64,000 bases of DNA. It comes from Arabidopsis thaliana. Its lineage: Eukaryota > Streptophyta > Magnoliopsida > Brassicales > Brassicaceae. The notes beneath the pieces were generated by a model that worked only from the letters and a program-made list of their open reading frames with translations, did not search any database and had not been told where the DNA came from. The DNA is taken from the NCBI RefSeq assembly GCF_000001735.4, contig NC_003076.8, positions 23,811,835 through 23,875,834 on the forward strand, read 5' to 3'. Below are positions 1-64,000 of this stretch, piece by piece. How positions within the stretch are numbered: position 1 is the first letter of the stretch; every line of letters begins with the position of its first letter. Made by a program: the position numbers and the translations under genes.

Positions 1-2573
1 GTGTCATATCCGCAACAACAGGTGTTAGTAAGCTTATTTGCTTGTGAAGTAAGTCAGGTGGTTGGGGACCCGGGTCAGTGGTTTGAGCAGATAGAAGATC
101 ATTTGCTAGTTTCTTGAATTCTTGAATGTATCCGCTTAGCGTGTGAGGTCCATACAAAGTCGATGCACCCTGAGGGAAAGAATAAACAGAGTTGGTTTAA
201 GAGCAGGAAATCAAGAAAGATCCTACAAGCTCTTCCTTCTTATCTAAGCCTCTGACCTCATATCTCTGAACTTGGTATTCCTCAAATGTGGCAATATACT
301 GCGAATACGAATTGGTTAGCCCGGCTATTACCACGCTGAATTCTCTTCCATTGCTGCCTTCTTTAAGCACTGTTTTCACGGCATCACGTAGTCGCCTCCC
401 TGCCATTGTTGTGAATTCTTGCAAGCAGAACAATAGAGAAAGGAAATTACTAATGTTCTACATCAGTTTAGAAATGATTTTTTTTGTTCTGGGGGAGACC
501 GGAATACCTCCGGGGACGCAGAGAATCACTAGCTGGCCAATGCGGAGGATCTGAACTGGTAATATCGACGGCTGAAAATGGATTAAGAAACAGTTTTTCC
601 ATCACAAATAGCTAAGTGGGATTCAATTTTTATCCATCACAGTACAAGATTATGCTCTCACCGCCCAGTCGTATGGTTGTTTCATTTCACCGGTATCAAG
701 CAATATGGGTTTAGGTCGTTGGCATCGTACTTGTTCCTCAGTTGGATTCTTGAGAAGGTTCCTTACAAGCCTCCAGAAAGGATTTCCCTTACACAAAGTC
801 ACAACATAAAGTATAGTACTAAACATCTTTCATTACCAAGTTAGAAGGAGAATTTGGGTTTTACCTGATCATCTCCTTGTTTAAAGTCAAATGCTCCAGG
901 TCCATCAGTTGTTCCTGCAGCGAAACCAAAACCCATTGCAGCTGGACATGTTTTCACCACTTCGGAACCTCCATTTTGTCCATTAATCGTCACTTCAAGC
1001 TGAGAGAAATCAACATATGCATGACGATAGTCAACTTTTCCTTGTATCTCCTCAGAGGCTTTAGTGAAAAGATCCGCAGCCTTCTTGAACTGCCTCTCTC
1101 CAATAATGCGGGTACTCTCAAATTCATCAGGGTAGCTGAAACATTTAGTCATGCCAAGTTATACATCTAACAAGCTTGACTCTCTAAATACCATATTGTA
1201 CTAAGAGAGAACATAATTTTCTGTGATTGGTTTCCGCATTGCTGAAAGTAAAAGTGTGCAGTTAGGAATAAGACGTACCCTGGTCCACGGCCGTAGCATT
1301 GCTCATTCTTTCCACCACAAGTACTTTGGTTGAATTCACAAGGAAGGCCTGTGTCTATACAGAAGGCTCCCAACACATTCGGACTAACATCACCGCAGTT
1401 AGTTTGACAGAAGGCAGAGACAAATCTAGGTTTGTCAGCGTGTCTAAATCTACTTCTGACCCGTCTAGCAACGCTTGACATCCTTGTAACGGTTTTACCG
1501 CCGGTAGACAGTAACGAGGATGCCATTTCCATCAAATCTTGATCTGCAATAAAAGCAACAAAAAGTTAGTTTTACAATAACAAGCCATTACTAAAACTCT
1601 TGGAGCTATGGTTATTTACGCTCACCATAAGGATCACTGATTATGCTTGAGACTCTTCTAGGAGATTCAACATCAACTGATCTACAACCGTTTTCTCGTT
1701 CAAACCAGTCTTCCATGATACGTGCTGCAGTGCCTTTATTGTCCCCGCTGATTCAAGGCATTTGTACGGCTCATCGAAGTGCCATGAGTTGCAAACCAAT
1801 TGAAACTACCCACTGGACCCCATTGATCATCAACGAATTTGACAAGTGTCATCTCTTTATCTACATCATATTCATATTTACTACGTTCATGTGCCGGATT
1901 GTTAAGGTAAGCACTGGGACTACGGTTCACACCAGCATCCAAGAGCTCCCCTGCAAGCTCAGCTCCAAAAGAAATGTCTTTAGAGAAAGCAACATATAAA
2001 ATGAATCATAAAAAAAGTGTCCCACAAGCTAAATCACTCACCTTTGTTGATTAAAATGGACCCGGGACGAAGATTTTCATGAGCTTGTATAATACTTTGC
2101 TCTATACCGTCCACAAGAGCATTGAAAGATTGATGAACAAACCCGAGAGATGTAACTAAGTACAAAATGTATTGGAGATAACCCCCTGGACCAGCATGAG
2201 TATGAGTTCCACTAATTGCAACATTTTCCTCCGTATAAAGCTCACCGTACCTCTGTTTCAATCTTTCAATCACTTTGATGGTCACAAGCTGTGAGGCCAT
2301 ACCAGCATCAAGATTAACAAAAGCAATCCTTTTCTTGTATGGCTCAGCCACGATGAACGCACGAGCTCTGAGCCTGAAGTGAACACCAGATGCTACTTGT
2401 TCCATGTTAGCATAACCCATCATGTTAACATCAGCTGCAGGTCCTGTGATGTCATAGCTTCCAAGACCCATCAAATAATCGGAATCTGAGAATATACAAG
2501 TGAGCCTCAACAGAAATAGCAAGAACAATGTGCAGTGCATAGACATAGACCACCTCGTCATCTTCACACTCAA
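1..2573 (-). CDS. NCER3: Neutral ceramidase, 5' part; C-terminal end outside window; apparent frameshift
   Basis: Neutral ceramidases hydrolyse the amide bond of ceramide to give a sphingoid base and a fatty acid, in the secretory pathway or outside the cell. Exons read on the minus strand: 2573-2042, 1977-1626, 1543-1279, 1135-865, 787-662, 571-508, 417-257 and 169 to beyond the window edge. The N-terminus has a hydrophobic signal-type stretch (about residues 13-28). The family zinc-site motif GTHTHAGPGG is at residues 122-131, FATHGTSMSRTN follows in exon 2, and the catalytic-serine motif NCGDVSPN is in exon 3. All splice phases agree except across exon 2, which is one base too long: after SMSRTNAL an extra A near 1752-1753 shifts the frame and a stop follows at 1736. 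As written the product would end near residue 258, before the catalytic serine. The family is certain. Whether the break is real or a sequence error is not. The gene symbol is from memory. Confidence 0.9.
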
Positions 2574-3193
2574 TATGGAGTAATCAACTCTTTCTCATTT
2601 CTAGTCCTTCCTAGAGAATAATACAAACGTAAGCAACATAAACAAACACACATATTTCATGAATCTAAAATTATTAAACCCAAAATATTATCCAACCTGA
2701 AGAAGAAGTAACGCAATCCTTAATGATTTTAGCTGATGAACACACTAACCATTTGCTGGAGCTGATAGAAACTAATTGATGTGAACGATGTGAAGCAAAA
2801 CAAAAGAAGATGAGAGAAACTCAAATAGACAAATACTCAATAAAGTTTCGTTTTTTTTTCTGGTAACAACGATAATAGTATGTAAGTAAGAGTAAAGTGT
2901 GAGGAAAGTTCTTATTTTTAAGGTTGCGGAGAAAGAAAGCTACCCAATTTCAGCTGTTTTAGCGTATCTGTCCTTCTCAATTCGGTTTTCACTTCTTATT
3001 CGATTTCTAATTTTCAAAGTTTGGATTTTTGGGGTAAAGTTAGTTAAAATGCATACATAACGGGGGTAGAATGTAATTTATAAAATTGTATTGGGTCTGT
3101 TTGTGAATAAACCAAAACTTGTGGTTCTTCTCTGTCTCAACCTCAGTCGCCGATCTTCAACAGTGGCTGAAACAATAGAGAGAGAGCGATACA
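2574..3193. promoter_or_regulatory. Divergent promoter region between ceramidase and mS34 genes
   Basis: About 620 bp separate two divergent start codons, so both promoters and 5' UTRs must lie here. The part next to the ceramidase is consistent with a transcribed leader that may be spliced, because the initiator ATG follows soon after possible splice sites. No ORF of note and no motif that I can name with confidence is present. Confidence 0.5.
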
Positions 3194-3985
3194 ATGGCGA
3201 TGACACTTATGAACAGAGCAATCTCTAGAACCGAAACTGTTGGTGCTTTCAGTCTCTCGCTTAGTCTCTTAAGAAATTTCTCTGCGGCGCCGTCGGCGGC
3301 ATCTACTCCGGCGAGTGAAAACCCTAGCTCCGATTCGAATAAACCTAAACGAAGAAAGAAGAAAAACTTAATCGAAGTCGCTCAGTTCTTACCTAATTGG
3401 GGAATCGGATACCATATGGCTAAAGCTCACTGGAATGGAATCTCTTATGAAATCACTAAGATCAATCTCTATAAGGTTCTTCGTCTTCTTCTCTTTCATG
3501 TCTGGATTGAAAAGTTTCCATTTTTCGTAAGCTGAGATAATGTTTTTATTACCTAATCATTTGGGGTTTGATTATCTGACTTGGGTATTTGTTTGATTTT
3601 GGATTCAAATGCAGGATGGTAGACATGGAAAAGCTTGGGGAATTGTTCACAAAGATGGTGACTTTTTTTGTCATCATTTGCTTCGTATTGCTAAGTTTTT
3701 ACGCCCATTGATGTCAAAGTTGGAGCTTTTTGTCATGTCTATGGAGTATAGGGTGAAATTATTAGGAGTAGCCATATCTGAAACTAGATAATCACCATTG
3801 CATTGGTGTTAAGGTTTATGCAGCTTTCATGAGAGTAACGTACATACATGGTCTCAAATGCAGGATTGCGAGCTGCGGAAGCTCCAAAGAAGATAAGCGG
3901 AGTTCACAAACGTTGTTGGAAGTATATCCCAAACCTGTCAAAGACTACTCCTGCAACAACCACTGCTGATGTTCAAGCTGCCTGA
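3194..3985 (+). CDS. Mitochondrial small ribosomal subunit protein mS34-like
   Basis: Three coding exons (3194-3475, 3615-3657, 3864-3985) total 447 nt, giving 148 aa. The first 45 residues or so are rich in Ser, Ala and Arg and poor in acids, as expected of a mitochondrial presequence, and include LRNFSAA, a plausible cleavage area. A basic KPKRRKKK segment precedes the conserved S34-type core (EVAQFLPNWGIGY, HWNGISYEITK), followed by DGRHGKAWG in exon 2 and KKISGVHKRCWKY in exon 3. mS34 belongs to the mitoribosomal small subunit, so the inferred role is mitochondrial translation. Retained introns extend open frames after 3475 and 3657, but splicing gives an exact reading frame. The 3' UTR probably runs to about 4270. 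I recall this as At5g58990. Confidence 0.85.
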
Positions 3986-5161
3986 TCTGTTTACTTCCAT
4001 TGTTGTGGGTACTTCTTGATCTATCTGTTTGCGGTTTCTTTTTATTGGGAAGAAGATACAGTTGTTGTGACTTGATAGTTTCTTTGAATTCGTCGATAGC
4101 TTTGTAGGAAATGATCCATAATCTACGGATGATGACCGAGTATTCGTTTTTCTTGTTAAGACTTTACACTTCTTGAGTTATGATTTTGATGAGCCAGCAT
4201 CCCTAAGCCTAGTGTTTAGCTACTATAAAGTTTGAACTTGTTTTGTAGGAGATCTGCTGGTTTTAAACATGTAATAAATGACCTCAACTACGATTGGCAG
4301 GTTTTAGTTTCTATCAAAATCCCAAATTTTCAATATTGAAAAGTCTCCTCTTCAGCACAGCATCTTTATTTCTTTGTTCAAATAATACATCTTTTGCAGT
4401 AAAAATCAACTTGAATACTTCTCCTGATATTGTATAGTGCCTGTTTATCGAATCATCAATGTTATGCAATGGAAGATAGTCTTGTTGGACCAGTTTTACA
4501 TTTCTTCCAACCGTAGCGTAAAAATCTTGTTTGTATCCCTTTTTCCACAGACTCCAAAACCATCGTTTAGATTCACCTTTAATGAAAGCAGTTTTTGGTT
4601 GAACCAATCTTAGTCAAGTAACAGGAATCCGCATATGAACCAATCTAATATGATATATATATACAAGTCCGTGCTTTAATGGATATCTTCATGTAAGCAA
4701 AGATCTTCAAATTACCAAGTACATGAGATGGGTTTTATTCAATAACTTTGAGGTTAACAGAGAACCAATTTTAGAATCTTTTTCTTTCTTTCAGGACTCA
4801 GTTCAGTAGACTGTTTTGATTTGTAAAAAAAAGAAAGAAAACAGACTCTCTTGAATTTGACCAATCAATCTCCATTATTCTTTGGTTTAGAAGGGCCCTA
4901 TTCTTTCAAATCCATGAAGCCCATCCCTCTTTAACTTTATATTTTGGCCCTGTTTATGCTTATCCAAGGAATTTTCTGTTTCCCTTCTGTCAATTTGTCA
5001 ATCAATATACGGCTATCAATTTTTTGGTAGCGAGAAACAATTTGATCGAATAATATATGAATTGTCTTGAAAGTGTGGAAATATGATACATCGAATACAT
5101 TCAAAAAACAACAGGTCTCAGTTAAAGAAGGTTGCTGTTTTATAGACCAAAATGACATTAT

Positions 5162-5206
5162 AAGCTACACACTTTTGACCCAAAAAAAGAAAAACAAAAG
5201 CTACAC
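5162..5206. repeat. 9-bp direct repeat flanking a 27-bp A-rich insert
   Basis: AAGCTACAC occurs at 5162-5170 and again at 5198-5206. Between them is a 27-bp segment containing TTGACCC followed by an A-rich tail. The layout is that of a target-site duplication around a very short poly(A)-tailed insertion. Confidence 0.6.
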
Positions 5207-5490
5207 TGTTCCTTGATAACCAAACAAAAAATGATTTAAGAAAATTATGAAATTAGCAAAAACTTTTTATATGTTTTGTCAACAATCATGTTAATGTTTA
5301 TACATAGGACCGAAAATAAAATAAATGTATTGTTAATGTAGCTGTAACTATATGGTAACTATATTGGACCCTATTTTAGAAGGTGTATATACATTTTTAT
5401 ATTATTACTACTTTTATACAAATACAGTAAGTAGTATAATCTAGTAAACTCAAATATGAAAGGAGAATTTCAAAGAGCTTGTTGGTGAAA

Positions 5491-5573
5491 TAAACAGACT
5501 ACAGTTTTTTTTTTGTCATAAACAGACTACAGTATTTTATTTTATTTTGTCAAACAAACAGACTACAGTATTT
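5491..5573. repeat. Three copies of AAACAGACTACAGT separated by T-rich inserts
   Basis: The 14-mer AAACAGACTACAGT is at 5492-5505, 5520-5533 and 5556-5569. The first two copies share an extra 5' T. The last two share an extra ATTT on the 3' side. The two spacers are T-rich and both contain TTTTGTCA, which reads TGACAAAA on the other strand. This looks like two successive insertions at one site. Confidence 0.7.
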
Positions 5574-6933
5574 ATAATCGAAAAAATAGGTACATTGATA
5601 CTGTTAAGTTACTCAGCTTATATATGTAGATACAAAAGAAAACCATATGTAACTTCAAATTTAATAGAAAACAATTAAGAAAAAAACTACTACTGTTCTT
5701 AAGTACTGTTTAAAAATGAAAATAGCATTTCAAATTTGGGGTTCTTTTATTTGTTTTCTTTGGAACAATAATTATTAAAGAAACGGTGAGTTTCCTTCCA
5801 GCCAACATTGTTACATCCTGACACAGCCACTGACATTGACAGTGATTTTTATGTTTAGTTTCATCAATACCCTTAAACTTCTATACATTTTCATTTTGAC
5901 ACCTCATGTTTATATACTTTTCAACAAAACCCAACACTATTGATATATATGTTCACTGAATCACTGTTCAGAGTTCACACCAACCCACTTTTCAAAATCA
6001 GTTTAAGCTGACTTCATTAGGATATATTATCTTGTATAAATAATTAATATCTAAACACTCCAGGTAATGTACTAAGTGTAGAATGAAACTTTATAGAAGC
6101 AAATCTAATTTGTAGAAACAAAGTACTTTGTTTTTTCACGGTATGAGTAAAGTACTAAAAAATTTAGTTGTTAGGAAAAATAAAATCTAACTTATTAAAG
6201 AAATCAAGAAAAGTACTAAAATAAACGCTTTTTCGTCCTATTAATGTTATAACTTAAGCAACGTGGGTACACTTCATTAGTTCATTTTCACTAAATCTAT
6301 AACTTCTTTTTCTTCAATTTTTGTTCTTAATTAATAATTAAAATGTTAGGAACTGTAATTAAATTGTGATAGTAAATAGATTAGCTTAAGGGACTTCAAT
6401 AAGAAATATTTTTAATTAATACAGTATGAAATACAAAAAAAAAGTACAATCGATATATATATATATATATGAAAAATTAAGTGGAAATTCAATGTAGTAG
6501 AATCATGAGTTAAGAATCCGTACCACGGGATCTAACAATGTTAAAAAGCACCCACCTTGTTTTGAAATATCTTCCAAACTTGAGGGAGACAAAAAAAAAA
6601 AAAAAACAAGTAAAAACATTTGTCTTAAAAAAAAGAAGAAAAAAAGAAGAAGAAGATAATAATAAATAAAAAAGAACAGAACAGAAGCTGCTCTTTTGTC
6701 CAAAGCTTCTTCCTTTCTCTTTCTCCAACATTTCTTCTCTGCAAGTTAAAAACTTACTAAAATAAAAAATTCAATAAACCCTTGAAGACAAAATTAGCTT
6801 TTTTGTTTTTTTTTTATTTTAATTCTTTTTTGGTTATTTTTTTTTATGATTTTGTTTTTTGTTTTCCTCGTAAAACCCATGAGTGACCCCTTTGGTTCCT
6901 CTTTGCTTTAATCTTCAAGAAAGAAAGAAAAAA

Positions 6934-8184
6934 ATGCCTTCTTTTGCTTTTGGATCTCATCACCATTTGGCGAATCCTACAGACTCGCCGCCGTACTCCG
7001 TCGAAATTAGCATCGACGGTGACTCCTCCGACTGGGATTCTTTGTCTCAGGTCGATTTAGAGTCCGGCGGTGTACCGGCGCCGGAGAAACAGCTACATTC
7101 CGGTGGTAAGAAGAGGAGAACTAGGAGGAGAAAGAGGAGGAAGAAGAAGAAGAAGAAGAAAGGTGGAAGAGATTGCAGGATCTGTCATCTTCCTTTAGAG
7201 ACTAACAAAGAAGCTGAAGATGAAGATGAAGAAGAAGAAGATGATTCTGATGATGATGAAGATGAAGAAGATGAAGAAGAAGAAGAAGAAGAAGAAGAAG
7301 AAGAATATTATGGTTTGCCTTTGCAATTAGGTTGCTCTTGTAAAGGTGATTTGGGTGTTGCTCATAGTAAGTGTGCTGAGACTTGGTTTAAGATCAAAGG
7401 AAACATGTAAGTTTCTCTTCAAGACTACTTTTGTTTTTTTTCTGCAAAATTCTACAGATTCTGTGAGAACCAAAGTAGTAAAGAATGAAACTTTATAAGG
7501 AAAAAATGTATTTCCTTTTTATGTACTTTGAGTCTTTTTTCTTGTCTGAATTCTAGAGATCCATATCATTACTTCTTAGAAAGATTGTCTGCTGAAGCTG
7601 GAATCTACAGTTTTTGTTTTGTGGCCATCAATTGTTGTCTACTTGTGTCTCATGTTCTTATGTTCCTGCACATTTTTGGATATTTATTGTTTGTAGTCTC
7701 AATTAAAGCCAGTTTCTGTGATTTGCCTCAAAACATTCAGTTTCAAAGGCTTGATTTTGCAGCTGCATTGAGAGAATCTTGCAGTCCCTTTTGCTGAGAA
7801 AGTTTGATTTTTACCAATCAAGATTGTACTCATAGCTCTGTTTAGCTTCTGTTTCTGTGTCTTTGCATTTTCCTAGCTTCTTATATGTTTACAAGATGAA
7901 GCAAGTCCCCTAAGATTTTTACTGACTAGCATTTATCATATTGTTGTATGAATCTGAGCAGGACATGTGAGATATGCGGCGCAATGGCTCTAAACGTGGC
8001 TGGTGAACAATCTAATCCGGAGAGCACTGCTTCTACACATTCACAAGCAGCTGCGGGACAATCTCTAACTCAGACAGAGCCACGAGGAATCTGGCATGGT
8101 CGCCCTGTTATGAACTTCTTACTTGCTGCTATGGTCTTCGCCTTCGTTGTTTCTTGGCTTTTTCACTTCAAAGTCCTCAAGTGA
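6934..8184 (+). CDS. RING-variant (C4HC3) zinc finger protein with C-terminal membrane anchor
   Basis: Two exons (6934-7406, 7962-8184) total 696 nt, giving 231 aa. I chose the ATG at 6934 because the upstream in-frame ATG at 6883 adds only 17 unremarkable residues. After a Ser/Asp-rich N-terminus and a Lys/Arg-rich block (residues 59-76) comes a RING-CH type finger: Cys81/Cys84 (CRIC), Cys134/Cys136, His144/Cys147 and Cys160/Cys163 (CEIC). The last pair is supplied by exon 2. The first and second cysteine pairs are separated by an unusual run of about 40 residues, mostly Glu and Asp. A single hydrophobic segment (about 208-226) sits close to the C-terminus. Proteins with this finger are usually E3 ubiquitin ligases acting at membranes. 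The substrate is unknown. I recall this as At5g59000. Confidence 0.85.
7213..7306 (+). repeat. GAA/GAT trinucleotide repeat coding for an acidic tract
   Basis: A nearly uninterrupted series of GAA, GAT and GAC codons encodes the Glu/Asp run inside the zinc finger. A second AAG repeat (about 7139-7160) encodes the preceding Lys block. Both are prone to length change by slippage. Confidence 0.85.
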
Positions 8185-8743
8185 AACGTTTTCCATCTCT
8201 CTCTCTCTCTCTCTCTCTCTTTCGCCCACCCGCACGAGCTCACTCTTCTCCTGTTCTTGAGCCGCTTGCAATCGCTGAATCAATCCCTCCTGTTGCTTGA
8301 TTATTCACACGTTTTGTAGCTGTAAAAACTTGGTAGTGTTTAGATTGTTGTAACTTGTGAGATTTACATTTTGTATAATATTGTTCTCTGCTCCGGCTTC
8401 GTGAAATCTCTGTGTGGTCAGGAGGGTCTTAGCTCTTTTGGTTTCAGACACATGGCTTTGAAAACTGGTAATAGATAAAATACTGGACAATAGTTGTGTA
8501 GAATCTGTTTTTGTACTTCAAATGAAGAAAATTAGTTTGAACAAATCTCATATAAGGATCTTGGACTTAAATGAGAAAGATCCTTCTTTTCTTGATTCAA
8601 ATGTGATTTGAATCATCTCTTCAAATTGGAAACCACAAATTTAAGATAATGCTTAAAGAAGACAGAGACAATGAGGCTTTCTCAGAATCCAATCACAAAA
8701 CGAAGAAGGCGGAAGAGAGAAGAAACCTATACACTTGAAGTTT
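8185..8743. other. Convergent 3' region with a (TC)n microsatellite
   Basis: The 3' ends of the RING-variant gene (+) and the BSK5 gene (-) face each other here. A pure (TC)n run of roughly 14 units lies at 8194-8222, ten bases after the stop codon, so it is in the 3' UTR. No further gene is visible. Confidence 0.7.
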
Positions 8744-11265
<2,522 letters not shown>

Positions 11266-13148
11266 TTTGGGGTTTTGAAAGATTTAAGGAAGATTGAAAG
11301 ATTTTTCTTAGCTAAACCCGAAAAGCAAAAACCCTTTTTTTTTTCTGGTGAGTCACTTTCTAAAGAGAAGCCAAGAGAGAAAGAGAAAAAAAAAGAAGTT
11401 TTTTTTGTTCTCGAGGAGAAAGGAATCTGCGGAAAAAAATGAAAGGAGAAAAATTTATATATAGCGCACGTAGTGGGGAAGACACAGACACAGTCACAGT
11501 GGTGAATCATTGAAAAACGTTAAACTTCTTTCTTCAACAATAATAAGTGTTTTTACTTGTTGTGGATCCAATGTTTCTCTTTCTCTCTCGCTTTTTCACT
11601 TTGTTTTTTTTTTTCATTAAATATCTAACGTTTATACATTCTGATAACGTTAAAACAGTATTTTTGTTCAATTAGTAGTACATTCAAATCTCACTTTCCA
11701 AATGACCAAAACTATATAGATAATAATTACAAAATTAATATGTATATTTTAACAATATTTTTTTCTTATTTACGATGGACACTTCTAACTTCTGTAGTAT
11801 TTAGAAGAACAATAAACCATACAATTATGTACGATATCATATCCGCAATCGGTTAAGAAAACATTTTGGAAAGCTTGCAAAATCAGTTGTATGAAAATTT
11901 TAAGAATGTTTTAGAATGGTGTAGGAATGTTTATAATTTTTATTTTTTAATTGGTCTTTTTGAAAGATAACAGAAAAATAGTGTTTTAGAGTAACTTTAA
12001 AATAACACCAAATAGACAACCTTGACTAACTCTGAAACATCCGGTTAAGATATGAAAGGTAAAAATAAAATAATAATGCGAAATTACTACATTAGGGGTA
12101 AAATCGTAAACTGAGTGGTCAAAGGGTCAAAGCTATGTGTGCATGCGTGTGGGTGTGAATATTAAAAACAAAGTGGCAGTGGTAGTAATAGTTTAGGAGA
12201 AGTTGCATTTAGTGTTCTCTCCATTTAATCTAATCTAGTTTTTCTTTGTTAAAGCATATCTAATCTAGTTTTTCTTCACATATTTAACTCATATTGCCAA
12301 AAGATTTTGCCTAAACTACAGATATTATTCAACAAAGCGATAACTTTGATTTGATAAAAGACTGTTATACAGTTTCACTTTTTTATGTACTTTATATTAT
12401 ATGAGCATTTGAAGTTTTGAACCCATAAGCGAAGAACTTTCCAGCTAAAATGACGCAGACCGGTGACCCAATATAGCGAAAGAGGTCCATGAAGCATTTT
12501 ATATGCGAGTCAAAAGCTTTTGCGGAGTATCATATACGTATTACACCGCAAAGCTCATAAAGTTAAAATCTTTACGAAGCTTTCTCTATGATATATCGAA
12601 CCAACTTTTGATTTGTTTAAATAATTATTTATTTATAAGAACAGTTATTAATGTTGGTTGGTGGAGACAAAGAGGATCTTGGTGATAAATATGGTAAAGA
12701 AAGTAGTAATAGAAGATGACTTCACGCGTGTGCCAAGGAGAAGTTTGTTGTCCTTTGGGGGACACATTTTAGCCTAATTTAAGATGCTCTTAAGTGACCA
12801 AGCCAGGACCACTACAACTGTAAATAATGGAAGATAGTAATCATATTCTTCTAGACAATGGAGCGTTATTTTGAAGGTTGCATGTTTTTAAAACTCCCTT
12901 CGACTCTTGGCTCAAGAAAATGTTCATGCCAATAACGAAATTTTGGCAACCGATATTAAATATACGCAATAAAACTAATAGTTAGCAATCATAAGCTTTG
13001 AAACAAAATCTTTCAATAAGCAAATTGCTCTATATCTTTTATTTCTTATGATGGAAAGATGAATCCTTAGTTTTTACATATTTAGAAGGTACTTACTAGA
13101 AGTTGAGTAGTGCTCCGGTTATTTCAAAAAACATTACTCAACCTATAA
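11266..13148. other. BSK5 promoter and AT-rich spacer
   Basis: The BSK5 5' UTR and promoter lie next to 11266, in a purine-rich stretch on the plus strand. No coding region is evident beyond it. A 60-codon open frame at 12503-12685 shows no conserved features. A 19-bp direct repeat is described separately. Confidence 0.55.
12228..12276. repeat. 19-bp perfect direct repeat with an 11-bp spacer
   Basis: ATCTAATCTAGTTTTTCTT occurs at 12228-12246 and 12258-12276. The 11-bp spacer is TGTTAAAGCAT. Unlike the other short repeats in the window, the spacer is not a homopolymer, although the repeat itself carries a T tract. Confidence 0.75.
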
Positions 13149-13757
13149 GGCCATCTCCAAGGGAACTGCAAAACTTTAAAATAGCGTGGGAATGTTAACT
13201 TTTTCTCTCCAACCAAACTGTATAATTTACACTATTATAGTGTGATTCCTTTTTTTTCAACAGTATATCACTATATTTGGTGTGTCACTGTAGACAACGG
13301 CAAAAGATAGAATATTATTATTTTTTATTTTTGTATAATTATATATTAAAAAGCCTATATAGTTACAGTAGATTAAAAAAATTTTATATTGTTATTTAAT
13401 AATCTAAATAAGTTTTGTAATGAAAATTAATGTAGCAAAACTATTTTGGTATTTTTGAATTTTAATTGTATGAATTATTAATTACTCGGCTTTTCTGAAA
13501 TTAATACACACTTTGGTTGGAAATACATAATAGAATTCAATTAGCCATTTATTATTTGTAAGTTTATATTAATTAATGAATTAAAAAACTATTAAATAAT
13601 AAAGACAGATTTTAGTTACATAATATAATAATAGAGAATAATAATTTTAGTGTAATATTTAGTGTTATGGTTAGAGAAGAAAAAAAAATTAGTGTTAAAG
13701 TTGCACTAAATATAGTGATATTTCAACACAAAAATAGTGTTATGGTTGGAGATGCCC
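13149..13757. mobile_element. Non-autonomous PIF/Harbinger-like (Tourist-type) MITE
   Basis: The left end begins GGCCATCTCCAA and the right end finishes TTGGAGATGCCC, which are inverted repeats with one mismatch in the outer bases. Both ends are flanked by the trinucleotide TAA (13146-13148 and 13758-13760), the expected 3-bp TAA/TTA target duplication of the PIF/Harbinger superfamily. Internal flanks are also inverted: CTCCAACCA-type motifs and TATCACTATATTTGGTG near the left match TAGTGATATT-type and ATGGTTGGAG motifs near the right. The interior is AT-rich, about 600 bp long and has no transposase ORF, so the element depends on a transposase in trans. Confidence 0.75.
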
Positions 13758-14234
13758 TAAGACGCGATAATTGCTATGAGTTTTGGAATTTCAAAAGTCA
13801 ATGTTGTACATCGAATTTGGTGGATTTAGAGACTACATAGAGTTATGTTTTTTTCGTAAATCTTATACAGATACCTGTGTTTTAGAGGGTTTGTGACAAA
13901 AGACCAACTACAAGATACTTTTTTACACACGCAAAAAGGGTATTTGACAGAAAAGAAACCGAATAGTGTATATGATATTTTATAATTACACCTCACCTTT
14001 AAGGGCTTTTACCAAAAAAAATGTTTGTAAATTAGATAAATGGATAGTATTGGTCCACCCAATGTCGAGTTTTAAGAGAACACATTACTTGTTCTTAACC
14101 ACATTCAAACTATCTGCTTTGCAACGAACACATGCAGCCACGTAGAAATGGATTATAATGTGATTACAATAATTCAGTAGTCTTGTTTACACCAAAAAAC
14201 AAAAATTAATGAGAGAATGTGAAAGGTGTTTTAT

Positions 14235-14288
14235 AAGAACATACATATGCAATCCTACCAAAAAAAAAAGAAGAACATACATATGCAA
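14235..14288. repeat. 18-bp direct repeat flanking an 18-bp ACC-poly(A) insert
   Basis: AAGAACATACATATGCAA is at 14235-14252 and again, perfectly, at 14271-14288. The 18 bases between them are TCCTACC followed by ten A and a G. This is the clearest example in the window of a tail-only insertion bounded by a target-site-like duplication. Confidence 0.85.
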
Positions 14289-14357
14289 ATACATGTAATA
14301 ACGGAGTTTGAAGGATTTCTATGTAAAAAGTCATCTAAATAGATGTTCGTATTACAT

Positions 14358-14406
14358 TGGCCAAGTGAAGAACTTTTTTTTTTTTTGGTAAGACTGGCCA
14401 AGTGAA
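14358..14406. repeat. 12-bp direct repeat flanking a T-tract insert
   Basis: TGGCCAAGTGAA is at 14358-14369 and 14395-14406. The 25-bp insert is a T run followed by GGTAAGAC, i.e. CTTACC then poly(A) on the minus strand. Confidence 0.75.
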
Positions 14407-14523
14407 TAACTAATTGTTGGAACTTGGAACCATCATTTTAACAAATATTGATAATTCATACTGTATTATTGCAAAAAAAATTATTGGTAATATAAACAAA
14501 TTGCTCTAAAACAGACATTTATG

Positions 14524-14562
14524 TTGCATTACATGTTTTTTTTTTATTTTGCATTACATGTT
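14524..14562. repeat. 14-bp direct repeat flanking an 11-bp T-rich insert
   Basis: TTGCATTACATGTT is at 14524-14537 and 14549-14562. The insert is eight T then ATT. Confidence 0.75.
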
Positions 14563-15325
14563 AACAAATGCAAGAGATCATTTTCAGAAAACATAATCAT
14601 TTAAACAAAGACAATATCGTTTGGTGAAATCTTGGATAATCTTCTTAATAATGTGATTCGATATTTACATATATTTTAGCATATGGCAAAATTGGATATT
14701 GATGGGTCTACCATGTTGCTTGTTGTGAGTTCAAAGTGCATAAAGCTATAAAATCCACTCTGTTCCTCACTGTCTCTGTGACCGAAAAAACAACAACTTC
14801 ACGTGAACGATTGCAACATTTTTTATTGTTTTCTTATACCTTAGAATCTTTTTGACTTTACAAGACTAAATTTTAAGAAGATGGAACTAATCAAATCTCA
14901 AATTTTATGCAAGACTAAGACTTATCTACAATTTACATGGAATGTTTTTTTCAAAAAACAAACTTTGTGTGATCAGCTGGGCCAGGTTCAAAAACACTGT
15001 TCCTGTGAATCCAATTCATCATGACAAATGATCACATGGCAACATAAAAAAAAGCCCCTTTAATTTTTCCGAGTCAGGCTTTCAAGTTTCAGAAACCAAA
15101 GATCTTCACAGCTTGAAAGTAGTAGACTAACATTATATATGGAGAGATAAGCTATAAAAAAATATTCACACTTAAGAGTTGGGAAGATCATTAGACTAAC
15201 TACTTTAAAGAGATCTTCTAGCTGCTTTCTTATTTCCTGCAACTGTTTTATCTTAGGCTTAACACTAATATTATGATCACATACCTGCAAGTAAAAAATT
15301 TGGGTTTGAAGTAAAAATACAAACT

Positions 15326-17769
15326 TCAGACCCGCCCAACAGGCGAGAACCGCGGTTGATACCCGACGGTGTTGCCATTAGGGTTTGAATCTTGGTCCGG
15401 GAGTAACACGGTTTTTCCCCTAACTTTATGTTCATCACAAGAGCTTTTCTGCTCAAGGATGTTCTCTGACATTTTCCTACTCTCTGCAAGTGCCATGCAT
15501 ATAGAGAACGCTTGTAGTTGTGAAAGGGATGAATTATATGCAACTGAATATATCCCTTCTTTGATCGGTTTAAAGCTCAAGAACGGATGCTCCTCCGCTT
15601 GTTCTCCCTGGAAAAACGTAGAAATGTGATGATGAAACCTTTTGGTTTTGATTTGGCAGAGAGCAAAAAAAAGGACATTTGATTTAGGACTAAGTATAGA
15701 ATCTGCACCAGAAAGAAGAGTTCGAATCTGTTTGAAGAGGGTGGTGAGTTTGATGTTGCCGACTTCTTGTAGGAGAGGTTGTGCTGATTTGTAAGAATTC
15801 TGAGATTACAGCCCATGTCCCAACCTCCACAATCGCAAGATCCACCTGTTCTCCATCGCTGTATCAAAGACGATGGCCCTCCTTTCTGAGGCATACTATG
15901 AACACCGCTTTGAAGTATGACCGTAGCACTAATGTCTTGGTCAAAAAACTTGTCTTTGATGTGATCTTCAAGCTCTCCACTAGTTGCATTGTGATCCTGA
16001 ACCGTGTTTAGTGGAGCCCTTCTGTGAAACAATCTTGGCATCTTCACGATGATCGCAGCTAGCTCGTTTTTCAACTGCAGATCAGACTTTTCCGTGCTCT
16101 CTCGATCAAGTTCTACAGAGAAGAGAACAAACTCTCTGATGGAACCAGATGGCAAAGAGCTCGAGACCCGCATCTGAGCAACAACATTAGAGATGAGACC
16201 ATGTGTTTGGCCGCTGCCTCTTTGGTTTAACCACCCACTGTTTCTCTTATGGTCTTTAATAGAGAAGAAAGTATAAACACTAGTACATTCACCCTCTTCC
16301 GAGCTTCCCATTTTCTTTTGGGTGGCCGCAATAATGTCTGTTTCTTTGTTCACTGCAAATGTAAAGAGTGGCTGATTGTTCTTAACTGTAACCCGCAGAA
16401 CAGCTCGAACCATGGATGATCCTAGCTTCTTTCCATGAGCTGAATCATTGACATTTACTGATTTGCAACCTGTGATACCCAATTTAAGTCGTTGAAGGCC
16501 TTGACCTTTCGGCCCCTCCACAGAATTGCCAGAGTTAGCTGCTCTTGGCTTCAATAGAGGCTCTAGCAACCTTCTTAAATGGCTTGTCGTGGTTGTATCT
16601 TTTTTACTGGGTTTGTTGCAATTTGAGCCGTCAACATCAGATAATAGAGCCACATTTTGTGAATCTATCTTTGTGGAGTTAGTCATTGAGTCTAGCTGGG
16701 TTGTGGGAACAGTACCTCCTTCACTGTTAGTTTTGCTTGCCTTACCCATATTGAAGCTAAGCCGCTGAAAAGGAGATATACTTCTCCCCTTTTCAGATGT
16801 CACTTTATGCGTCTTTGAATCTTGTCTCTGGCAAGGCTCATACATACAATGTTTCACAGATAACAAAGATGATGCTCTGTCTTCTGAGATTTTACCTTTG
16901 GAAGATTTATTCCTTGCTTTTGTTAAGAGTGACACGCACTGAGATAGTTCAACTGAAACCTTTTTCTGGTCAGCATCAGTGGAGCCAAGTTTACTCTCTG
17001 CCAAGCAGCCATCAGCATTACATGGCAAGGGACAAGAATGTTGAGTACAGTAATCTCCTTCAACACCGTGAACAACCCGGACTTTTCTATTTGAACTCCT
17101 CTTGCAGGTCTTAGCCTCCCCATGCTGCTTTCGACCAAGTTCTCCATCATGTTCATTTCGGTTTCTTTCGTGCAAGTTCTTTTCACTCTTCCTATGTCTG
17201 CTAACATCAGCCTTTGACTTTACCTCCATGTTCAAGCCAGCCTCAGGATTCAATCCATGTGACAAAGTTCCATTTTTAGAGCAAATCTTCCCTTTCAGAT
17301 CCTTCTCCTCACACACATCTAATCCTTGTGCATTAGTACTTGGACCAAACTGCTCTTCTGGTACGCTGAAACATCTACGATCTTTGTGTTTCTTTCTCCG
17401 AGTACATTTGATTTCTTCACACTCCTTTACAACAGAATTTGGCATCACACTGGACTGCCGTGAGCTACGATGTTTCAATCGACGATCCGAACTACGGTTC
17501 TGCACTTTACTTGGACCAGCAGATGATGACTCGCCTCTAGGCGGAGGAGCCAACAAAGCATCTGCTTGGGAAACCATAGGGAATCTACTCTTCATTGAAA
17601 CCCTGTTATGACTATGCTGCCACTTCTCCAAACGGCCCCAATCAAGAACACCAACACTCAAGAGCTTTTCCTGAGGTGTAGTTTCAGCTCTCTCCAAGAA
17701 AACCGGTAACTTGGACATATACTTAACAAGCTCATGACTCTCGAGACGTTGTTTCACAGGAGTTTCCAT
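15326..17769 (-). CDS. DUF3527-family protein, plant-specific, function unknown
   Basis: Two coding exons, 17769-15709 (2061 nt) and 15607-15326 (282 nt), give 780 aa. The long first exon starts METPVKQRLESHELVKYM. A basic, low-complexity middle (many Ser, Lys, Arg and His) follows. The C-terminal third carries the DUF3527 hallmarks: LLEPLLKPR, a VRAVLRVTVKNNQPLF strand, GGSCDCGGWDMGCNLRIL with clustered Cys and Gly, and the terminal SPVGRV just before the stop at 15326. The donor at 15709/15708 (CTG, then GTGCAG) and the acceptor before 15607 keep the frame. Reading through the intron would add about 40 unrelated residues instead. Only some family members have been linked to development, and no reaction is known. 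A 5' UTR intron upstream is likely. I recall this as At5g59020. Confidence 0.85.
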
Positions 17770-18800
17770 AGATTGTAGTAGTAGCTAGTCACAGAACCAA
17801 TGGATTCACATCAATCTAACTTATATGACTTCCTGGATTCTGAAAAATTGAAGAAACACCAAAATCAATCACATCAAAAAGTGTATTGAAAGCACTTTCT
17901 GAAAAGTTCTTTTCTACAATGATCACGGTATCAAAGAGAAGAAAGAATACAAAAAAAAACAAAAAAAGTGGTCCTCAAGGACGCAGAAAGAAATGCAGGA
18001 AGAAGAAGATAATAATGATTGATATCAAAACATCTTTCGATAATGCTAAAAATACATATCATGGACCCGAAGAAACAGCTGAATGATGCGTCCGTGCATT
18101 TATGAACAAGTATCACAAACAATAAGAAACGACAAAAACAAATTTCAGATTTGATTCAAAACTTTTGACGGATCCAAGAAAAAAAGGAGAAATCAAAAAT
18201 TTCGGAAATTAACCAAAATCGTAAGCTCGGAGAAGAAAGAGACGACGGTATATACATAAATCGCTAAGAATTTGTTCTTAAAATCAACGAAGCAAAAATG
18301 ATCAAGCTCCGATTTGAATCGAATTCGAAACATAAAATTTAATCTAGGTTTAGTTAGATTGTACATATATAAGCAAAACGAAAGCGTGATAAAACCTAGA
18401 AGAACGGCATTGAAGTGGTTTATCAGCTTAACGAAACGGCAATGTTTCAACCAAACCCAAAGCGAAGAAACTTTCCCGAGAATCGTGGGAAAAGAAAAGA
18501 GTAAAATTACCTCAAACAGCGAAGAGAAAATGCAGAACCGACACAACCACTCGGCGACGGAGAAGACGAAGATACAGAGAGTGAGAAACAGAGATTCAAA
18601 AATACTAAGGAGAGTGAATCAGCAAAAGTGAAGATCCAAAAAAAAAAAACAGAGAAGTGATCGATTCACATAAAAGCTACAGAGAGAGAGATTGTGACCC
18701 TGGGAGAGAAGATGATCGGACGGTGGAGAATGAAGGAAAGGGTTAAATCATGCGGTTGAGATTATCGAGGAAGGGGCGCGGGAATGGTTTATGTCAGGGT
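17770..18800. promoter_or_regulatory. 5' UTR, likely leader intron and promoter of the DUF3527 gene
   Basis: Minus-strand DNA from about 18700 down to 17770 is rich in A on the plus strand (T/C-rich leader on the coding strand). An AG acceptor-like site lies close to the start codon and a GT-rich donor zone near 18510, suggesting a spliced 5' UTR. Plus-strand open frames here look like fortuitous products of low complexity. Confidence 0.4.
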
Positions 18801-21800
18801 GGTCCCCACATGTATATATTCACATGTTTACGTGTGCTCATTAGCATAAGATTTCCACCATAAACTGACAAAATTATACTCCAAAAACAATTTAATTCCA
18901 CTTTTTCCTTAAAAAGATTAGCATTTATTAGATATACAGTATAATGTCAACACAATGTGAATGATTTAATCACATGATTAACATCACAGAAAATAAATCA
19001 CATGTTTTGCTTTGTTTTACGGCCTTTACTGTAGACCTTTGACAAAAAAAAATGTTTATTTTAGATAACTACAATGATTTGAATATATTACAAATATCAC
19101 AAATTATATCGAGACGATTTCTAAAATAAAAATATATTTACATACTGTCAGTGGTTCTTACGATTATTTCACGACTTGACTACTAGCTATAGAAAAATAG
19201 TTCTGATGTATGAAATTTATAACAATATATAATGTACAGTATATTCTCTGGTTCTAGATGTATCTTATATATACGAGAGCTGCACCAAAAATAAATGCAA
19301 TCGTGTGGTCAATTTTAATTTACCCTAATGTAGTTTGGTAAGAAAACTATATGATATGTTTGTGTGTATAGATTAATAGTATAAAGTTTGTATGTTGGTG
19401 GGTCGATCGTGGGGTTGATTTCATAGATTATTATGGGTCCACTGACGCAGCTCAAGATCAGAGACTGTAGTTTCCAAGAAAGCTTATAATGATCAAATTT
19501 TGTAATGTGCAAGTAGCTTGTAGTATTAATTTGGATATAAAAATCTACTGTATCTAACCACAATACGTGATATATCTATTGTTAATTACTTACTTATAGT
19601 AGCAATGGAGTTGGCTATAATTATATAGCACGGAGTCTCACAAATACATGGAGTCTTTAATGTCACTATCTTTTGTTCTCTACGAAAACTGGTTTATGTC
19701 TCACAAGAATTAATAGTAAAATGTCTATTACTAGTTGTTGCTTTTAAAATCAAATTATTCGATTCAGTCAGTCATATTTGGATAGACATAAGCTATTTTC
19801 TCGGTGAAGTTTGAAATTTGGGAACAAAGATTAAATATTTGTAGTTGGCAGCTCATAACAATATACATGAGTATTGGTACTAAGAGATCATTATACATTG
19901 TCACTGATGAGTGATGATGGAAGATTGAAATGCAGCTAGCTACTTTTCGAATAAGATGAAATCACCATTCCTAGGGACACCATAAAAGAAAGAAGAAAGT
20001 CCTTTATGTGGATATTCATCATAAGCAAAACAAAGCAACTAACAAAAGATGAATTTAAAAGTAAGATCGAAATATATAATAAATTAAAAACACAAAAGAG
20101 GAATCACTTTTTCTTTTAGTTGCAAAGTGATAACTACTATTTTCCCATCCACCGACGAGGAATTACTTCATTAGTTTGGTTTTATAGGATGAATTATTTC
20201 TTACAGAGTCGTCTAAATTAGACGCTAAATCAAATGATGAATTTCATTAGAACACTAAATTAAGCTAAGAAAGGCATGTCACGTGTGAGCACGATTACTT
20301 TTTTCTTTTTCTTTTTCTGTGTTAATGTATGCACGAGTATTAGTTACCTAACATTTCAATAGATATTTCAATTTTTAGATATGTATGTAAATAACAATTT
20401 TGTGCACTATTTTTTTTCTTCCACTCAACATTTAAAGTGAGATGGGGTTTAAACTTTAAAGCGCAATGAAAAGGAAAAGATACCATATCTTAAATGTTCA
20501 AAAGGTCACTTAAGCTTGTCGCAGAAAGTCCATTTGGCAAATTTAATAAATATCACTATCCGATTTTTCTAATGTACTATTTGAATAATTAAAAACTAAT
20601 CAGAAATTACTATTTTAATGTACGCACGGTGTTCATAGTTGCTTGTCTTAGACAGGCTTAGCCACTCCCAGTCACGACGACTTTACTTAAGATAACAAAG
20701 CAAAGATATATATGCTATATGTTTTCGTCTACAACGTAACTCACATATAAATATACTAAAAATTTAAATTCAAATGGTTATATAACAGCAATATTAACAA
20801 AAAATAGAAACTACTAGACTGTAATATATATGTAAAATAAATACATATACATATTTTATATATATTAAGGAATAATTATCCAAGAACAATACGATTATAC
20901 AAATCAAACAAAAAATTATGAAGATATAACATATATACGTTTTGAAAATATGAAAAAAAAAAAAAACTGAAGTGACCAGCTCTAGGATGGGCTTTAAAAT
21001 TTCTCTAAAAATAATTAGGGCTCACAGGATGGCTAAAAGCCCAAGAACAGAACTGACTTTGGATCTCTTTGCCAAAAACCACCAATATCTTGTATGTATT
21101 AAAGACAACATGCAATGGATGGATCATGATAAATTGTGGTACCAAAGCATTCTTGGCGTTGAGCCGTTGACACAAAATGAAGAAGACGCTCCCAACTAAG
21201 ATATGATCATATATATTTTATTTTGTCTTAAAGACAGAATGTGCTGCAGTCTGCTTTATGCAAAAGGTCCCAGCTAAACAAAGAAATTTGAGCCTTTCTG
21301 AAATGAAGAGGCCCATGATGAATTAGGAGAAGAAGGCCCACTTAGAAACTTGTTGCAGAGTACGTTAAAAGTTAAAACATACGAGAAAAATAGCTTTAGA
21401 GTTTGATGATAGGTTTACAAAAAAAAAGAAAAGAAAAAAAAGAGAGTTTGATGATAATTGTCTTCTTCATCTTTTCTTTTTCTGGTTTTCATCATCTTTC
21501 TCTACTCTTCTTCTTGTAACTTGATTTTAAATTAATTAGTGAACTACATCTAACTATTATAAATTTAAAAACCCTTTAACCAAATACACCCAAAAAAAAA
21601 ACGAAACTATATGGGTCATAGTGTCAGCGAGGTCACGAGACTATAGTGAGAAAATAATAGTAAGAATTTTTATTTTATTTTTTTGTGTCATCAAACGCCA
21701 TTTGTAAACTATATATACATATATTGAATTTGGGTGTATTCGATAGGAAGACTATATACCTTTGCTTCTTCTATACATTTTTAATGAACTTTTGTAAACA

Positions 21801-22110
21801 CATCTCTAACTACAAAGTTGAGATAAGAAAATTATATATGAAATTCTGAGAGAAAAAAAAAACAAATTGGAGCCCAAAAGTAGTAAATTGTATACTCAGC
21901 TTTCACCATTAGCCAGCAGAATAAAACAAAAGCAAAAAAAATTAAGCAAACGATAGAAAATATCAAATATTCCTCCTCCTCACATTCACACACACATGAA
22001 CCTCAAGAACAATCCATAAAATAACCAAGAAAACTACAAACCCTAGATCTTTAATTTGAATCACAAGCATGGATCAATCCATACATATATATAAAGCATT
22101 GATATTATCA
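18801..22110. other. AT-rich intergenic region, no gene recognised
   Basis: About 3.3 kb of spacer. A 75-codon plus-strand frame at 20972-21199 has no motif that I recognise and is not supported by flanking exons. A direct-repeat structure at 21398-21455 is described separately. The last 100-200 bases are the likely 3' UTR of COPT1. Confidence 0.55.
21398..21455. repeat. 14-bp direct repeat flanking a 30-bp A-rich insert
   Basis: AGAGTTTGATGATA is at 21398-21411 and 21442-21455. Between them are GGTTTAC and an A/G tail. The copies are perfect. Confidence 0.75.
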
Positions 22111-22623
22111 TCAACAAGCACAACCTGAGGGAGGAACATAGTTAGTTTTCCGGTCATCGGAGGTATTCCGGAAAGTTTGGCTTCCGAACAACATGAAACC
22201 AACGGCATGACCGGCCAGAGCGACGAGAAACACACCGGCGTTAAACGACATGACGGCGAGCATGACTAGATAGGCGAGGCCGATACGGAGGGTATACACG
22301 GCGGTTTGGATTAACCCGGCGGCACGATTAGCCGAATCTCCGGTGGAGCCACGGAGGAGAGAGGAATGAGCAAGCCATTCGGTGAGGACGGCGAGAAAGA
22401 AGACAAAGATAAGACAAAGAGCATACATGCCGGAGCTTGTTCCGGGCCAACCGGAGAAGAGAACCTCCGTGTTCTTGCCCCAAAAGAAGGTCATGTGCAT
22501 CATCATCTTCATGTGGTGATGTCCTCCTCCTTCGTTCATGGATCCATTGTTCATCATGGATGATGGTGATGATGATGATGATGATGATGGTCGAGGCATT
22601 CCATGCATGTGATCATGATCCAT
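22111..22623 (-). CDS. COPT1: High-affinity copper transporter, Ctr family
   Basis: A single exon of 513 nt encodes 170 aa. I chose the ATG at 22623 (MDHDHMHGMPRP): the longer open frame starting at 22677 adds 18 residues that are not family-like. The extracellular N-terminus is rich in Met and His (MHGM, MKMMMHM) for Cu(I) capture and carries a poly-Ser run. Three hydrophobic spans follow: one after the FFWGKNTEVLFSGWPG motif (about 65-85), one holding the diagnostic MxxxM (YLVMLAVMSFNAG), and a third with GxxxG (GHAVGFMLFG). The C-terminus ends in CAC, a Cys-x-Cys intracellular copper site. The protein imports Cu(I) at the plasma membrane as a trimer. The gene is divergent to COPT3 across 2.27 kb, and four GTAC cores lie 150-205 bp upstream. 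Confidence 0.95.
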   Translation of the reverse strand: MDHDHMHGMPRPSSSSSSSPSSMMNNGSMNEGGGHHHMKMMMHMTFFWGKNTEVLFSGWPGTSSGMYALCLIFVFFLAVLTEWLAHSSLLRGSTGDSANRAAGLIQTAVYTLRIGLAYLVMLAVMSFNAGVFLVALAGHAVGFMLFGSQTFRNTSDDRKTNYVPPSGCAC

Positions 22624-22774
22624 GGTTTCTTTGTTCTTGGCTCTTGTGTTTTGGTTGGGAGGAGAGGAAAATTGCAAGAAATTGGTTGCTTGGTATTTAA
22701 TGGCATTTATTTGAGATTCTTATTTAAAATGAAATTTCGGTTTCTGTGGAGATAAGAGTATCGATGTTAACGTA

Positions 22775-22825
22775 GTACAGTACAACTTGTTTTTTGACTT
22801 GTCAAACCTTCTGTCGTACTCGTAC
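22775..22825. promoter_or_regulatory. Cluster of four GTAC copper-response cores upstream of COPT1
   Basis: GTAC occurs at 22775-22778, 22780-22783, 22816-22819 and 22822-22825, i.e. four palindromic cores in 51 bp, 150-205 bp before the COPT1 start codon. GTAC is the core recognised by the copper-deficiency regulator SPL7 (CRR1-type SBP domain). I saw no further GTAC in the remainder of this spacer until the COPT3-proximal cluster. Confidence 0.75.
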
Positions 22826-24719
22826 ATAAAAGGTAATATTTAGAAAGTAAAAAGAGAGAATTATGTCCACTTAATATCTAAATTTTAGTTAGTAATTTTT
22901 GTTCAAAATCCCTTAATTAATTACTATATTAAGTTCTTAGTTTACACTTTACACTCTTTTTCATCGGCTTCTTGATTTACAATCAGCTACTCCATTCATG
23001 GAATTCTCTAAATCAATTTTGGTTTGTATAGGATTGAGAATCAATAAATGTTAAAATTTTACACATGCGATTCACGTTGATTTTATTATCATTTCATTTA
23101 CAAGTTTAATGTATGTTTTTGGTTATTTTTTTCATGAATAAATTAAGATTTTGAATGAAGACAGCAAATCGGGTAATGTAGGACACATAAAATTGAATAA
23201 GGCGATACAGTTTAAGTATTATATGTGCAAGAAAACACAGTCAGAACAAATGCGGTTAGTGTTGAATTAGAGATCAAGAATAATGCTTGAATGGTGAGAA
23301 AATAATGAGATATGAGTATAATATTTTATCAAATTTTAAAAAATGTTTTTAACATATCAATTTTTTTTGTTTTGGATATAAATGGTTTAGTTAAGTTGTT
23401 GTTTTTTTAAAATGTATTTCTGAAATAAAACGCACCAAAAGACACCTCATTTTATGCTTCTTCTTTGTAAGGTGCATTTCTTATTTTCTCTTCATTGCGA
23501 TTTGCGAAGATCCGCATGTGATTCATTTATTATTAAAACATAATGTTGATGTGTTATTATAAGGTTGGTTTGTTGAATGATAACATTAATAATGAACCGC
23601 TAAAATACGGCCTTTTACATGTTCTTCATTCAAGGCTTAGTTTACAAAAAGTTTTATAATATTTATCGATTGGACTATTGTTTCCGTGTTGAAAAATCTA
23701 ACGGCTACATAGTAGTTTTATTTGTCATATCAAATACTGAAGCATGTCAATATGTCATCACTGTCCATAATTCTTGTTTCTTGGATTTTCTTAATAAATT
23801 ATTTGTTTCCTTTCACAAACAGTATTGTTTCATAGACAAATTGTATGTTCTGTCAGTTAGCATGAAAAATTGTATGTTAGTCTACAAAATAAATCTAATA
23901 GATTCAAACATTATAGTTTACTAAAAAAAAAGATAAAGAAAAACATAGGAGCTTTGCCAATTATTGAAGCAGAGATATCTGATTGATTGATTAGTTTAAA
24001 ACTTAACTACGATTGAATAAAGGAACAACACAAAAGATATCGATGACGACCAGATACCACAAGAAAAGAAAAGATCAAGAAAGAAAGAAGAAGATATTTG
24101 ATGTGAGGTCATAAAAGAGACGTATTATTATATGGACTTTCCAAAAATACATCGTAAACATTACGTTGACGAAACTCATTCAGGCGAACGATTACGTCTG
24201 ACACCGTTCGAGGGTTTATTGGCATTTATTTACTTTATCCATGATAAAATCTAAATTGAGTAAATTGAATTTTGGCCTGTGAGGTTAATAATGATTAAGA
24301 AGGTAATTGTATGTTGTTGTTTTTTTTTTACTATGGAACGGATAACAAAAAAAATATTGGGCTTGTTTAAAGAAATTGTCAATGACTCTGGATTCTTTTT
24401 TTCTCAGTCCATGGCATAAAAATACCAGTGTTATTAAAAAAATTGAGCCCATAACAAAGCTGTGTTTTTTTTGAACACGCCCATAACAAAACTTTCTAAT
24501 TACCATTTTACGACCATATTAATAACAAATATTAGGATTTTTTTTTTTAATTTGCTTTTAACAGTCAAGCTAGAAACCAGACGAAATCACAGTCTTTAGT
24601 CAAAAACAATATAAAAAAAAAGATTCTAGATTTTTTCAGCTTTGGATAATTTACTTTTTCAATTTTAAGACTTAAAAGGAACAGATCTTTGGACATAATC
24701 TCAACAAAATATCTTTGAA
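22826..24719. other. Central part of the COPT1-COPT3 divergent spacer
   Basis: AT-rich DNA with no recognised gene. The 101-codon frame at 23619-23924 is compositionally AT-driven and has no motif. A direct-repeat structure lies at 24447-24490. Confidence 0.55.
24447..24490. repeat. 12-bp direct repeat flanking a 20-bp T-tract insert
   Basis: GCCCATAACAAA is at 24447-24458 and 24479-24490. The 20-bp insert contains eight T followed by GAACAC. Confidence 0.7.
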
Positions 24720-24784
24720 GTACACTTTTAAACTCTAATAAAATCACAATTATCGCATTATTGTTGTAAAAATGTACATTGTAC
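24720..24784. promoter_or_regulatory. Three GTAC copper-response cores upstream of COPT3
   Basis: GTAC occurs at 24720-24723, 24774-24777 and 24781-24784, between about 105 and 170 bp upstream of the COPT3 start codon. The arrangement mirrors the COPT1-proximal cluster and suggests copper-deficiency control, although this is inferred from the motif alone. Confidence 0.6.
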
Positions 24785-24818
24785 TACACACCAAACTCCA
24801 ACCCAAAAACAAAACCCT

Positions 24819-24826
24819 TATAAATA
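24819..24826 (+). promoter_or_regulatory. TATA box of COPT3
   Basis: TATAAATA lies 64 bp upstream of the COPT3 ATG and just downstream of the GTAC cores, a standard position given a leader of about 30-40 nt. Confidence 0.6.
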
Positions 24827-24889
24827 CACACACACAAGTATACACAACAACAAAATCTTCACATTGCACGTAAAAAATATCTTTATACA

Positions 24890-25345
24890 ATGAACGGCAT
24901 GAGTGGATCTTCTCCGGCGGCTCCGGCTCCTTCACCATCATCGTTCTTCCAACATCGCCACCGTCACGGTGGTATGATGCATATGACTTTCTTTTGGGGA
25001 AAAACCACGGAGGTTCTATTCGACGGATGGCCAGGGACCAGTCTGAAAATGTATTGGGTCTGTCTCGCCGTCATTTTTGTTATTTCCGCTTTCTCCGAGT
25101 GTCTATCGCGGTGCGGTTTCATGAAATCCGGTCCGGCTAGCTTGGGAGGCGGGCTATTACAGACTGCGGTTTACACCGTGAGGGCTGCTTTGTCTTATTT
25201 GGTCATGCTGGCTGTGATGTCGTTCAATGGAGGAGTCTTCGTGGCTGCGATGGCTGGTTTTGGATTAGGGTTTATGATTTTTGGAAGTAGGGCTTTTAGG
25301 GCCACTAGCAGTAACAGTCACACCGAGGTTCAATCACATTGTTGA
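24890..25345 (+). CDS. COPT3: Copper transporter, Ctr family
   Basis: A single exon encodes 151 aa. The N-terminus is short and contains fewer Met (MNGMSG) but a His/Arg patch (HRHRHGGMMHM). The family block MTFFWGKTTEVLFDGWPGTS is nearly identical to that of COPT1. Three membrane spans follow, with the MxxxM motif in the second (YLVMLAVMSFNGG) and the GxxxG motif in the third (GFGLGFMIFG). Unlike COPT1 it lacks a terminal CxC and ends in SHC. The conserved MxxxM implies Cu(I) transport. The reduced Met content and lost CxC fit a less efficient or internally located transporter, which is inference. It is arranged head to head with COPT1, indicating an old inverted duplication, and shares the GTAC promoter feature. 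Confidence 0.93.
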   Translation: MNGMSGSSPAAPAPSPSSFFQHRHRHGGMMHMTFFWGKTTEVLFDGWPGTSLKMYWVCLAVIFVISAFSECLSRCGFMKSGPASLGGGLLQTAVYTVRAALSYLVMLAVMSFNGGVFVAAMAGFGLGFMIFGSRAFRATSSNSHTEVQSHC

Positions 25346-27659
25346 TTTTTGTCTTAGATCGTTTTTATTTTCCTTGTTTCCCGTTGAAATAATGATTAGG
25401 AAAATAAAAAAATTCACGTTTTTGGATTTTAGATTGAGTAAGAATGTAAGATTGGAAGTTCTTTAACCTCATTTTATTTTATTTTGTTTTGATCTCTAAT
25501 ATATAATTGTGTTGGTCAAATTTCTAAGAATTGTATAATAGAATTTTTTTTTTTTGAATATACAACTTTCCTTCGAACGGTAGTATATACGGTATAGTTA
25601 AAAATCATAGCTTAGAGAAATTTGTTCTTTTGAAACTAGTGGTTGAATATATTTGTATTGCTAACAAGAGATTTGAACAAGGTAATGACATCGTAAATGA
25701 AAAAATGTATAACTTCCTATCGCCCATCTCGTAATAGTTTGTTATGAAATTCCCAAGAACTTTCAAACGTTTCATAAATCAAGGCTTCCTAAAACAATAA
25801 CGACCAATCTAAATGTTCGTTCCGATCTAAATTCTCTCTTATTGATAACTAAACGTATATTTTCGTTCCAAAACGGACGTATTTATAGATAACTTCTCTC
25901 ATTAGTTAGGGATCACAAACATCACATAATCGAAATATCTCATATTGAAAAAACTAAAGAGGAAAGAAGATGAGGCTTTTGTGTAGAACCAAAAGGAAAA
26001 GGAAGAAAAAAAATGTTAGATTCGTGGATCTCGAAGTCATACGGCTCATACCCATACATAAATTGTTTTTTGTACTCCATACTCTTAAAAATGTATTCCA
26101 TACCGTTTCCACATTCATTTACCCACATTCAAAACGTTTAGTTGCTGTCCAACTTTACGATATAAAACGTGGAGTTCCAACGACTTTCAAATGTTTGCGT
26201 GTAAAACATCATATAAGACCTTTTATAACAATCTTACAAGCTAATTTACCAAATAATATTAATATAATAATAATCTTACAAGGTTGCGTTGTTACAGAAA
26301 TTGGAATTTTTCGCAGCAAATTGATGCCTTATATCTTTTTAATCGTCAAGTTTCCTCAGAAATTACGAAATCAGATTTGCTTTTTTGAATTCAGAAGCTG
26401 GTTTAGCTTACGTCCTTACCTCAAAAACTTTCAAAATTTAACCGGTATTGATTATATATATATATGAATCAACATTACATTGTTCTTAACTATCTTTGAG
26501 TATACATAATGTTTTAACAAGAGAAGGAAATGCACATAGGGAAAATTTTGATTTTAAGTGAGTGTCTCTAACCTTAATTATGATGACATGCTTAAGATGT
26601 AGTATACAATATACTTTTTTTTGTCGACTACAGGCAATGATATTTATACATACAATAAGATTATAAAGCCATGACTCAAATAACAATTGGTTCCATTAGG
26701 TAGACCGATATTTTATAGTTTCATCATACTCTAGTTCATACATGCAGAAAAAAAAATTATTTGCACAATTTTATTAATTATTATGACACTGTAGCATGAA
26801 GATACGTGTTGAAACAAAACCCCATAATTCGTCGGTGTAAGTAATATGAAAAGAGAAAAAAAGAACAAAAATAAAGAGAAAGGGAAGTCACATGAGGAGA
26901 GTGGAGCAATGTACACCACCGTCAATGGCTCTCAACTAATACCAGTAATGACAAAACGTGAGTGCACATGAACCTTATAAAGTGAGAGTACGAAGAATAA
27001 GTCAAAAACATTGTCGCACTGTACGAGAAGAAGTCGGCGGATTTATGACCACCCACGAGGCCACGAGCTTATCATATATTTTTCACATTTACATTCATCT
27101 AAACGCCGTTCTAACAAAATATTTAAATTTAAAATGGTTTTTTTTTTTCCTTTTATTCACAAAACTGTAATTGTACTTAGTTCTTTCCGATTTAATCGCT
27201 ACAAATAAAATATTTTCTAACATATACATCAATATACCAAACTAATAGTTATTCTTAAAACCATGACTATAAAACTCTGTACGCGTAATTTGGAAACAAG
27301 AGCATAGGAAGTAGATAGACGTAACAATCAAATAAAGGCTTTTTATTACACTGGCGAGATGCATAATGCTTTTATTACAAGGAATCTTACATAAAAACAA
27401 CCAACCCCTTATTACATACAATAGGCATGGGATATATGAACATTTTATTGTTCTTTTATCACAGGAATTATTGATTTTATCACAATAATAAAAGAAAAAA
27501 TCACCAAATTTTAAAATCTATGTATTTCCAATTAAAAAATAATGGTTTTTGAAAGCATTTTATTTTTATTTTGACCCACTAGAAGATATTCAATCCGAAA
27601 AGTCCCTACCTTTTGAAAACCTATAACTGCAGCAACCAGGAGCATGTGCCAATGTTTTA
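25346..27659. other. Intergenic region, possibly transposon-derived in part
   Basis: The COPT3 3' UTR is followed by about 900 bp (roughly 25560-26470) of a different texture, with moderately complex sequence, a TATTTATAG-like box near 25880 and an open plus-strand frame of 165 codons (25970-26467). The texture is reminiscent of an LTR, but I could not find matching ends or a target duplication, so this is only a suspicion. The remainder is AT-rich spacer leading to the 3' UTR of the next gene. Confidence 0.35.
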
Positions 27660-30600
27660 TCAGTACGTCCATTCCTGTGGCAAATCCGCCGGTGGTTCTT
27701 GGTGGCTCTCTGCCGACATCTCCATTTCGTACGGTGATCCACTTTGTACCCGAGATAATGAAGTATTTTTGTTACTTTTGATCTTTTTGTTGTTCATGGA
27801 CACCAACAATGCATCTATATAGTAAAGCATTTCAAGCATCATATATCGAAATACATTCAATCTTACTCTGTAATAATACTTAAACCTCTATAAACCCAAT
27901 TTTTTTAACTCCTAACTCTTAAAACTTATTTGTTAACTCATCCAAACAAAATTGTATTATTCCTTTAATCGTTTTTCAAATAGTTAGCCTATTTTTTAAA
28001 TTAAATTTTCTTCATTTTTTTTGTTTGTCAATCATCCCTTATTTATCTAATTCTTGTAAATCATAACTTTACTTTAAAGAATAAGAAACACAAGAAATTA
28101 AATTAGGAAAGAGATAGGTGGGGTTGGTACCATGAAAAGGAGGGATATCAGAAGAGAATGTAGAAGGAACACCCAATTTGTCAAAGTGAACTTTCAAGGC
28201 TTCAACTACTCTTGCTGGTATTATTACTGTTGAACATCCTGCAACCAATTTATTTCCATACACAAAAGTCAAAACCAAAACCAAAACTACATCTAACCAA
28301 ACTTAAACCGGTTAGGCAATTTCAGAGTAACAACTCATAAAACTGTTTGGTTGAAACATCAGTTTCATCGAACGACAACAAATCTGAATACAAACAGTAC
28401 AATAAATAGTAAATTGTCACCACCACCACCACCCACCAATATCCAAGCCACGTCAAAACATATGATGATAAAACAAGAATGATTTCTAAAAAAAATGGTG
28501 GTTGATATTTAGTAGACAAACTCACCGACTCCTAGATTGGGTAACGGTTAAGACTTGAAAATGAAATTGTCAGAAAATCTTTAATCTTGAGAGTTGTTAA
28601 GTATAATCCTTTGTGTTGAAAGAACATCATCAACAAACCTGGTAAGTGCTACATGTGGGTGTGAGAATTTTAAGTTTCTATCTAATACGGGACTCGAATA
28701 TAATACTATATTTAGAAAGAAACAAAGTTAACACTATGTGGTTTGGTTTATAGCCTTGGGTAATTGTCAATGATCGAACGGTAACAAATAAAGAATCACA
28801 AAATGAATAAATATCTAGGTTATCTAAGATTATAATCCACCTATTGAATGAAACTAGTGGGGTCTTATAAGAAAATAAATGATTTAGATTGATTTTTGAA
28901 CCTAAATAGTTTATTTTTGTTGATAGTGAAAGGGAGACAAATGGGGACCAACTAGTTGAGGGAAGATTCTAATTTAGGAGGGTGTATCTGTCAAACCAAT
29001 AGCCACACAATAGATTAATTGGTGACAAGGAATCTTTGGAATCTTACTCAGTCAAACAAAGTAATAATGTACGCAAGATTCTTACTATAATATAATTTTT
29101 GTCCTAAATAATTGAGTTTTGAGCTTTTACTCAATCAGCTAAACTTAACCCAACCTGACCTTAACCCAACTAATAACCATTCACATTATTTTATGTCACA
29201 ACTCTTTAAGATTCTTCTAACACTTAAGTGTCAGTTAAATCGAAAAAAACAAAAACAGATTTGACTAAAGATTATCACAACAGAAAGAATGGAATCTGTG
29301 CAAAATCAAAAATTCGATTCCAACACTATGCTAATGTATGGCAAGGTAATGAAATCTTATCCTTCTCGTAGACCCCATAAAGATTTACCAACACTAATTT
29401 AAACATAATCTTATGTCGATTGTCGAACTACTTATCGAAAACAAACTCTAATTCTAACATATTCAGTGGTTTAATTGTTATCTTAAAGAAACAATTATGA
29501 AATTATCTAGGAAATATCTTAATACTATACAAGATTCGAACTTTGTCAACCCCCAAAAAAAACAAAGTGGAATCTCAAAGTATTTTGATTAAATGTTAGA
29601 TGACGTCATCCTATTTTTATTTAAAATGTTTTGTCCTTTATCATACGTAACCTTCATGAAAACCACTAGATTATTTTTTTTGGAAAACCCAAAAACAAAA
29701 ATTGATAACGGAATGAAGAGAAAAAGTGTAATGATGATAAACTAATTTGCATAACTACTATAGGCTCTAACCTGATTTCTTGCGTGACTCCACAACGGTA
29801 CCATGACCACGCGGTAAGAACACTCCGGTACCACCCGACCCGGTTCTTGAACCCGACCCGTCAACAAACACCGCCTTAACGCCTGACCTAGGTCTCTGGT
29901 TCTGGTGGAGGTGGTGGTAGTTTCTTGCTTTGTGCCCCAAAACGTCAGCGTTGCGTTGCCTCTCTTTCTCTTTCTCCTTTTTAATCTTCTGGAACTGTTT
30001 AGAAAAATCAATTCTTAAAATAATAAAACAACGGTGGAAACAAACCCTAGATTAAATCTGAACCGTTGATAATATAACCGACGGAATTTTTTAAAAAGAA
30101 GATTCTGAGTAAAATAATAAATGAGAAAACATGATGAGCTCACGTTTGCTTGAATGGATCGGATCTGGTCATCGATTAGAGCTTGTTTTGATTGAAAAGG
30201 GATCGTTACTGGTTTTGTATCAATCTTTGTCATGATTTTCTCCACCGGTACCGTTGCCGGAGTTAGTGGCGGCGATGGTTCACGGGAAGGGCCTATTGGA
30301 CTGCTTAATCCTGAAGCAAATGGTGACCAGAGAGTCGATTGCGGCGAGCCAGAGCCACTACCACAAGACTGAATCAAAAAAGAATAAAGATTGATAAGAA
30401 TTTTAGATTGAGAGAAAAAAAAGAGAGAATCGAATCTTGCAAGAGAGTTGGTGGTACCTTTTGATGCTTTTCATCGTCTTGAAGCATATAGTTAGTCATC
30501 TGGCGAGTCAACTCGGTGATGTACTCGTCTTCTTCGTCTTCGTTTTTTGCCTTTGGTGAATCCGGTTCGTCGGATACGAAGTCGGGTCGGAGAGAGCTTG

Positions 30601-30685
30601 TGGTTGGAGTGAAGAAAGTTGGTTCAGAAAAGGAGGTAAAAGGATTTGAAATGAAATCTATGTCGTGTAGTTCAGTAGATTCCAT
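27660..30685 (-). CDS. Plant-specific protein with LWSPF, FLPR and LPQEWTY motifs, function unknown
   Basis: Exons on the minus strand: 30685-30458, 30368-30144, 29994-29772, 28238-28131 and a terminal exon ending at the stop 27662-27660. I place the start of the terminal exon near 27709 by phase, but this acceptor is weak and could be a few codons off. With it the total is 834 nt, giving 277 aa. The start is MESTELHDIDFISNPF. Conserved family blocks that I recognise are LTRQMTNYMLQDDE (residues about 60-73), STLWSPFASG, GVFLPRGHGTVV, a CSTVIIPARVVEALKVHF segment and the terminal LPQEWTY. No signal peptide or membrane span is seen. The intron between 28239 and 29771 is unusually long for this genome, about 1.5 kb. 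I recall the locus as At5g59050. The published domain label was not evident in the sequence. Confidence 0.7.
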
Positions 30686-32371
30686 TTGATTGTTCTTGTC
30701 TAGAAGAAAAAGATAAGACAGAGACAGAATAAACCCAAGAAAAACAGAACAAATCAAGAACAGAGTGAAACAGAGCAAATCCGGAACAGAGAGAAAAACA
30801 GAGCAAATCCGAAACAGAGAAAAGAGAGAAGAGAGAGATAGAGAGAAGTTTGGGTTAGTGGTGAAGAGTTTAAAGATTTATAAAGAAGAAGACCGTACAG
30901 ATGGACAGATTTAGCTGAAGGCGTTACGACAATATCACCTGCCAATTGTTGTGAGTTTGCGACTCACGAGAGAGATTAAGGATTCAGGATTAAGGAAACC
31001 TATACATATGTTTTTTTCTTTTTTTCATTATTAAAAGGTATACATGTATAAATATGTTATCTTTCCTTCTTTTCTTTTTTTCCTTTTATGATGAATGAAT
31101 GCATTTTATTTATGACAAACCTTTTTTTGGTGATTTTTGTTTAATAAAATCTCTAAAAGCAATGTATTCAACAAATTGATTTTTCTTCTATTTATAGTTT
31201 GAATAATTATTAGTATTTGACAATTCTAGATAGTAATAATGTTATTAGTCATGACCTATAAATAAACTTTTTTGTAATTTTAAAATTTGTCTTCTTTATT
31301 TTTTATTTTTTTTCCCAAACAAAACTATCATTATTTTTCCAAACAAACTTGCCATCAAATAAATTTTTATGGTAAACAAATATTTTATGATAAACAAATC
31401 TGCTAAGGTAATTCCGACTAATTTCACATGTAAACAATTTTTTTCATTAAAAAATTTCTGCAAGCCCACAACGAAGTTGAACATTCGGACAGAAGCCCAG
31501 AAATCCAAATGACCATCGTATTCCAGTGAAAGTAAATAATTGACGAAGGAAATTTTAAAAATAAATGTGGAATATAACTTCTAATATAAGTAATGTGTTA
31601 TGTAATGCCGTCAAACTCTGGTAGCTAAAACATAAAATATGATTCTTCTACTAACTTTTCATTAATGAAGATCTGCTAACCATAACCAGATCGTGATCAA
31701 ATTAAGATTCCATTATATACCAACCATTACAAATACTAGTGATACACAGTATAATATGTTGGTTTATGTGATTTATTTGGTTTTAGTGCGGATTAAGTCA
31801 ACAAATGCAACTTAGGATGAGTGATTTGGAGACAAAACATATATGTTTCTTCTTTTCATGCGATGTTTTGAAGTAACAAATGTTAGAGGGAAAGATTGGT
31901 TCACCTATTAAGATCTGACCAACCATGCGTATGCAACTATGCATACCTTTTTTCTTGGAATAACGGTATAAATACTATAAATAGTCCCTACCACTAATTG
32001 CATTTCGCATTCACATTCTAATGAGGAAAAAATTGTATTGATTAGTATTTTGAATCTACAACGTTTAAGTCGCCATTAATTGTTTTTATTACAAGAAAGT
32101 AGGTCTTATATCCCTTTATAGCAAAGCCTTTATCTAACAACCATTTACCATATGGGGGGCTTTTGAGTATGGGATAATCAAACCTCTAATGTTGACATTT
32201 TTTATGGATGAAATCAAGAAACTAATCTTTATTAGAATAAGCTTTTAGGGATAGAAAAATACATGAATTTGTAACAAAAGAGATACGAGACTCTCTGCGA
32301 AGTTATAAATTATGTATTATCTATCTCTGTTTTACTTTTTATTTTATCTTATGTGATTGCTAATCAAAAAT
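30686..32371. other. Promoter of the LPQEWTY gene and AT-rich spacer
   Basis: A purine-rich (GA) leader region on the plus strand (30700-30900) is the likely 5' UTR of the minus-strand gene. The rest, up to the tRNA, is AT-rich with no gene recognised. Confidence 0.5.
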
Positions 32372-32443
32372 GTCGTTGTAGTATAGTGGTAAGTATTCCC
32401 GCCTGTCACGCGGGTGACCCGGGTTCGATCCCCGGCAACGGCG
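32372..32443 (+). tRNA. tRNA-Asp (anticodon GTC)
   Basis: The 72-nt gene folds as a standard cloverleaf. The acceptor stem GTCGTTG pairs with CAACGGC (with G-T pairs), followed by discriminator G at 32443. The anticodon stem CCCGC/GCGGG encloses the loop CTGTCAC, with GTC at 32405-32407. The T arm CCGGG/CCCGG encloses TTCGATC. The A box (TAGTATAGTGG) and B box (GGTTCGATCCC) are internal. No intron. The CCA tail is absent, as normal for eukaryotes. The last six bases of the gene are part of a 15-bp duplication caused by a LINE insertion. Confidence 0.97.
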
Positions 32444-32447
32444 TCTA

Positions 32448-32455
32448 TTTTTTTT
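32448..32455 (+). terminator. RNA polymerase III T-run terminator of tRNA-Asp
   Basis: Eight consecutive T begin four bases after the tRNA. The first five belong to the original flank (also present in the second copy of the 15-bp repeat at 32923-32937). The remaining three come from the poly(A) tail of the inserted LINE read on this strand. Confidence 0.75.
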
Positions 32456-32922
32456 CTTTCTTTTTTGGTGTAAATGTTAAATTTTATACTATTTTCTTTT
32501 TTCATGTTGCATACAATTTATTAATCAACCTAGTGGAAGGATAAAACGATAAACAGAAATTAAACAAAAGGAATACAACCAAAGTAAACTGCAAGTAAAA
32601 AAGGAGCGGAGGAAGAAGGAGCAGGGAACGAAAGCAGGCGATCACGGAGAGAGCGATCAATAGACTTGCGGATGACAGGTATCGAGCAAGAAGCCACAGA
32701 GAAGATGCGCGAGTTGCGTTCCTTCCAAATAGCAGAGATTGACGCCTGAAGGATGAGCTTAGTGATAGTAGCGTTAGGCGGCCGAGGTTGAGAGGCAATG
32801 ACTGGTCTGGACTGGATCCAACTCGCAACATCACGAAGAGAGCTTGGCGGATTTACGAAGAACTTACTAGCAAAAGAAGACCAAACCGCCATGGAGAAGC
32901 TGCATTCAAAGAATAGATGGTC
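32453..32922 (-). mobile_element. 5'-truncated L1-type LINE remnant (reverse transcriptase C-terminal zf-RVT region)
   Basis: The minus-strand frame ending at 32560 encodes the C-terminal zinc-knuckle-like region of a non-LTR retrotransposon polyprotein: DHLFFECSFSMAVWSSF, then LILQASISAIWKERNSRIF, both typical of plant LINE zf-RVT domains. About 120 codons remain open. The insert is bounded by ACGGCGTCTATTTTT at 32438-32452 and again at 32923-32937. A 3' tail (ACACCAAAAAAGAAAGAAA on the minus strand) lies next to the left copy, as expected for a 5'-truncated LINE inserted by target-primed reverse transcription. Open coding and a perfect duplication suggest a recent event. The ORF continues past the right copy into flanking DNA only by chance. 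Confidence 0.85.
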
Positions 32923-32937
32923 ACGGCGTCTATTTTT
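32923..32937. repeat. Second copy of the 15-bp LINE target-site duplication
   Basis: ACGGCGTCTATTTTT repeats the tRNA 3' end and its T tract (first copy 32438-32452). After this copy the sequence AGTATTG presumably continues the original tRNA flank. Confidence 0.85.
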
Positions 32938-33402
32938 AGTATTGTTTTCCCTTTCAACTATGATCGTCGTCGTTTTAAATAACCCTACAACATCAATCGT
33001 CTTGACGTTTTTCTTCGCTTGAGACGGCACGCAGTCTATATCTCTCGAATTGTAAATCAATAGTTATTTTCTCTTAAACCCTAATTTAATTTTATAGATA
33101 AATCGAGTTTAGTTAAATAAATTTAAAAAAACGATTTGAGTCTCTCTCTCAAGTCAACCACCAGCGCCGTCATATTTCTCGGCAGCGACATCACGGAGGC
33201 GCGTGACTATACTACGATAATTCAATAGAGAGCATGTGCATGTGACTTAGAGAACACGACAATAATCTTAAATCTAATCTAATCAAGTCTCTTGGTCAAA
33301 CTTTTTTTCAAGATTCAATCGACCGATGACAATTAATTACTTCTTCTTATTTCTCTTAAAGATGTAACTTTTTGGGTTTCAAGATTCGATCTATCACTTC
33401 CC
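32938..33402. promoter_or_regulatory. Upstream region of the glycosyltransferase gene
   Basis: This region holds the promoter and 5' UTR of the gene that starts at 33403. No specific element is assigned. Confidence 0.4.
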
Positions 33403-35495
33403 ATGGCTAGAGAAAACCCATTGATGAGCTTCTCCTTTAGTTTCAGATATCTCTGTCACTTTGCTCTACTCCTCTCTCTCCTCTCCTTTGTCTCTTTTCT
33501 CTTCAGACACAACACATCACTCTGTTCTTGTCTTTACGATCACAACACCTACGTTAACACATTCGATCATCAGCAAAACAATGAAACCATCGATCTTCTT
33601 CGATTCTCTTCTGCTTGGAACCATCTCACTTTCCCTTCTAAACCCAAGAAGACTCTCAAGATCGCTGTGGTGGTCAAGAAATGGCCGAGGAAATCGCAAG
33701 CTGGTGGGCTCGAGCGACACGCGCTTACATTGCATCTCGCTCTAGCCAATCGTGGCCACGAGCTTCATGTTTTCACCGCTGCTTCTCCATCGTTCCCTGA
33801 ATATCAACTGAAAAATCTGATGTTCCATCTCTCTGAGCCAACCGCTGCTGGATATCTTGATCAAGCTTCTGTCTCGCAACAGCTTCAGGTAAACAGAAAA
33901 TTCAAATGGTTGCTGCGATTGACCGCGTTTGCTGGTTTTGACGCTGCTATTTTGCGTTTTCTCCGGTTGGCGTTTAAGTGCATCTGCGGAAAATTTGTTT
34001 TAATTAGTTTAGTTTAGATTAACTTAAGAAATGGCGAAATTCTACACATATTTAATTTAGATTAACTTAAGATTAAAATTATGTTGGTTTTATTAATATA
34101 CACACTTTAATATTTTTCAACTTTTTTTTTTGCAACACAAAAGTTGATTTTGTTAATTAGTATTTATAAATCATAAATTTTAAAATGTTATAATTAAATA
34201 TATCAAATTACTGTTATAATTATTAAAAAGTATTTATTATTGAAATAATCAAATAATAATAATTATTAATATATTTACAATCTTTATAAAATTATTATTT
34301 TAGGAACAGAGGAATTACTAAATTTTGGTTACCAAAAGTTTTAGTCAACCGCTGACTAACGGCTTTGACTAGGCAAAGGCTCATAATTAGTCAATGGTCA
34401 GTGTCTGGATTTTAGTTGAAGAAACGGAATTTAACTAACGCAATTTTCCTCCGGAAATCGCAGACGCAGAACGCTAGTGGAAGACCGTTTGACGTAATTC
34501 ACACAGAGAGCGTTGGGCTTCTCCACACAAGAGCCAAGAATCTCCGTAACGTGGTCGCGTCTTGGCATGGAATCGCTTACGAAACTTTTCACTCTGACAT
34601 CATCCAAGAACTCCTTCGTCAAGCAGACATCGCCGCCGCCACCGCTGCTGGAACCGAAGAAGAACAGCCACCGCCTTCATCGCCAGCTCTGACGGAGCGA
34701 GCGAAGCGAGTCGTCGAGGAAGTCAAATTCTTCCAACGTTACGCTCACCACGTGGCAACTAGCGATCACTGCGGTGACGTACTCAAGAGGATTTACATGA
34801 TTCCGGAGGAACGTGTCCATATCATTCTAAACGGCGTCGACGAGAACGTTTTCAAACCGGACGTTTCAAAACGTGAGAGCTTTAGAGAGAAATTTGGCGT
34901 TAGAAGCGGCAAGAACAAGAAATCTCCTCTGGTTTTGGGAATTGCAGGGAGGTTAGTGAGAGATAAAGGTCATCCTTTGATGTTCTCAGCTTTGAAGCGA
35001 GTGTTTGAAGAAAACAAGGAGGCACGTGAAAACGTTGTCGTTTTGGTAGCTGGAGATGGTCCATGGGGAAACAGATATAAAGACCTCGGGTCTACTAATG
35101 TGATTGTTCTTGGACCGTTGGATCAAGAAAAGCTAGCGGGATTCTACAACGCGATCGATGTGTTTGTGAATCCGACCCTTCGAGCTCAAGGGCTGGATCA
35201 CACTCTCTTGGAAGCCATGGTTTCAGGAAAACCGGTCTTAGCTACTAGGCTAGCGAGTATCACTGGGTCAGTGGTTGTCGGTCCACATTTGGGATATACT
35301 TTCTCACCAAATGTTGAGTCTCTTACCGAGGCGATTTTGCGGGTTGTTAGCGATGGAACAGAGGAATTACAGAGGAAAGGCAAGGAAGCGCGTGAACGGT
35401 CGTTGAGGCTTTTCACGGCGACTAAAATGGCTGATTCATATGAAAGGTTTTTTCTTTGCATTTCGGATCAGAGGTTTTGTACGTTACAAGCTTAA
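33403..35495 (+). CDS. GT4-type glycosyltransferase, Golgi-type membrane anchor
   Basis: Two exons (33403-33888, 34464-35495) total 1518 nt, giving 505 aa. A short cytosolic N-terminus is followed by one hydrophobic anchor (about residues 12-32), giving a type II topology. The donor-proximal Rossmann-like half has KSQAGGLERHALTLHLALANRG (split here as KSQAGGLER and HALTLHLALANRGHELHVF). The GT-B C-terminal half has GIAGRLVRDKGHPLMFSA, VLVAGDGPW, YNAIDVFVNPTLRAQGLDHT and LLEAMVSGKPVLATR, the last being the E-x7-E type nucleotide-sugar site of family 4 enzymes. The donor sugar and acceptor are unknown. The intron (33889-34463) is AT-rich and longer than average. I recall this as At5g59070. Confidence 0.87.
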
Positions 35496-35856
35496 AACAT
35501 TTGAGCTATAACACTAATATAGTTAAAACTAATCAAGGACTTGATTGTTTGATTTCATCACGTTTCTGCGTTTGGTAAAAAAGGCTAATGATTTCATCAC
35601 TTTGTTGGCACGAGACAGAGAAAAACAGAGTAAATATTGTTACAGTTGATTATAACAAGTACTAGAGAAATCTATTTAAGACACTACTACTAGGAGAATT
35701 CTTCGATATTATTACTTAACCTAGAAATCTCCTAATAACTTTTTTTTTCTGCATAAACTTATTTATACAAAGTCTTGGTTAAGTAGATATTAGTACTTGG
35801 CTTGAGCTTCAGGTGTTCCTGGAGAGATTTACAAAGAAACTAAAGGAAGTGGTTCT
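35496..35856. other. Convergent 3' region with a 12-bp direct repeat
   Basis: The 3' UTRs of the glycosyltransferase gene (+) and the small plant-specific gene (-) meet here. TGATTTCATCAC is duplicated at 35550-35561 and 35589-35600. Confidence 0.6.
35550..35600. repeat. 12-bp direct repeat flanking a 27-bp insert with GGTAAAAAAG
   Basis: TGATTTCATCAC is at 35550-35561 and 35589-35600. The insert between them contains TTTGGTAAAAAAGG. Its A tract is shorter than in the other examples. Confidence 0.65.
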
Positions 35857-36569
35857 TTAGTAATAAAGAGAACCTTGCCACCAGTTTCCTCTTGAAACAT
35901 CTTGCGGGTTCTGTCCATTAGCGTCGTCTTCTCCGCTTCTTCTACGGTCATTTTTAACCTGAAAGATGTTTTTTCTAATCAGTCAAGTCCTCTGTTTTTG
36001 GAAGTGATTAGCAAAACATTACATAAGTTAAGAAGACTCACTGGAGGGTAAGTTTGGTTGGTGGTGGATCGAGCGTATACGTCTTGACCACCGTAGTAAA
36101 GAGAAGAGCTTAGATGACATGGCTCAACTCTGTCTTCTTGAGCATTTAAAGATTCTCTACGTTGAGCTGTGTAAACAAAAACATCTTCGTTAGACAAAAG
36201 GATCATTCTTGATTCAAGAAAAACAGAGTGTTTTGAGACTAAGTGAATAAAGAAGAAGAAGAAAGTTGCATAAACCAAAGTGTTTTCTCACTGACCTTGT
36301 GAGCCATGTTTGGAGTTTGAACCATCTCTTGCAGAACCCTGAAAGACAAATTAAGAAATCAAAGATTAAGCCTCAAGAATCAATCAGATCACTCAAGAAC
36401 ATAAAACTTCAAAAAAGCAAAGTATTAAAACCTTGGAGGGATGAGGGAACATGGTGGAGAAGATGCCGGAGGATGAAGATGGTGGCGAAGGATCTTTGGA
36501 ACCGAAGAGTTCGGCTGTAAAAGAAGAAGAAGTAGAAGAAGATGAGCCAACTCGTCCTTTACCCTCCAT
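35857..36569 (-). CDS. Small plant-specific protein of unknown function
   Basis: Four exons (36569-36432, 36338-36296, 36166-36042, 35958-35857) total 408 nt, giving 135 aa. The N-terminal third is Ser-rich (MEGKGRVGSSSSTSSSF) and contains AELFGSKDPSPP and GIFSTMFPHPSK. The middle has the conserved core SSSLYYGGQDVY, and the C-terminus ends NWWQGSLYY. These blocks define a small angiosperm family of unknown biochemistry. There is no signal peptide or membrane segment. Splice phases join exactly. I recall this as At5g59080. Confidence 0.8.
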
Positions 36570-39500
36570 TTAGTAACTTCTAAAAACTCACACTCTAATC
36601 TGATTCTCTTTGATTCTTCTTCCGTAAGAGAGTTAGAATAGTTCTGTAAGTTGTTTGTAATGACAATAAGATTTCAATGGGGCTATATATACATATTGCT
36701 AAAAGGGATGTTATGGAGATAGTGGAGACATCATCATCATGATCATCATTTATCAATGATCATCCTCATCATCATCCATCAAGAGAAAGAAGCTTATTAT
36801 GGGTATGTTCTCTCTTCTTGATGCTCAAAAGACTATTGCTTCTTTTTCCATTTTTCAAAAGTTCTTTAATTAGATTTATTTTATTTTCATTGTTAGAGAA
36901 ATTTAGAAGCTTCGCTATCGCTTTTCTTTGCCATTCTTATTGGTTAGTGTTTATTCGTTTTTAACTTGTAACGATTTATTTCAGTTTTTCCACTATATTT
37001 GATAGTGTAAACCTAAAGACAAATTTGGATTCTTTCTCTATTCCGGATATAGACACAAACTGTGAGATTCTTCAATGACTTCAATGTTCAATGTCTCTGT
37101 TGTGATAACAAAAAGAGATAACTTAAGAGGATAAGTCCGGCGCCGGATCTCAGGTCGGGCTAATGATATTTCGCCACGTGTCATTCCGAGGATAAGTTGC
37201 CGACCTTTCTTGATCACATAGAGCCAAAGTGGAAAAGAGAACCGAAGAATGAACTTGAGCTTCTTTAAATCGCACGCATGCATGTTCATGTGATCCGTTT
37301 TTTGGATCTAAAATTTGTTACATTTATTTTTTTTTAATAATATTAAAAAGTAATATGCCAAAATATATATACTATTATATTGGTTGAAATATACTATATG
37401 ACTTTATATCTCTAATTAATTTTGTTAGGAAAAGAACATTTTATCAAAGACGAGAAGATGAGGTCCACAAAATTCTCCCACTTGCTGAATTCTATTCGTT
37501 TTCTTCTTCTTTATCGCTTCAAGGATCACAAATCAATCATTCATTTTTTTTTTAGAAAAAATATAATGAACAAATATCTTGAAACCTTTTAACAATGAAA
37601 ATAAAGTATTGATGTAATTTGTTTTAGGTTCATGTATATTAAATTTTTAGTGATCGTCTTTGATTGATCAACGCAGATTAAAGCCTATGGCAGAAAGAAG
37701 CGTCCGTTAAGAAAAACAGGTAATATAAAGTTGATCAAAAATGTTTATTGATAGGTTGCATGATTCGGATAAACCAAAATGTCTTATCTTAAACCGAAAA
37801 ACAGTTATAAACTATATAACTTTTTATTTGGTTCAGTTGATTATAATTTTTCTATAATTTAGTATTACGCAATAATTACATCAAAAATCAGAATTCACTT
37901 ACTGTATATATATGTGAAAGAAATGAGGAAAACTAGTGTGAACGCATGAACAGTTTATCTGGTTATTTTCTCAAAAGAACTAAAAATAGTGAAATAACTG
38001 GATGTCTTACTCGCAAAGTATCACGTGATGATGATACACGTTATTTACACGTTGTTCGGAAGAAGAGATTCCATTCGGGGGAATAAAACTCAAAACTATA
38101 TCTCATCATATAATAATATCAAATTGGAGACCAAAAATTCTAGCTGCCTTGAAAAATTGGTACATATATGGTCCCTTTGCGTATATTTCAAAAGCATCAT
38201 AGAAGTATCAATATAATTATCGACATTTATGCATGTATTTACCCAAATCTATATACACAAGCAAGTATTGACATTTGTAAGTTTATATTTTCGTAGAGTG
38301 TCAATACCCAAAAGCATGCAATGACTGAGAACTGTTGTCCATTTTAGATAAGAGATAGATTCTCATGTGAGAGATTCTTCTCACTGGTCCCTATTTTACT
38401 TCCGAACAGAAGTCAATTACATTTATGTATGTGTATGTGTATGGGTATGTGTACATGTATGATGATATATATGTATGTGTAAAGTAATATATGCCTTTTG
38501 TTTTTGACTTTTTGATACATTTTTCAGGGTGAGTAAATAAATCAAAAACATTAACGTTTAACCCTTTCTACAAATACTCAATATTTGTGTCAATAGTATT
38601 TCAAAGTGAGAGCTATATCATAGTGTTAACTTTTATGCGATCAAGATATTTATGTGTTTACGGTAGAATAATTAACTTCTGCTCACTACAAATTATATTT
38701 GATATATTGTTTCAAAAACTTGACGTCTACACAAGAATCCTATCCAACCGAAGTACATGTTTTGACGCTTTTCTAGTTCAAAAAATCATGTAAAACCTCC
38801 TCTAACTTCAAGCAAACACTAATACTATATATTAATGTCATACTTTGTTCATGGTGCACAAAAATATGATATTGAATCTCTGGATTTACTACTACGCCAC
38901 CAACCACTTGTCCTGAGATCAATATAAAAACTTTGACATGTTAATCACATTTCCATTATAATATATTTGTAAAAAAAAAGTATTCGAGCCAAGTATATAT
39001 GAATCAATGAAAGATACTATAGTTTGATGCTTGATTGGGATTAGGATAACACATTATGCGATATGCGTTAGGGATAAGTTCTTAATATATAGTACTATTT
39101 AGTTAAGACGTCGAAGAAGAAAGGAATGTTATCTTTCGTTTTGGTAAACAAAAGAATGATATCTTAATGAATAGATTGGAAAATATTCTCTTAGCTTTTA
39201 ATATGCAGATTTTGTTTGACGACAACTTTAGATGTCGATTAGGCTCCCAATTATTTAAACATGTTTATTTCCGTTTATGCGGAACAAGAATTGTCAAAGA
39301 CTTTTTCTTTTTACCTTGCTAGCAGCATATCTTCTTTTGAGTTTTATATGGACTTTGACCATTAATTTTAGAGTAAATTATCTAGAGTGTCGCATATGGG
39401 AAGAACAATACTCATGACACATTAACATGGGGTTTCAATATGATTAAAAAGAAGAAGAAGTCATTTTTGATACGAACGAAAGTTCATCTACTAGCAAATT

Positions 39501-40290
39501 GCACATCATGTAAATTTACAAAGAAAGCCCTTCAAAATTGGAGAGGCCAGAAGACATGAACTTTGAGTTTTCTTAAGCATCAAAGAATGTGATCCACTTC
39601 TGACAAATATGAAGCATCGGAACAAAAGGAATATAAAAGAAGACTCTCAACAAGTCTTATTGTGATGTAAGTGTAACAGTTAACATAGCACATTCTGAAT
39701 CTTGATTAGATCAAAGTCAAAGACTTCCCCACTTTATATTCCTCCCAGCCGCACAATCACACAAGTTCACAAAATGGAAAAAAAAACTTCAAATTTGAAT
39801 CTCAGCATCTGAAAAATATCTCTTTATTAGAATGTTTTGACTCTGTTTTTGAGACTTAAGCATAAGTCTGGGAATCTGAAAGTGGTTTTGTTTCTTCATT
39901 TCCTCATTCAACCGCATTGGGATGTCTGAATTACGTTCAGACATATACAAATTCAAAAATCACATGAACTCTACCTATACCAAATCTAAGGTCAGAGACA
40001 TTATTTGGGCCTGTGCACAATAAAGCCCAGTCAACAAAAGTCATGGGCCAGAGAAAACAGACAAAGCCCATTTAGTCTCTTCACTCTGCAGTCAAACAGA
40101 GCACCTTCATAAGGCATGACATTTAGTTTGCAGTGAAATCCGTGTGCAAAAAGATACTCGCACCTTATTTATATATAGTAAAAGAAGCTGAAACATCATA
40201 GAGCAATCAAATAACGTAAACACAAAATGAAGAAACGTTACAACGACAATAAAGATTTATTTGTGATGACTGACGACGATGATGAATTGC
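36570..40290. other. Spacer before the subtilase cluster
   Basis: A CAT/GAT-rich stretch (36727-36782) lies in the promoter of the small gene. A TATG-type microsatellite is at about 38424-38480. From about 37030 to 38350 the DNA is paralogous to 45340-46500 (see the repeat entry). Imperfect 12-bp repeats GAATGTTATCTT/GAATGATATCTT at 39124-39135 and 39154-39165 flank a TTTTGGTAAAC insert. No gene is recognised. Confidence 0.55.
37030..38350. repeat. Duplicated non-coding segment, copy A (with 45340-46500)
   Basis: Several blocks match the spacer at 45340-46500 in the same order and orientation. Shared blocks include CGCCGGATCTCAGGTC, CGACCTTTCTTGATCAC, AGCTTCTTTAAATCG, a GACGAGAA-TATGAGGT-type block, GATTCCATTCGGGGGAATAA, and CAAGTATTGACATTTGT. 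Each copy lies downstream (3') of a subtilase gene, so the duplication unit included spacer plus gene. Confidence 0.8.
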
Positions 40291-43200
40291 TCATGCCTCA
40301 TCAACAACCATTATGTAAACAACAATGGGACTTCTCACGTTATGGGTACCGTCAGACCAAATTAGATTTGCAGACGAAGGGACTTCCGAGTCAACGTCGC
40401 TGCCTGTAACAGTGACACTAAAAGATTGCTTCTCGTTCACTGTCTTAAAATACAGAACACTAGGCGTGACCTTGATGCTAAGCTTAGATCCGTGACCTGC
40501 GACTACCTTTGATTTGTATGTAGAGTTTGGCGTGCCGACGTTGGTCAACGTTCTGTTGAAAGTCACAGAGAAGGTACTATCGGTTCCTGACAATTTGGCC
40601 GACATTGAAGGATAGTTAAGGTTTCTAGGCAAGATTTTGTTTTTCTTGGAGCACTTGACGGTATCACCCGAGATGATTTTAAGGGTCTTCGAAGTGTAGT
40701 TCATGCCGCAGAGAAAGGCGATGTGGTCAGCTTTGTCCAATTCATAGACAAGTCCAGGATTTAAAGCGGCCATCGGGTCGACATGTCCAGCTCCATAAGC
40801 AAACTCGGTCGATGCGATGCCACGTCCCTTAGCTTTTACAGGCCAAGCTGCAAAGATTAGTTAAGATAACAGTCAACAAAGGTTACTTGTAGCACAAGAA
40901 AGTAAAAATTGCATTCAGTATTGCTTACCAGTTGTCATGATGGCAGATTGAATCATGGAAGGAGACCATCTAGGGTAAAACGTCTTGACATACGCAGCCA
41001 CCCCTGCAACATGAGGACAAGCCATTGAAGTTCCAGAGAAAACAGAGTACTTCACACGTCTGGTGTCATCTTCGGACGGTTCACCATTAGGTGAAAATGC
41101 AGCAAGGATCTCCACTCCTGGTGCTGTTATATCCGGCTGCAATTCATCCACCATTGTCTCTCAGACCGGAGTAATAAACAGAACCGAGAGCATAAATGTT
41201 ATGTATATTTTTACCTTGAGAATATCAACAGCGATGGTGTTTGGACCACGAGAAGAGAAGGAAGCGATAACAGGAGATGTCCTATTGAAGATTGTTTCCG
41301 TTTTTAGAACAGCCGCTTGTGGAGAACTGAGAAAACAACACACATAAATTTTAGGATAAAGATGGAGAATCTGAAGCAGATGTATAAAGCGTAGAGACTA
41401 GAGAAGATGATTGTTTACTCTTGGGACTCAATGTAAGAGACGAGAGACTTAAAGTCTTTTGCTTTTAAACCAGAGGCAGGTAAATGGTGAGTGAATGCAA
41501 CGTCGGGTCTAGGGGATTTATCAATGATTGCAATAGCTCCAACTGATTTAGCTATCTTGTAACCACTCGGACCACCACACACTAAAATCTTTCCCTTCAC
41601 ACGGCTTTTGTTTAGACACGCTGGCGCACAAAGTCTGCAAAAACAATTGAGCTCATTACATTGATTAATTGACACTGTCATCATCACAATTAAGATACTG
41701 TTTAGTAGGGAGAAATTTTTACGCTGCCGTTTTGGCGTCACAAGCAGATGAAGCTGCAGATTTTCCATACACTAGAGGGTACTTTTTTCCTTTCATATCG
41801 AAAGCATTCACTGACCTCCCCTGTTACGTCAAAGGAACAGAGGATTCATTGTAAGGAAGAGAAAGATTACCAGAAAAGAGTGTTACTTGATACTCACGGC
41901 AAGTGTCTTGCCGTTTCCGAGAACAACTTTGGTGATAAACCCACGGTTCGTGGTGCTGGCTGCAACGGTAAAGATCCATGGCGCTACATGCGAGACTGTG
42001 GTGGGCTTTGGACCGCTGTTACCCGCAGAACTTACAGTGAGAATCCCTTTGGCCATAGCGTGAAAAGCTCCGATCGCTATCGGGTCATCTTCGAATATGG
42101 ATGGGAATTGAAACCCAATAGAGATGGTGATGAGGTCTACACCGTCTGCAATCGCGTCATCGAACGAAGACAGTAGAGCTTCCGAGCTACACCCTGAATC
42201 GGTGCAGACTTTGTAAGCGGCGATTCTAGAGGCCGGAACACCACCTCTTACGGTTCCATTGCCGATTCCAAAGAAACTTGTGTCTTTGACTGCATTTCCA
42301 GCTGCTGTGGAAGCCGTGTGTGTACCGTGGCCACTAGTGTCCCTTGTACCTTCGCTTGTGTAGTCTCTTGCCCCAATCAACTTGCTGAAAGATTAAAACA
42401 ACAGATTTTACGTCAAAAGCCAAGCTATTTTCTAAGTATATCTCTAGCTTTGAGTCAAAGCCTTTGACCGACGATACTAATCTTTAGAGAGCAATTATAT
42501 AATTAAGAGTAAATTACTTGTTGCAGGTGAAGTTTTTGCCACCGGAACAAACACCTTTCCATTTCTTAGGAGGAGGACCAAAGCCTTTGTCGGAGAAGCT
42601 CTTGGATTCCGGCCAAATCCCAGTGTCGATGACGCCGATGATAGTATCACTTTCTATGGCCAAGTTTCTCTTTGTATTCTTTCCTTCCTTCACCCCCATG
42701 AAGTCCCAAGACGTCGTCGTATGGAGTTGTAATATCTTGTTTGGGAACACAGACACAACTCCCTCTATTTCTAAAGAAACCACAAAAGGCTTTGAGTGTT
42801 TAAAACCTATAAAATTATTTCAACATAATTGTGTCAAAATCGAATAACACTCACCGGCAATTAATGTACGTTCTGACTCAGTGAGCCTGGCTGCGAAGCC
42901 GTTGAAACTCCTCTTGTAACTTCTCACCAAGCGACCTTCGATCGAACTGAAAAATAAAATCACTTATCAAAACTTCATAACAAATAAATTTAACTGACTA
43001 TAACTAATCATGATTAGAGAAATGAACAAATTAAATCACACCTTTCTCCTGTGACCTGTTGAAGAATACTCATGTGATCGGACGTTGGTATGTAGTCCGC
43101 GCGAGACGAAAGTGAACCCATGTAGACTATATACACCTTCATGGATCATCATATATCATCATCAACTCATCATCATTATCATCACATGTTAATGTATACA

Positions 43201-43401
43201 GAAATAGATACGGATTAAACACTTAATGTGCAAATTAGAAGTTCGTTTAATTTTCAAAAACAAAATAAAATGAGAAGTCTAGTTAGTATGCATGAACGTT
43301 TATAATACCTGTGTATCTTCATCTATGATTGCTGAGACTGAACTCAATAACAAAACAAGGAGCCATGAGTATAGGCAAGTGGACGCAGCTAGATTCGCCA
43401 T
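40291..43401 (-). CDS. SBT4.12: Subtilisin-like serine protease, group 4
   Basis: Ten exons (43401-43309, 43136-43042, 42946-42855, 42770-42518, 42384-41898, 41820-41723, 41634-41419, 41326-41215, 41136-40929, 40847-40291) total 2211 nt, giving 736 aa. Domains in order: signal peptide, I9-type propeptide with [12 protein letters not shown] and [12 protein letters not shown], an S8 catalytic domain interrupted by a protease-associated domain, and an Fn3-like C-terminal domain. The triad is present: Asp at about 142 ([11 protein letters not shown]), His at about 197 (GHGTHTAS), Ser at about 519 ([12 protein letters not shown]), with the oxyanion Asn in SAGNSGP. These enzymes are secreted to the cell wall space and cleave peptides or proteins. 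The substrate of this one is unknown. The symbol is from memory. It is the first member of the tandem cluster. Confidence 0.93.
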
Positions 43402-44389
43402 TTGTTTTGTAAAATGTAGTAATTGTTTTATTTTCTATGATGATATACGTGCAAATTAAGATCTCTTTATATAGAAGAGATCATACATGCACCGTGTTCA
43501 GAGTTGTCTCAAACGATTTGCAGCCCTATTTTAAAAATTATTAAGAGTATATATTTTTAATATATGTTATTTTGTCGTCCTCCGCGAAAGCCCAGCGATA
43601 AACAATCCGTAACACTTGAAACTAAGATAGACGGTTCTGCCTGCAATATATTTTAAGACTTATGATTAGTGAATGATACAAACAATATAATTTTTTGGAA
43701 TAAAACCCCATATCTAGAATATAAGATAAATATAAGGCATATTTGTATGTATTTATACATAATTATATGCCCTAATTTATATGTATATAAGTATTTTTTT
43801 AAAAAAATTGAATGGAGATTCTGTTTGACATCTCCACCACATACTAAAAATCAAAATTTATTTCATTGTCTCTAATTTTGTGTCGTTATTGTTATAAATT
43901 AAATCAAAATTTACCATGATTTTAGGGTAATTTTAATCAAATCTTACCCTAACATTCAATAAATGAATTATAGCATAAAATCGTTTTAAATTGGTACAGC
44001 CGGTCACAAGGCTTTAGGAAAAGTGGGAATCCCATTTATACAGTTTTTTTAAGTTCGTGGTGAATCATTGGACTATTTTATGGGGTACGTATTTGATTAG
44101 TACTATATGGAGTATTTTAAAGTGATTAGTCGATTAGATGCTTATTCCTTTTATATATTTCAGTTGGTCCATGAAACAACATCGACGCCATAAACAATAA
44201 GCAAGAATATTGCAAAGAGAAAGATGTAACACATTTATTAAAATAAATAAACTAGACCCAGACTCTCACATACAATAAAGCATAAACAACATTATATTCC
44301 ACTATATAGTATATTTTTGTGATTAAAATAAATTAAAGTTACTGAGAAAATTGTCATAACCCACATGTTAAAAAACTCTTTTAATATAT

Positions 44390-44435
44390 AAAAAGTAAGT
44401 GCCGTCAAAAAGAAAAAAAACAAAAAAAAAGTAAG
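44390..44435. repeat. 10-bp direct repeat flanking a GTC-poly(A) insert
   Basis: AAAAAGTAAG is at 44390-44399 and 44426-44435. The 26-bp insert starts TGCCGTC followed by an A-rich tail. The repeat is itself A-rich, which weakens this case. Confidence 0.55.
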
Positions 44436-44850
44436 ACCATTATGCAAATATTTTTGAATTAAATATACAAATCCTCACACATGTATATCAGAAGAAACTC
44501 ATTAATGCATGCATGCAAATGCGTATACAGAAGGCTAAATGCATATATGTAAGATAAAGTTTTCTTTTATTATTAGAAAAAATATGGTAAAATTTGGTCT
44601 GAAATCTGGAAGGGTACATAGTTGTAATCGAGAAACATAATTCCATGAAAAGTTATGGTATCTGAGGTTTTAGCATTGTTTATGCATCATGTGAGAATGT
44701 GGAGCTGTATTAGTTTTCACTCCCATCACATCAGAGTCGCTTCTGTGTTATGAAAATTTTAACTAGAGTTGATATCGTATCTTCATAATAAAATTTAAAG
44801 AAGTTGATAATAACGAATAATTATTAGAGATACATTAGCAAAATATATAC

Positions 44851-44956
44851 GAAGTTAATTTATTAAGGCAGTTTAATTAGCAGATAATGTCATAATGATA
44901 TGGTCATACATTTTCAGACAAACAAAAAAATAGCTGATATGGTGAATGGACGTTAA
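44851..44956. repeat. Promoter-distal block shared with the SBT4.13 upstream region
   Basis: GAAGTTAATTTATTA, CAGTTTAATTAG, then GCTGATATGGTGAATGGACG in order match 56684-56734. Here a 50-bp segment (44881-44930) ending in seven A interrupts the match. A T-rich stretch of about 55 bp follows the shared GACGTTA, before the shared CACATGAAAGT resumes near 45022. Confidence 0.7.
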
Positions 44957-45455
44957 ACCCTTTTTCATTTTATTTTTTTTTTTTTATTTTTTTTATTTAT
45001 GGTGAGGTTACATATACGGTCCACATGAAAGTCACTCATGTATTCACACCTTGTTTTTACGAGTACTACTTGATCGTTATTTGGTGAATATTTAGCGTGA
45101 TCTGTCCACAAGGATCCAGGTTAACGAGGGATAGAGTCAACGACAAAGGTTTAAGTTTCCGGAGAAAGACGATCCAAAATGTAGGTACAGTCTGTTTTCT
45201 CTGACAGTTACCAAATTTCCATAACGTAATTACTATTTTGGATTAACCATATTTTTTTTTTTGTTGCCAATTTTGATTCTCAATTAGTTGTCTACCAAAC
45301 AATCCTCAAATCCACAAGGAGGTACATTTTGCCTACAAACAGTGAGATTCTTCAACGTTCTGCGCCGGATCTCAGGTCATTCAACTTATAGGTTGCCAGA
45401 GACTGAGTATAAGTTGCCGACCTTTCTTGATCACGTAGAGCCAAAGTGCAAACGA

Positions 45456-45735
45456 GAGAACAGAAGAAGTTAAGCTTCTTTAAATCGGATTCCTTTTAGT
45501 TTTGAAATAGCTTCCTTTAATTTCTTTAATGGAAAAAAGTAATGTGCCAAAATAAATATACTATTGTATTGTTTAAACTTTATATCTGTAATTATATTTA
45601 TTTTTTATGAAAAGAGAACAGAAGAAGTTAAGCTTCTTTAAATCGGATTCCCTTTTAGATTTGAGATAGTTTCCCTTTATATATTTAATTGATAGAAAAA
45701 GTAATACACCAAAATAAATATGCTATTATATTGGT
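45456..45735. repeat. Tandem duplication of about 125 bp, period about 158 bp
   Basis: Both units begin GAGAACAGAAGAAGTTAAGC (45456 and 45614), continue CTTCTTTAAATCGGATTCC, and share AGTAAT, CACCAAAATAAATAT-like and CTATT-TATTG blocks. The second unit is closer to copy A of the spacer duplication at its 3' end. Confidence 0.75.
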
Positions 45736-45907
45736 TAATTAATATATGACGCTTTTTATCTGTAATTAATTTTTATAGGAAAAGAAACGTTTGATCAAAA
45801 GACGAGAATATGAGGTACCTATAAATTATCCACTTGCTGAAGTGTTTACTTTTCTACATTTTTATCGTCAAGGCTCACAAAATCAGTCACTAATCTTTTC
45901 AGTAAAC

Positions 45908-45962
45908 AACATACTTGTTAGTTTTTTTTTTTTTTTTTTTTTTTTTTGTTAAGAACATACTT
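45908..45962. repeat. 9-bp direct repeat flanking a 26-T run
   Basis: AACATACTT is at 45908-45916 and 45954-45962. Between them is GTTAG, a run of 26 T and GTTAAG. Homopolymer length is unreliable in many assemblies. Confidence 0.55.
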
Positions 45963-46616
45963 TTTAGTTTTCAGGAAAAAATATCTTCAAACCTTTAACA
46001 ATAAAAATCTGATATTAATGTAATTTGTTTTAGTTTCATCTTACATGTATATTTATTTGAACATCTTAACCCAACTTAAAGCCTATATGAGTATATGACA
46101 GAACAAAACGTAAATGTCAGAAAGAAACAAAAATAGTAAGAAAGATAATAAACATGCATTGTGAAAGAACACGTGAATACACGTAGTTTACAAACTTTAC
46201 ACGTTGTTAGGAAGAGAGATTCCATTCGGGGGAATAAAACTCAAAACTACATCTCATCTTATATTATTAATTATATCAAATTGGAGGCATATCTTTCAAA
46301 AACACTTTATCAAAAAGAAAAAAATATAAACATCGTAAAGATACCAAATATAGCTAAAAAATATTTTATGCATGTGTTTACTCATCAAATCTTCGGGTAT
46401 ATATATTATGTTTATACACACAAACAAGTATTGACATTTGTTAATATAAGCATGTATAATGAGTGAGAAGTGAGAACTGTTGTCTATTTCAGATAGGAGA
46501 TACAGTCTAACTTAAATATACTTATCTTTCAAAATAGTCAAAAACTTTTTTTTTTTCTGAGCAAAGACAAAATAGTCTACACAAATCACATTTTCATGAT
46601 TTTAAATCTCATATAT

Positions 46617-46670
46617 GTGATGAGCCTAATAGTTGATCAAAAAGAAAAAAAGAAAAGTGATGAGCCTAAT
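46617..46670. repeat. 14-bp direct repeat flanking a 26-bp A-rich insert
   Basis: GTGATGAGCCTAAT is at 46617-46630 and 46657-46670, perfect copies. The insert begins AGTTGATC followed by an A/G tail. Confidence 0.8.
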
Positions 46671-47116
46671 CCTACGAATCAGAGTATTAGAAATTAGAAT
46701 ACGTGACAAGTGACATAAGAAAATAAATATGCATATACATTATATTATATGTTGTTGTAAACTATTTAAAATATGTTGTTAAATATTAATTATTGACATA
46801 AATAATGATGTTTGTGTACCTCGAAGACAATAAATTTTGGAAAACCAATTGCAAATACTAAAAACCATGGACATTTTGTAAGATCCAGAAACAGAAAGAA
46901 AGCTTACATTTTCATCCATCTCATTCCTTGTTGCAAGTTATGGTTTGATAACTTGTCTCCGCTCTTGGTTCATAAACATTTTTATTTTGGTCATAGAATT
47001 CAGATTATCAAGAACAAAAAAAAAATGTCCTAAAAGTAGCTTACACTATTTAGACTTTCTCCATGGACCATGTTTATTACATTTAAGTTATATAATGACA
47101 ACTATATCTGCCTCAT

Positions 47117-50100
47117 TTAGCTCATAGCATAAACAATTATGGGGCTTCTTACATTATGAGTGCCATCGGACCAAATTAGATTTGCCGACACAGGTTGTTT
47201 TGTTCCGATACTATCGCTTGAAACAGTGACCATGAAAGACTGCTTCTCATTCATCGACTTCATAGACAAAACACGCGGCGACACTTTGATGGAGAGTTTA
47301 GAGCCAGGAAACTTGACTACCTTTGCATTGTACGTAGATTTTTGCATACCAACGTTAGTGACAGTTCTCTGGAAAGTTATGTTGAACGGTTTTGTTCCCG
47401 ACACTTTAGCCGACATTGTTGGGTAGTTGAGGTTTCTTGGTAATGTCTTGGAAATTTCTTTCGTGCAAGTGCTGTTGTCTCCGGAGATGATTCTTAAGTG
47501 ATCACTCGTGTAGTTTAAACCACAGAGAAAGTTGATGTGGTCTGCTTTGGTCAATTCATAAACGAGTCCAGGATTAATAGCATCTATCGGGTCCACATGG
47601 CCAGATCCATATGCAAACTCAGTTGATACAAAGCCAGAACCAGAAGCATTCATTGGCCAAGCTACAAAATTAGGAGATCATCAATGGGTCTCTTGCGGCA
47701 CAAGTGAGTTTGTTTCTCTTGGTAATTTCAATCTAAGTTTTTCTTACCAGTTGTCATGATGGCTGATTGGATCATGGAAGGAGACCATTGAGGATGAAAA
47801 GTCTTGACATAGGCGGCCACGCCTGCAACGTGTGGACAAGCCATTGAAGTTCCAGACAGAACAGAGTATTTTACACGTCTAGTGTCAAACTCGCTTTCAG
47901 TCGGTGAACTGTCAGGTGAATAGGCAGCAAGGATCTCCACTCCTGGTGCTGTTATATCCGGCTGCAATATGAATCCACGATTTTCTCTCAGAGCTAAAAT
48001 CAAAAGAGACTAATAACAAGCACTAAGATACCTTCAGAATATCTGAAACGATGGAGCTTGGACCCCGAGAAGAGAAAGAGGCAACAAGAGGAGCTCTCTG
48101 ATTAGAGATCTCCTCACTTTTGAGAACAGTGGCTTTTGGATTTCTGCATATACAAACAGAGAAAAAACAATAAAGATGGATAATTTGAAGTATGCAGCAT
48201 ATAAAACATAAAGAAAATCATTACTTTGTGGAATTCATGTAAGAGACGAGAGACTTGTAGTCATCATTGGATAAGAAAGAGACAGGGAAAGAGCGAATAA
48301 AAGCGCGGTCTGGTTCAGGGTTCTTTACAATCGATCCAACAGCTCCCAATTTTTGAGCTTCTATTAAACCTTTCGTAGAATCACACAGCACAATCTTCCC
48401 TTTCACAAGTTTTCCATCCAGACACTTTGGCTCGCATAACCTGCAAAATAGCACAAAGTAGAAATGGAAAACAGTTGCCGCAATAAGCATAGTACTGTTT
48501 CTTGGAAAAGAAGTTACCTAGCCTTATCCACACTACATGTACTCAAAGCAGCAGATTTTCCGTAAACCAAAGGATAATTGGTTCCATTCATATCGTACGT
48601 ATTCACTGATCGTCCCTGTTTCATTAAAAAGAGAGAGAGCCAAATTGGTTAAAACGACAAAGATGCTAACGCCATGATGACAAAGATAAGACTCTTTCTT
48701 GATACGCACGATAAGGATCTTGCCGTCTCCAAGAACAACTTTAGCCATAAACGCACGATTCGTAACACTAGCCGCAACACTAAACACCCATGGTGCGGTA
48801 CTCGTGACAGTGCTGATTTTTGGTCCATTGTTACCGGCTGCGTTAACAGTTAGTACTCCTACAGCCATAGCGTGAAACGCTCCAATCGCAATCGGATCTT
48901 CCTCGAACGGTGGAATGTTATCAAGAACGATGGAGATAGATATGACATCCACACCGTCAGCGATTGCGTCGTCAAACGCAGACATCATTGCTTCTCCGTC
49001 GCATCCTTCATTGTCGCAGACTTTGTAAACGGCGATTCGAGCGGCTGGAACGCCACCTCTCGCGGTTCCATTTCCAAGTCCATAGAAGTTTGAGTTTGCG
49101 ACTGCGTTTCCGGCAGCGATTGACGCTGTGTGTGTGCCGTGTCCACTGTAGTCTCTCGCTGTTTGATTTGCTTTAGATTTGGCTGTGTAGTCTCTTGCCC
49201 CAATGACCTTGCTGCAAAATTAGAGAAATTGTTGTTACCCAAGATTAAAAGTACTCTTAAACTGTTGGACAAAATTCCCAAGTTAGGGTAAGAAGTGTAC
49301 TTACTTGTTGCAGGTGAAGTTTTTCCCGCCAGCACAAGTTCCCTTCCATTTCTTAGGAGGAGGGCCAAAGCCTTGGTCGGAAAAGCTGTCGGATTCGGGA
49401 TAGATTCCACTGTCGATGACCCCGATAATGGTATCACTCTCAATGCTACGGGTTCGCTTAGTTTTGATGCCTTCTTTGAGACCCATAAAGTTCCAAGACG
49501 ACGTCGTTTGCAGTTTCAGTTTTCTACTTGGGAACACAGACACAACTCTCTCCATTCCTAAGAAAAAACATTACATAACATTTAGTGATGTGGTGCACAA
49601 AAAAAGAAAAGAGATACGATTTTGCAAAATTTTGTGAATATATATCTAACACTGAAAAAGTTTTTCTTTTAAACTCCTTTAATTTTTCTTTCTACTATAA
49701 TTCTGTATTCTTTTAAAGATTTTTAACCAGCTAGAAAACTCGATATAATGTTACCGGCTAATCTTTTTCGTTCGGATTCTGTGAGTCGTGCTGCAAACCC
49801 GTTGAAACTCTTTTTGTAGCTTCTCACCAAGCGATTTTCGATCAAACTAGAATATTATTAAAACTTTTTAGAGTTATGATTTTAAACCATATATAAGATA
49901 TAATAAGAGGAAAAAATCATTTTTAATAAAACCTCTCTCCGGTGATTTCTTGAAGAATACTCATGTGATCGGACATTGGTGTGTACTCTTCTCGAGAAGG
50001 AAGTGATCCCAAGTACACGATATATACCTTCATGGATTTTCATCACCATCATTATTATCATGTATGATACATATGGATGGGCTCATAGTGAGAAACAAGA

Positions 50101-50253
50101 TGACCATGATAACAAATTACAATAATTGTTTCAAACAATATTTTATTGTAAAACCTGTTGATCTCCATGATCATCCTTGTCCGCGGAGACTGAACTCAGA
50201 GACAAGACGAGGAGGCTTGAGAAGAGGAAAATGAATGTGGTTCCTTTCGCCAT
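47117..50253 (-). CDS. Subtilisin-like serine protease, group 4 paralogue
   Basis: Ten exons (50253-50155, 50027-49933, 49846-49755, 49557-49305, 49211-48710, 48615-48518, 48440-48225, 48143-48032, 47961-47748, 47661-47117) total 2226 nt, giving 741 aa. Exon lengths 95, 92, 253, 98, 216 and 112 are identical to those of SBT4.12. The catalytic set is complete: Asp at about 144 ([11 protein letters not shown]), His at about 204 ([12 protein letters not shown]), Asn in AAGNNGP, Ser at about 528 ([12 protein letters not shown]). Distinctive features are a longer insert after GARDYT ([14 protein letters not shown]) and a shorter, divergent C-terminus ending PIIVYAMS. It has a signal peptide, I9-type propeptide, PA domain and Fn3-like domain as in its neighbours. 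I recall it as At5g59100. It is the most divergent of the four with respect to the Fn3-like domain. Confidence 0.9.
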
Positions 50254-50711
50254 GTCGAATAAATTAAATTAAATTCACTCTGATTTTGTTTCTTTATAAA
50301 TTTTGGGGGAAATGAAATATATATATATATATATATGAGATATGTCCTGGATTAAATATAGTCAATCAACCCCCTCTGATTGTGTAATCTAACAAAATCT
50401 ATTATTACTATATCTCAATAGAAAGTAAAATATCTTGCATTAATGTATTACCTATGGTTAATTAATGCTTATATATTAGATATAGATTCGATTTTTGGTA
50501 GAGTGAAAAAGATTTATTGCCAATTAACGGAGGTAATTTATCAGAGATTTTCAATGGGCAGATAGAATTATTCGTCGTAAATTCGGTTGTTAGTGATAAA
50601 ATTATTAACCGAGAGCTTTGTGTAAGTAAAATTATGATTATTCAACTTTCTATCTTTAGTATAGATAGATATTCAAAAAGGTTAAACTGTATGAAGATTA
50701 ATAATGATATC
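50254..50711. other. Short spacer with (AT)n run
   Basis: Promoter of the subtilase paralogue, including an (AT)n microsatellite at about 50317-50336 close to the start codon, and the 3' flank of the defensin-like gene. No other gene is seen. Confidence 0.55.
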
Positions 50712-51195
50712 TCATACTTGTCCAGGACAACACCAACATCCCTCGTCTCTGCATTCGCCTCGAGTAACCAATTTTCTTTTACAAAACACAGTGCAGCCTC
50801 TATCCCCTCCGCGTTCACACGGATTGAATTTGAAACCTTGGCAACTTTCCCCGATGTCAAAACTAGGACAACACCAACATCCCTCGTCTCTGCATTCGCC
50901 TCGAGTAAACAACTTTCTTGTACAAAACACAGTGCAGCCTCTATCCCCTCCGCGTTCACACGGATTGAATTTGAATTGTTTGCAAACTTCTCCGTTGTCA
51001 AAACCTATTTAATAATAATCAATATGTACATTAAGAAATATTATAGAAAAAAATATGTTTTTAAGTAAAGTGTGGACACTATAATAATAAGCCAATACCA
51101 GGACTGCTAGCGGATGTAGACTGGCAATGAACATAAGATATGATAAAGAGAAGAGTGAAAGTATACACGACTAATTTTTTTTTTGTGATAGCCAT
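50712..51195 (-). CDS. Secreted defensin-like (DEFL) protein with two tandem cysteine-rich domains
   Basis: Two exons, 51195-51099 and 51004-50712, total 390 nt, giving 129 aa. Exon 1 encodes a signal peptide (hydrophobic core [14 protein letters not shown]). Exon 2 encodes two copies of a 47-residue unit, each with eight cysteines spaced C-x7-C-x7-C-x3-C-x9-C-x4-C-x1-CC. The GEC and CWC parts match the GxC and CxC of the cysteine-stabilised alpha-beta fold. This one-exon-signal, one-exon-domain structure is standard for plant DEFL genes. Products are secreted small proteins with roles in defence or signalling, and the role here is unknown. The two units are nearly identical at DNA level (141-bp period), so the second arose recently. 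It sits inside the subtilase cluster on the same strand. I recall the locus as At5g59105. Confidence 0.85.
50724..50988. repeat. 141-bp tandem repeat inside the DEFL coding exon
   Basis: The block beginning AGGACAACACCAACATCCCT at 50724 recurs at 50865. About 120 bp of each unit is nearly identical, differing at a few positions near CAATTTTCTTTTAC versus CAACTTTCTTGTAC. Confidence 0.85.
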
Positions 51196-51695
51196 TTTAT
51201 GATAGACTTGGACCTTTGTTTTTTACACTTAGGATAAGTATATATATATATAGATAAAGTGTGATTTTGTGGTCAAAGATATATGAAAAGGAAAAAATCT
51301 TCCAATTTCTTTTCTTAGATTTATAGTAAAAAAACTAAACAAAGAAAAGGTTTTCTTACCTAACATTAATTAGTGATTTTTTAAAAACTTCAATTTGCGA
51401 TAGGTTTTACAGAGTATAATGGTTGTAACGTGTTGAAATTCTATTAAAACAAAAAAATACTTTGTTTAAAAGAATTAGTTCATACGCCATATGTTGCACA
51501 CAAAATATTGTTTTGTGAAAAAGAATGTCATTTCAAGAATATTGGTCGTCAAACAACCACTTTAATTGCTTTTGATACTTTTCAGTGAGTATTTGGTGAA
51601 CTTAACAAGAAACAAAGCAAAGGACAATATCAAAGATATTGAATATTACAATGTTTGATGATGACGGTAAACAGATATAAACTGAAGTGCCCTTA
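51196..51695. other. DEFL promoter and 3' flank of the short subtilase derivative
   Basis: A TATATATATATA stretch (51239-51251) lies about 45 bp upstream of the DEFL start. The rest is AT-rich with no further gene. Confidence 0.5.
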
Positions 51696-52214
51696 TCAAT
51701 AGGCACCATCAATATAAATAACAATAGGGCTTCTCACATTATGTGTGCCATCAGACCATATTAGATTTGCAGATGAAGGCAGTTTTGGATCGCTATCGCT
51801 ACCTGTGACAGTCACCGTGAAAGACTTCTTTTCACTCACCGTCTTAAAAGACAGAACACTAGGTGTGACCTTGACGTTGAGCTTTGATCCTTGATTTAAG
51901 ACCACCTTTGATTTGTATGTTGAGTTGGGCGTTCCAACATTAGTGACAGTTCTGTTGAAAGTCACTGTGAGTGAGCTTTCAGATCTTCGCAATTGAGCTG
52001 ACATTGAAGGATAGTTGAGGTTTCTTGGTAAGGTTTTGTTTTCTTTAGTGCAAGTAATTGTTTCACCAGCTATGAGTGCAAGGGTATCCGCAGTGTAATT
52101 CAAGCCGCAGAGAAAAGCAATGTGATCTGCTTTGTCCATTTCATAGACGAGTCCAGGATTTGTCGCAGCTATTGGATCGACATGACCAGCTCCATAAGTT
52201 GCTCGTTTACCCAT
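51696..52214 (-). CDS. Truncated subtilase: start codon fused in frame to the Fn3-like C-terminal domain
   Basis: A single open frame encodes 172 aa: [14 protein letters not shown], then a full last-exon sequence ([22 protein letters not shown], here NPGLVYEM and [10 protein letters not shown]), [45 protein letters not shown] and a divergent IYIDGAY end. It lacks signal peptide, propeptide and all catalytic residues, so it cannot be a protease. The first four codons resemble the start of the neighbour at 61857 (MAKRGA), and the upstream 100 bp match subtilase promoter and 5' UTR DNA. The simplest origin is one deletion from exon 1 to the middle of exon 10 that kept the frame. I recall the locus as At5g59110. 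Whether a protein is made is not known to me. It may be a pseudogene. Confidence 0.8.
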
Positions 52215-52318
52215 TTCTCTACAAAATATCTAAAGTTAATTCTCTAATTTCTATGGAGATCAACATGAAGGATATATATATATATATAGAAATAGATCAT
52301 GTATGCACCCTGTAAAAG
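52215..52318 (-). promoter_or_regulatory. Retained subtilase promoter and 5' UTR upstream of the truncated gene
   Basis: Read on the minus strand, GGTGCATACATGATCT precedes a TATATA run, as GGTGCATGTATGATCTC does upstream of SBT4.12 and SBT4.13. Next comes TTGATCTCCATAGAAATTA, which closely matches TTGATCCCCACAGAAATTA before the ATG of the gene at 61857. Confidence 0.7.
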
Positions 52319-53062
52319 TTCTTCTAATTCTATTTTTTCTTTAGAAAGTTAATTACAATTCATTATAAAGTTATAATACAAGATATTATAATCTAATGAT
52401 ATCATTAACTAAAATTAAAGTTAAGTTGACCAAAAAAATAATAATAATAATTAAAATAAAAAGTTAAAAACTAGTACTACAATTCATTAATCTAATGATA
52501 TCCTTGTATTTGTACAAGTTTAGAGAAACATATTTACTTTTTTCTTTCTTGGAAAACTTTTACTTGGAAAAAATATTTACTTGGCCAAAAAGAATAACCT
52601 CATACTGGCTTTCCCCCTTCATTGATATTTTGCACTCACTTTTGAGAAAATCTAACTATATTTTTCAAAAAGAAAAATAAAAGTTTACAGAAAATCTTGT
52701 AAAACATAAATAATAATCAATTTCTTAACACTTATCAAATCCAGATTCGCTTTAAAAAATGTTTAGTATCTTGTGAACCCTGCAATGGACTTTGATCTCA
52801 AGATGCGATTATGATTTTCCTGTATTCAGGTTATAGAAAAAATTATTTCAATATTATTGCTGGCAGAAACCTTTGCATTTGAACAAAATATGATTAAAAA
52901 AACAAAGCATCTCGATTATCCAATTAGCGTATCTCAAGACATCAACGTACATAGAGGAAGCCGAGACATCACAGAGCAATAAGATAACTAAAACATAGAA
53001 TGAAGAAACATTACAACAATAAAAAATTATTTATGACGATGGTGTGAATTGATGATGACTCT
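52319..53062. other. AT-rich spacer with a partial short duplication
   Basis: TACAATTCATTA and TAATCTAATGATATC occur near 52353-52402 and, adjacent to each other, near 52479-52501. AAAGTTAA flanks an A-rich GACC-containing insert at 52417-52467. No gene is recognised. Near 52980-53062 is the 3' UTR of SBT4.13. Confidence 0.5.
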
Positions 53063-56000
53063 TCAGTAATCACTAGTATAAACAACAATGGGACTTCTCA
53101 CGTTATGGGTACCGTCAGACCAGATCAGATTTGCAGACGAAGGCACTTCAGAGTCGAGATTGCTGCCGGTAACAGTAACCGTAAAAGATTGCTTCTCGTT
53201 CACAGTCTTAAAAGACAGAACACTAGGTGTGATCTTAACGTCGAGCTTAGATCCGTGACCCGCCACTACCTTTGATGTGTATGTAGAGTTTGGCGTGCCA
53301 ACATTAGTCAAGGTTCTGTTGAACGTTACAGTGAAGGTGGTACCAGATCCTGACAATTTGGCAGACATTGAAGGATAGTTGAGGTTTCTTGGTAGGATTT
53401 TTTTTGCTTCGGAGCAAGTGACGGTTTCACCAGAGATGACTTTCAGGACTTGCGAAGTGTAGTTCATGCCGCAGAGAAAGGCGATGTGGTCTGATTTGTC
53501 TAATTCATAGACAAGTCCAGGATTTGAAGCGGCTATCGGGTCGACATGTCCAGATCCATAAGCAAACTCTGTCGATGCGATGCCAGTTCCAGTAGCATTA
53601 ACAGGCCAAGCTGCAAATATTGGTTAAGAAACCAAATAAGAACAGAGCGACAAAGGTTACTTGTGGGACAAGAAAGTAAATATTGGATATATTTTTTCGC
53701 TTACCGGTTGTCATGATGGCAGATTGAATCATGGAAGGAGACCATTTAGGGTTGAACGTTTTGACATAAGCAGCCACTCCTGCAACGTGCGGACAAGACA
53801 TTGAAGTTCCGGAAAGAACAGAGTACTTCACATGTCTGGTGTCATCTTGAGACGGTTCACCAGCAGGTGAATATGCAGCAAGAATCTCCACTCCCGGTGC
53901 TGTTATATCTGGCTGCAATTCATCCACCACTGTCTCTCAGACCAAATAAATTATAAACAGAATCAATATGAAAATTGTTTTGTATAATTACCTTGAGAAT
54001 ATCAACCGCAATGGTGTTTGGACCGCGAGAAGAGAAGGAAGCAATAACAGGAGATGTCCGATTAAAGATTGCTTCAGTTTTTAGAACAATCGCTTGTGGA
54101 GAGCTGAGAAGACAAACACAAATCTATTTCAGAATAAAGATGGATAAATCTAAAGCTGATGTATAAAGCATAGAGAAGATGATTGTTAATTTACTCAGTG
54201 GACTCAAGGTAAGAGACAAGAGACTCAAAGTCTTCTGTTAGTAAACCAGCGGCAGGTAAAGGGTGAATGAAGGCTACGTCTGGTTTAGGGGTTCTATAAA
54301 TGAGTCCAACAGCTCCAACTGATTCAACTATCTTCAAACCACCCGGACCACCACACACTAAGATCTTTCCCTTCACACGGGATTTGTCTACACACGATAG
54401 CTCACAAAGCCTGAAGAATAATTGATCTCATTACATTAGAAATTTGATTTTTAAAAAAAACAATCTAGGTCACCGTTAAAATTAAGATTTTATTTGGTAG
54501 GGAGGAAGTTACCCTGCGGATTCTGCGTCGCAAGCAGAGGAAGCGGCAGATTTTCCGTACACTAGAGGGTAATCCTTTCCTTTCATTTCGTAAGCATTCA
54601 CTGACTTCCCCTGTTATGGAAAAGGAACAGAGGATTCATTGGTAACTAAAGAGAGAAAGATTACTATATGACAGAAATGGGAGTGTTACTTGATACTTAC
54701 GACAAGTGTCTTGCCATTTCCGAGAACAACTTTGGTGACAAACCCACGGTTAGTGGTACTGGCTGCAACAGTTAAGATCCACGGCGCTACGCCCGATACT
54801 GAGATTGGTTTTGGACCGCTGTTACCGGCGGAATTCACAGTGAGAACCCCTTTGGCCATAGCGTGAAAAGCCCCGATCGCAATCGGGTCATTTTGGAACA
54901 TGGACGCAGTTTTATCTCCGATAGAGATGGTGATGAGGTCTACTCCATCAGCAATCGCGTCATCGAATGCAGACAGTAGAGCTTCCGAACTACACCCTGT
55001 CGGGGTGCAGACTTTGTAAGCGGCTACTCTAGAGGCTGGAACACCACCTCTTACGGTTCCATTGCCGATTCCAAAGAAGCTTGCGTCCACAACTGCGTTT
55101 CCAGCCGCCGTGGACGCAGTGTGTGTACCGTGTCCGTCCATGTCCCTAGTACCTTCGCTTGTGTAGTCTCTTGCCCCAATCAACTTGCTGAAATATTATT
55201 ATAAACAGATCAACAACATTAGCTTTCCTTTTTCACAACTTATGTTAACCTCGACCAACAGTACTACTCTTTTTTTATCAGAATAAAAAACAACAATTTT
55301 TTTTTTTTTTGGTAGAAAACAATATTAATCTTTAAATTAAGTTAAAGAGTAATTACTTGTTGCATGTGAAGTTTTTGCCGCCGGAACAAACACCTTTCCA
55401 TTTCTGAGGAGGAGGACCAAAGCCTTTGTCCGAAAAGCTCTGAGATTCCGGCGTGATCCCACTGTCGATAACTCCAATAATTGTATCACTTTCGACGGTA
55501 GGGTTCCTCTTCGTCTTTATTCCTTCCTTTAACCCCATGAAGTCCCAAGACGTCGTCGTTTGAAGTTGTAACTTCTTGTTTGGGAATACAGAAACAACTC
55601 CCACCATTTCTAAGAATACACAAAAGAGTTTAATTGTTTAACATTTAGAATTAATTTCAACATAAGTATGTCTCGATCGAAGAACACTCACTGGCAACTC
55701 TTTCTCGTTCCGACTCAGTGAGCCTGGCCGCAAAACCGTTGAAACTCCTCTTGTAACTTCTCACCAGACGACCTTCGATCGAACTAGAAAATATATATCA
55801 CGTATTAAAATCTTCGTAACGGTATTTAAATTTAATTATAACTAAAACCATAATTAGAGAGATGAATTAATCAAAACACACCTTTCTCCGGTGACCTCTT
55901 GAAGAATATTCATGTGGTCGGACGTTGGTGTGTAGTCCGCTCGGGACGAAAGTGAGCCCATGTAGACTATATACACCTTCATGGATCAGATATCATAATC

Positions 56001-56186
56001 AAGATCACCATGTATATATAACGGATGATCACATGGAGAAGCAACAGTTCATCATAATAAATTAATAATGATATGAATCATCGACAATTTTTATACCTGT
56101 TTATCATCTGTGACAGCTGAAACTGAACTCAAGAACAAAACAAGTAGACATGAGAGGAGGCTAGAGGAAGCTGCTAGCGTCGCCAT
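53063..56186 (-). CDS. SBT4.13: Subtilisin-like serine protease, group 4
   Basis: Ten exons (56186-56097, 55976-55882, 55783-55692, 55609-55357, 55187-54701, 54610-54513, 54410-54195, 54103-53992, 53912-53705, 53610-53063) total 2199 nt, giving 732 aa. All but the first and last exons have the same length as in SBT4.12, and it is the closest paralogue of SBT4.12 in protein, 5' flank and 3' flank. The triad is intact: Asp at about 141 ([11 protein letters not shown]), His at about 196 ([10 protein letters not shown]), Asn in SAGNSGP, Ser at about 518 ([12 protein letters not shown]). It has a signal peptide, propeptide ([12 protein letters not shown]), PA domain and Fn3-like domain, and ends [10 protein letters not shown]. 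It is an extracellular endopeptidase by family. Specific substrates are not evident from sequence. The symbol is from memory. Confidence 0.93.
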
Positions 56187-58357
56187 TTGCTTGAAAGAAA
56201 ATTACTGTAATGTTTAGTGTCTATTATGATGAACATGAAAAGATCTTTATATAGGAGAGATCATACATGCACCGTGTCAAAAGAAAAAAGAAAAAAATCT
56301 AATGCAACTCCTCGGATTTTGTCTTTAATTGATACTTTAAATTGTTATAAATAAGATCAAATTAGATCTTACTCTAATTTTAATAAAATCTGTATCAATT
56401 AAATGATAACACTCTTTACAGTTTTAGGAATCATATCTATCTAGGGATCTATTTACTCACAGTTAATATGAACTCAATTAAAGAAAAAGCAAACTTTTGG
56501 ATTAGTTTCCGATTTTTTTAGTTAATAATAAAGAAGGAAGAAAATCACAAATTATACAATTGAATTGTGTTCTTTGACGTACAATTGAATTATTTTTCTT
56601 GTTGAATATACTAAATATTGAATAAGAAGGAAAGAAAACGAATAGGTGACTATTTATTATTTGCCACGTAGTACAATTATATTAGAAGTTAATTTATTAG
56701 CAGTTTAATTAGCTGATTTGGTGAATGGACGTTACACATCGTTCACATGAAAGTTGTATAACCAGTCAATGTATTTAGCCTTTCTTTAAGGACTAATAAC
56801 GATTGCTATTACTAGGTCTATCCAGTTAATGTATTTAGTACCTTGTTTAAAGAATAATAGTGAACCAATAAATGATTACTTGGGTTGTGGACAATTAATT
56901 ATAAATAAATTATCTTATTTCAGTTACGTTTTATTTAATTTGTTGACATTATTTTCCATAATATTACGTTTCATGCCACCACAATAACTTTGCCAGTTTC
57001 GACTCCGTTTAGTATTCTACCAAATAAGATATATTGTTTGATATCTTGCACTTTTTATTAACAAGTGTATGTGTTAAATTCCTCACAAATTGCAGTTGTA
57101 TGAGCTATAATGTCTAACTCTTTGATTATACATTAAGGATATTAATATTTTATAAAATTGTAGGATATTAAGAATATTATATAATTAGTGTTTAAACTTT
57201 CATGCTACTACAAAATAATATCAATATTAAGATATTTTAAATATAGTTCCATACATATATATATTTCATAAGAGTATAATATAGGAATATTTGGAGTATA
57301 GAAATAAATCATACGTACATATATTCTAGAGTACTGTTAACTGATTATAAATTTATTGGAATTAAATATGTTTAAAGATTCTCAATAGCAAAAGAAAGGA
57401 AGAAGATAGTGATAGACGTTCATTGTTTGGGTAATTTTTTCGTTTTCGAGAACTAACGAACCATGTGATATGTGTAAGCACTAAGCAGAGTCGTGCGTGC
57501 CCACCTTTATAAACAAGAAACATTCGTCTACGGCACAGTTTTTTTTTTTTTTTTTTGTGATGTCTTATTTTGAAATTGATATATTAAAGTAAAGTGGTGA
57601 ACATCTCACAGTTTGACACTTATACCATATACCTAACTTCTATGGAAAATTTAAAAAAAAATGTAGAGCGTTATATGAATATTTTTTTAAAATAAAAAAT
57701 GTTCTATGAATATAAGAAATAGACCAAATTTTCAATTCTTTGGGATTCCAAAGTTCTAGAAGCCTAGAACCTTGTGTGTACGCATGATAGGCAGAAGATT
57801 TTCCCCCGAAAGCTCTTTACCTTAACATGTCCTAAAATGCTCATCTCCTATCAGTAGACTTTCCAAACAGCATTTTGATTGTTTGTTAGTTTCGGGCCTT
57901 CTGGCGTAAGATCGTATACTCCACTAGAATCCGTTCGTCCTTAAGAAAAAGGCGAGAAACTTAACTATAACAAAGATCATGAAAATTAACAAAGAGTTAT
58001 ATACATATATATCAAATGTATGTATAATTATTCATTAAGGTTATATATAGATATATGTATTTCTATACCATTAGTTAATTATGTAGGTCTTCATATTTTC
58101 AAAGTTGACTAATTTATTTTTAAATTTTTGGTCGAGAGAAGTTGACGAAACTATAACTGTAATGTTTCCTTCTCCATAATATTACATTGTTTACTTTTTT
58201 TTTCAGTTCGTGACATGTGTTATGTTGAATACAATAAGAGGAACATGTCCAATGAGATAACACAACAGTTGAATCATCTTATTCAATGTCCTTAGACATC
58301 AACAAACATTCATACTATAACCAAAATTGAATAATTTATAACATCAACAATAATGGT
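56187..58357. other. SBT4.13 promoter and AT-rich spacer
   Basis: A TATA-type box lies at about 56246-56253 and AGATCATACATGCACCGTGT at 56259-56278, as in SBT4.12. A block at 56684-56734 matches 44851-44956. A run of about 18 T lies at 57540-57557. No gene is recognised in the remainder. Confidence 0.55.
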
Positions 58358-61300
58358 TTATGATGAAGATGGTTGTGAGAAGTCACCAGTATAAACAACA
58401 ATGGGGCTTCTCACATTATGAGTTCCATCAGACCAAATTAGATTTGCAGACGAAGGCAGTTCTGAATGGAGCTCACTGGCCGAAACAGTCACAGTGAAAG
58501 ACTGCTTCTCGTTCATCGACTTCATAGATAGAACACTAGGTGAGACCTTGACGTTGAGCTTAGATCCGTGATTTAAGACAACTTTTGATTTGTATGTAGA
58601 GTTTGGGGTACCAACGTTGGTGACGGTTCTGTTGAAAGTGACGATGAAGGAGATATTAGATCCGGATAATTTAGCCGACATTGATGGATAGTTGAGGTTT
58701 CTAGGTGAGATTTTTTCACTGCAAGTGACGGCTTCACCAGAGATGAGTTTCACGGTAGTCTTATTGTAGTTCATGCCGCAGAGGAAGGCAAAGTAATCTG
58801 TTTTGGTTATCTCATAGACGAGTCCAGGATTAGTAGCAGCTATTGGGTCTACATGACCTGCTCCATAAGCAAACTCGGTTGATGCATAGCCAGATTGAGA
58901 AGCATTCATCGACCAAGCTGTGAGATCGACAAAGAACAGAGCATGAACAAAAGTTGATGGTTTTCTTGCGAGACAAGAAAGTATGTTTTATTACTTATGG
59001 TAATTTTTCTTTACCTGTTGTCATAATAGCAGATTTGATCATGGAAGGGGACCATTGAGGATGAAACGTCTTGACGTAGGCGGCTACGCCTGCAGCATGT
59101 GGACAAGACATTGAAGTTCCGGATTCAACAGAGTATTTCACATAAGCGGTGTCATAAAACGGTGATGCCCTAAGTGAATTTGCAGCCAAAATTTCCAATC
59201 CTGGTGCTGTTATATCCGGCTGCATTTTCATTCACCACTTTCTCAGATAGAAAAAAAAGAGAGATTAATCTAAGCAATAAGCATAACCAGTATATATCAT
59301 ATATACCTTGAGAATATCAGCAACAATGATGTTTGGACCGCGAGAAGAGAAGGATAGAATTTTAGGAGCTGTCTGATAAAAGATTGACTCACTTTTTAAA
59401 ACAGCCGCTTCTGGGGACCTAAAGGTTCAAGCTCAAGAAAAATGAGGATAAAGAGAAACATATACACAACAAAGCGTATAATTCAACAGAGAGAAGATGA
59501 CTGTTTACTTTTCGGACTTAAAGTAAGAGAGGACAGACTCAAAGTCATCTTTTTGTAAGCCAGATACAGGTAAACCGTTGATTTGGGCCCAGTCTGAACC
59601 ATCTTCAAAAATGGCTGCAACGGCTCTCTTTGTATAGGCTACGTAGGGAAGAAATCTATTGCACACCAAAATCTTTCCCTTCACCAGGGATGCGTCAAGA
59701 CACTCTGGCGTGCAATCCCTGAAAGAATATAGAAAAACCTCATCATCACCAATCAGAAATCTAAAAGTATTTCTAGGTCATACGCTTAGTGTTTCTTGTG
59801 TAAGAAGTTACTCGGCGCATTTCGCTTGCGAGAGAGACAAAGCAGCAGATTTTCCATACACCAGGGGGAACTTCTTTCCTTTTAGATCAAAACCATTCAC
59901 TGATTTCCCCTATTAGAAAAAAGAAAAAGAGAAGAGCCACAAATTAAAGATACTACGATAACAGGAAATGAGAGTGTTACTTGATACTTACGACAAGTGT
60001 CTTGCCGTCACCGAGAACCACTTTGCTGACAAACTCACGGTTCGCTGTGCTGGCTGCAACAGTTAACAGCCACGGTGCTAAGCTCGTGATTGAGGCCGTA
60101 TCCGGACCAGTGTTACCAGCAGCGTTCACAGTGAGGATCCCTTTGGACATAGCGTGAAAAGCTCCAATTGCGATCGGGTCTTTCTCGAACGGGTACACAT
60201 TAATATCACCTATAGAGATGGTGATGATGTCAACACCATCGGAAATGGCATCATCGAACGCAGAAAGTATTGCATCATCTCTACATTCCCCGGCGCAGAC
60301 TCTGTAAACAGCGATTCTAGAGGCTGGAACTGCACCTCTCACCGTTCCATTTCCGATCCCAAAGAAGCTGGTATTCGCGACTGCGTTGCCAGCCGCAATG
60401 GACGCCGTGTGTGTACCGTGGCCAGTAGAGTCCCTAGCATCTCCTGGTGAGTAGTGTCTTGCCCCAATCAGCTTGCTGTAAAAATGACTAATATATATCA
60501 ATCTCTGCCCCCAAAAAGTAAGCAAGACTTTTCATTCAACCCCCGAAGTCTAAGCTTTTGACACGTAACGTCTTACCTTAGACTATACGTAAGCTTGTGA
60601 AAAAAGAAACTAAAAATATTTTCATGTTGTCATAGGATATATATATGTTTTCCTTTCATTTGCATTTGGCATCTACGATTAACAATAAGTTTTGCTTAAA
60701 ATGTTTAAATTGTGAGCTCATTGGAAACATGTCAGCTATATAGAAAACTTATGTAAACGCACACAATGAAGGTTTGATCAACTTCTAACATCTATATAAG
60801 TTTTAAATTAAAGAGCGGAGAAACAGATTTACTTATTGCAGGTGAAGTTCTTGCCGCCAGCACAAATGCCCTTCCATTTCTTTGGAGGAGGACCAAAGCC
60901 TTTGTCAGAAAAGCTTTCGGATTCCGGCCAGATTCCACCGTCAAAGACTCCGATAATTGTATCACTCTCCACAGAAGGATTCCGCTTCGTACCTTTTCCT
61001 TCCTTTAGTCCCATGAAGTCCCAAGACGCCGACGTTTGGAGTTTTAATTTCTTGTTTGGAAACACAGAAACAACTCCCTCCATATCTAACAATATAACAG
61101 GAAGGGTTTTAGGCTTCACCGATCGAGTCAATTTCTTTTTGTTTCATGTTTACATGTTAAAAAAATCAAAGAGGTTCTAAATCATTTAAATAAAAAAGAG
61201 TTTCATGCACATTTTCATGAAATTAGTTTTGAAGATGCAAATGCAAACACTTGCTTCCGTTTGTGTATGATATTTACGTTGAAAACTAACATAAATATGG

Positions 61301-61857
61301 CTTCAGATGATATATGGATCACTTGAAAAGATACACACTAAAAGTAAATACAAGCAAGTTTGTTCATCGTTAAAGACTATTTATGTGTGGAAGAACACTC
61401 ACCGGCTACTCGTTCTCGTTCTGACTCGGTGAGTCGGGCCACAAACCCGTTAAAACTCCTCTTGTAACTTCTCACCAAACGACCTTCGATCGAACTAGAA
61501 TAATTGTATATCTCATTGTTAAAAATACTCATAATTTAAAGTAATAATGATGAGAAGATGAATAAATCAAATCACACCTCTCTCTGGCGACCTCTTGAAG
61601 AATATTCATGTGATGCGACATTGGTGTGTAGTCCGCTCGAGAAGGAAGTGAACCCATGTAGACGATATACACCTTAATTTAACGAGAATCATCTTTTATC
61701 AACAACGAATGATCTAGAAAACAAGAGATTTTGATCATTGAATATAATAGTAAACCTGTTTATCTTGATGACCATGTGTGACTGCTAAGACTGAATTCAA
61801 GAACAACAAGACAATAAGAAATGAGTGGAAGCTAGAGAAAGCTCCTCGTTTTGCCAT
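58358..61857 (-). CDS. Subtilisin-like serine protease, group 4 paralogue
   Basis: Ten exons (61857-61756, 61672-61578, 61494-61403, 61085-60833, 60475-59992, 59909-59812, 59718-59509, 59418-59307, 59219-59015, 58917-58358) total 2211 nt, giving 736 aa. Exons 2, 3, 4, 6 and 8 match the neighbours in length, while exons 5, 7 and 9 are 3-6 bases shorter, all in whole codons. Catalytic residues: Asp at about 145 in an unusual [11 protein letters not shown] context, His at about 200 (TGHGTHTAS), Asn in AAGNTGP, Ser at about 518 ([12 protein letters not shown]). The PA domain segment ([22 protein letters not shown]) is more divergent than in the other three. The C-terminus ends [11 protein letters not shown], extended relative to the paralogues. 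It is a secreted endopeptidase by family. I recall it as At5g59130. Confidence 0.9.
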
Positions 61858-62861
61858 CTCAATTGATTGGTTTATAATTTCTGTGGGGATCAAGATGGAA
61901 AGGCTGTTTATATATTAGATAGTACATGGACCAAGTAAAGAAAATAATCTAATTTTCTGTTTCTCCGCTTAATGTTGTTTCTTTTGCCCAAACGGTTTTC
62001 AAAAAAGTTGTTTTTATGTACTCATAATCATATACAACGGGAGAATTTTATTTTTTTTCGATGTGGTAAGTCACCATATTTTTGGAATCTATAACGATAG
62101 TAACATGTTGTCAGTTCCAATAAAAAATATCTCAAAGAGTACAACAAACCGACACTAATGTGTGACTTAGGATTGGTATTTGTGGCATGGGAAGGGTCGT
62201 CAGGATTGAGAGAGGAGTGGTCCAATAGTTTGGGGCCTAAACGTGCTTACGACTTTTGGAACAATTTGGAGGCAGAAGCAACCAACAGCTTCGTCTTGGA
62301 TAATGTGCCTAGACGATCTTGGTTTAGAGAATGTGATTGATATTTGAGAGTGATGCAAGTGTTCTGTTTCGGGCAGTTAATGATGAAGCAAGCCTGGCCC
62401 ATCTCTGCAGAGCCTTTACACGAGATATCATAGGAAAAGACAAAGACAACGAACCAGCACATGTGTGCTGATTTCATTGCGAAAATAGCACTTTCTTTTG
62501 TGTATTATGCCGTTTTAGATAAGTGTATTTCCGATTTGCTTCCACCAATTATTGAGATGAATAGTCACACACTTTTGTATTCTGTCTAATAAAGTAGAGA
62601 AATTTTCAAGGGATTCGGCACCAAACCAAATCATTATTAGAATAGAATGTTACAAAGCTTTGATAAGTTCTTTGCATATAAGTAACTAGTAACGCGGACG
62701 CCACAAGAACTTTGATGTTGCAGTTAAAAACTAACAGCTAGTAAAGAAGTACATGACTTTTCCTTAGAGCTATTCAATAGTTCTTCTTGAACCCAATGCA
62801 GATTTATCCTTTTGATTCACACAAGTCGAATAAGATTCAACAGCGTTATCCTTTTCATTCT
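61858..62861. other. Subtilase promoter and 3' flank of the elongin-C-like gene
   Basis: A TATATTA-type box near 61909-61915 precedes the subtilase leader. A coding-like remnant (62158-62465) lies in the middle. The last 200 bases are likely 3' UTR of the minus-strand gene that ends at 62862. Confidence 0.5.
62158..62465 (+). pseudogene. Coding-like remnant with a probable frameshift, family unknown
   Basis: The plus strand has 60 open codons (CDLGLVFVAWEGSSGLREEW, GPKRAYDFWNNLEAEA, DNVPRRSWFREC) of ordinary protein composition, unlike the AT-rich noise around it. After a stop at 62338-62340 another frame continues with ESDASVLFRAVNDEASLAHL and CRAFTRDIIGKDKDN before a second stop near 62466. 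The pair could be one broken exon. I do not recognise the family. The minus strand also has open frames, so orientation is uncertain. Confidence 0.35.
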
Positions 62862-63797
62862 TCAAGTGTGAAGATAGTTAGCAGCCATCATCAGCTCTAG
62901 AGTCAGTTCAGGCTCAATATGAAACTCTGTCTCTTTGCCTCTGTCAAAAGATGGAACATATGCATAACAGTAGTTAAAGACTATACAACTATAAAAAGAG
63001 AGAAAGATAGGAGTGGAGGAGCGGTAAAAGAAGAATCCAATTCTAGAAAACAGTAACACTTTCAATACATTGGTTCATAGAGATAAACTAATGAGACTAA
63101 ACGCAGGACAGTGCAATGAGGTAAAGAGTTGCAATGTAACTATATCCCCAAAGGATGCGTATGCGTTCATTCTTATCGACTGATCCACTAAAGTGAAACT
63201 TGGATAGTTACAAACAGCGATGCGATTCTGAAGAAAACTAACAGAGACTACTACAATGCCATGTTCTAGAGATCAATGTAGAGCAAGAGGTGAAAAGCGA
63301 GTTAGATAATGGAACCTGGAGTATTGAAGAGACCAGTAGAAGTACTGGCAAATCTTCTCTAGTATTGTGGTGCTTATATCAGGGAAAGTCACTACGCCAT
63401 CTTTCGATTCCGAGAAACCACCTACCATACCAAATAACAACAGAATTACTAAATTTAGCATCTACATAATGAAATTGAGAATGATCTTATGAATTTGGAC
63501 TTGCTTCTTTATTCAAATTACGTAATTGAATTTCCGATTGAGCATAATCTCTCGCTAAATTTCTCTCAAATTGAGGCCAATTCACAACTAAATCAGATTA
63601 AGTATCACAGAATCCATCAAATCCAAGTAAGATGACTAGATCAGAATCTTGATTACGATCACCAACTCTACAACAAAAGAGGAGAAGAAACCTGGAGAAG
63701 TGAGCATGCTTCGGATAGTCTGAGAAACCATAGCGGCTTCTCTGTCGATGACGAACTCGAAACCTTCCATGCTTATCAACTTCACCGTCTCTCTCAT
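62862..63797 (-). CDS. Elongin-C-like SKP1/BTB-fold protein
   Basis: Three exons (63797-63692, 63421-63316, 62940-62862) total 291 nt, giving 96 aa. The start is MRETVKLISMEGFEFVIDRE, chosen over an upstream in-frame ATG at 63896 because elongin C begins here in the family. Further conserved blocks are AAMVSQTIRSMLTSPG, VVTFPDISTTILEKICQYFY and the C-terminal ELTLELMMAANYLHT, which forms the hydrophobic partner surface. The length (96 aa) is the usual size of elongin C without N-terminal extension. In other eukaryotes elongin C bridges elongin A or BC-box proteins to Cullin ligases. The plant role is inferred. I recall this as At5g59140. Confidence 0.9.
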
Positions 63798-64000
63798 CTT
63801 CGTCGTCGTCGTCGGCTTAAGCTTTCCTCTCTTTCTCTCTACCGCGGCGTGGTTTCTTAACTCGCAAAGACCGACTAAGTTATTGGTTGATCCCAAACTA
63901 TTATGGGCTCAATTTCAAACGAGGCCCATTATGAATTATGATGTCTACATAATCTTGTTATTAGCCCACTAAAATCACCCTATTCGGTCCTTTTTAGCTG
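63798..64000 (-). promoter_or_regulatory. Elongin-C-like promoter with three site II (TGGGCY) elements
   Basis: TGGGCT is on the plus strand at 63904-63909. Its complement forms lie at 63923-63928 (GGCCCA) and 63963-63968 (AGCCCA). Three copies in 65 bp, 107-171 bp upstream of the start codon, fit TCP-bound site II elements common before plant housekeeping genes. Confidence 0.6.

Follow-up and report, generated by a model that had tools for sequence, protein, structure and literature searches.

Short A-tailed insertions within target-site duplications in an Arabidopsis thaliana window: probable products of target-primed reverse transcription

A window of 64,000 nucleotides of Arabidopsis thaliana (NC_003076.8, positions 23,811,835 to 23,875,834) carries short inserts, lying between direct repeats, which are made up of an A-rich tail preceded by a few nucleotides of other sequence, here called the head. 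In these inserts and in similar sites elsewhere in the genome we observed a target-site duplication (TSD), polarity of the tail, a preferred nick site, empty sites in paralogues, a narrow range of head lengths and recurrent heads. The canonical sites are very probably products of target-primed reverse transcription (TPRT) by the endonuclease and reverse transcriptase of an L1-clade LINE, stopping about 7 nt into the RNA body; both the LINE protein as agent and the cause of the stop are what we infer from these observations. The TPRT geometry with duplication had been proposed in a sequence-only reading of the window, and it is supported by the geometry itself as well as by polarity, nick preference and paralogous empty sites.

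Inserts in the window and their excess over controls

Twelve events had been named in that reading. Examined event by event, nine of them (5490, 5520, 14235, 14358, 14524, 21398, 44390, 45908 and 46617) were canonical, with an A-tract adjoining the 3' member of a duplication of 10-18 bp, whereas the one at 5162 was only probable and those at 24447 and 35550 were of another type (Table 1). At 24447 the trinucleotide CAC separates the A-run from the repeat, so that the two do not adjoin. The repeats had been described as perfect, which is true for several of them but not for all, since 14358 and 45908 carry one mismatch once extended. The site at 44390 was removed by the complexity filter of the window repeat scan owing to its low-complexity repeat. 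The 15-bp duplication noted around the LINE at 32453-32922 is real.

Table 1. Inserts, repeats and LINE fragment of the window (TSD, target-site duplication; inserts given as head plus tail).
Feature	Positions	Strand	Repeat	Insert and remarks
Probable tail-only insertion	5162..5206	+	TSD just 9 bp	ACTTTTGACCC + A-rich tail
Tail-only insertion	5490..5533	-	TSD 5490-5505 / 5518-5533, 16 bp	GAC + A9
Second insert, target common with 5490	5520..5573	-	TSD 5520-5537 / 5556-5573, 18 bp	GTTTGAC + A4TA4TA
Tail-only insertion	14235..14288	+	TSD 14235-14252 / 14271-14288, 18 bp, perfect	14253-14270, TCCTACC + A10 + G
Tail-only insertion	14358..14411	-	TSD 14358-14374 / 14395-14411, 17 bp, 1 mismatch	14375-14394, GTCTTACC + A12 on the minus strand
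A-tract AATA8	14524..14562	-	14 bp, perfect	Without usable head
Tail-only insertion	21398..21456	+	TSD 14 bp	21412-21442, GGTTTAC + A-rich tail
12-bp direct repeat	24447..24490		12 bp	Insert contains A8; left out of count
Ordinary 5'-truncated LINE fragment	32438..32937	-	TSD ACGGCGTCTATTTTT, copies beginning at 32438 and 32923	Ends CACC + A-rich tail
12-bp direct repeat with filler	35550..35600		12 bp	A6 mid-insert; filler class, left out of count
Tail-only insertion	44390..44435	+	TSD AAAAAGTAAG, low complexity	TGCCGTC + A-rich tail
Tail-only insertion	45908..45971	-	TSD 18 bp, 1 mismatch	CTTAAC + A22
Tail-only insertion	46617..46670	+	TSD 14 bp, perfect	AGTTGATC + A-rich tail

Shuffled sequence, suggested from the beginning as a control, did not give the observed frequency of repeats. 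The window contained 18 direct repeats of at least 11 bp around 6-45 bp, 7 of them with an A-rich insert, while six local dinucleotide shuffles yielded 0-4 such repeats each, with 0-1 A-rich. A wider scan covered 264 kb, made up of the window and 20 further stretches of 10 kb each. For repeats of at least 11 bp around 6-60 bp it gave 65, including 11 A-rich ones (one of which merges the 5490 and 5520 events), while the mean over 10 shuffles was 4.8 and 0, respectively; the base rate of A-rich composition among segments of equal length was 2.9%. The density of curated sites in the unselected scan was higher in the window than in the other stretches (7 in 64 kb versus 4 in 200 kb, p 0.006; 7 versus 5, p 0.012, including a doubtful L013 site; 8 versus 4 in an alternative count), but the window was chosen after a reader had noticed the events there.

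Tracts fetched by motif behaved in the same way when short TSD-bounded inserts were defined by a score of at least 10 and an insert of up to 45 bp. Such inserts within direct repeats were found at 10 of 20 TACC-A10 tracts (0.10 with permuted flanks), 13 of 42 GACC-A10 tracts (0.31) and 6 of 60 C-A12 tracts (0.0), the last number falling to 5 since L118 is a tandem repeat. Among 355 unselected A-tracts, repeats of at least 10 bp within the 60 upstream positions were present at 12, versus 6 in a mirror-image search, and 4 of these 6 were the same loci seen from the opposite side. A 400-bp search of the same tracts gave 15 matches, compared with about 1.4 by chance. As these include inserts of 95, 123 and 168 bp, inserts longer than the short class may exist, with a number near the chance expectation.

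Paralogues without the insert and one repeat copy, looked for within the genome, were found for 3 of 41 sites queried. The clear-cut case is L050, both of whose paralogues (L123 and L124) are without the A-tract and the second repeat copy; the empty sites of L166 (paralogue L183) and L059 (paralogue L126) are diverged in sequence, and another paralogue of L059, L125, shows seven consecutive A at the target. The empty sites that the earlier reading had proposed to look for were in these three cases found among paralogues. Other candidates were discarded: the paralogue of 45908 at 37496-37626 of the window was too diverged; L182 has a repetitive left flank, whose copies end mostly a few bases from where the TSD begins and otherwise no later than its end; and L025, aligned to 851-1360 of the window, is a paralogous gene without a usable site. 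A-tracts are prone to slippage, and the ease with which they slip could favour their expansion during replication beside chance direct repeats. However, permuted flanks yield almost no repeats, L123 and L124 are empty, and the one-sided heads would be left unexplained, so that slippage appears very improbable.

Duplication, nick site, heads and polarity

Forty curated sites remained from 46 rows after removal by eye, before the statistics, of L118, 35550 and 24447 of the window, L012 near 228, L013 near 2717 and L014 near 9522; the doubtful rows L013 8175 (with a paralogue that speaks against TPRT), L012 3856, L020 1292 and 14524 of the window were retained. As expected for TPRT, TSD length was variable (11-20 bp), and the copies showed 15 mismatches in 625 bp, a figure affected by detection that favours young sites. 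The TSD started at T|AA in 19 of the 40 sites, as compared with 12.6% under a null that takes the tail/TSD ambiguity into account (p 7e-8), and with AA in 28 (26% expected). The nick therefore resembles the TT|AAAA-type site of a LINE endonuclease, a resemblance that the sequence-only reading had proposed to test.

Head length was 7 nt in 16 and 6-9 nt in 30 of the 40 sites, and heads of 6-9 nt were also found in 12 of the 17 sites that had not been chosen by a four-letter head. The interquartile range was 6-8 nt for heads and 9-15 for tails. Longer tails were not accompanied by shorter heads (rho 0.14, p 0.40), and the relative spread of both was similar (CV 0.43 and 0.39, respectively) because heads of 0-3, 13 and 16 nt also occur.

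An A tail in one orientation, adjoining the 3' TSD copy, is expected of a TPRT insertion. Genome-wide, GACC-A10 was found 283 times versus 48 read backwards and TACC-A10 433 versus 168, but KAC-A11 (1559 versus 1423) showed little asymmetry, which counts against a single orientation for this motif. The asymmetry was stronger still for CCTACC-A8 (93 versus 6 mirrored) and TTTGACC-A8 (104 versus 8 mirrored), both counted after they had recurred as heads in the sample. The head of the 14235 insertion belongs to the CCTACC-A8 family. Among the sites examined, including those that suggested these heads, 5 of 5 for CCTACC-A8 and 7 of 10 for TTTGACC-A8 were bounded by a TSD.

Staggered-break repair, in which two offset nicks are filled in and joined, leaving a tandem duplication whose filler is sometimes A-rich through slippage, had been raised as an alternative. 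In humans, small tandem duplications are described as the most frequent kind of short insertion, and human and plant work is said there to indicate break repair (PMC8355091). The 264 kb contained 27 direct repeats of at least 12 bp outside long ORFs without an A-rich insert, 5520 being among them, yet counted as a tail insert. L013, an A-run within direct repeats whose paralogue already had part of the A-rich sequence, is a plain tandem duplication and an instance of this process. Nevertheless, fillers need neither polarity, nor a recurrent head, nor a T|AA start on the tail side, and the A-tail class has all three. Break repair is consequently disfavoured and improbable for the A-tail class, but it stands for 35550 and other fillers, which form a separate class in the window. 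As T|AA was present at 7 of 54 filler boundaries (trinucleotide background, 2.5%) and not at zero, TPRT may have produced some of the fillers as well.

Source of the heads and stop of reverse transcription

The extreme 5' truncation of LINE copies had been put forward as a source of the inserts, and finds partial support. Unregulated truncation would mean that the polymerase drops off randomly and that the inserts are the shortest of the surviving copies. In agreement with this, some heads are equal to LINE 3' ends, namely GACGACC (L142), TTTTACC and TTTACC (L096) and GTTTGAC, which forms the final 7 nt of L188 and is the head at 5520, and others (CTTTAGC and TTGATGAC) match over 6 nt; moreover, at the C-A12 site of L096, 21-bp repeats enclose a LINE end whose body is 83 nt long. 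However, head length peaks at 7 nt instead of decaying, and the L142-type and L096-type ends have at least two genome matches each, the query included. In the motif-selected sets the inserts were of 10-31 bp, followed by 41 bp (L118, the tandem repeat) and just two longer ones, of 81 and 93 bp, and were not continuous with longer truncated LINE copies; with 340 bp searched upstream of GACC tracts (score of at least 11) there were 13 inserts between 10 and 28 bp long and a single longer one, of 81 bp. Random truncation is accordingly rather unlikely, and the peak is not simply the result of extreme truncation.

The LINE 3' ends were chosen by eye from A-tracts, 13 of 55 regions yielding none that was trusted. 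Comparison of the bases preceding the A-run with these ends, which the sequence-only reading had recommended, gave no significant result: 6 of 35 heads of at least 6 nt matched at least 6 bases of 44 LINE ends (45 minus L009), and among 88 control tracts 6 did so (p 0.08). The candidate matches to LINE ends leave the RNA sources of the heads unproven. Four of the 45 LINE ends read terminated in CC, and none had CCTACC or TTTGACC as terminal bases. This last result, together with the recurrence of these heads at some 90-100 loci each, agrees with the use in trans of a small number of short polyadenylated RNAs (perhaps a single one), or of SINE or messenger RNA ends, in which case head length would be the length of RNA remaining above the tail. 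Such an origin is possible but doubtful, as the head sequences, although similar in length, are too diverse for one RNA. A tRNA 3' end consists of the discriminator base and CCA; tRNAs were informally considered as a source of ACC heads and dropped, because only TGATACC resembled such an end. Random messenger RNA ends were likewise disfavoured, since, of the 12 curated sites that the unselected scan gave, 9 have a C directly before the tail (informal count).

In the TPRT reading that we prefer, the enzyme would nick a T|AA-like site, prime on an RNA's poly(A) tail and copy this tail together with some 7 nt of the body before stopping, and second-strand nicking and filling would produce the 11-20 bp TSD. 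What is new is the proposed stop at a fixed point, some 7-8 nt into the RNA body. As heads cluster within their interquartile range and do not shorten with longer tails, an event tied to the junction of tail and body is favoured: the reverse transcriptase might abort once it no longer holds the poly(rA):dT duplex, or it might copy an RNA stub that had been cleaved some 8 nt above the tail. No common hairpin roadblock 7-9 nt from LINE 3' ends was seen by eye. We tentatively suggest that tail-only insertions could be frozen abortive LINE reverse transcription, many attempts being ended at a checkpoint that lies some 7-8 nt beyond the junction, where the enzyme leaving the tail would switch from poly(rA):dT to a mixed-sequence duplex. 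Template contacts of human L1 ORF2p are reported to extend to n+8 behind the active site (PMC10830420), which equals the head length here.

Relation to known systems and significance

The insertions resemble 5'-truncated L1-clade LINE copies in their variable TSD of 11-20 bp, in the A tail adjoining its 3' copy and in the nick site, the reported L1 preference being TT/AAAA (PMC2912911). They differ in having a head of about 7 nt and almost no body, as compared with hundreds of bases and up in those copies; a length of just a few hundred bp is described as frequent among new LINE insertions (PMC10830420). Mammalian tailless retropseudogenes are likewise an aberrant product, attributed to L1 reverse transcriptase (PMC3747384), but as described there they keep the body and no tail, whereas tail-only insertions keep the tail and no body.

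The short insert between short direct repeats also recalls the small tandem duplications with filler that Vaughn and Bennetzen reportedly ascribed in 2014 to double-strand-break repair, in which polarity, recurrent heads and a tail are not expected. A-rich microsatellites can be seeded by retrotransposon tails, and share with these sites an origin of A-tracts in retroposition. Unlike them, no element remains beside the tract here and, therefore, similarity-based annotation misses it.

If the phenomenon is general, LINE activity in this compact plant genome would commonly result in an insertion missed by pipelines based on element sequence; one A. thaliana mobilome survey, for instance, relied on annotated transposable elements longer than 300 bp to estimate copy number, and on split reads containing their extremities (PMC4917339). 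Some share of the A-tracts in spacers would be accounted for, attacks by the LINE endonuclease would become countable, and early termination by its reverse transcriptase would be testable by sequence, the head being a direct read-out of the stop position. If the abortive-product reading is true, the genome would hold hundreds to thousands of failed LINE attempts, which would perhaps exceed the successful copies and would seed A-tracts in the spacers.

Short A-tailed inserts within direct repeats

The window (C5:23811835-23875834 of a 119.66-Mb genome) had been read from sequence alone as holding recurrent A/T tracts bracketed by short direct repeats, and this architecture is real, as shuffled sequence gives far fewer cases. 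Eighteen direct repeats of at least 11 bp around 6–45 bp were seen in the window vs 0–4 in each of six local dinucleotide shuffles, and those with A-rich inserts numbered 7 vs 0–1 per shuffle. In a 264-kb set composed of the window and twenty 10-kb stretches of C1 and C2 (inserts of 6–60 bp), 65 repeats were found vs 4.8 on average over 10 shuffles, 11 of them A-rich vs 0. Most of the surplus repeats contain filler that is not A-rich and some are coding repeats; A-tail inserts and filler repeats are two classes found side by side. The sites first listed are mostly of the tail type, except those at 24447 and 35550, so that the list had slightly mixed both classes.

A copy of the right flank of individual A-tracts was then sought upstream, a short insert bounded by a target-site duplication (TSD) being defined by a score of at least 10 and an insert of at most 45 bp. 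Such inserts were found in 13 of the first 42 GACC-A10 tracts listed, all from C1 (340 bp searched; 0.31 with permuted right flanks), and in 6 of the first 60 C-A12 tracts listed, from C1 with strands unevenly represented (150 bp searched; 5 without the tandem repeat L118; 0.0 permuted). They were also found in 10 of 20 TACC-A10 tracts, taken from the first 23 listed on C1 (150 bp searched; 0.10 permuted), the three omitted lying inside C-A12 tracts (L081, a short insert; L092, without TSD; L096, a LINE insert). The upstream search detected no such TSD for the remaining sampled tracts, which may be older or unrelated. At scores of at least 11, insert lengths were 10–28 bp for GACC-A10, with a single 81-bp exception flanked by a loosely matching, TA-rich repeat; 14–31 bp for TACC-A10; and 17–41 bp for C-A12, plus the 93 bp of L096, an evident LINE end resembling that of the window LINE. 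An unselected scan over 400 bp gave 15 matches of at least 10 bp (chance expectation, 1.4), of which three have inserts of 95, 123, and 168 bp.

If the A-runs derived from slippage or filler, the bases before and after them would be expected to be mirror-equal. Genome-wide, GACC-A10 occurs 283 times vs 48 read backwards, TACC-A10 433 vs 168 and C-A12 6572 vs 4488, the asymmetry of KAC-A11 being small (1559 vs 1423). Splice acceptors carry poly-T before GCAG, and a share of the C-A12 asymmetry may be due to them. Among 355 unselected A-tracts (repeats of at least 10 bp, 60 bp upstream), 12 showed the orientation of target-primed reverse transcription and 6 the mirror orientation, vs 0.2 with permuted flanks; four of these six loci turned up in the forward orientation as well and qualify both ways because the insert is so short.

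Target sites, heads and tails

Of 46 sites, 6 were removed by eye and 40 retained (13 GACC, 10 TACC, 5 C-A12 and 12 from the unselected 264-kb scan). Their TSDs are 11–20 bp long with 15 mismatches in 625 bp, and 19 of the 40 begin at T|AA vs 12.6% (p 7e-8) for random nicks placed in the same left flanks and slid through A's as the tail forces. The L1 endonuclease preference is given as TT/AAAA in PMC2912911.

Heads measured 0 (two sites), 1 (one), 3 (three), 4 (one), 5 (one), 6 (four), 7 (16), 8 (seven), 9 (three), 13 (one) and 16 nt (one), and were of 6–9 nt in 12 of the 17 sites outside the sets selected by four letters. The interquartile range was 6–8 for heads and 9–15 for tails (sd 2.9 and 4.9), the relative spread being alike (CV 0.43 and 0.39) with the few heads at both extremes counted in. 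Head and tail lengths were uncorrelated (rho 0.14, p 0.40), selected tracts having a minimum tail by design. Since longer tails do not come with shorter heads, the stop was taken as measured from the junction of tail and body and not from the start of the cDNA. The enzyme might abort once it no longer holds the poly(rA):dT. In human ORF2p, template contacts on the copied side reach n+8 (PMC10830420), a length that fits, the comparison across kingdoms being our own. Alternatively, RNA cleaved some 8 nt above the tail might leave a stub that serves as template; PMC10830420 also attributes 5' truncation to cleavage of L1 RNA or intermediates by the host more readily than to poor processivity. Both models agree with the data.

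Precise insertion was examined by searching the joined flanks of 41 sites (25 + 16) against the genome, paralogues alone serving as empty sites. L050 (TTTTGACC-A8) has two clean paralogues (L123 and L124) with a single repeat copy and no A-tract. L166 (CCCTACC-A) has one (L183) lacking the insert and one repeat copy, at a diverged target, and for L059 (GATGACC-A) one part of L126 lacks the same; these two cases are diverged, and a second paralogue of L059, L125, is less clean, with a seven-A run at the target. A case against precise insertion is L013 8147, where an A-run lies inside repeats: its paralogue, near 9142 of L013, already carries GACAAGAAAC, and therefore the duplication there reused local sequence. 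The other sites gave no usable empty paralogue in this search; window 45908 was rejected, its sole paralogue being diverged. The left flank of the tail-only site in L182 is a repeat most of whose copies end within a few bases of the TSD start, an insertion at a repeat edge.

Features in the window and in other genomic stretches
Stretch	Position	Feature
Window	5162-5573	Three A-tail inserts
Window	5490-5573	One target sequence (core AAACAGACTACAGT) present three times, with GAC-A9 and GTTTGAC-A4TA4TA as distinct tail inserts
Window	14235-14562	Three A-tail inserts in 330 bp
Window	12228, 23838, 34013, 56555	Non-A-rich filler of 11–26 bp inside 12–19 bp direct repeats; separate break-repair-like class
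Window	32371-32445	tRNA-Asp(GTC) gene
Window	from 32438	15-bp TSD of the LINE fragment: last 8 bases of the tRNA gene plus the T-run behind
Window	32453-32922	LINE fragment, minus strand, directly behind the tRNA gene
Window	37496-37626; about 45870-46010	Diverged paralogous non-coding segments, 73% identity
L182; L009	1-133; 8065-8197	Repeat with >20 genome matches

Source of the heads

The proposal that these inserts are extremely truncated LINE copies was compared with 45 LINE 3' ends. Copies were sought by a PF13966 (zf-RVT) search, 150 of 534 candidates being scored; the regions downstream of 55 copies were examined, a credible end was chosen by eye in 42, and the window LINE, L096 and L009 were added. 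Some heads matched individually: GACGACC (as in L142), TTTTACC and TTTACC (L096) and GTTTGAC (L188) are identical to LINE ends, and CTTTAGC and TTGATGAC match over 6 nt. As a group, matches were not significant (6/35 vs 6/88 TSD-less tracts, p 0.08; of these controls, at least L091 is a genuine LINE copy). Ends of the L142 and L096 types have at least two genome matches each, the query included. In addition, many LINE 3' ends (L128-L202) have blocks resembling ATGATATTTAC or ATAATTTAACATT in common upstream of the last 7–10 nt, which differ from copy to copy; these blocks might be poly(A) signals or binding sites.

TTTGACC was present in 7 of 13 GACC sites with TSD vs 3 of 26 scoring below 9 (p 0.008; three sites omitted for an intermediate score or a long insert), TTT lying inside the TSD in one of the seven (L027). 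This head and CCTACC, recurrent in the sample, were counted afterwards, a stronger asymmetry than for GACC or TACC alone being expected beforehand: TTTGACC-A8 occurs 104 times vs 8 mirrored and CCTACC-A8 93 vs 6, the latter in proportion to chromosome length (27, 13, 16, 13 and 24; p 0.80, five chromosomes). Including the sites that prompted the motifs, 7/10 and 5/5 examined sites, respectively, were TSD-bounded. Neither motif was found at any of the 45 LINE 3' ends. Both amount to dispersed families of some 90–100 loci each, whose common part is 6–9 nt plus tail. The LINE machinery is well supported as the maker of tail-only inserts, and LINE RNA only partly supported as their template.

Local arrangement and genome-wide number

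The triplicated target at 5490-5573 may reflect either two insertions at one nick site or duplication of the first one, and the two clusters of three inserts are possible local hot spots. The tRNA-Asp(GTC) gene remains whole, as the TSD of the window LINE covers its last 8 bases.

Judged by title and abstract opening, none of the matches listed in exact-word searches of the open-access literature deals with plant insertions that consist of a tail or poly(A) alone. For tails of at least 10, extrapolation gives about 90 GACC sites (283 x 13/42) and 220 TACC sites (433 x 10/20). In the 200 kb outside the window, the unselected scan yielded 4 sites, of which two are doubtful; this would correspond to about 2,400 per genome with very wide error. 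We claim no further than that the Arabidopsis genome holds hundreds of tail-only sites, possibly a few thousand.
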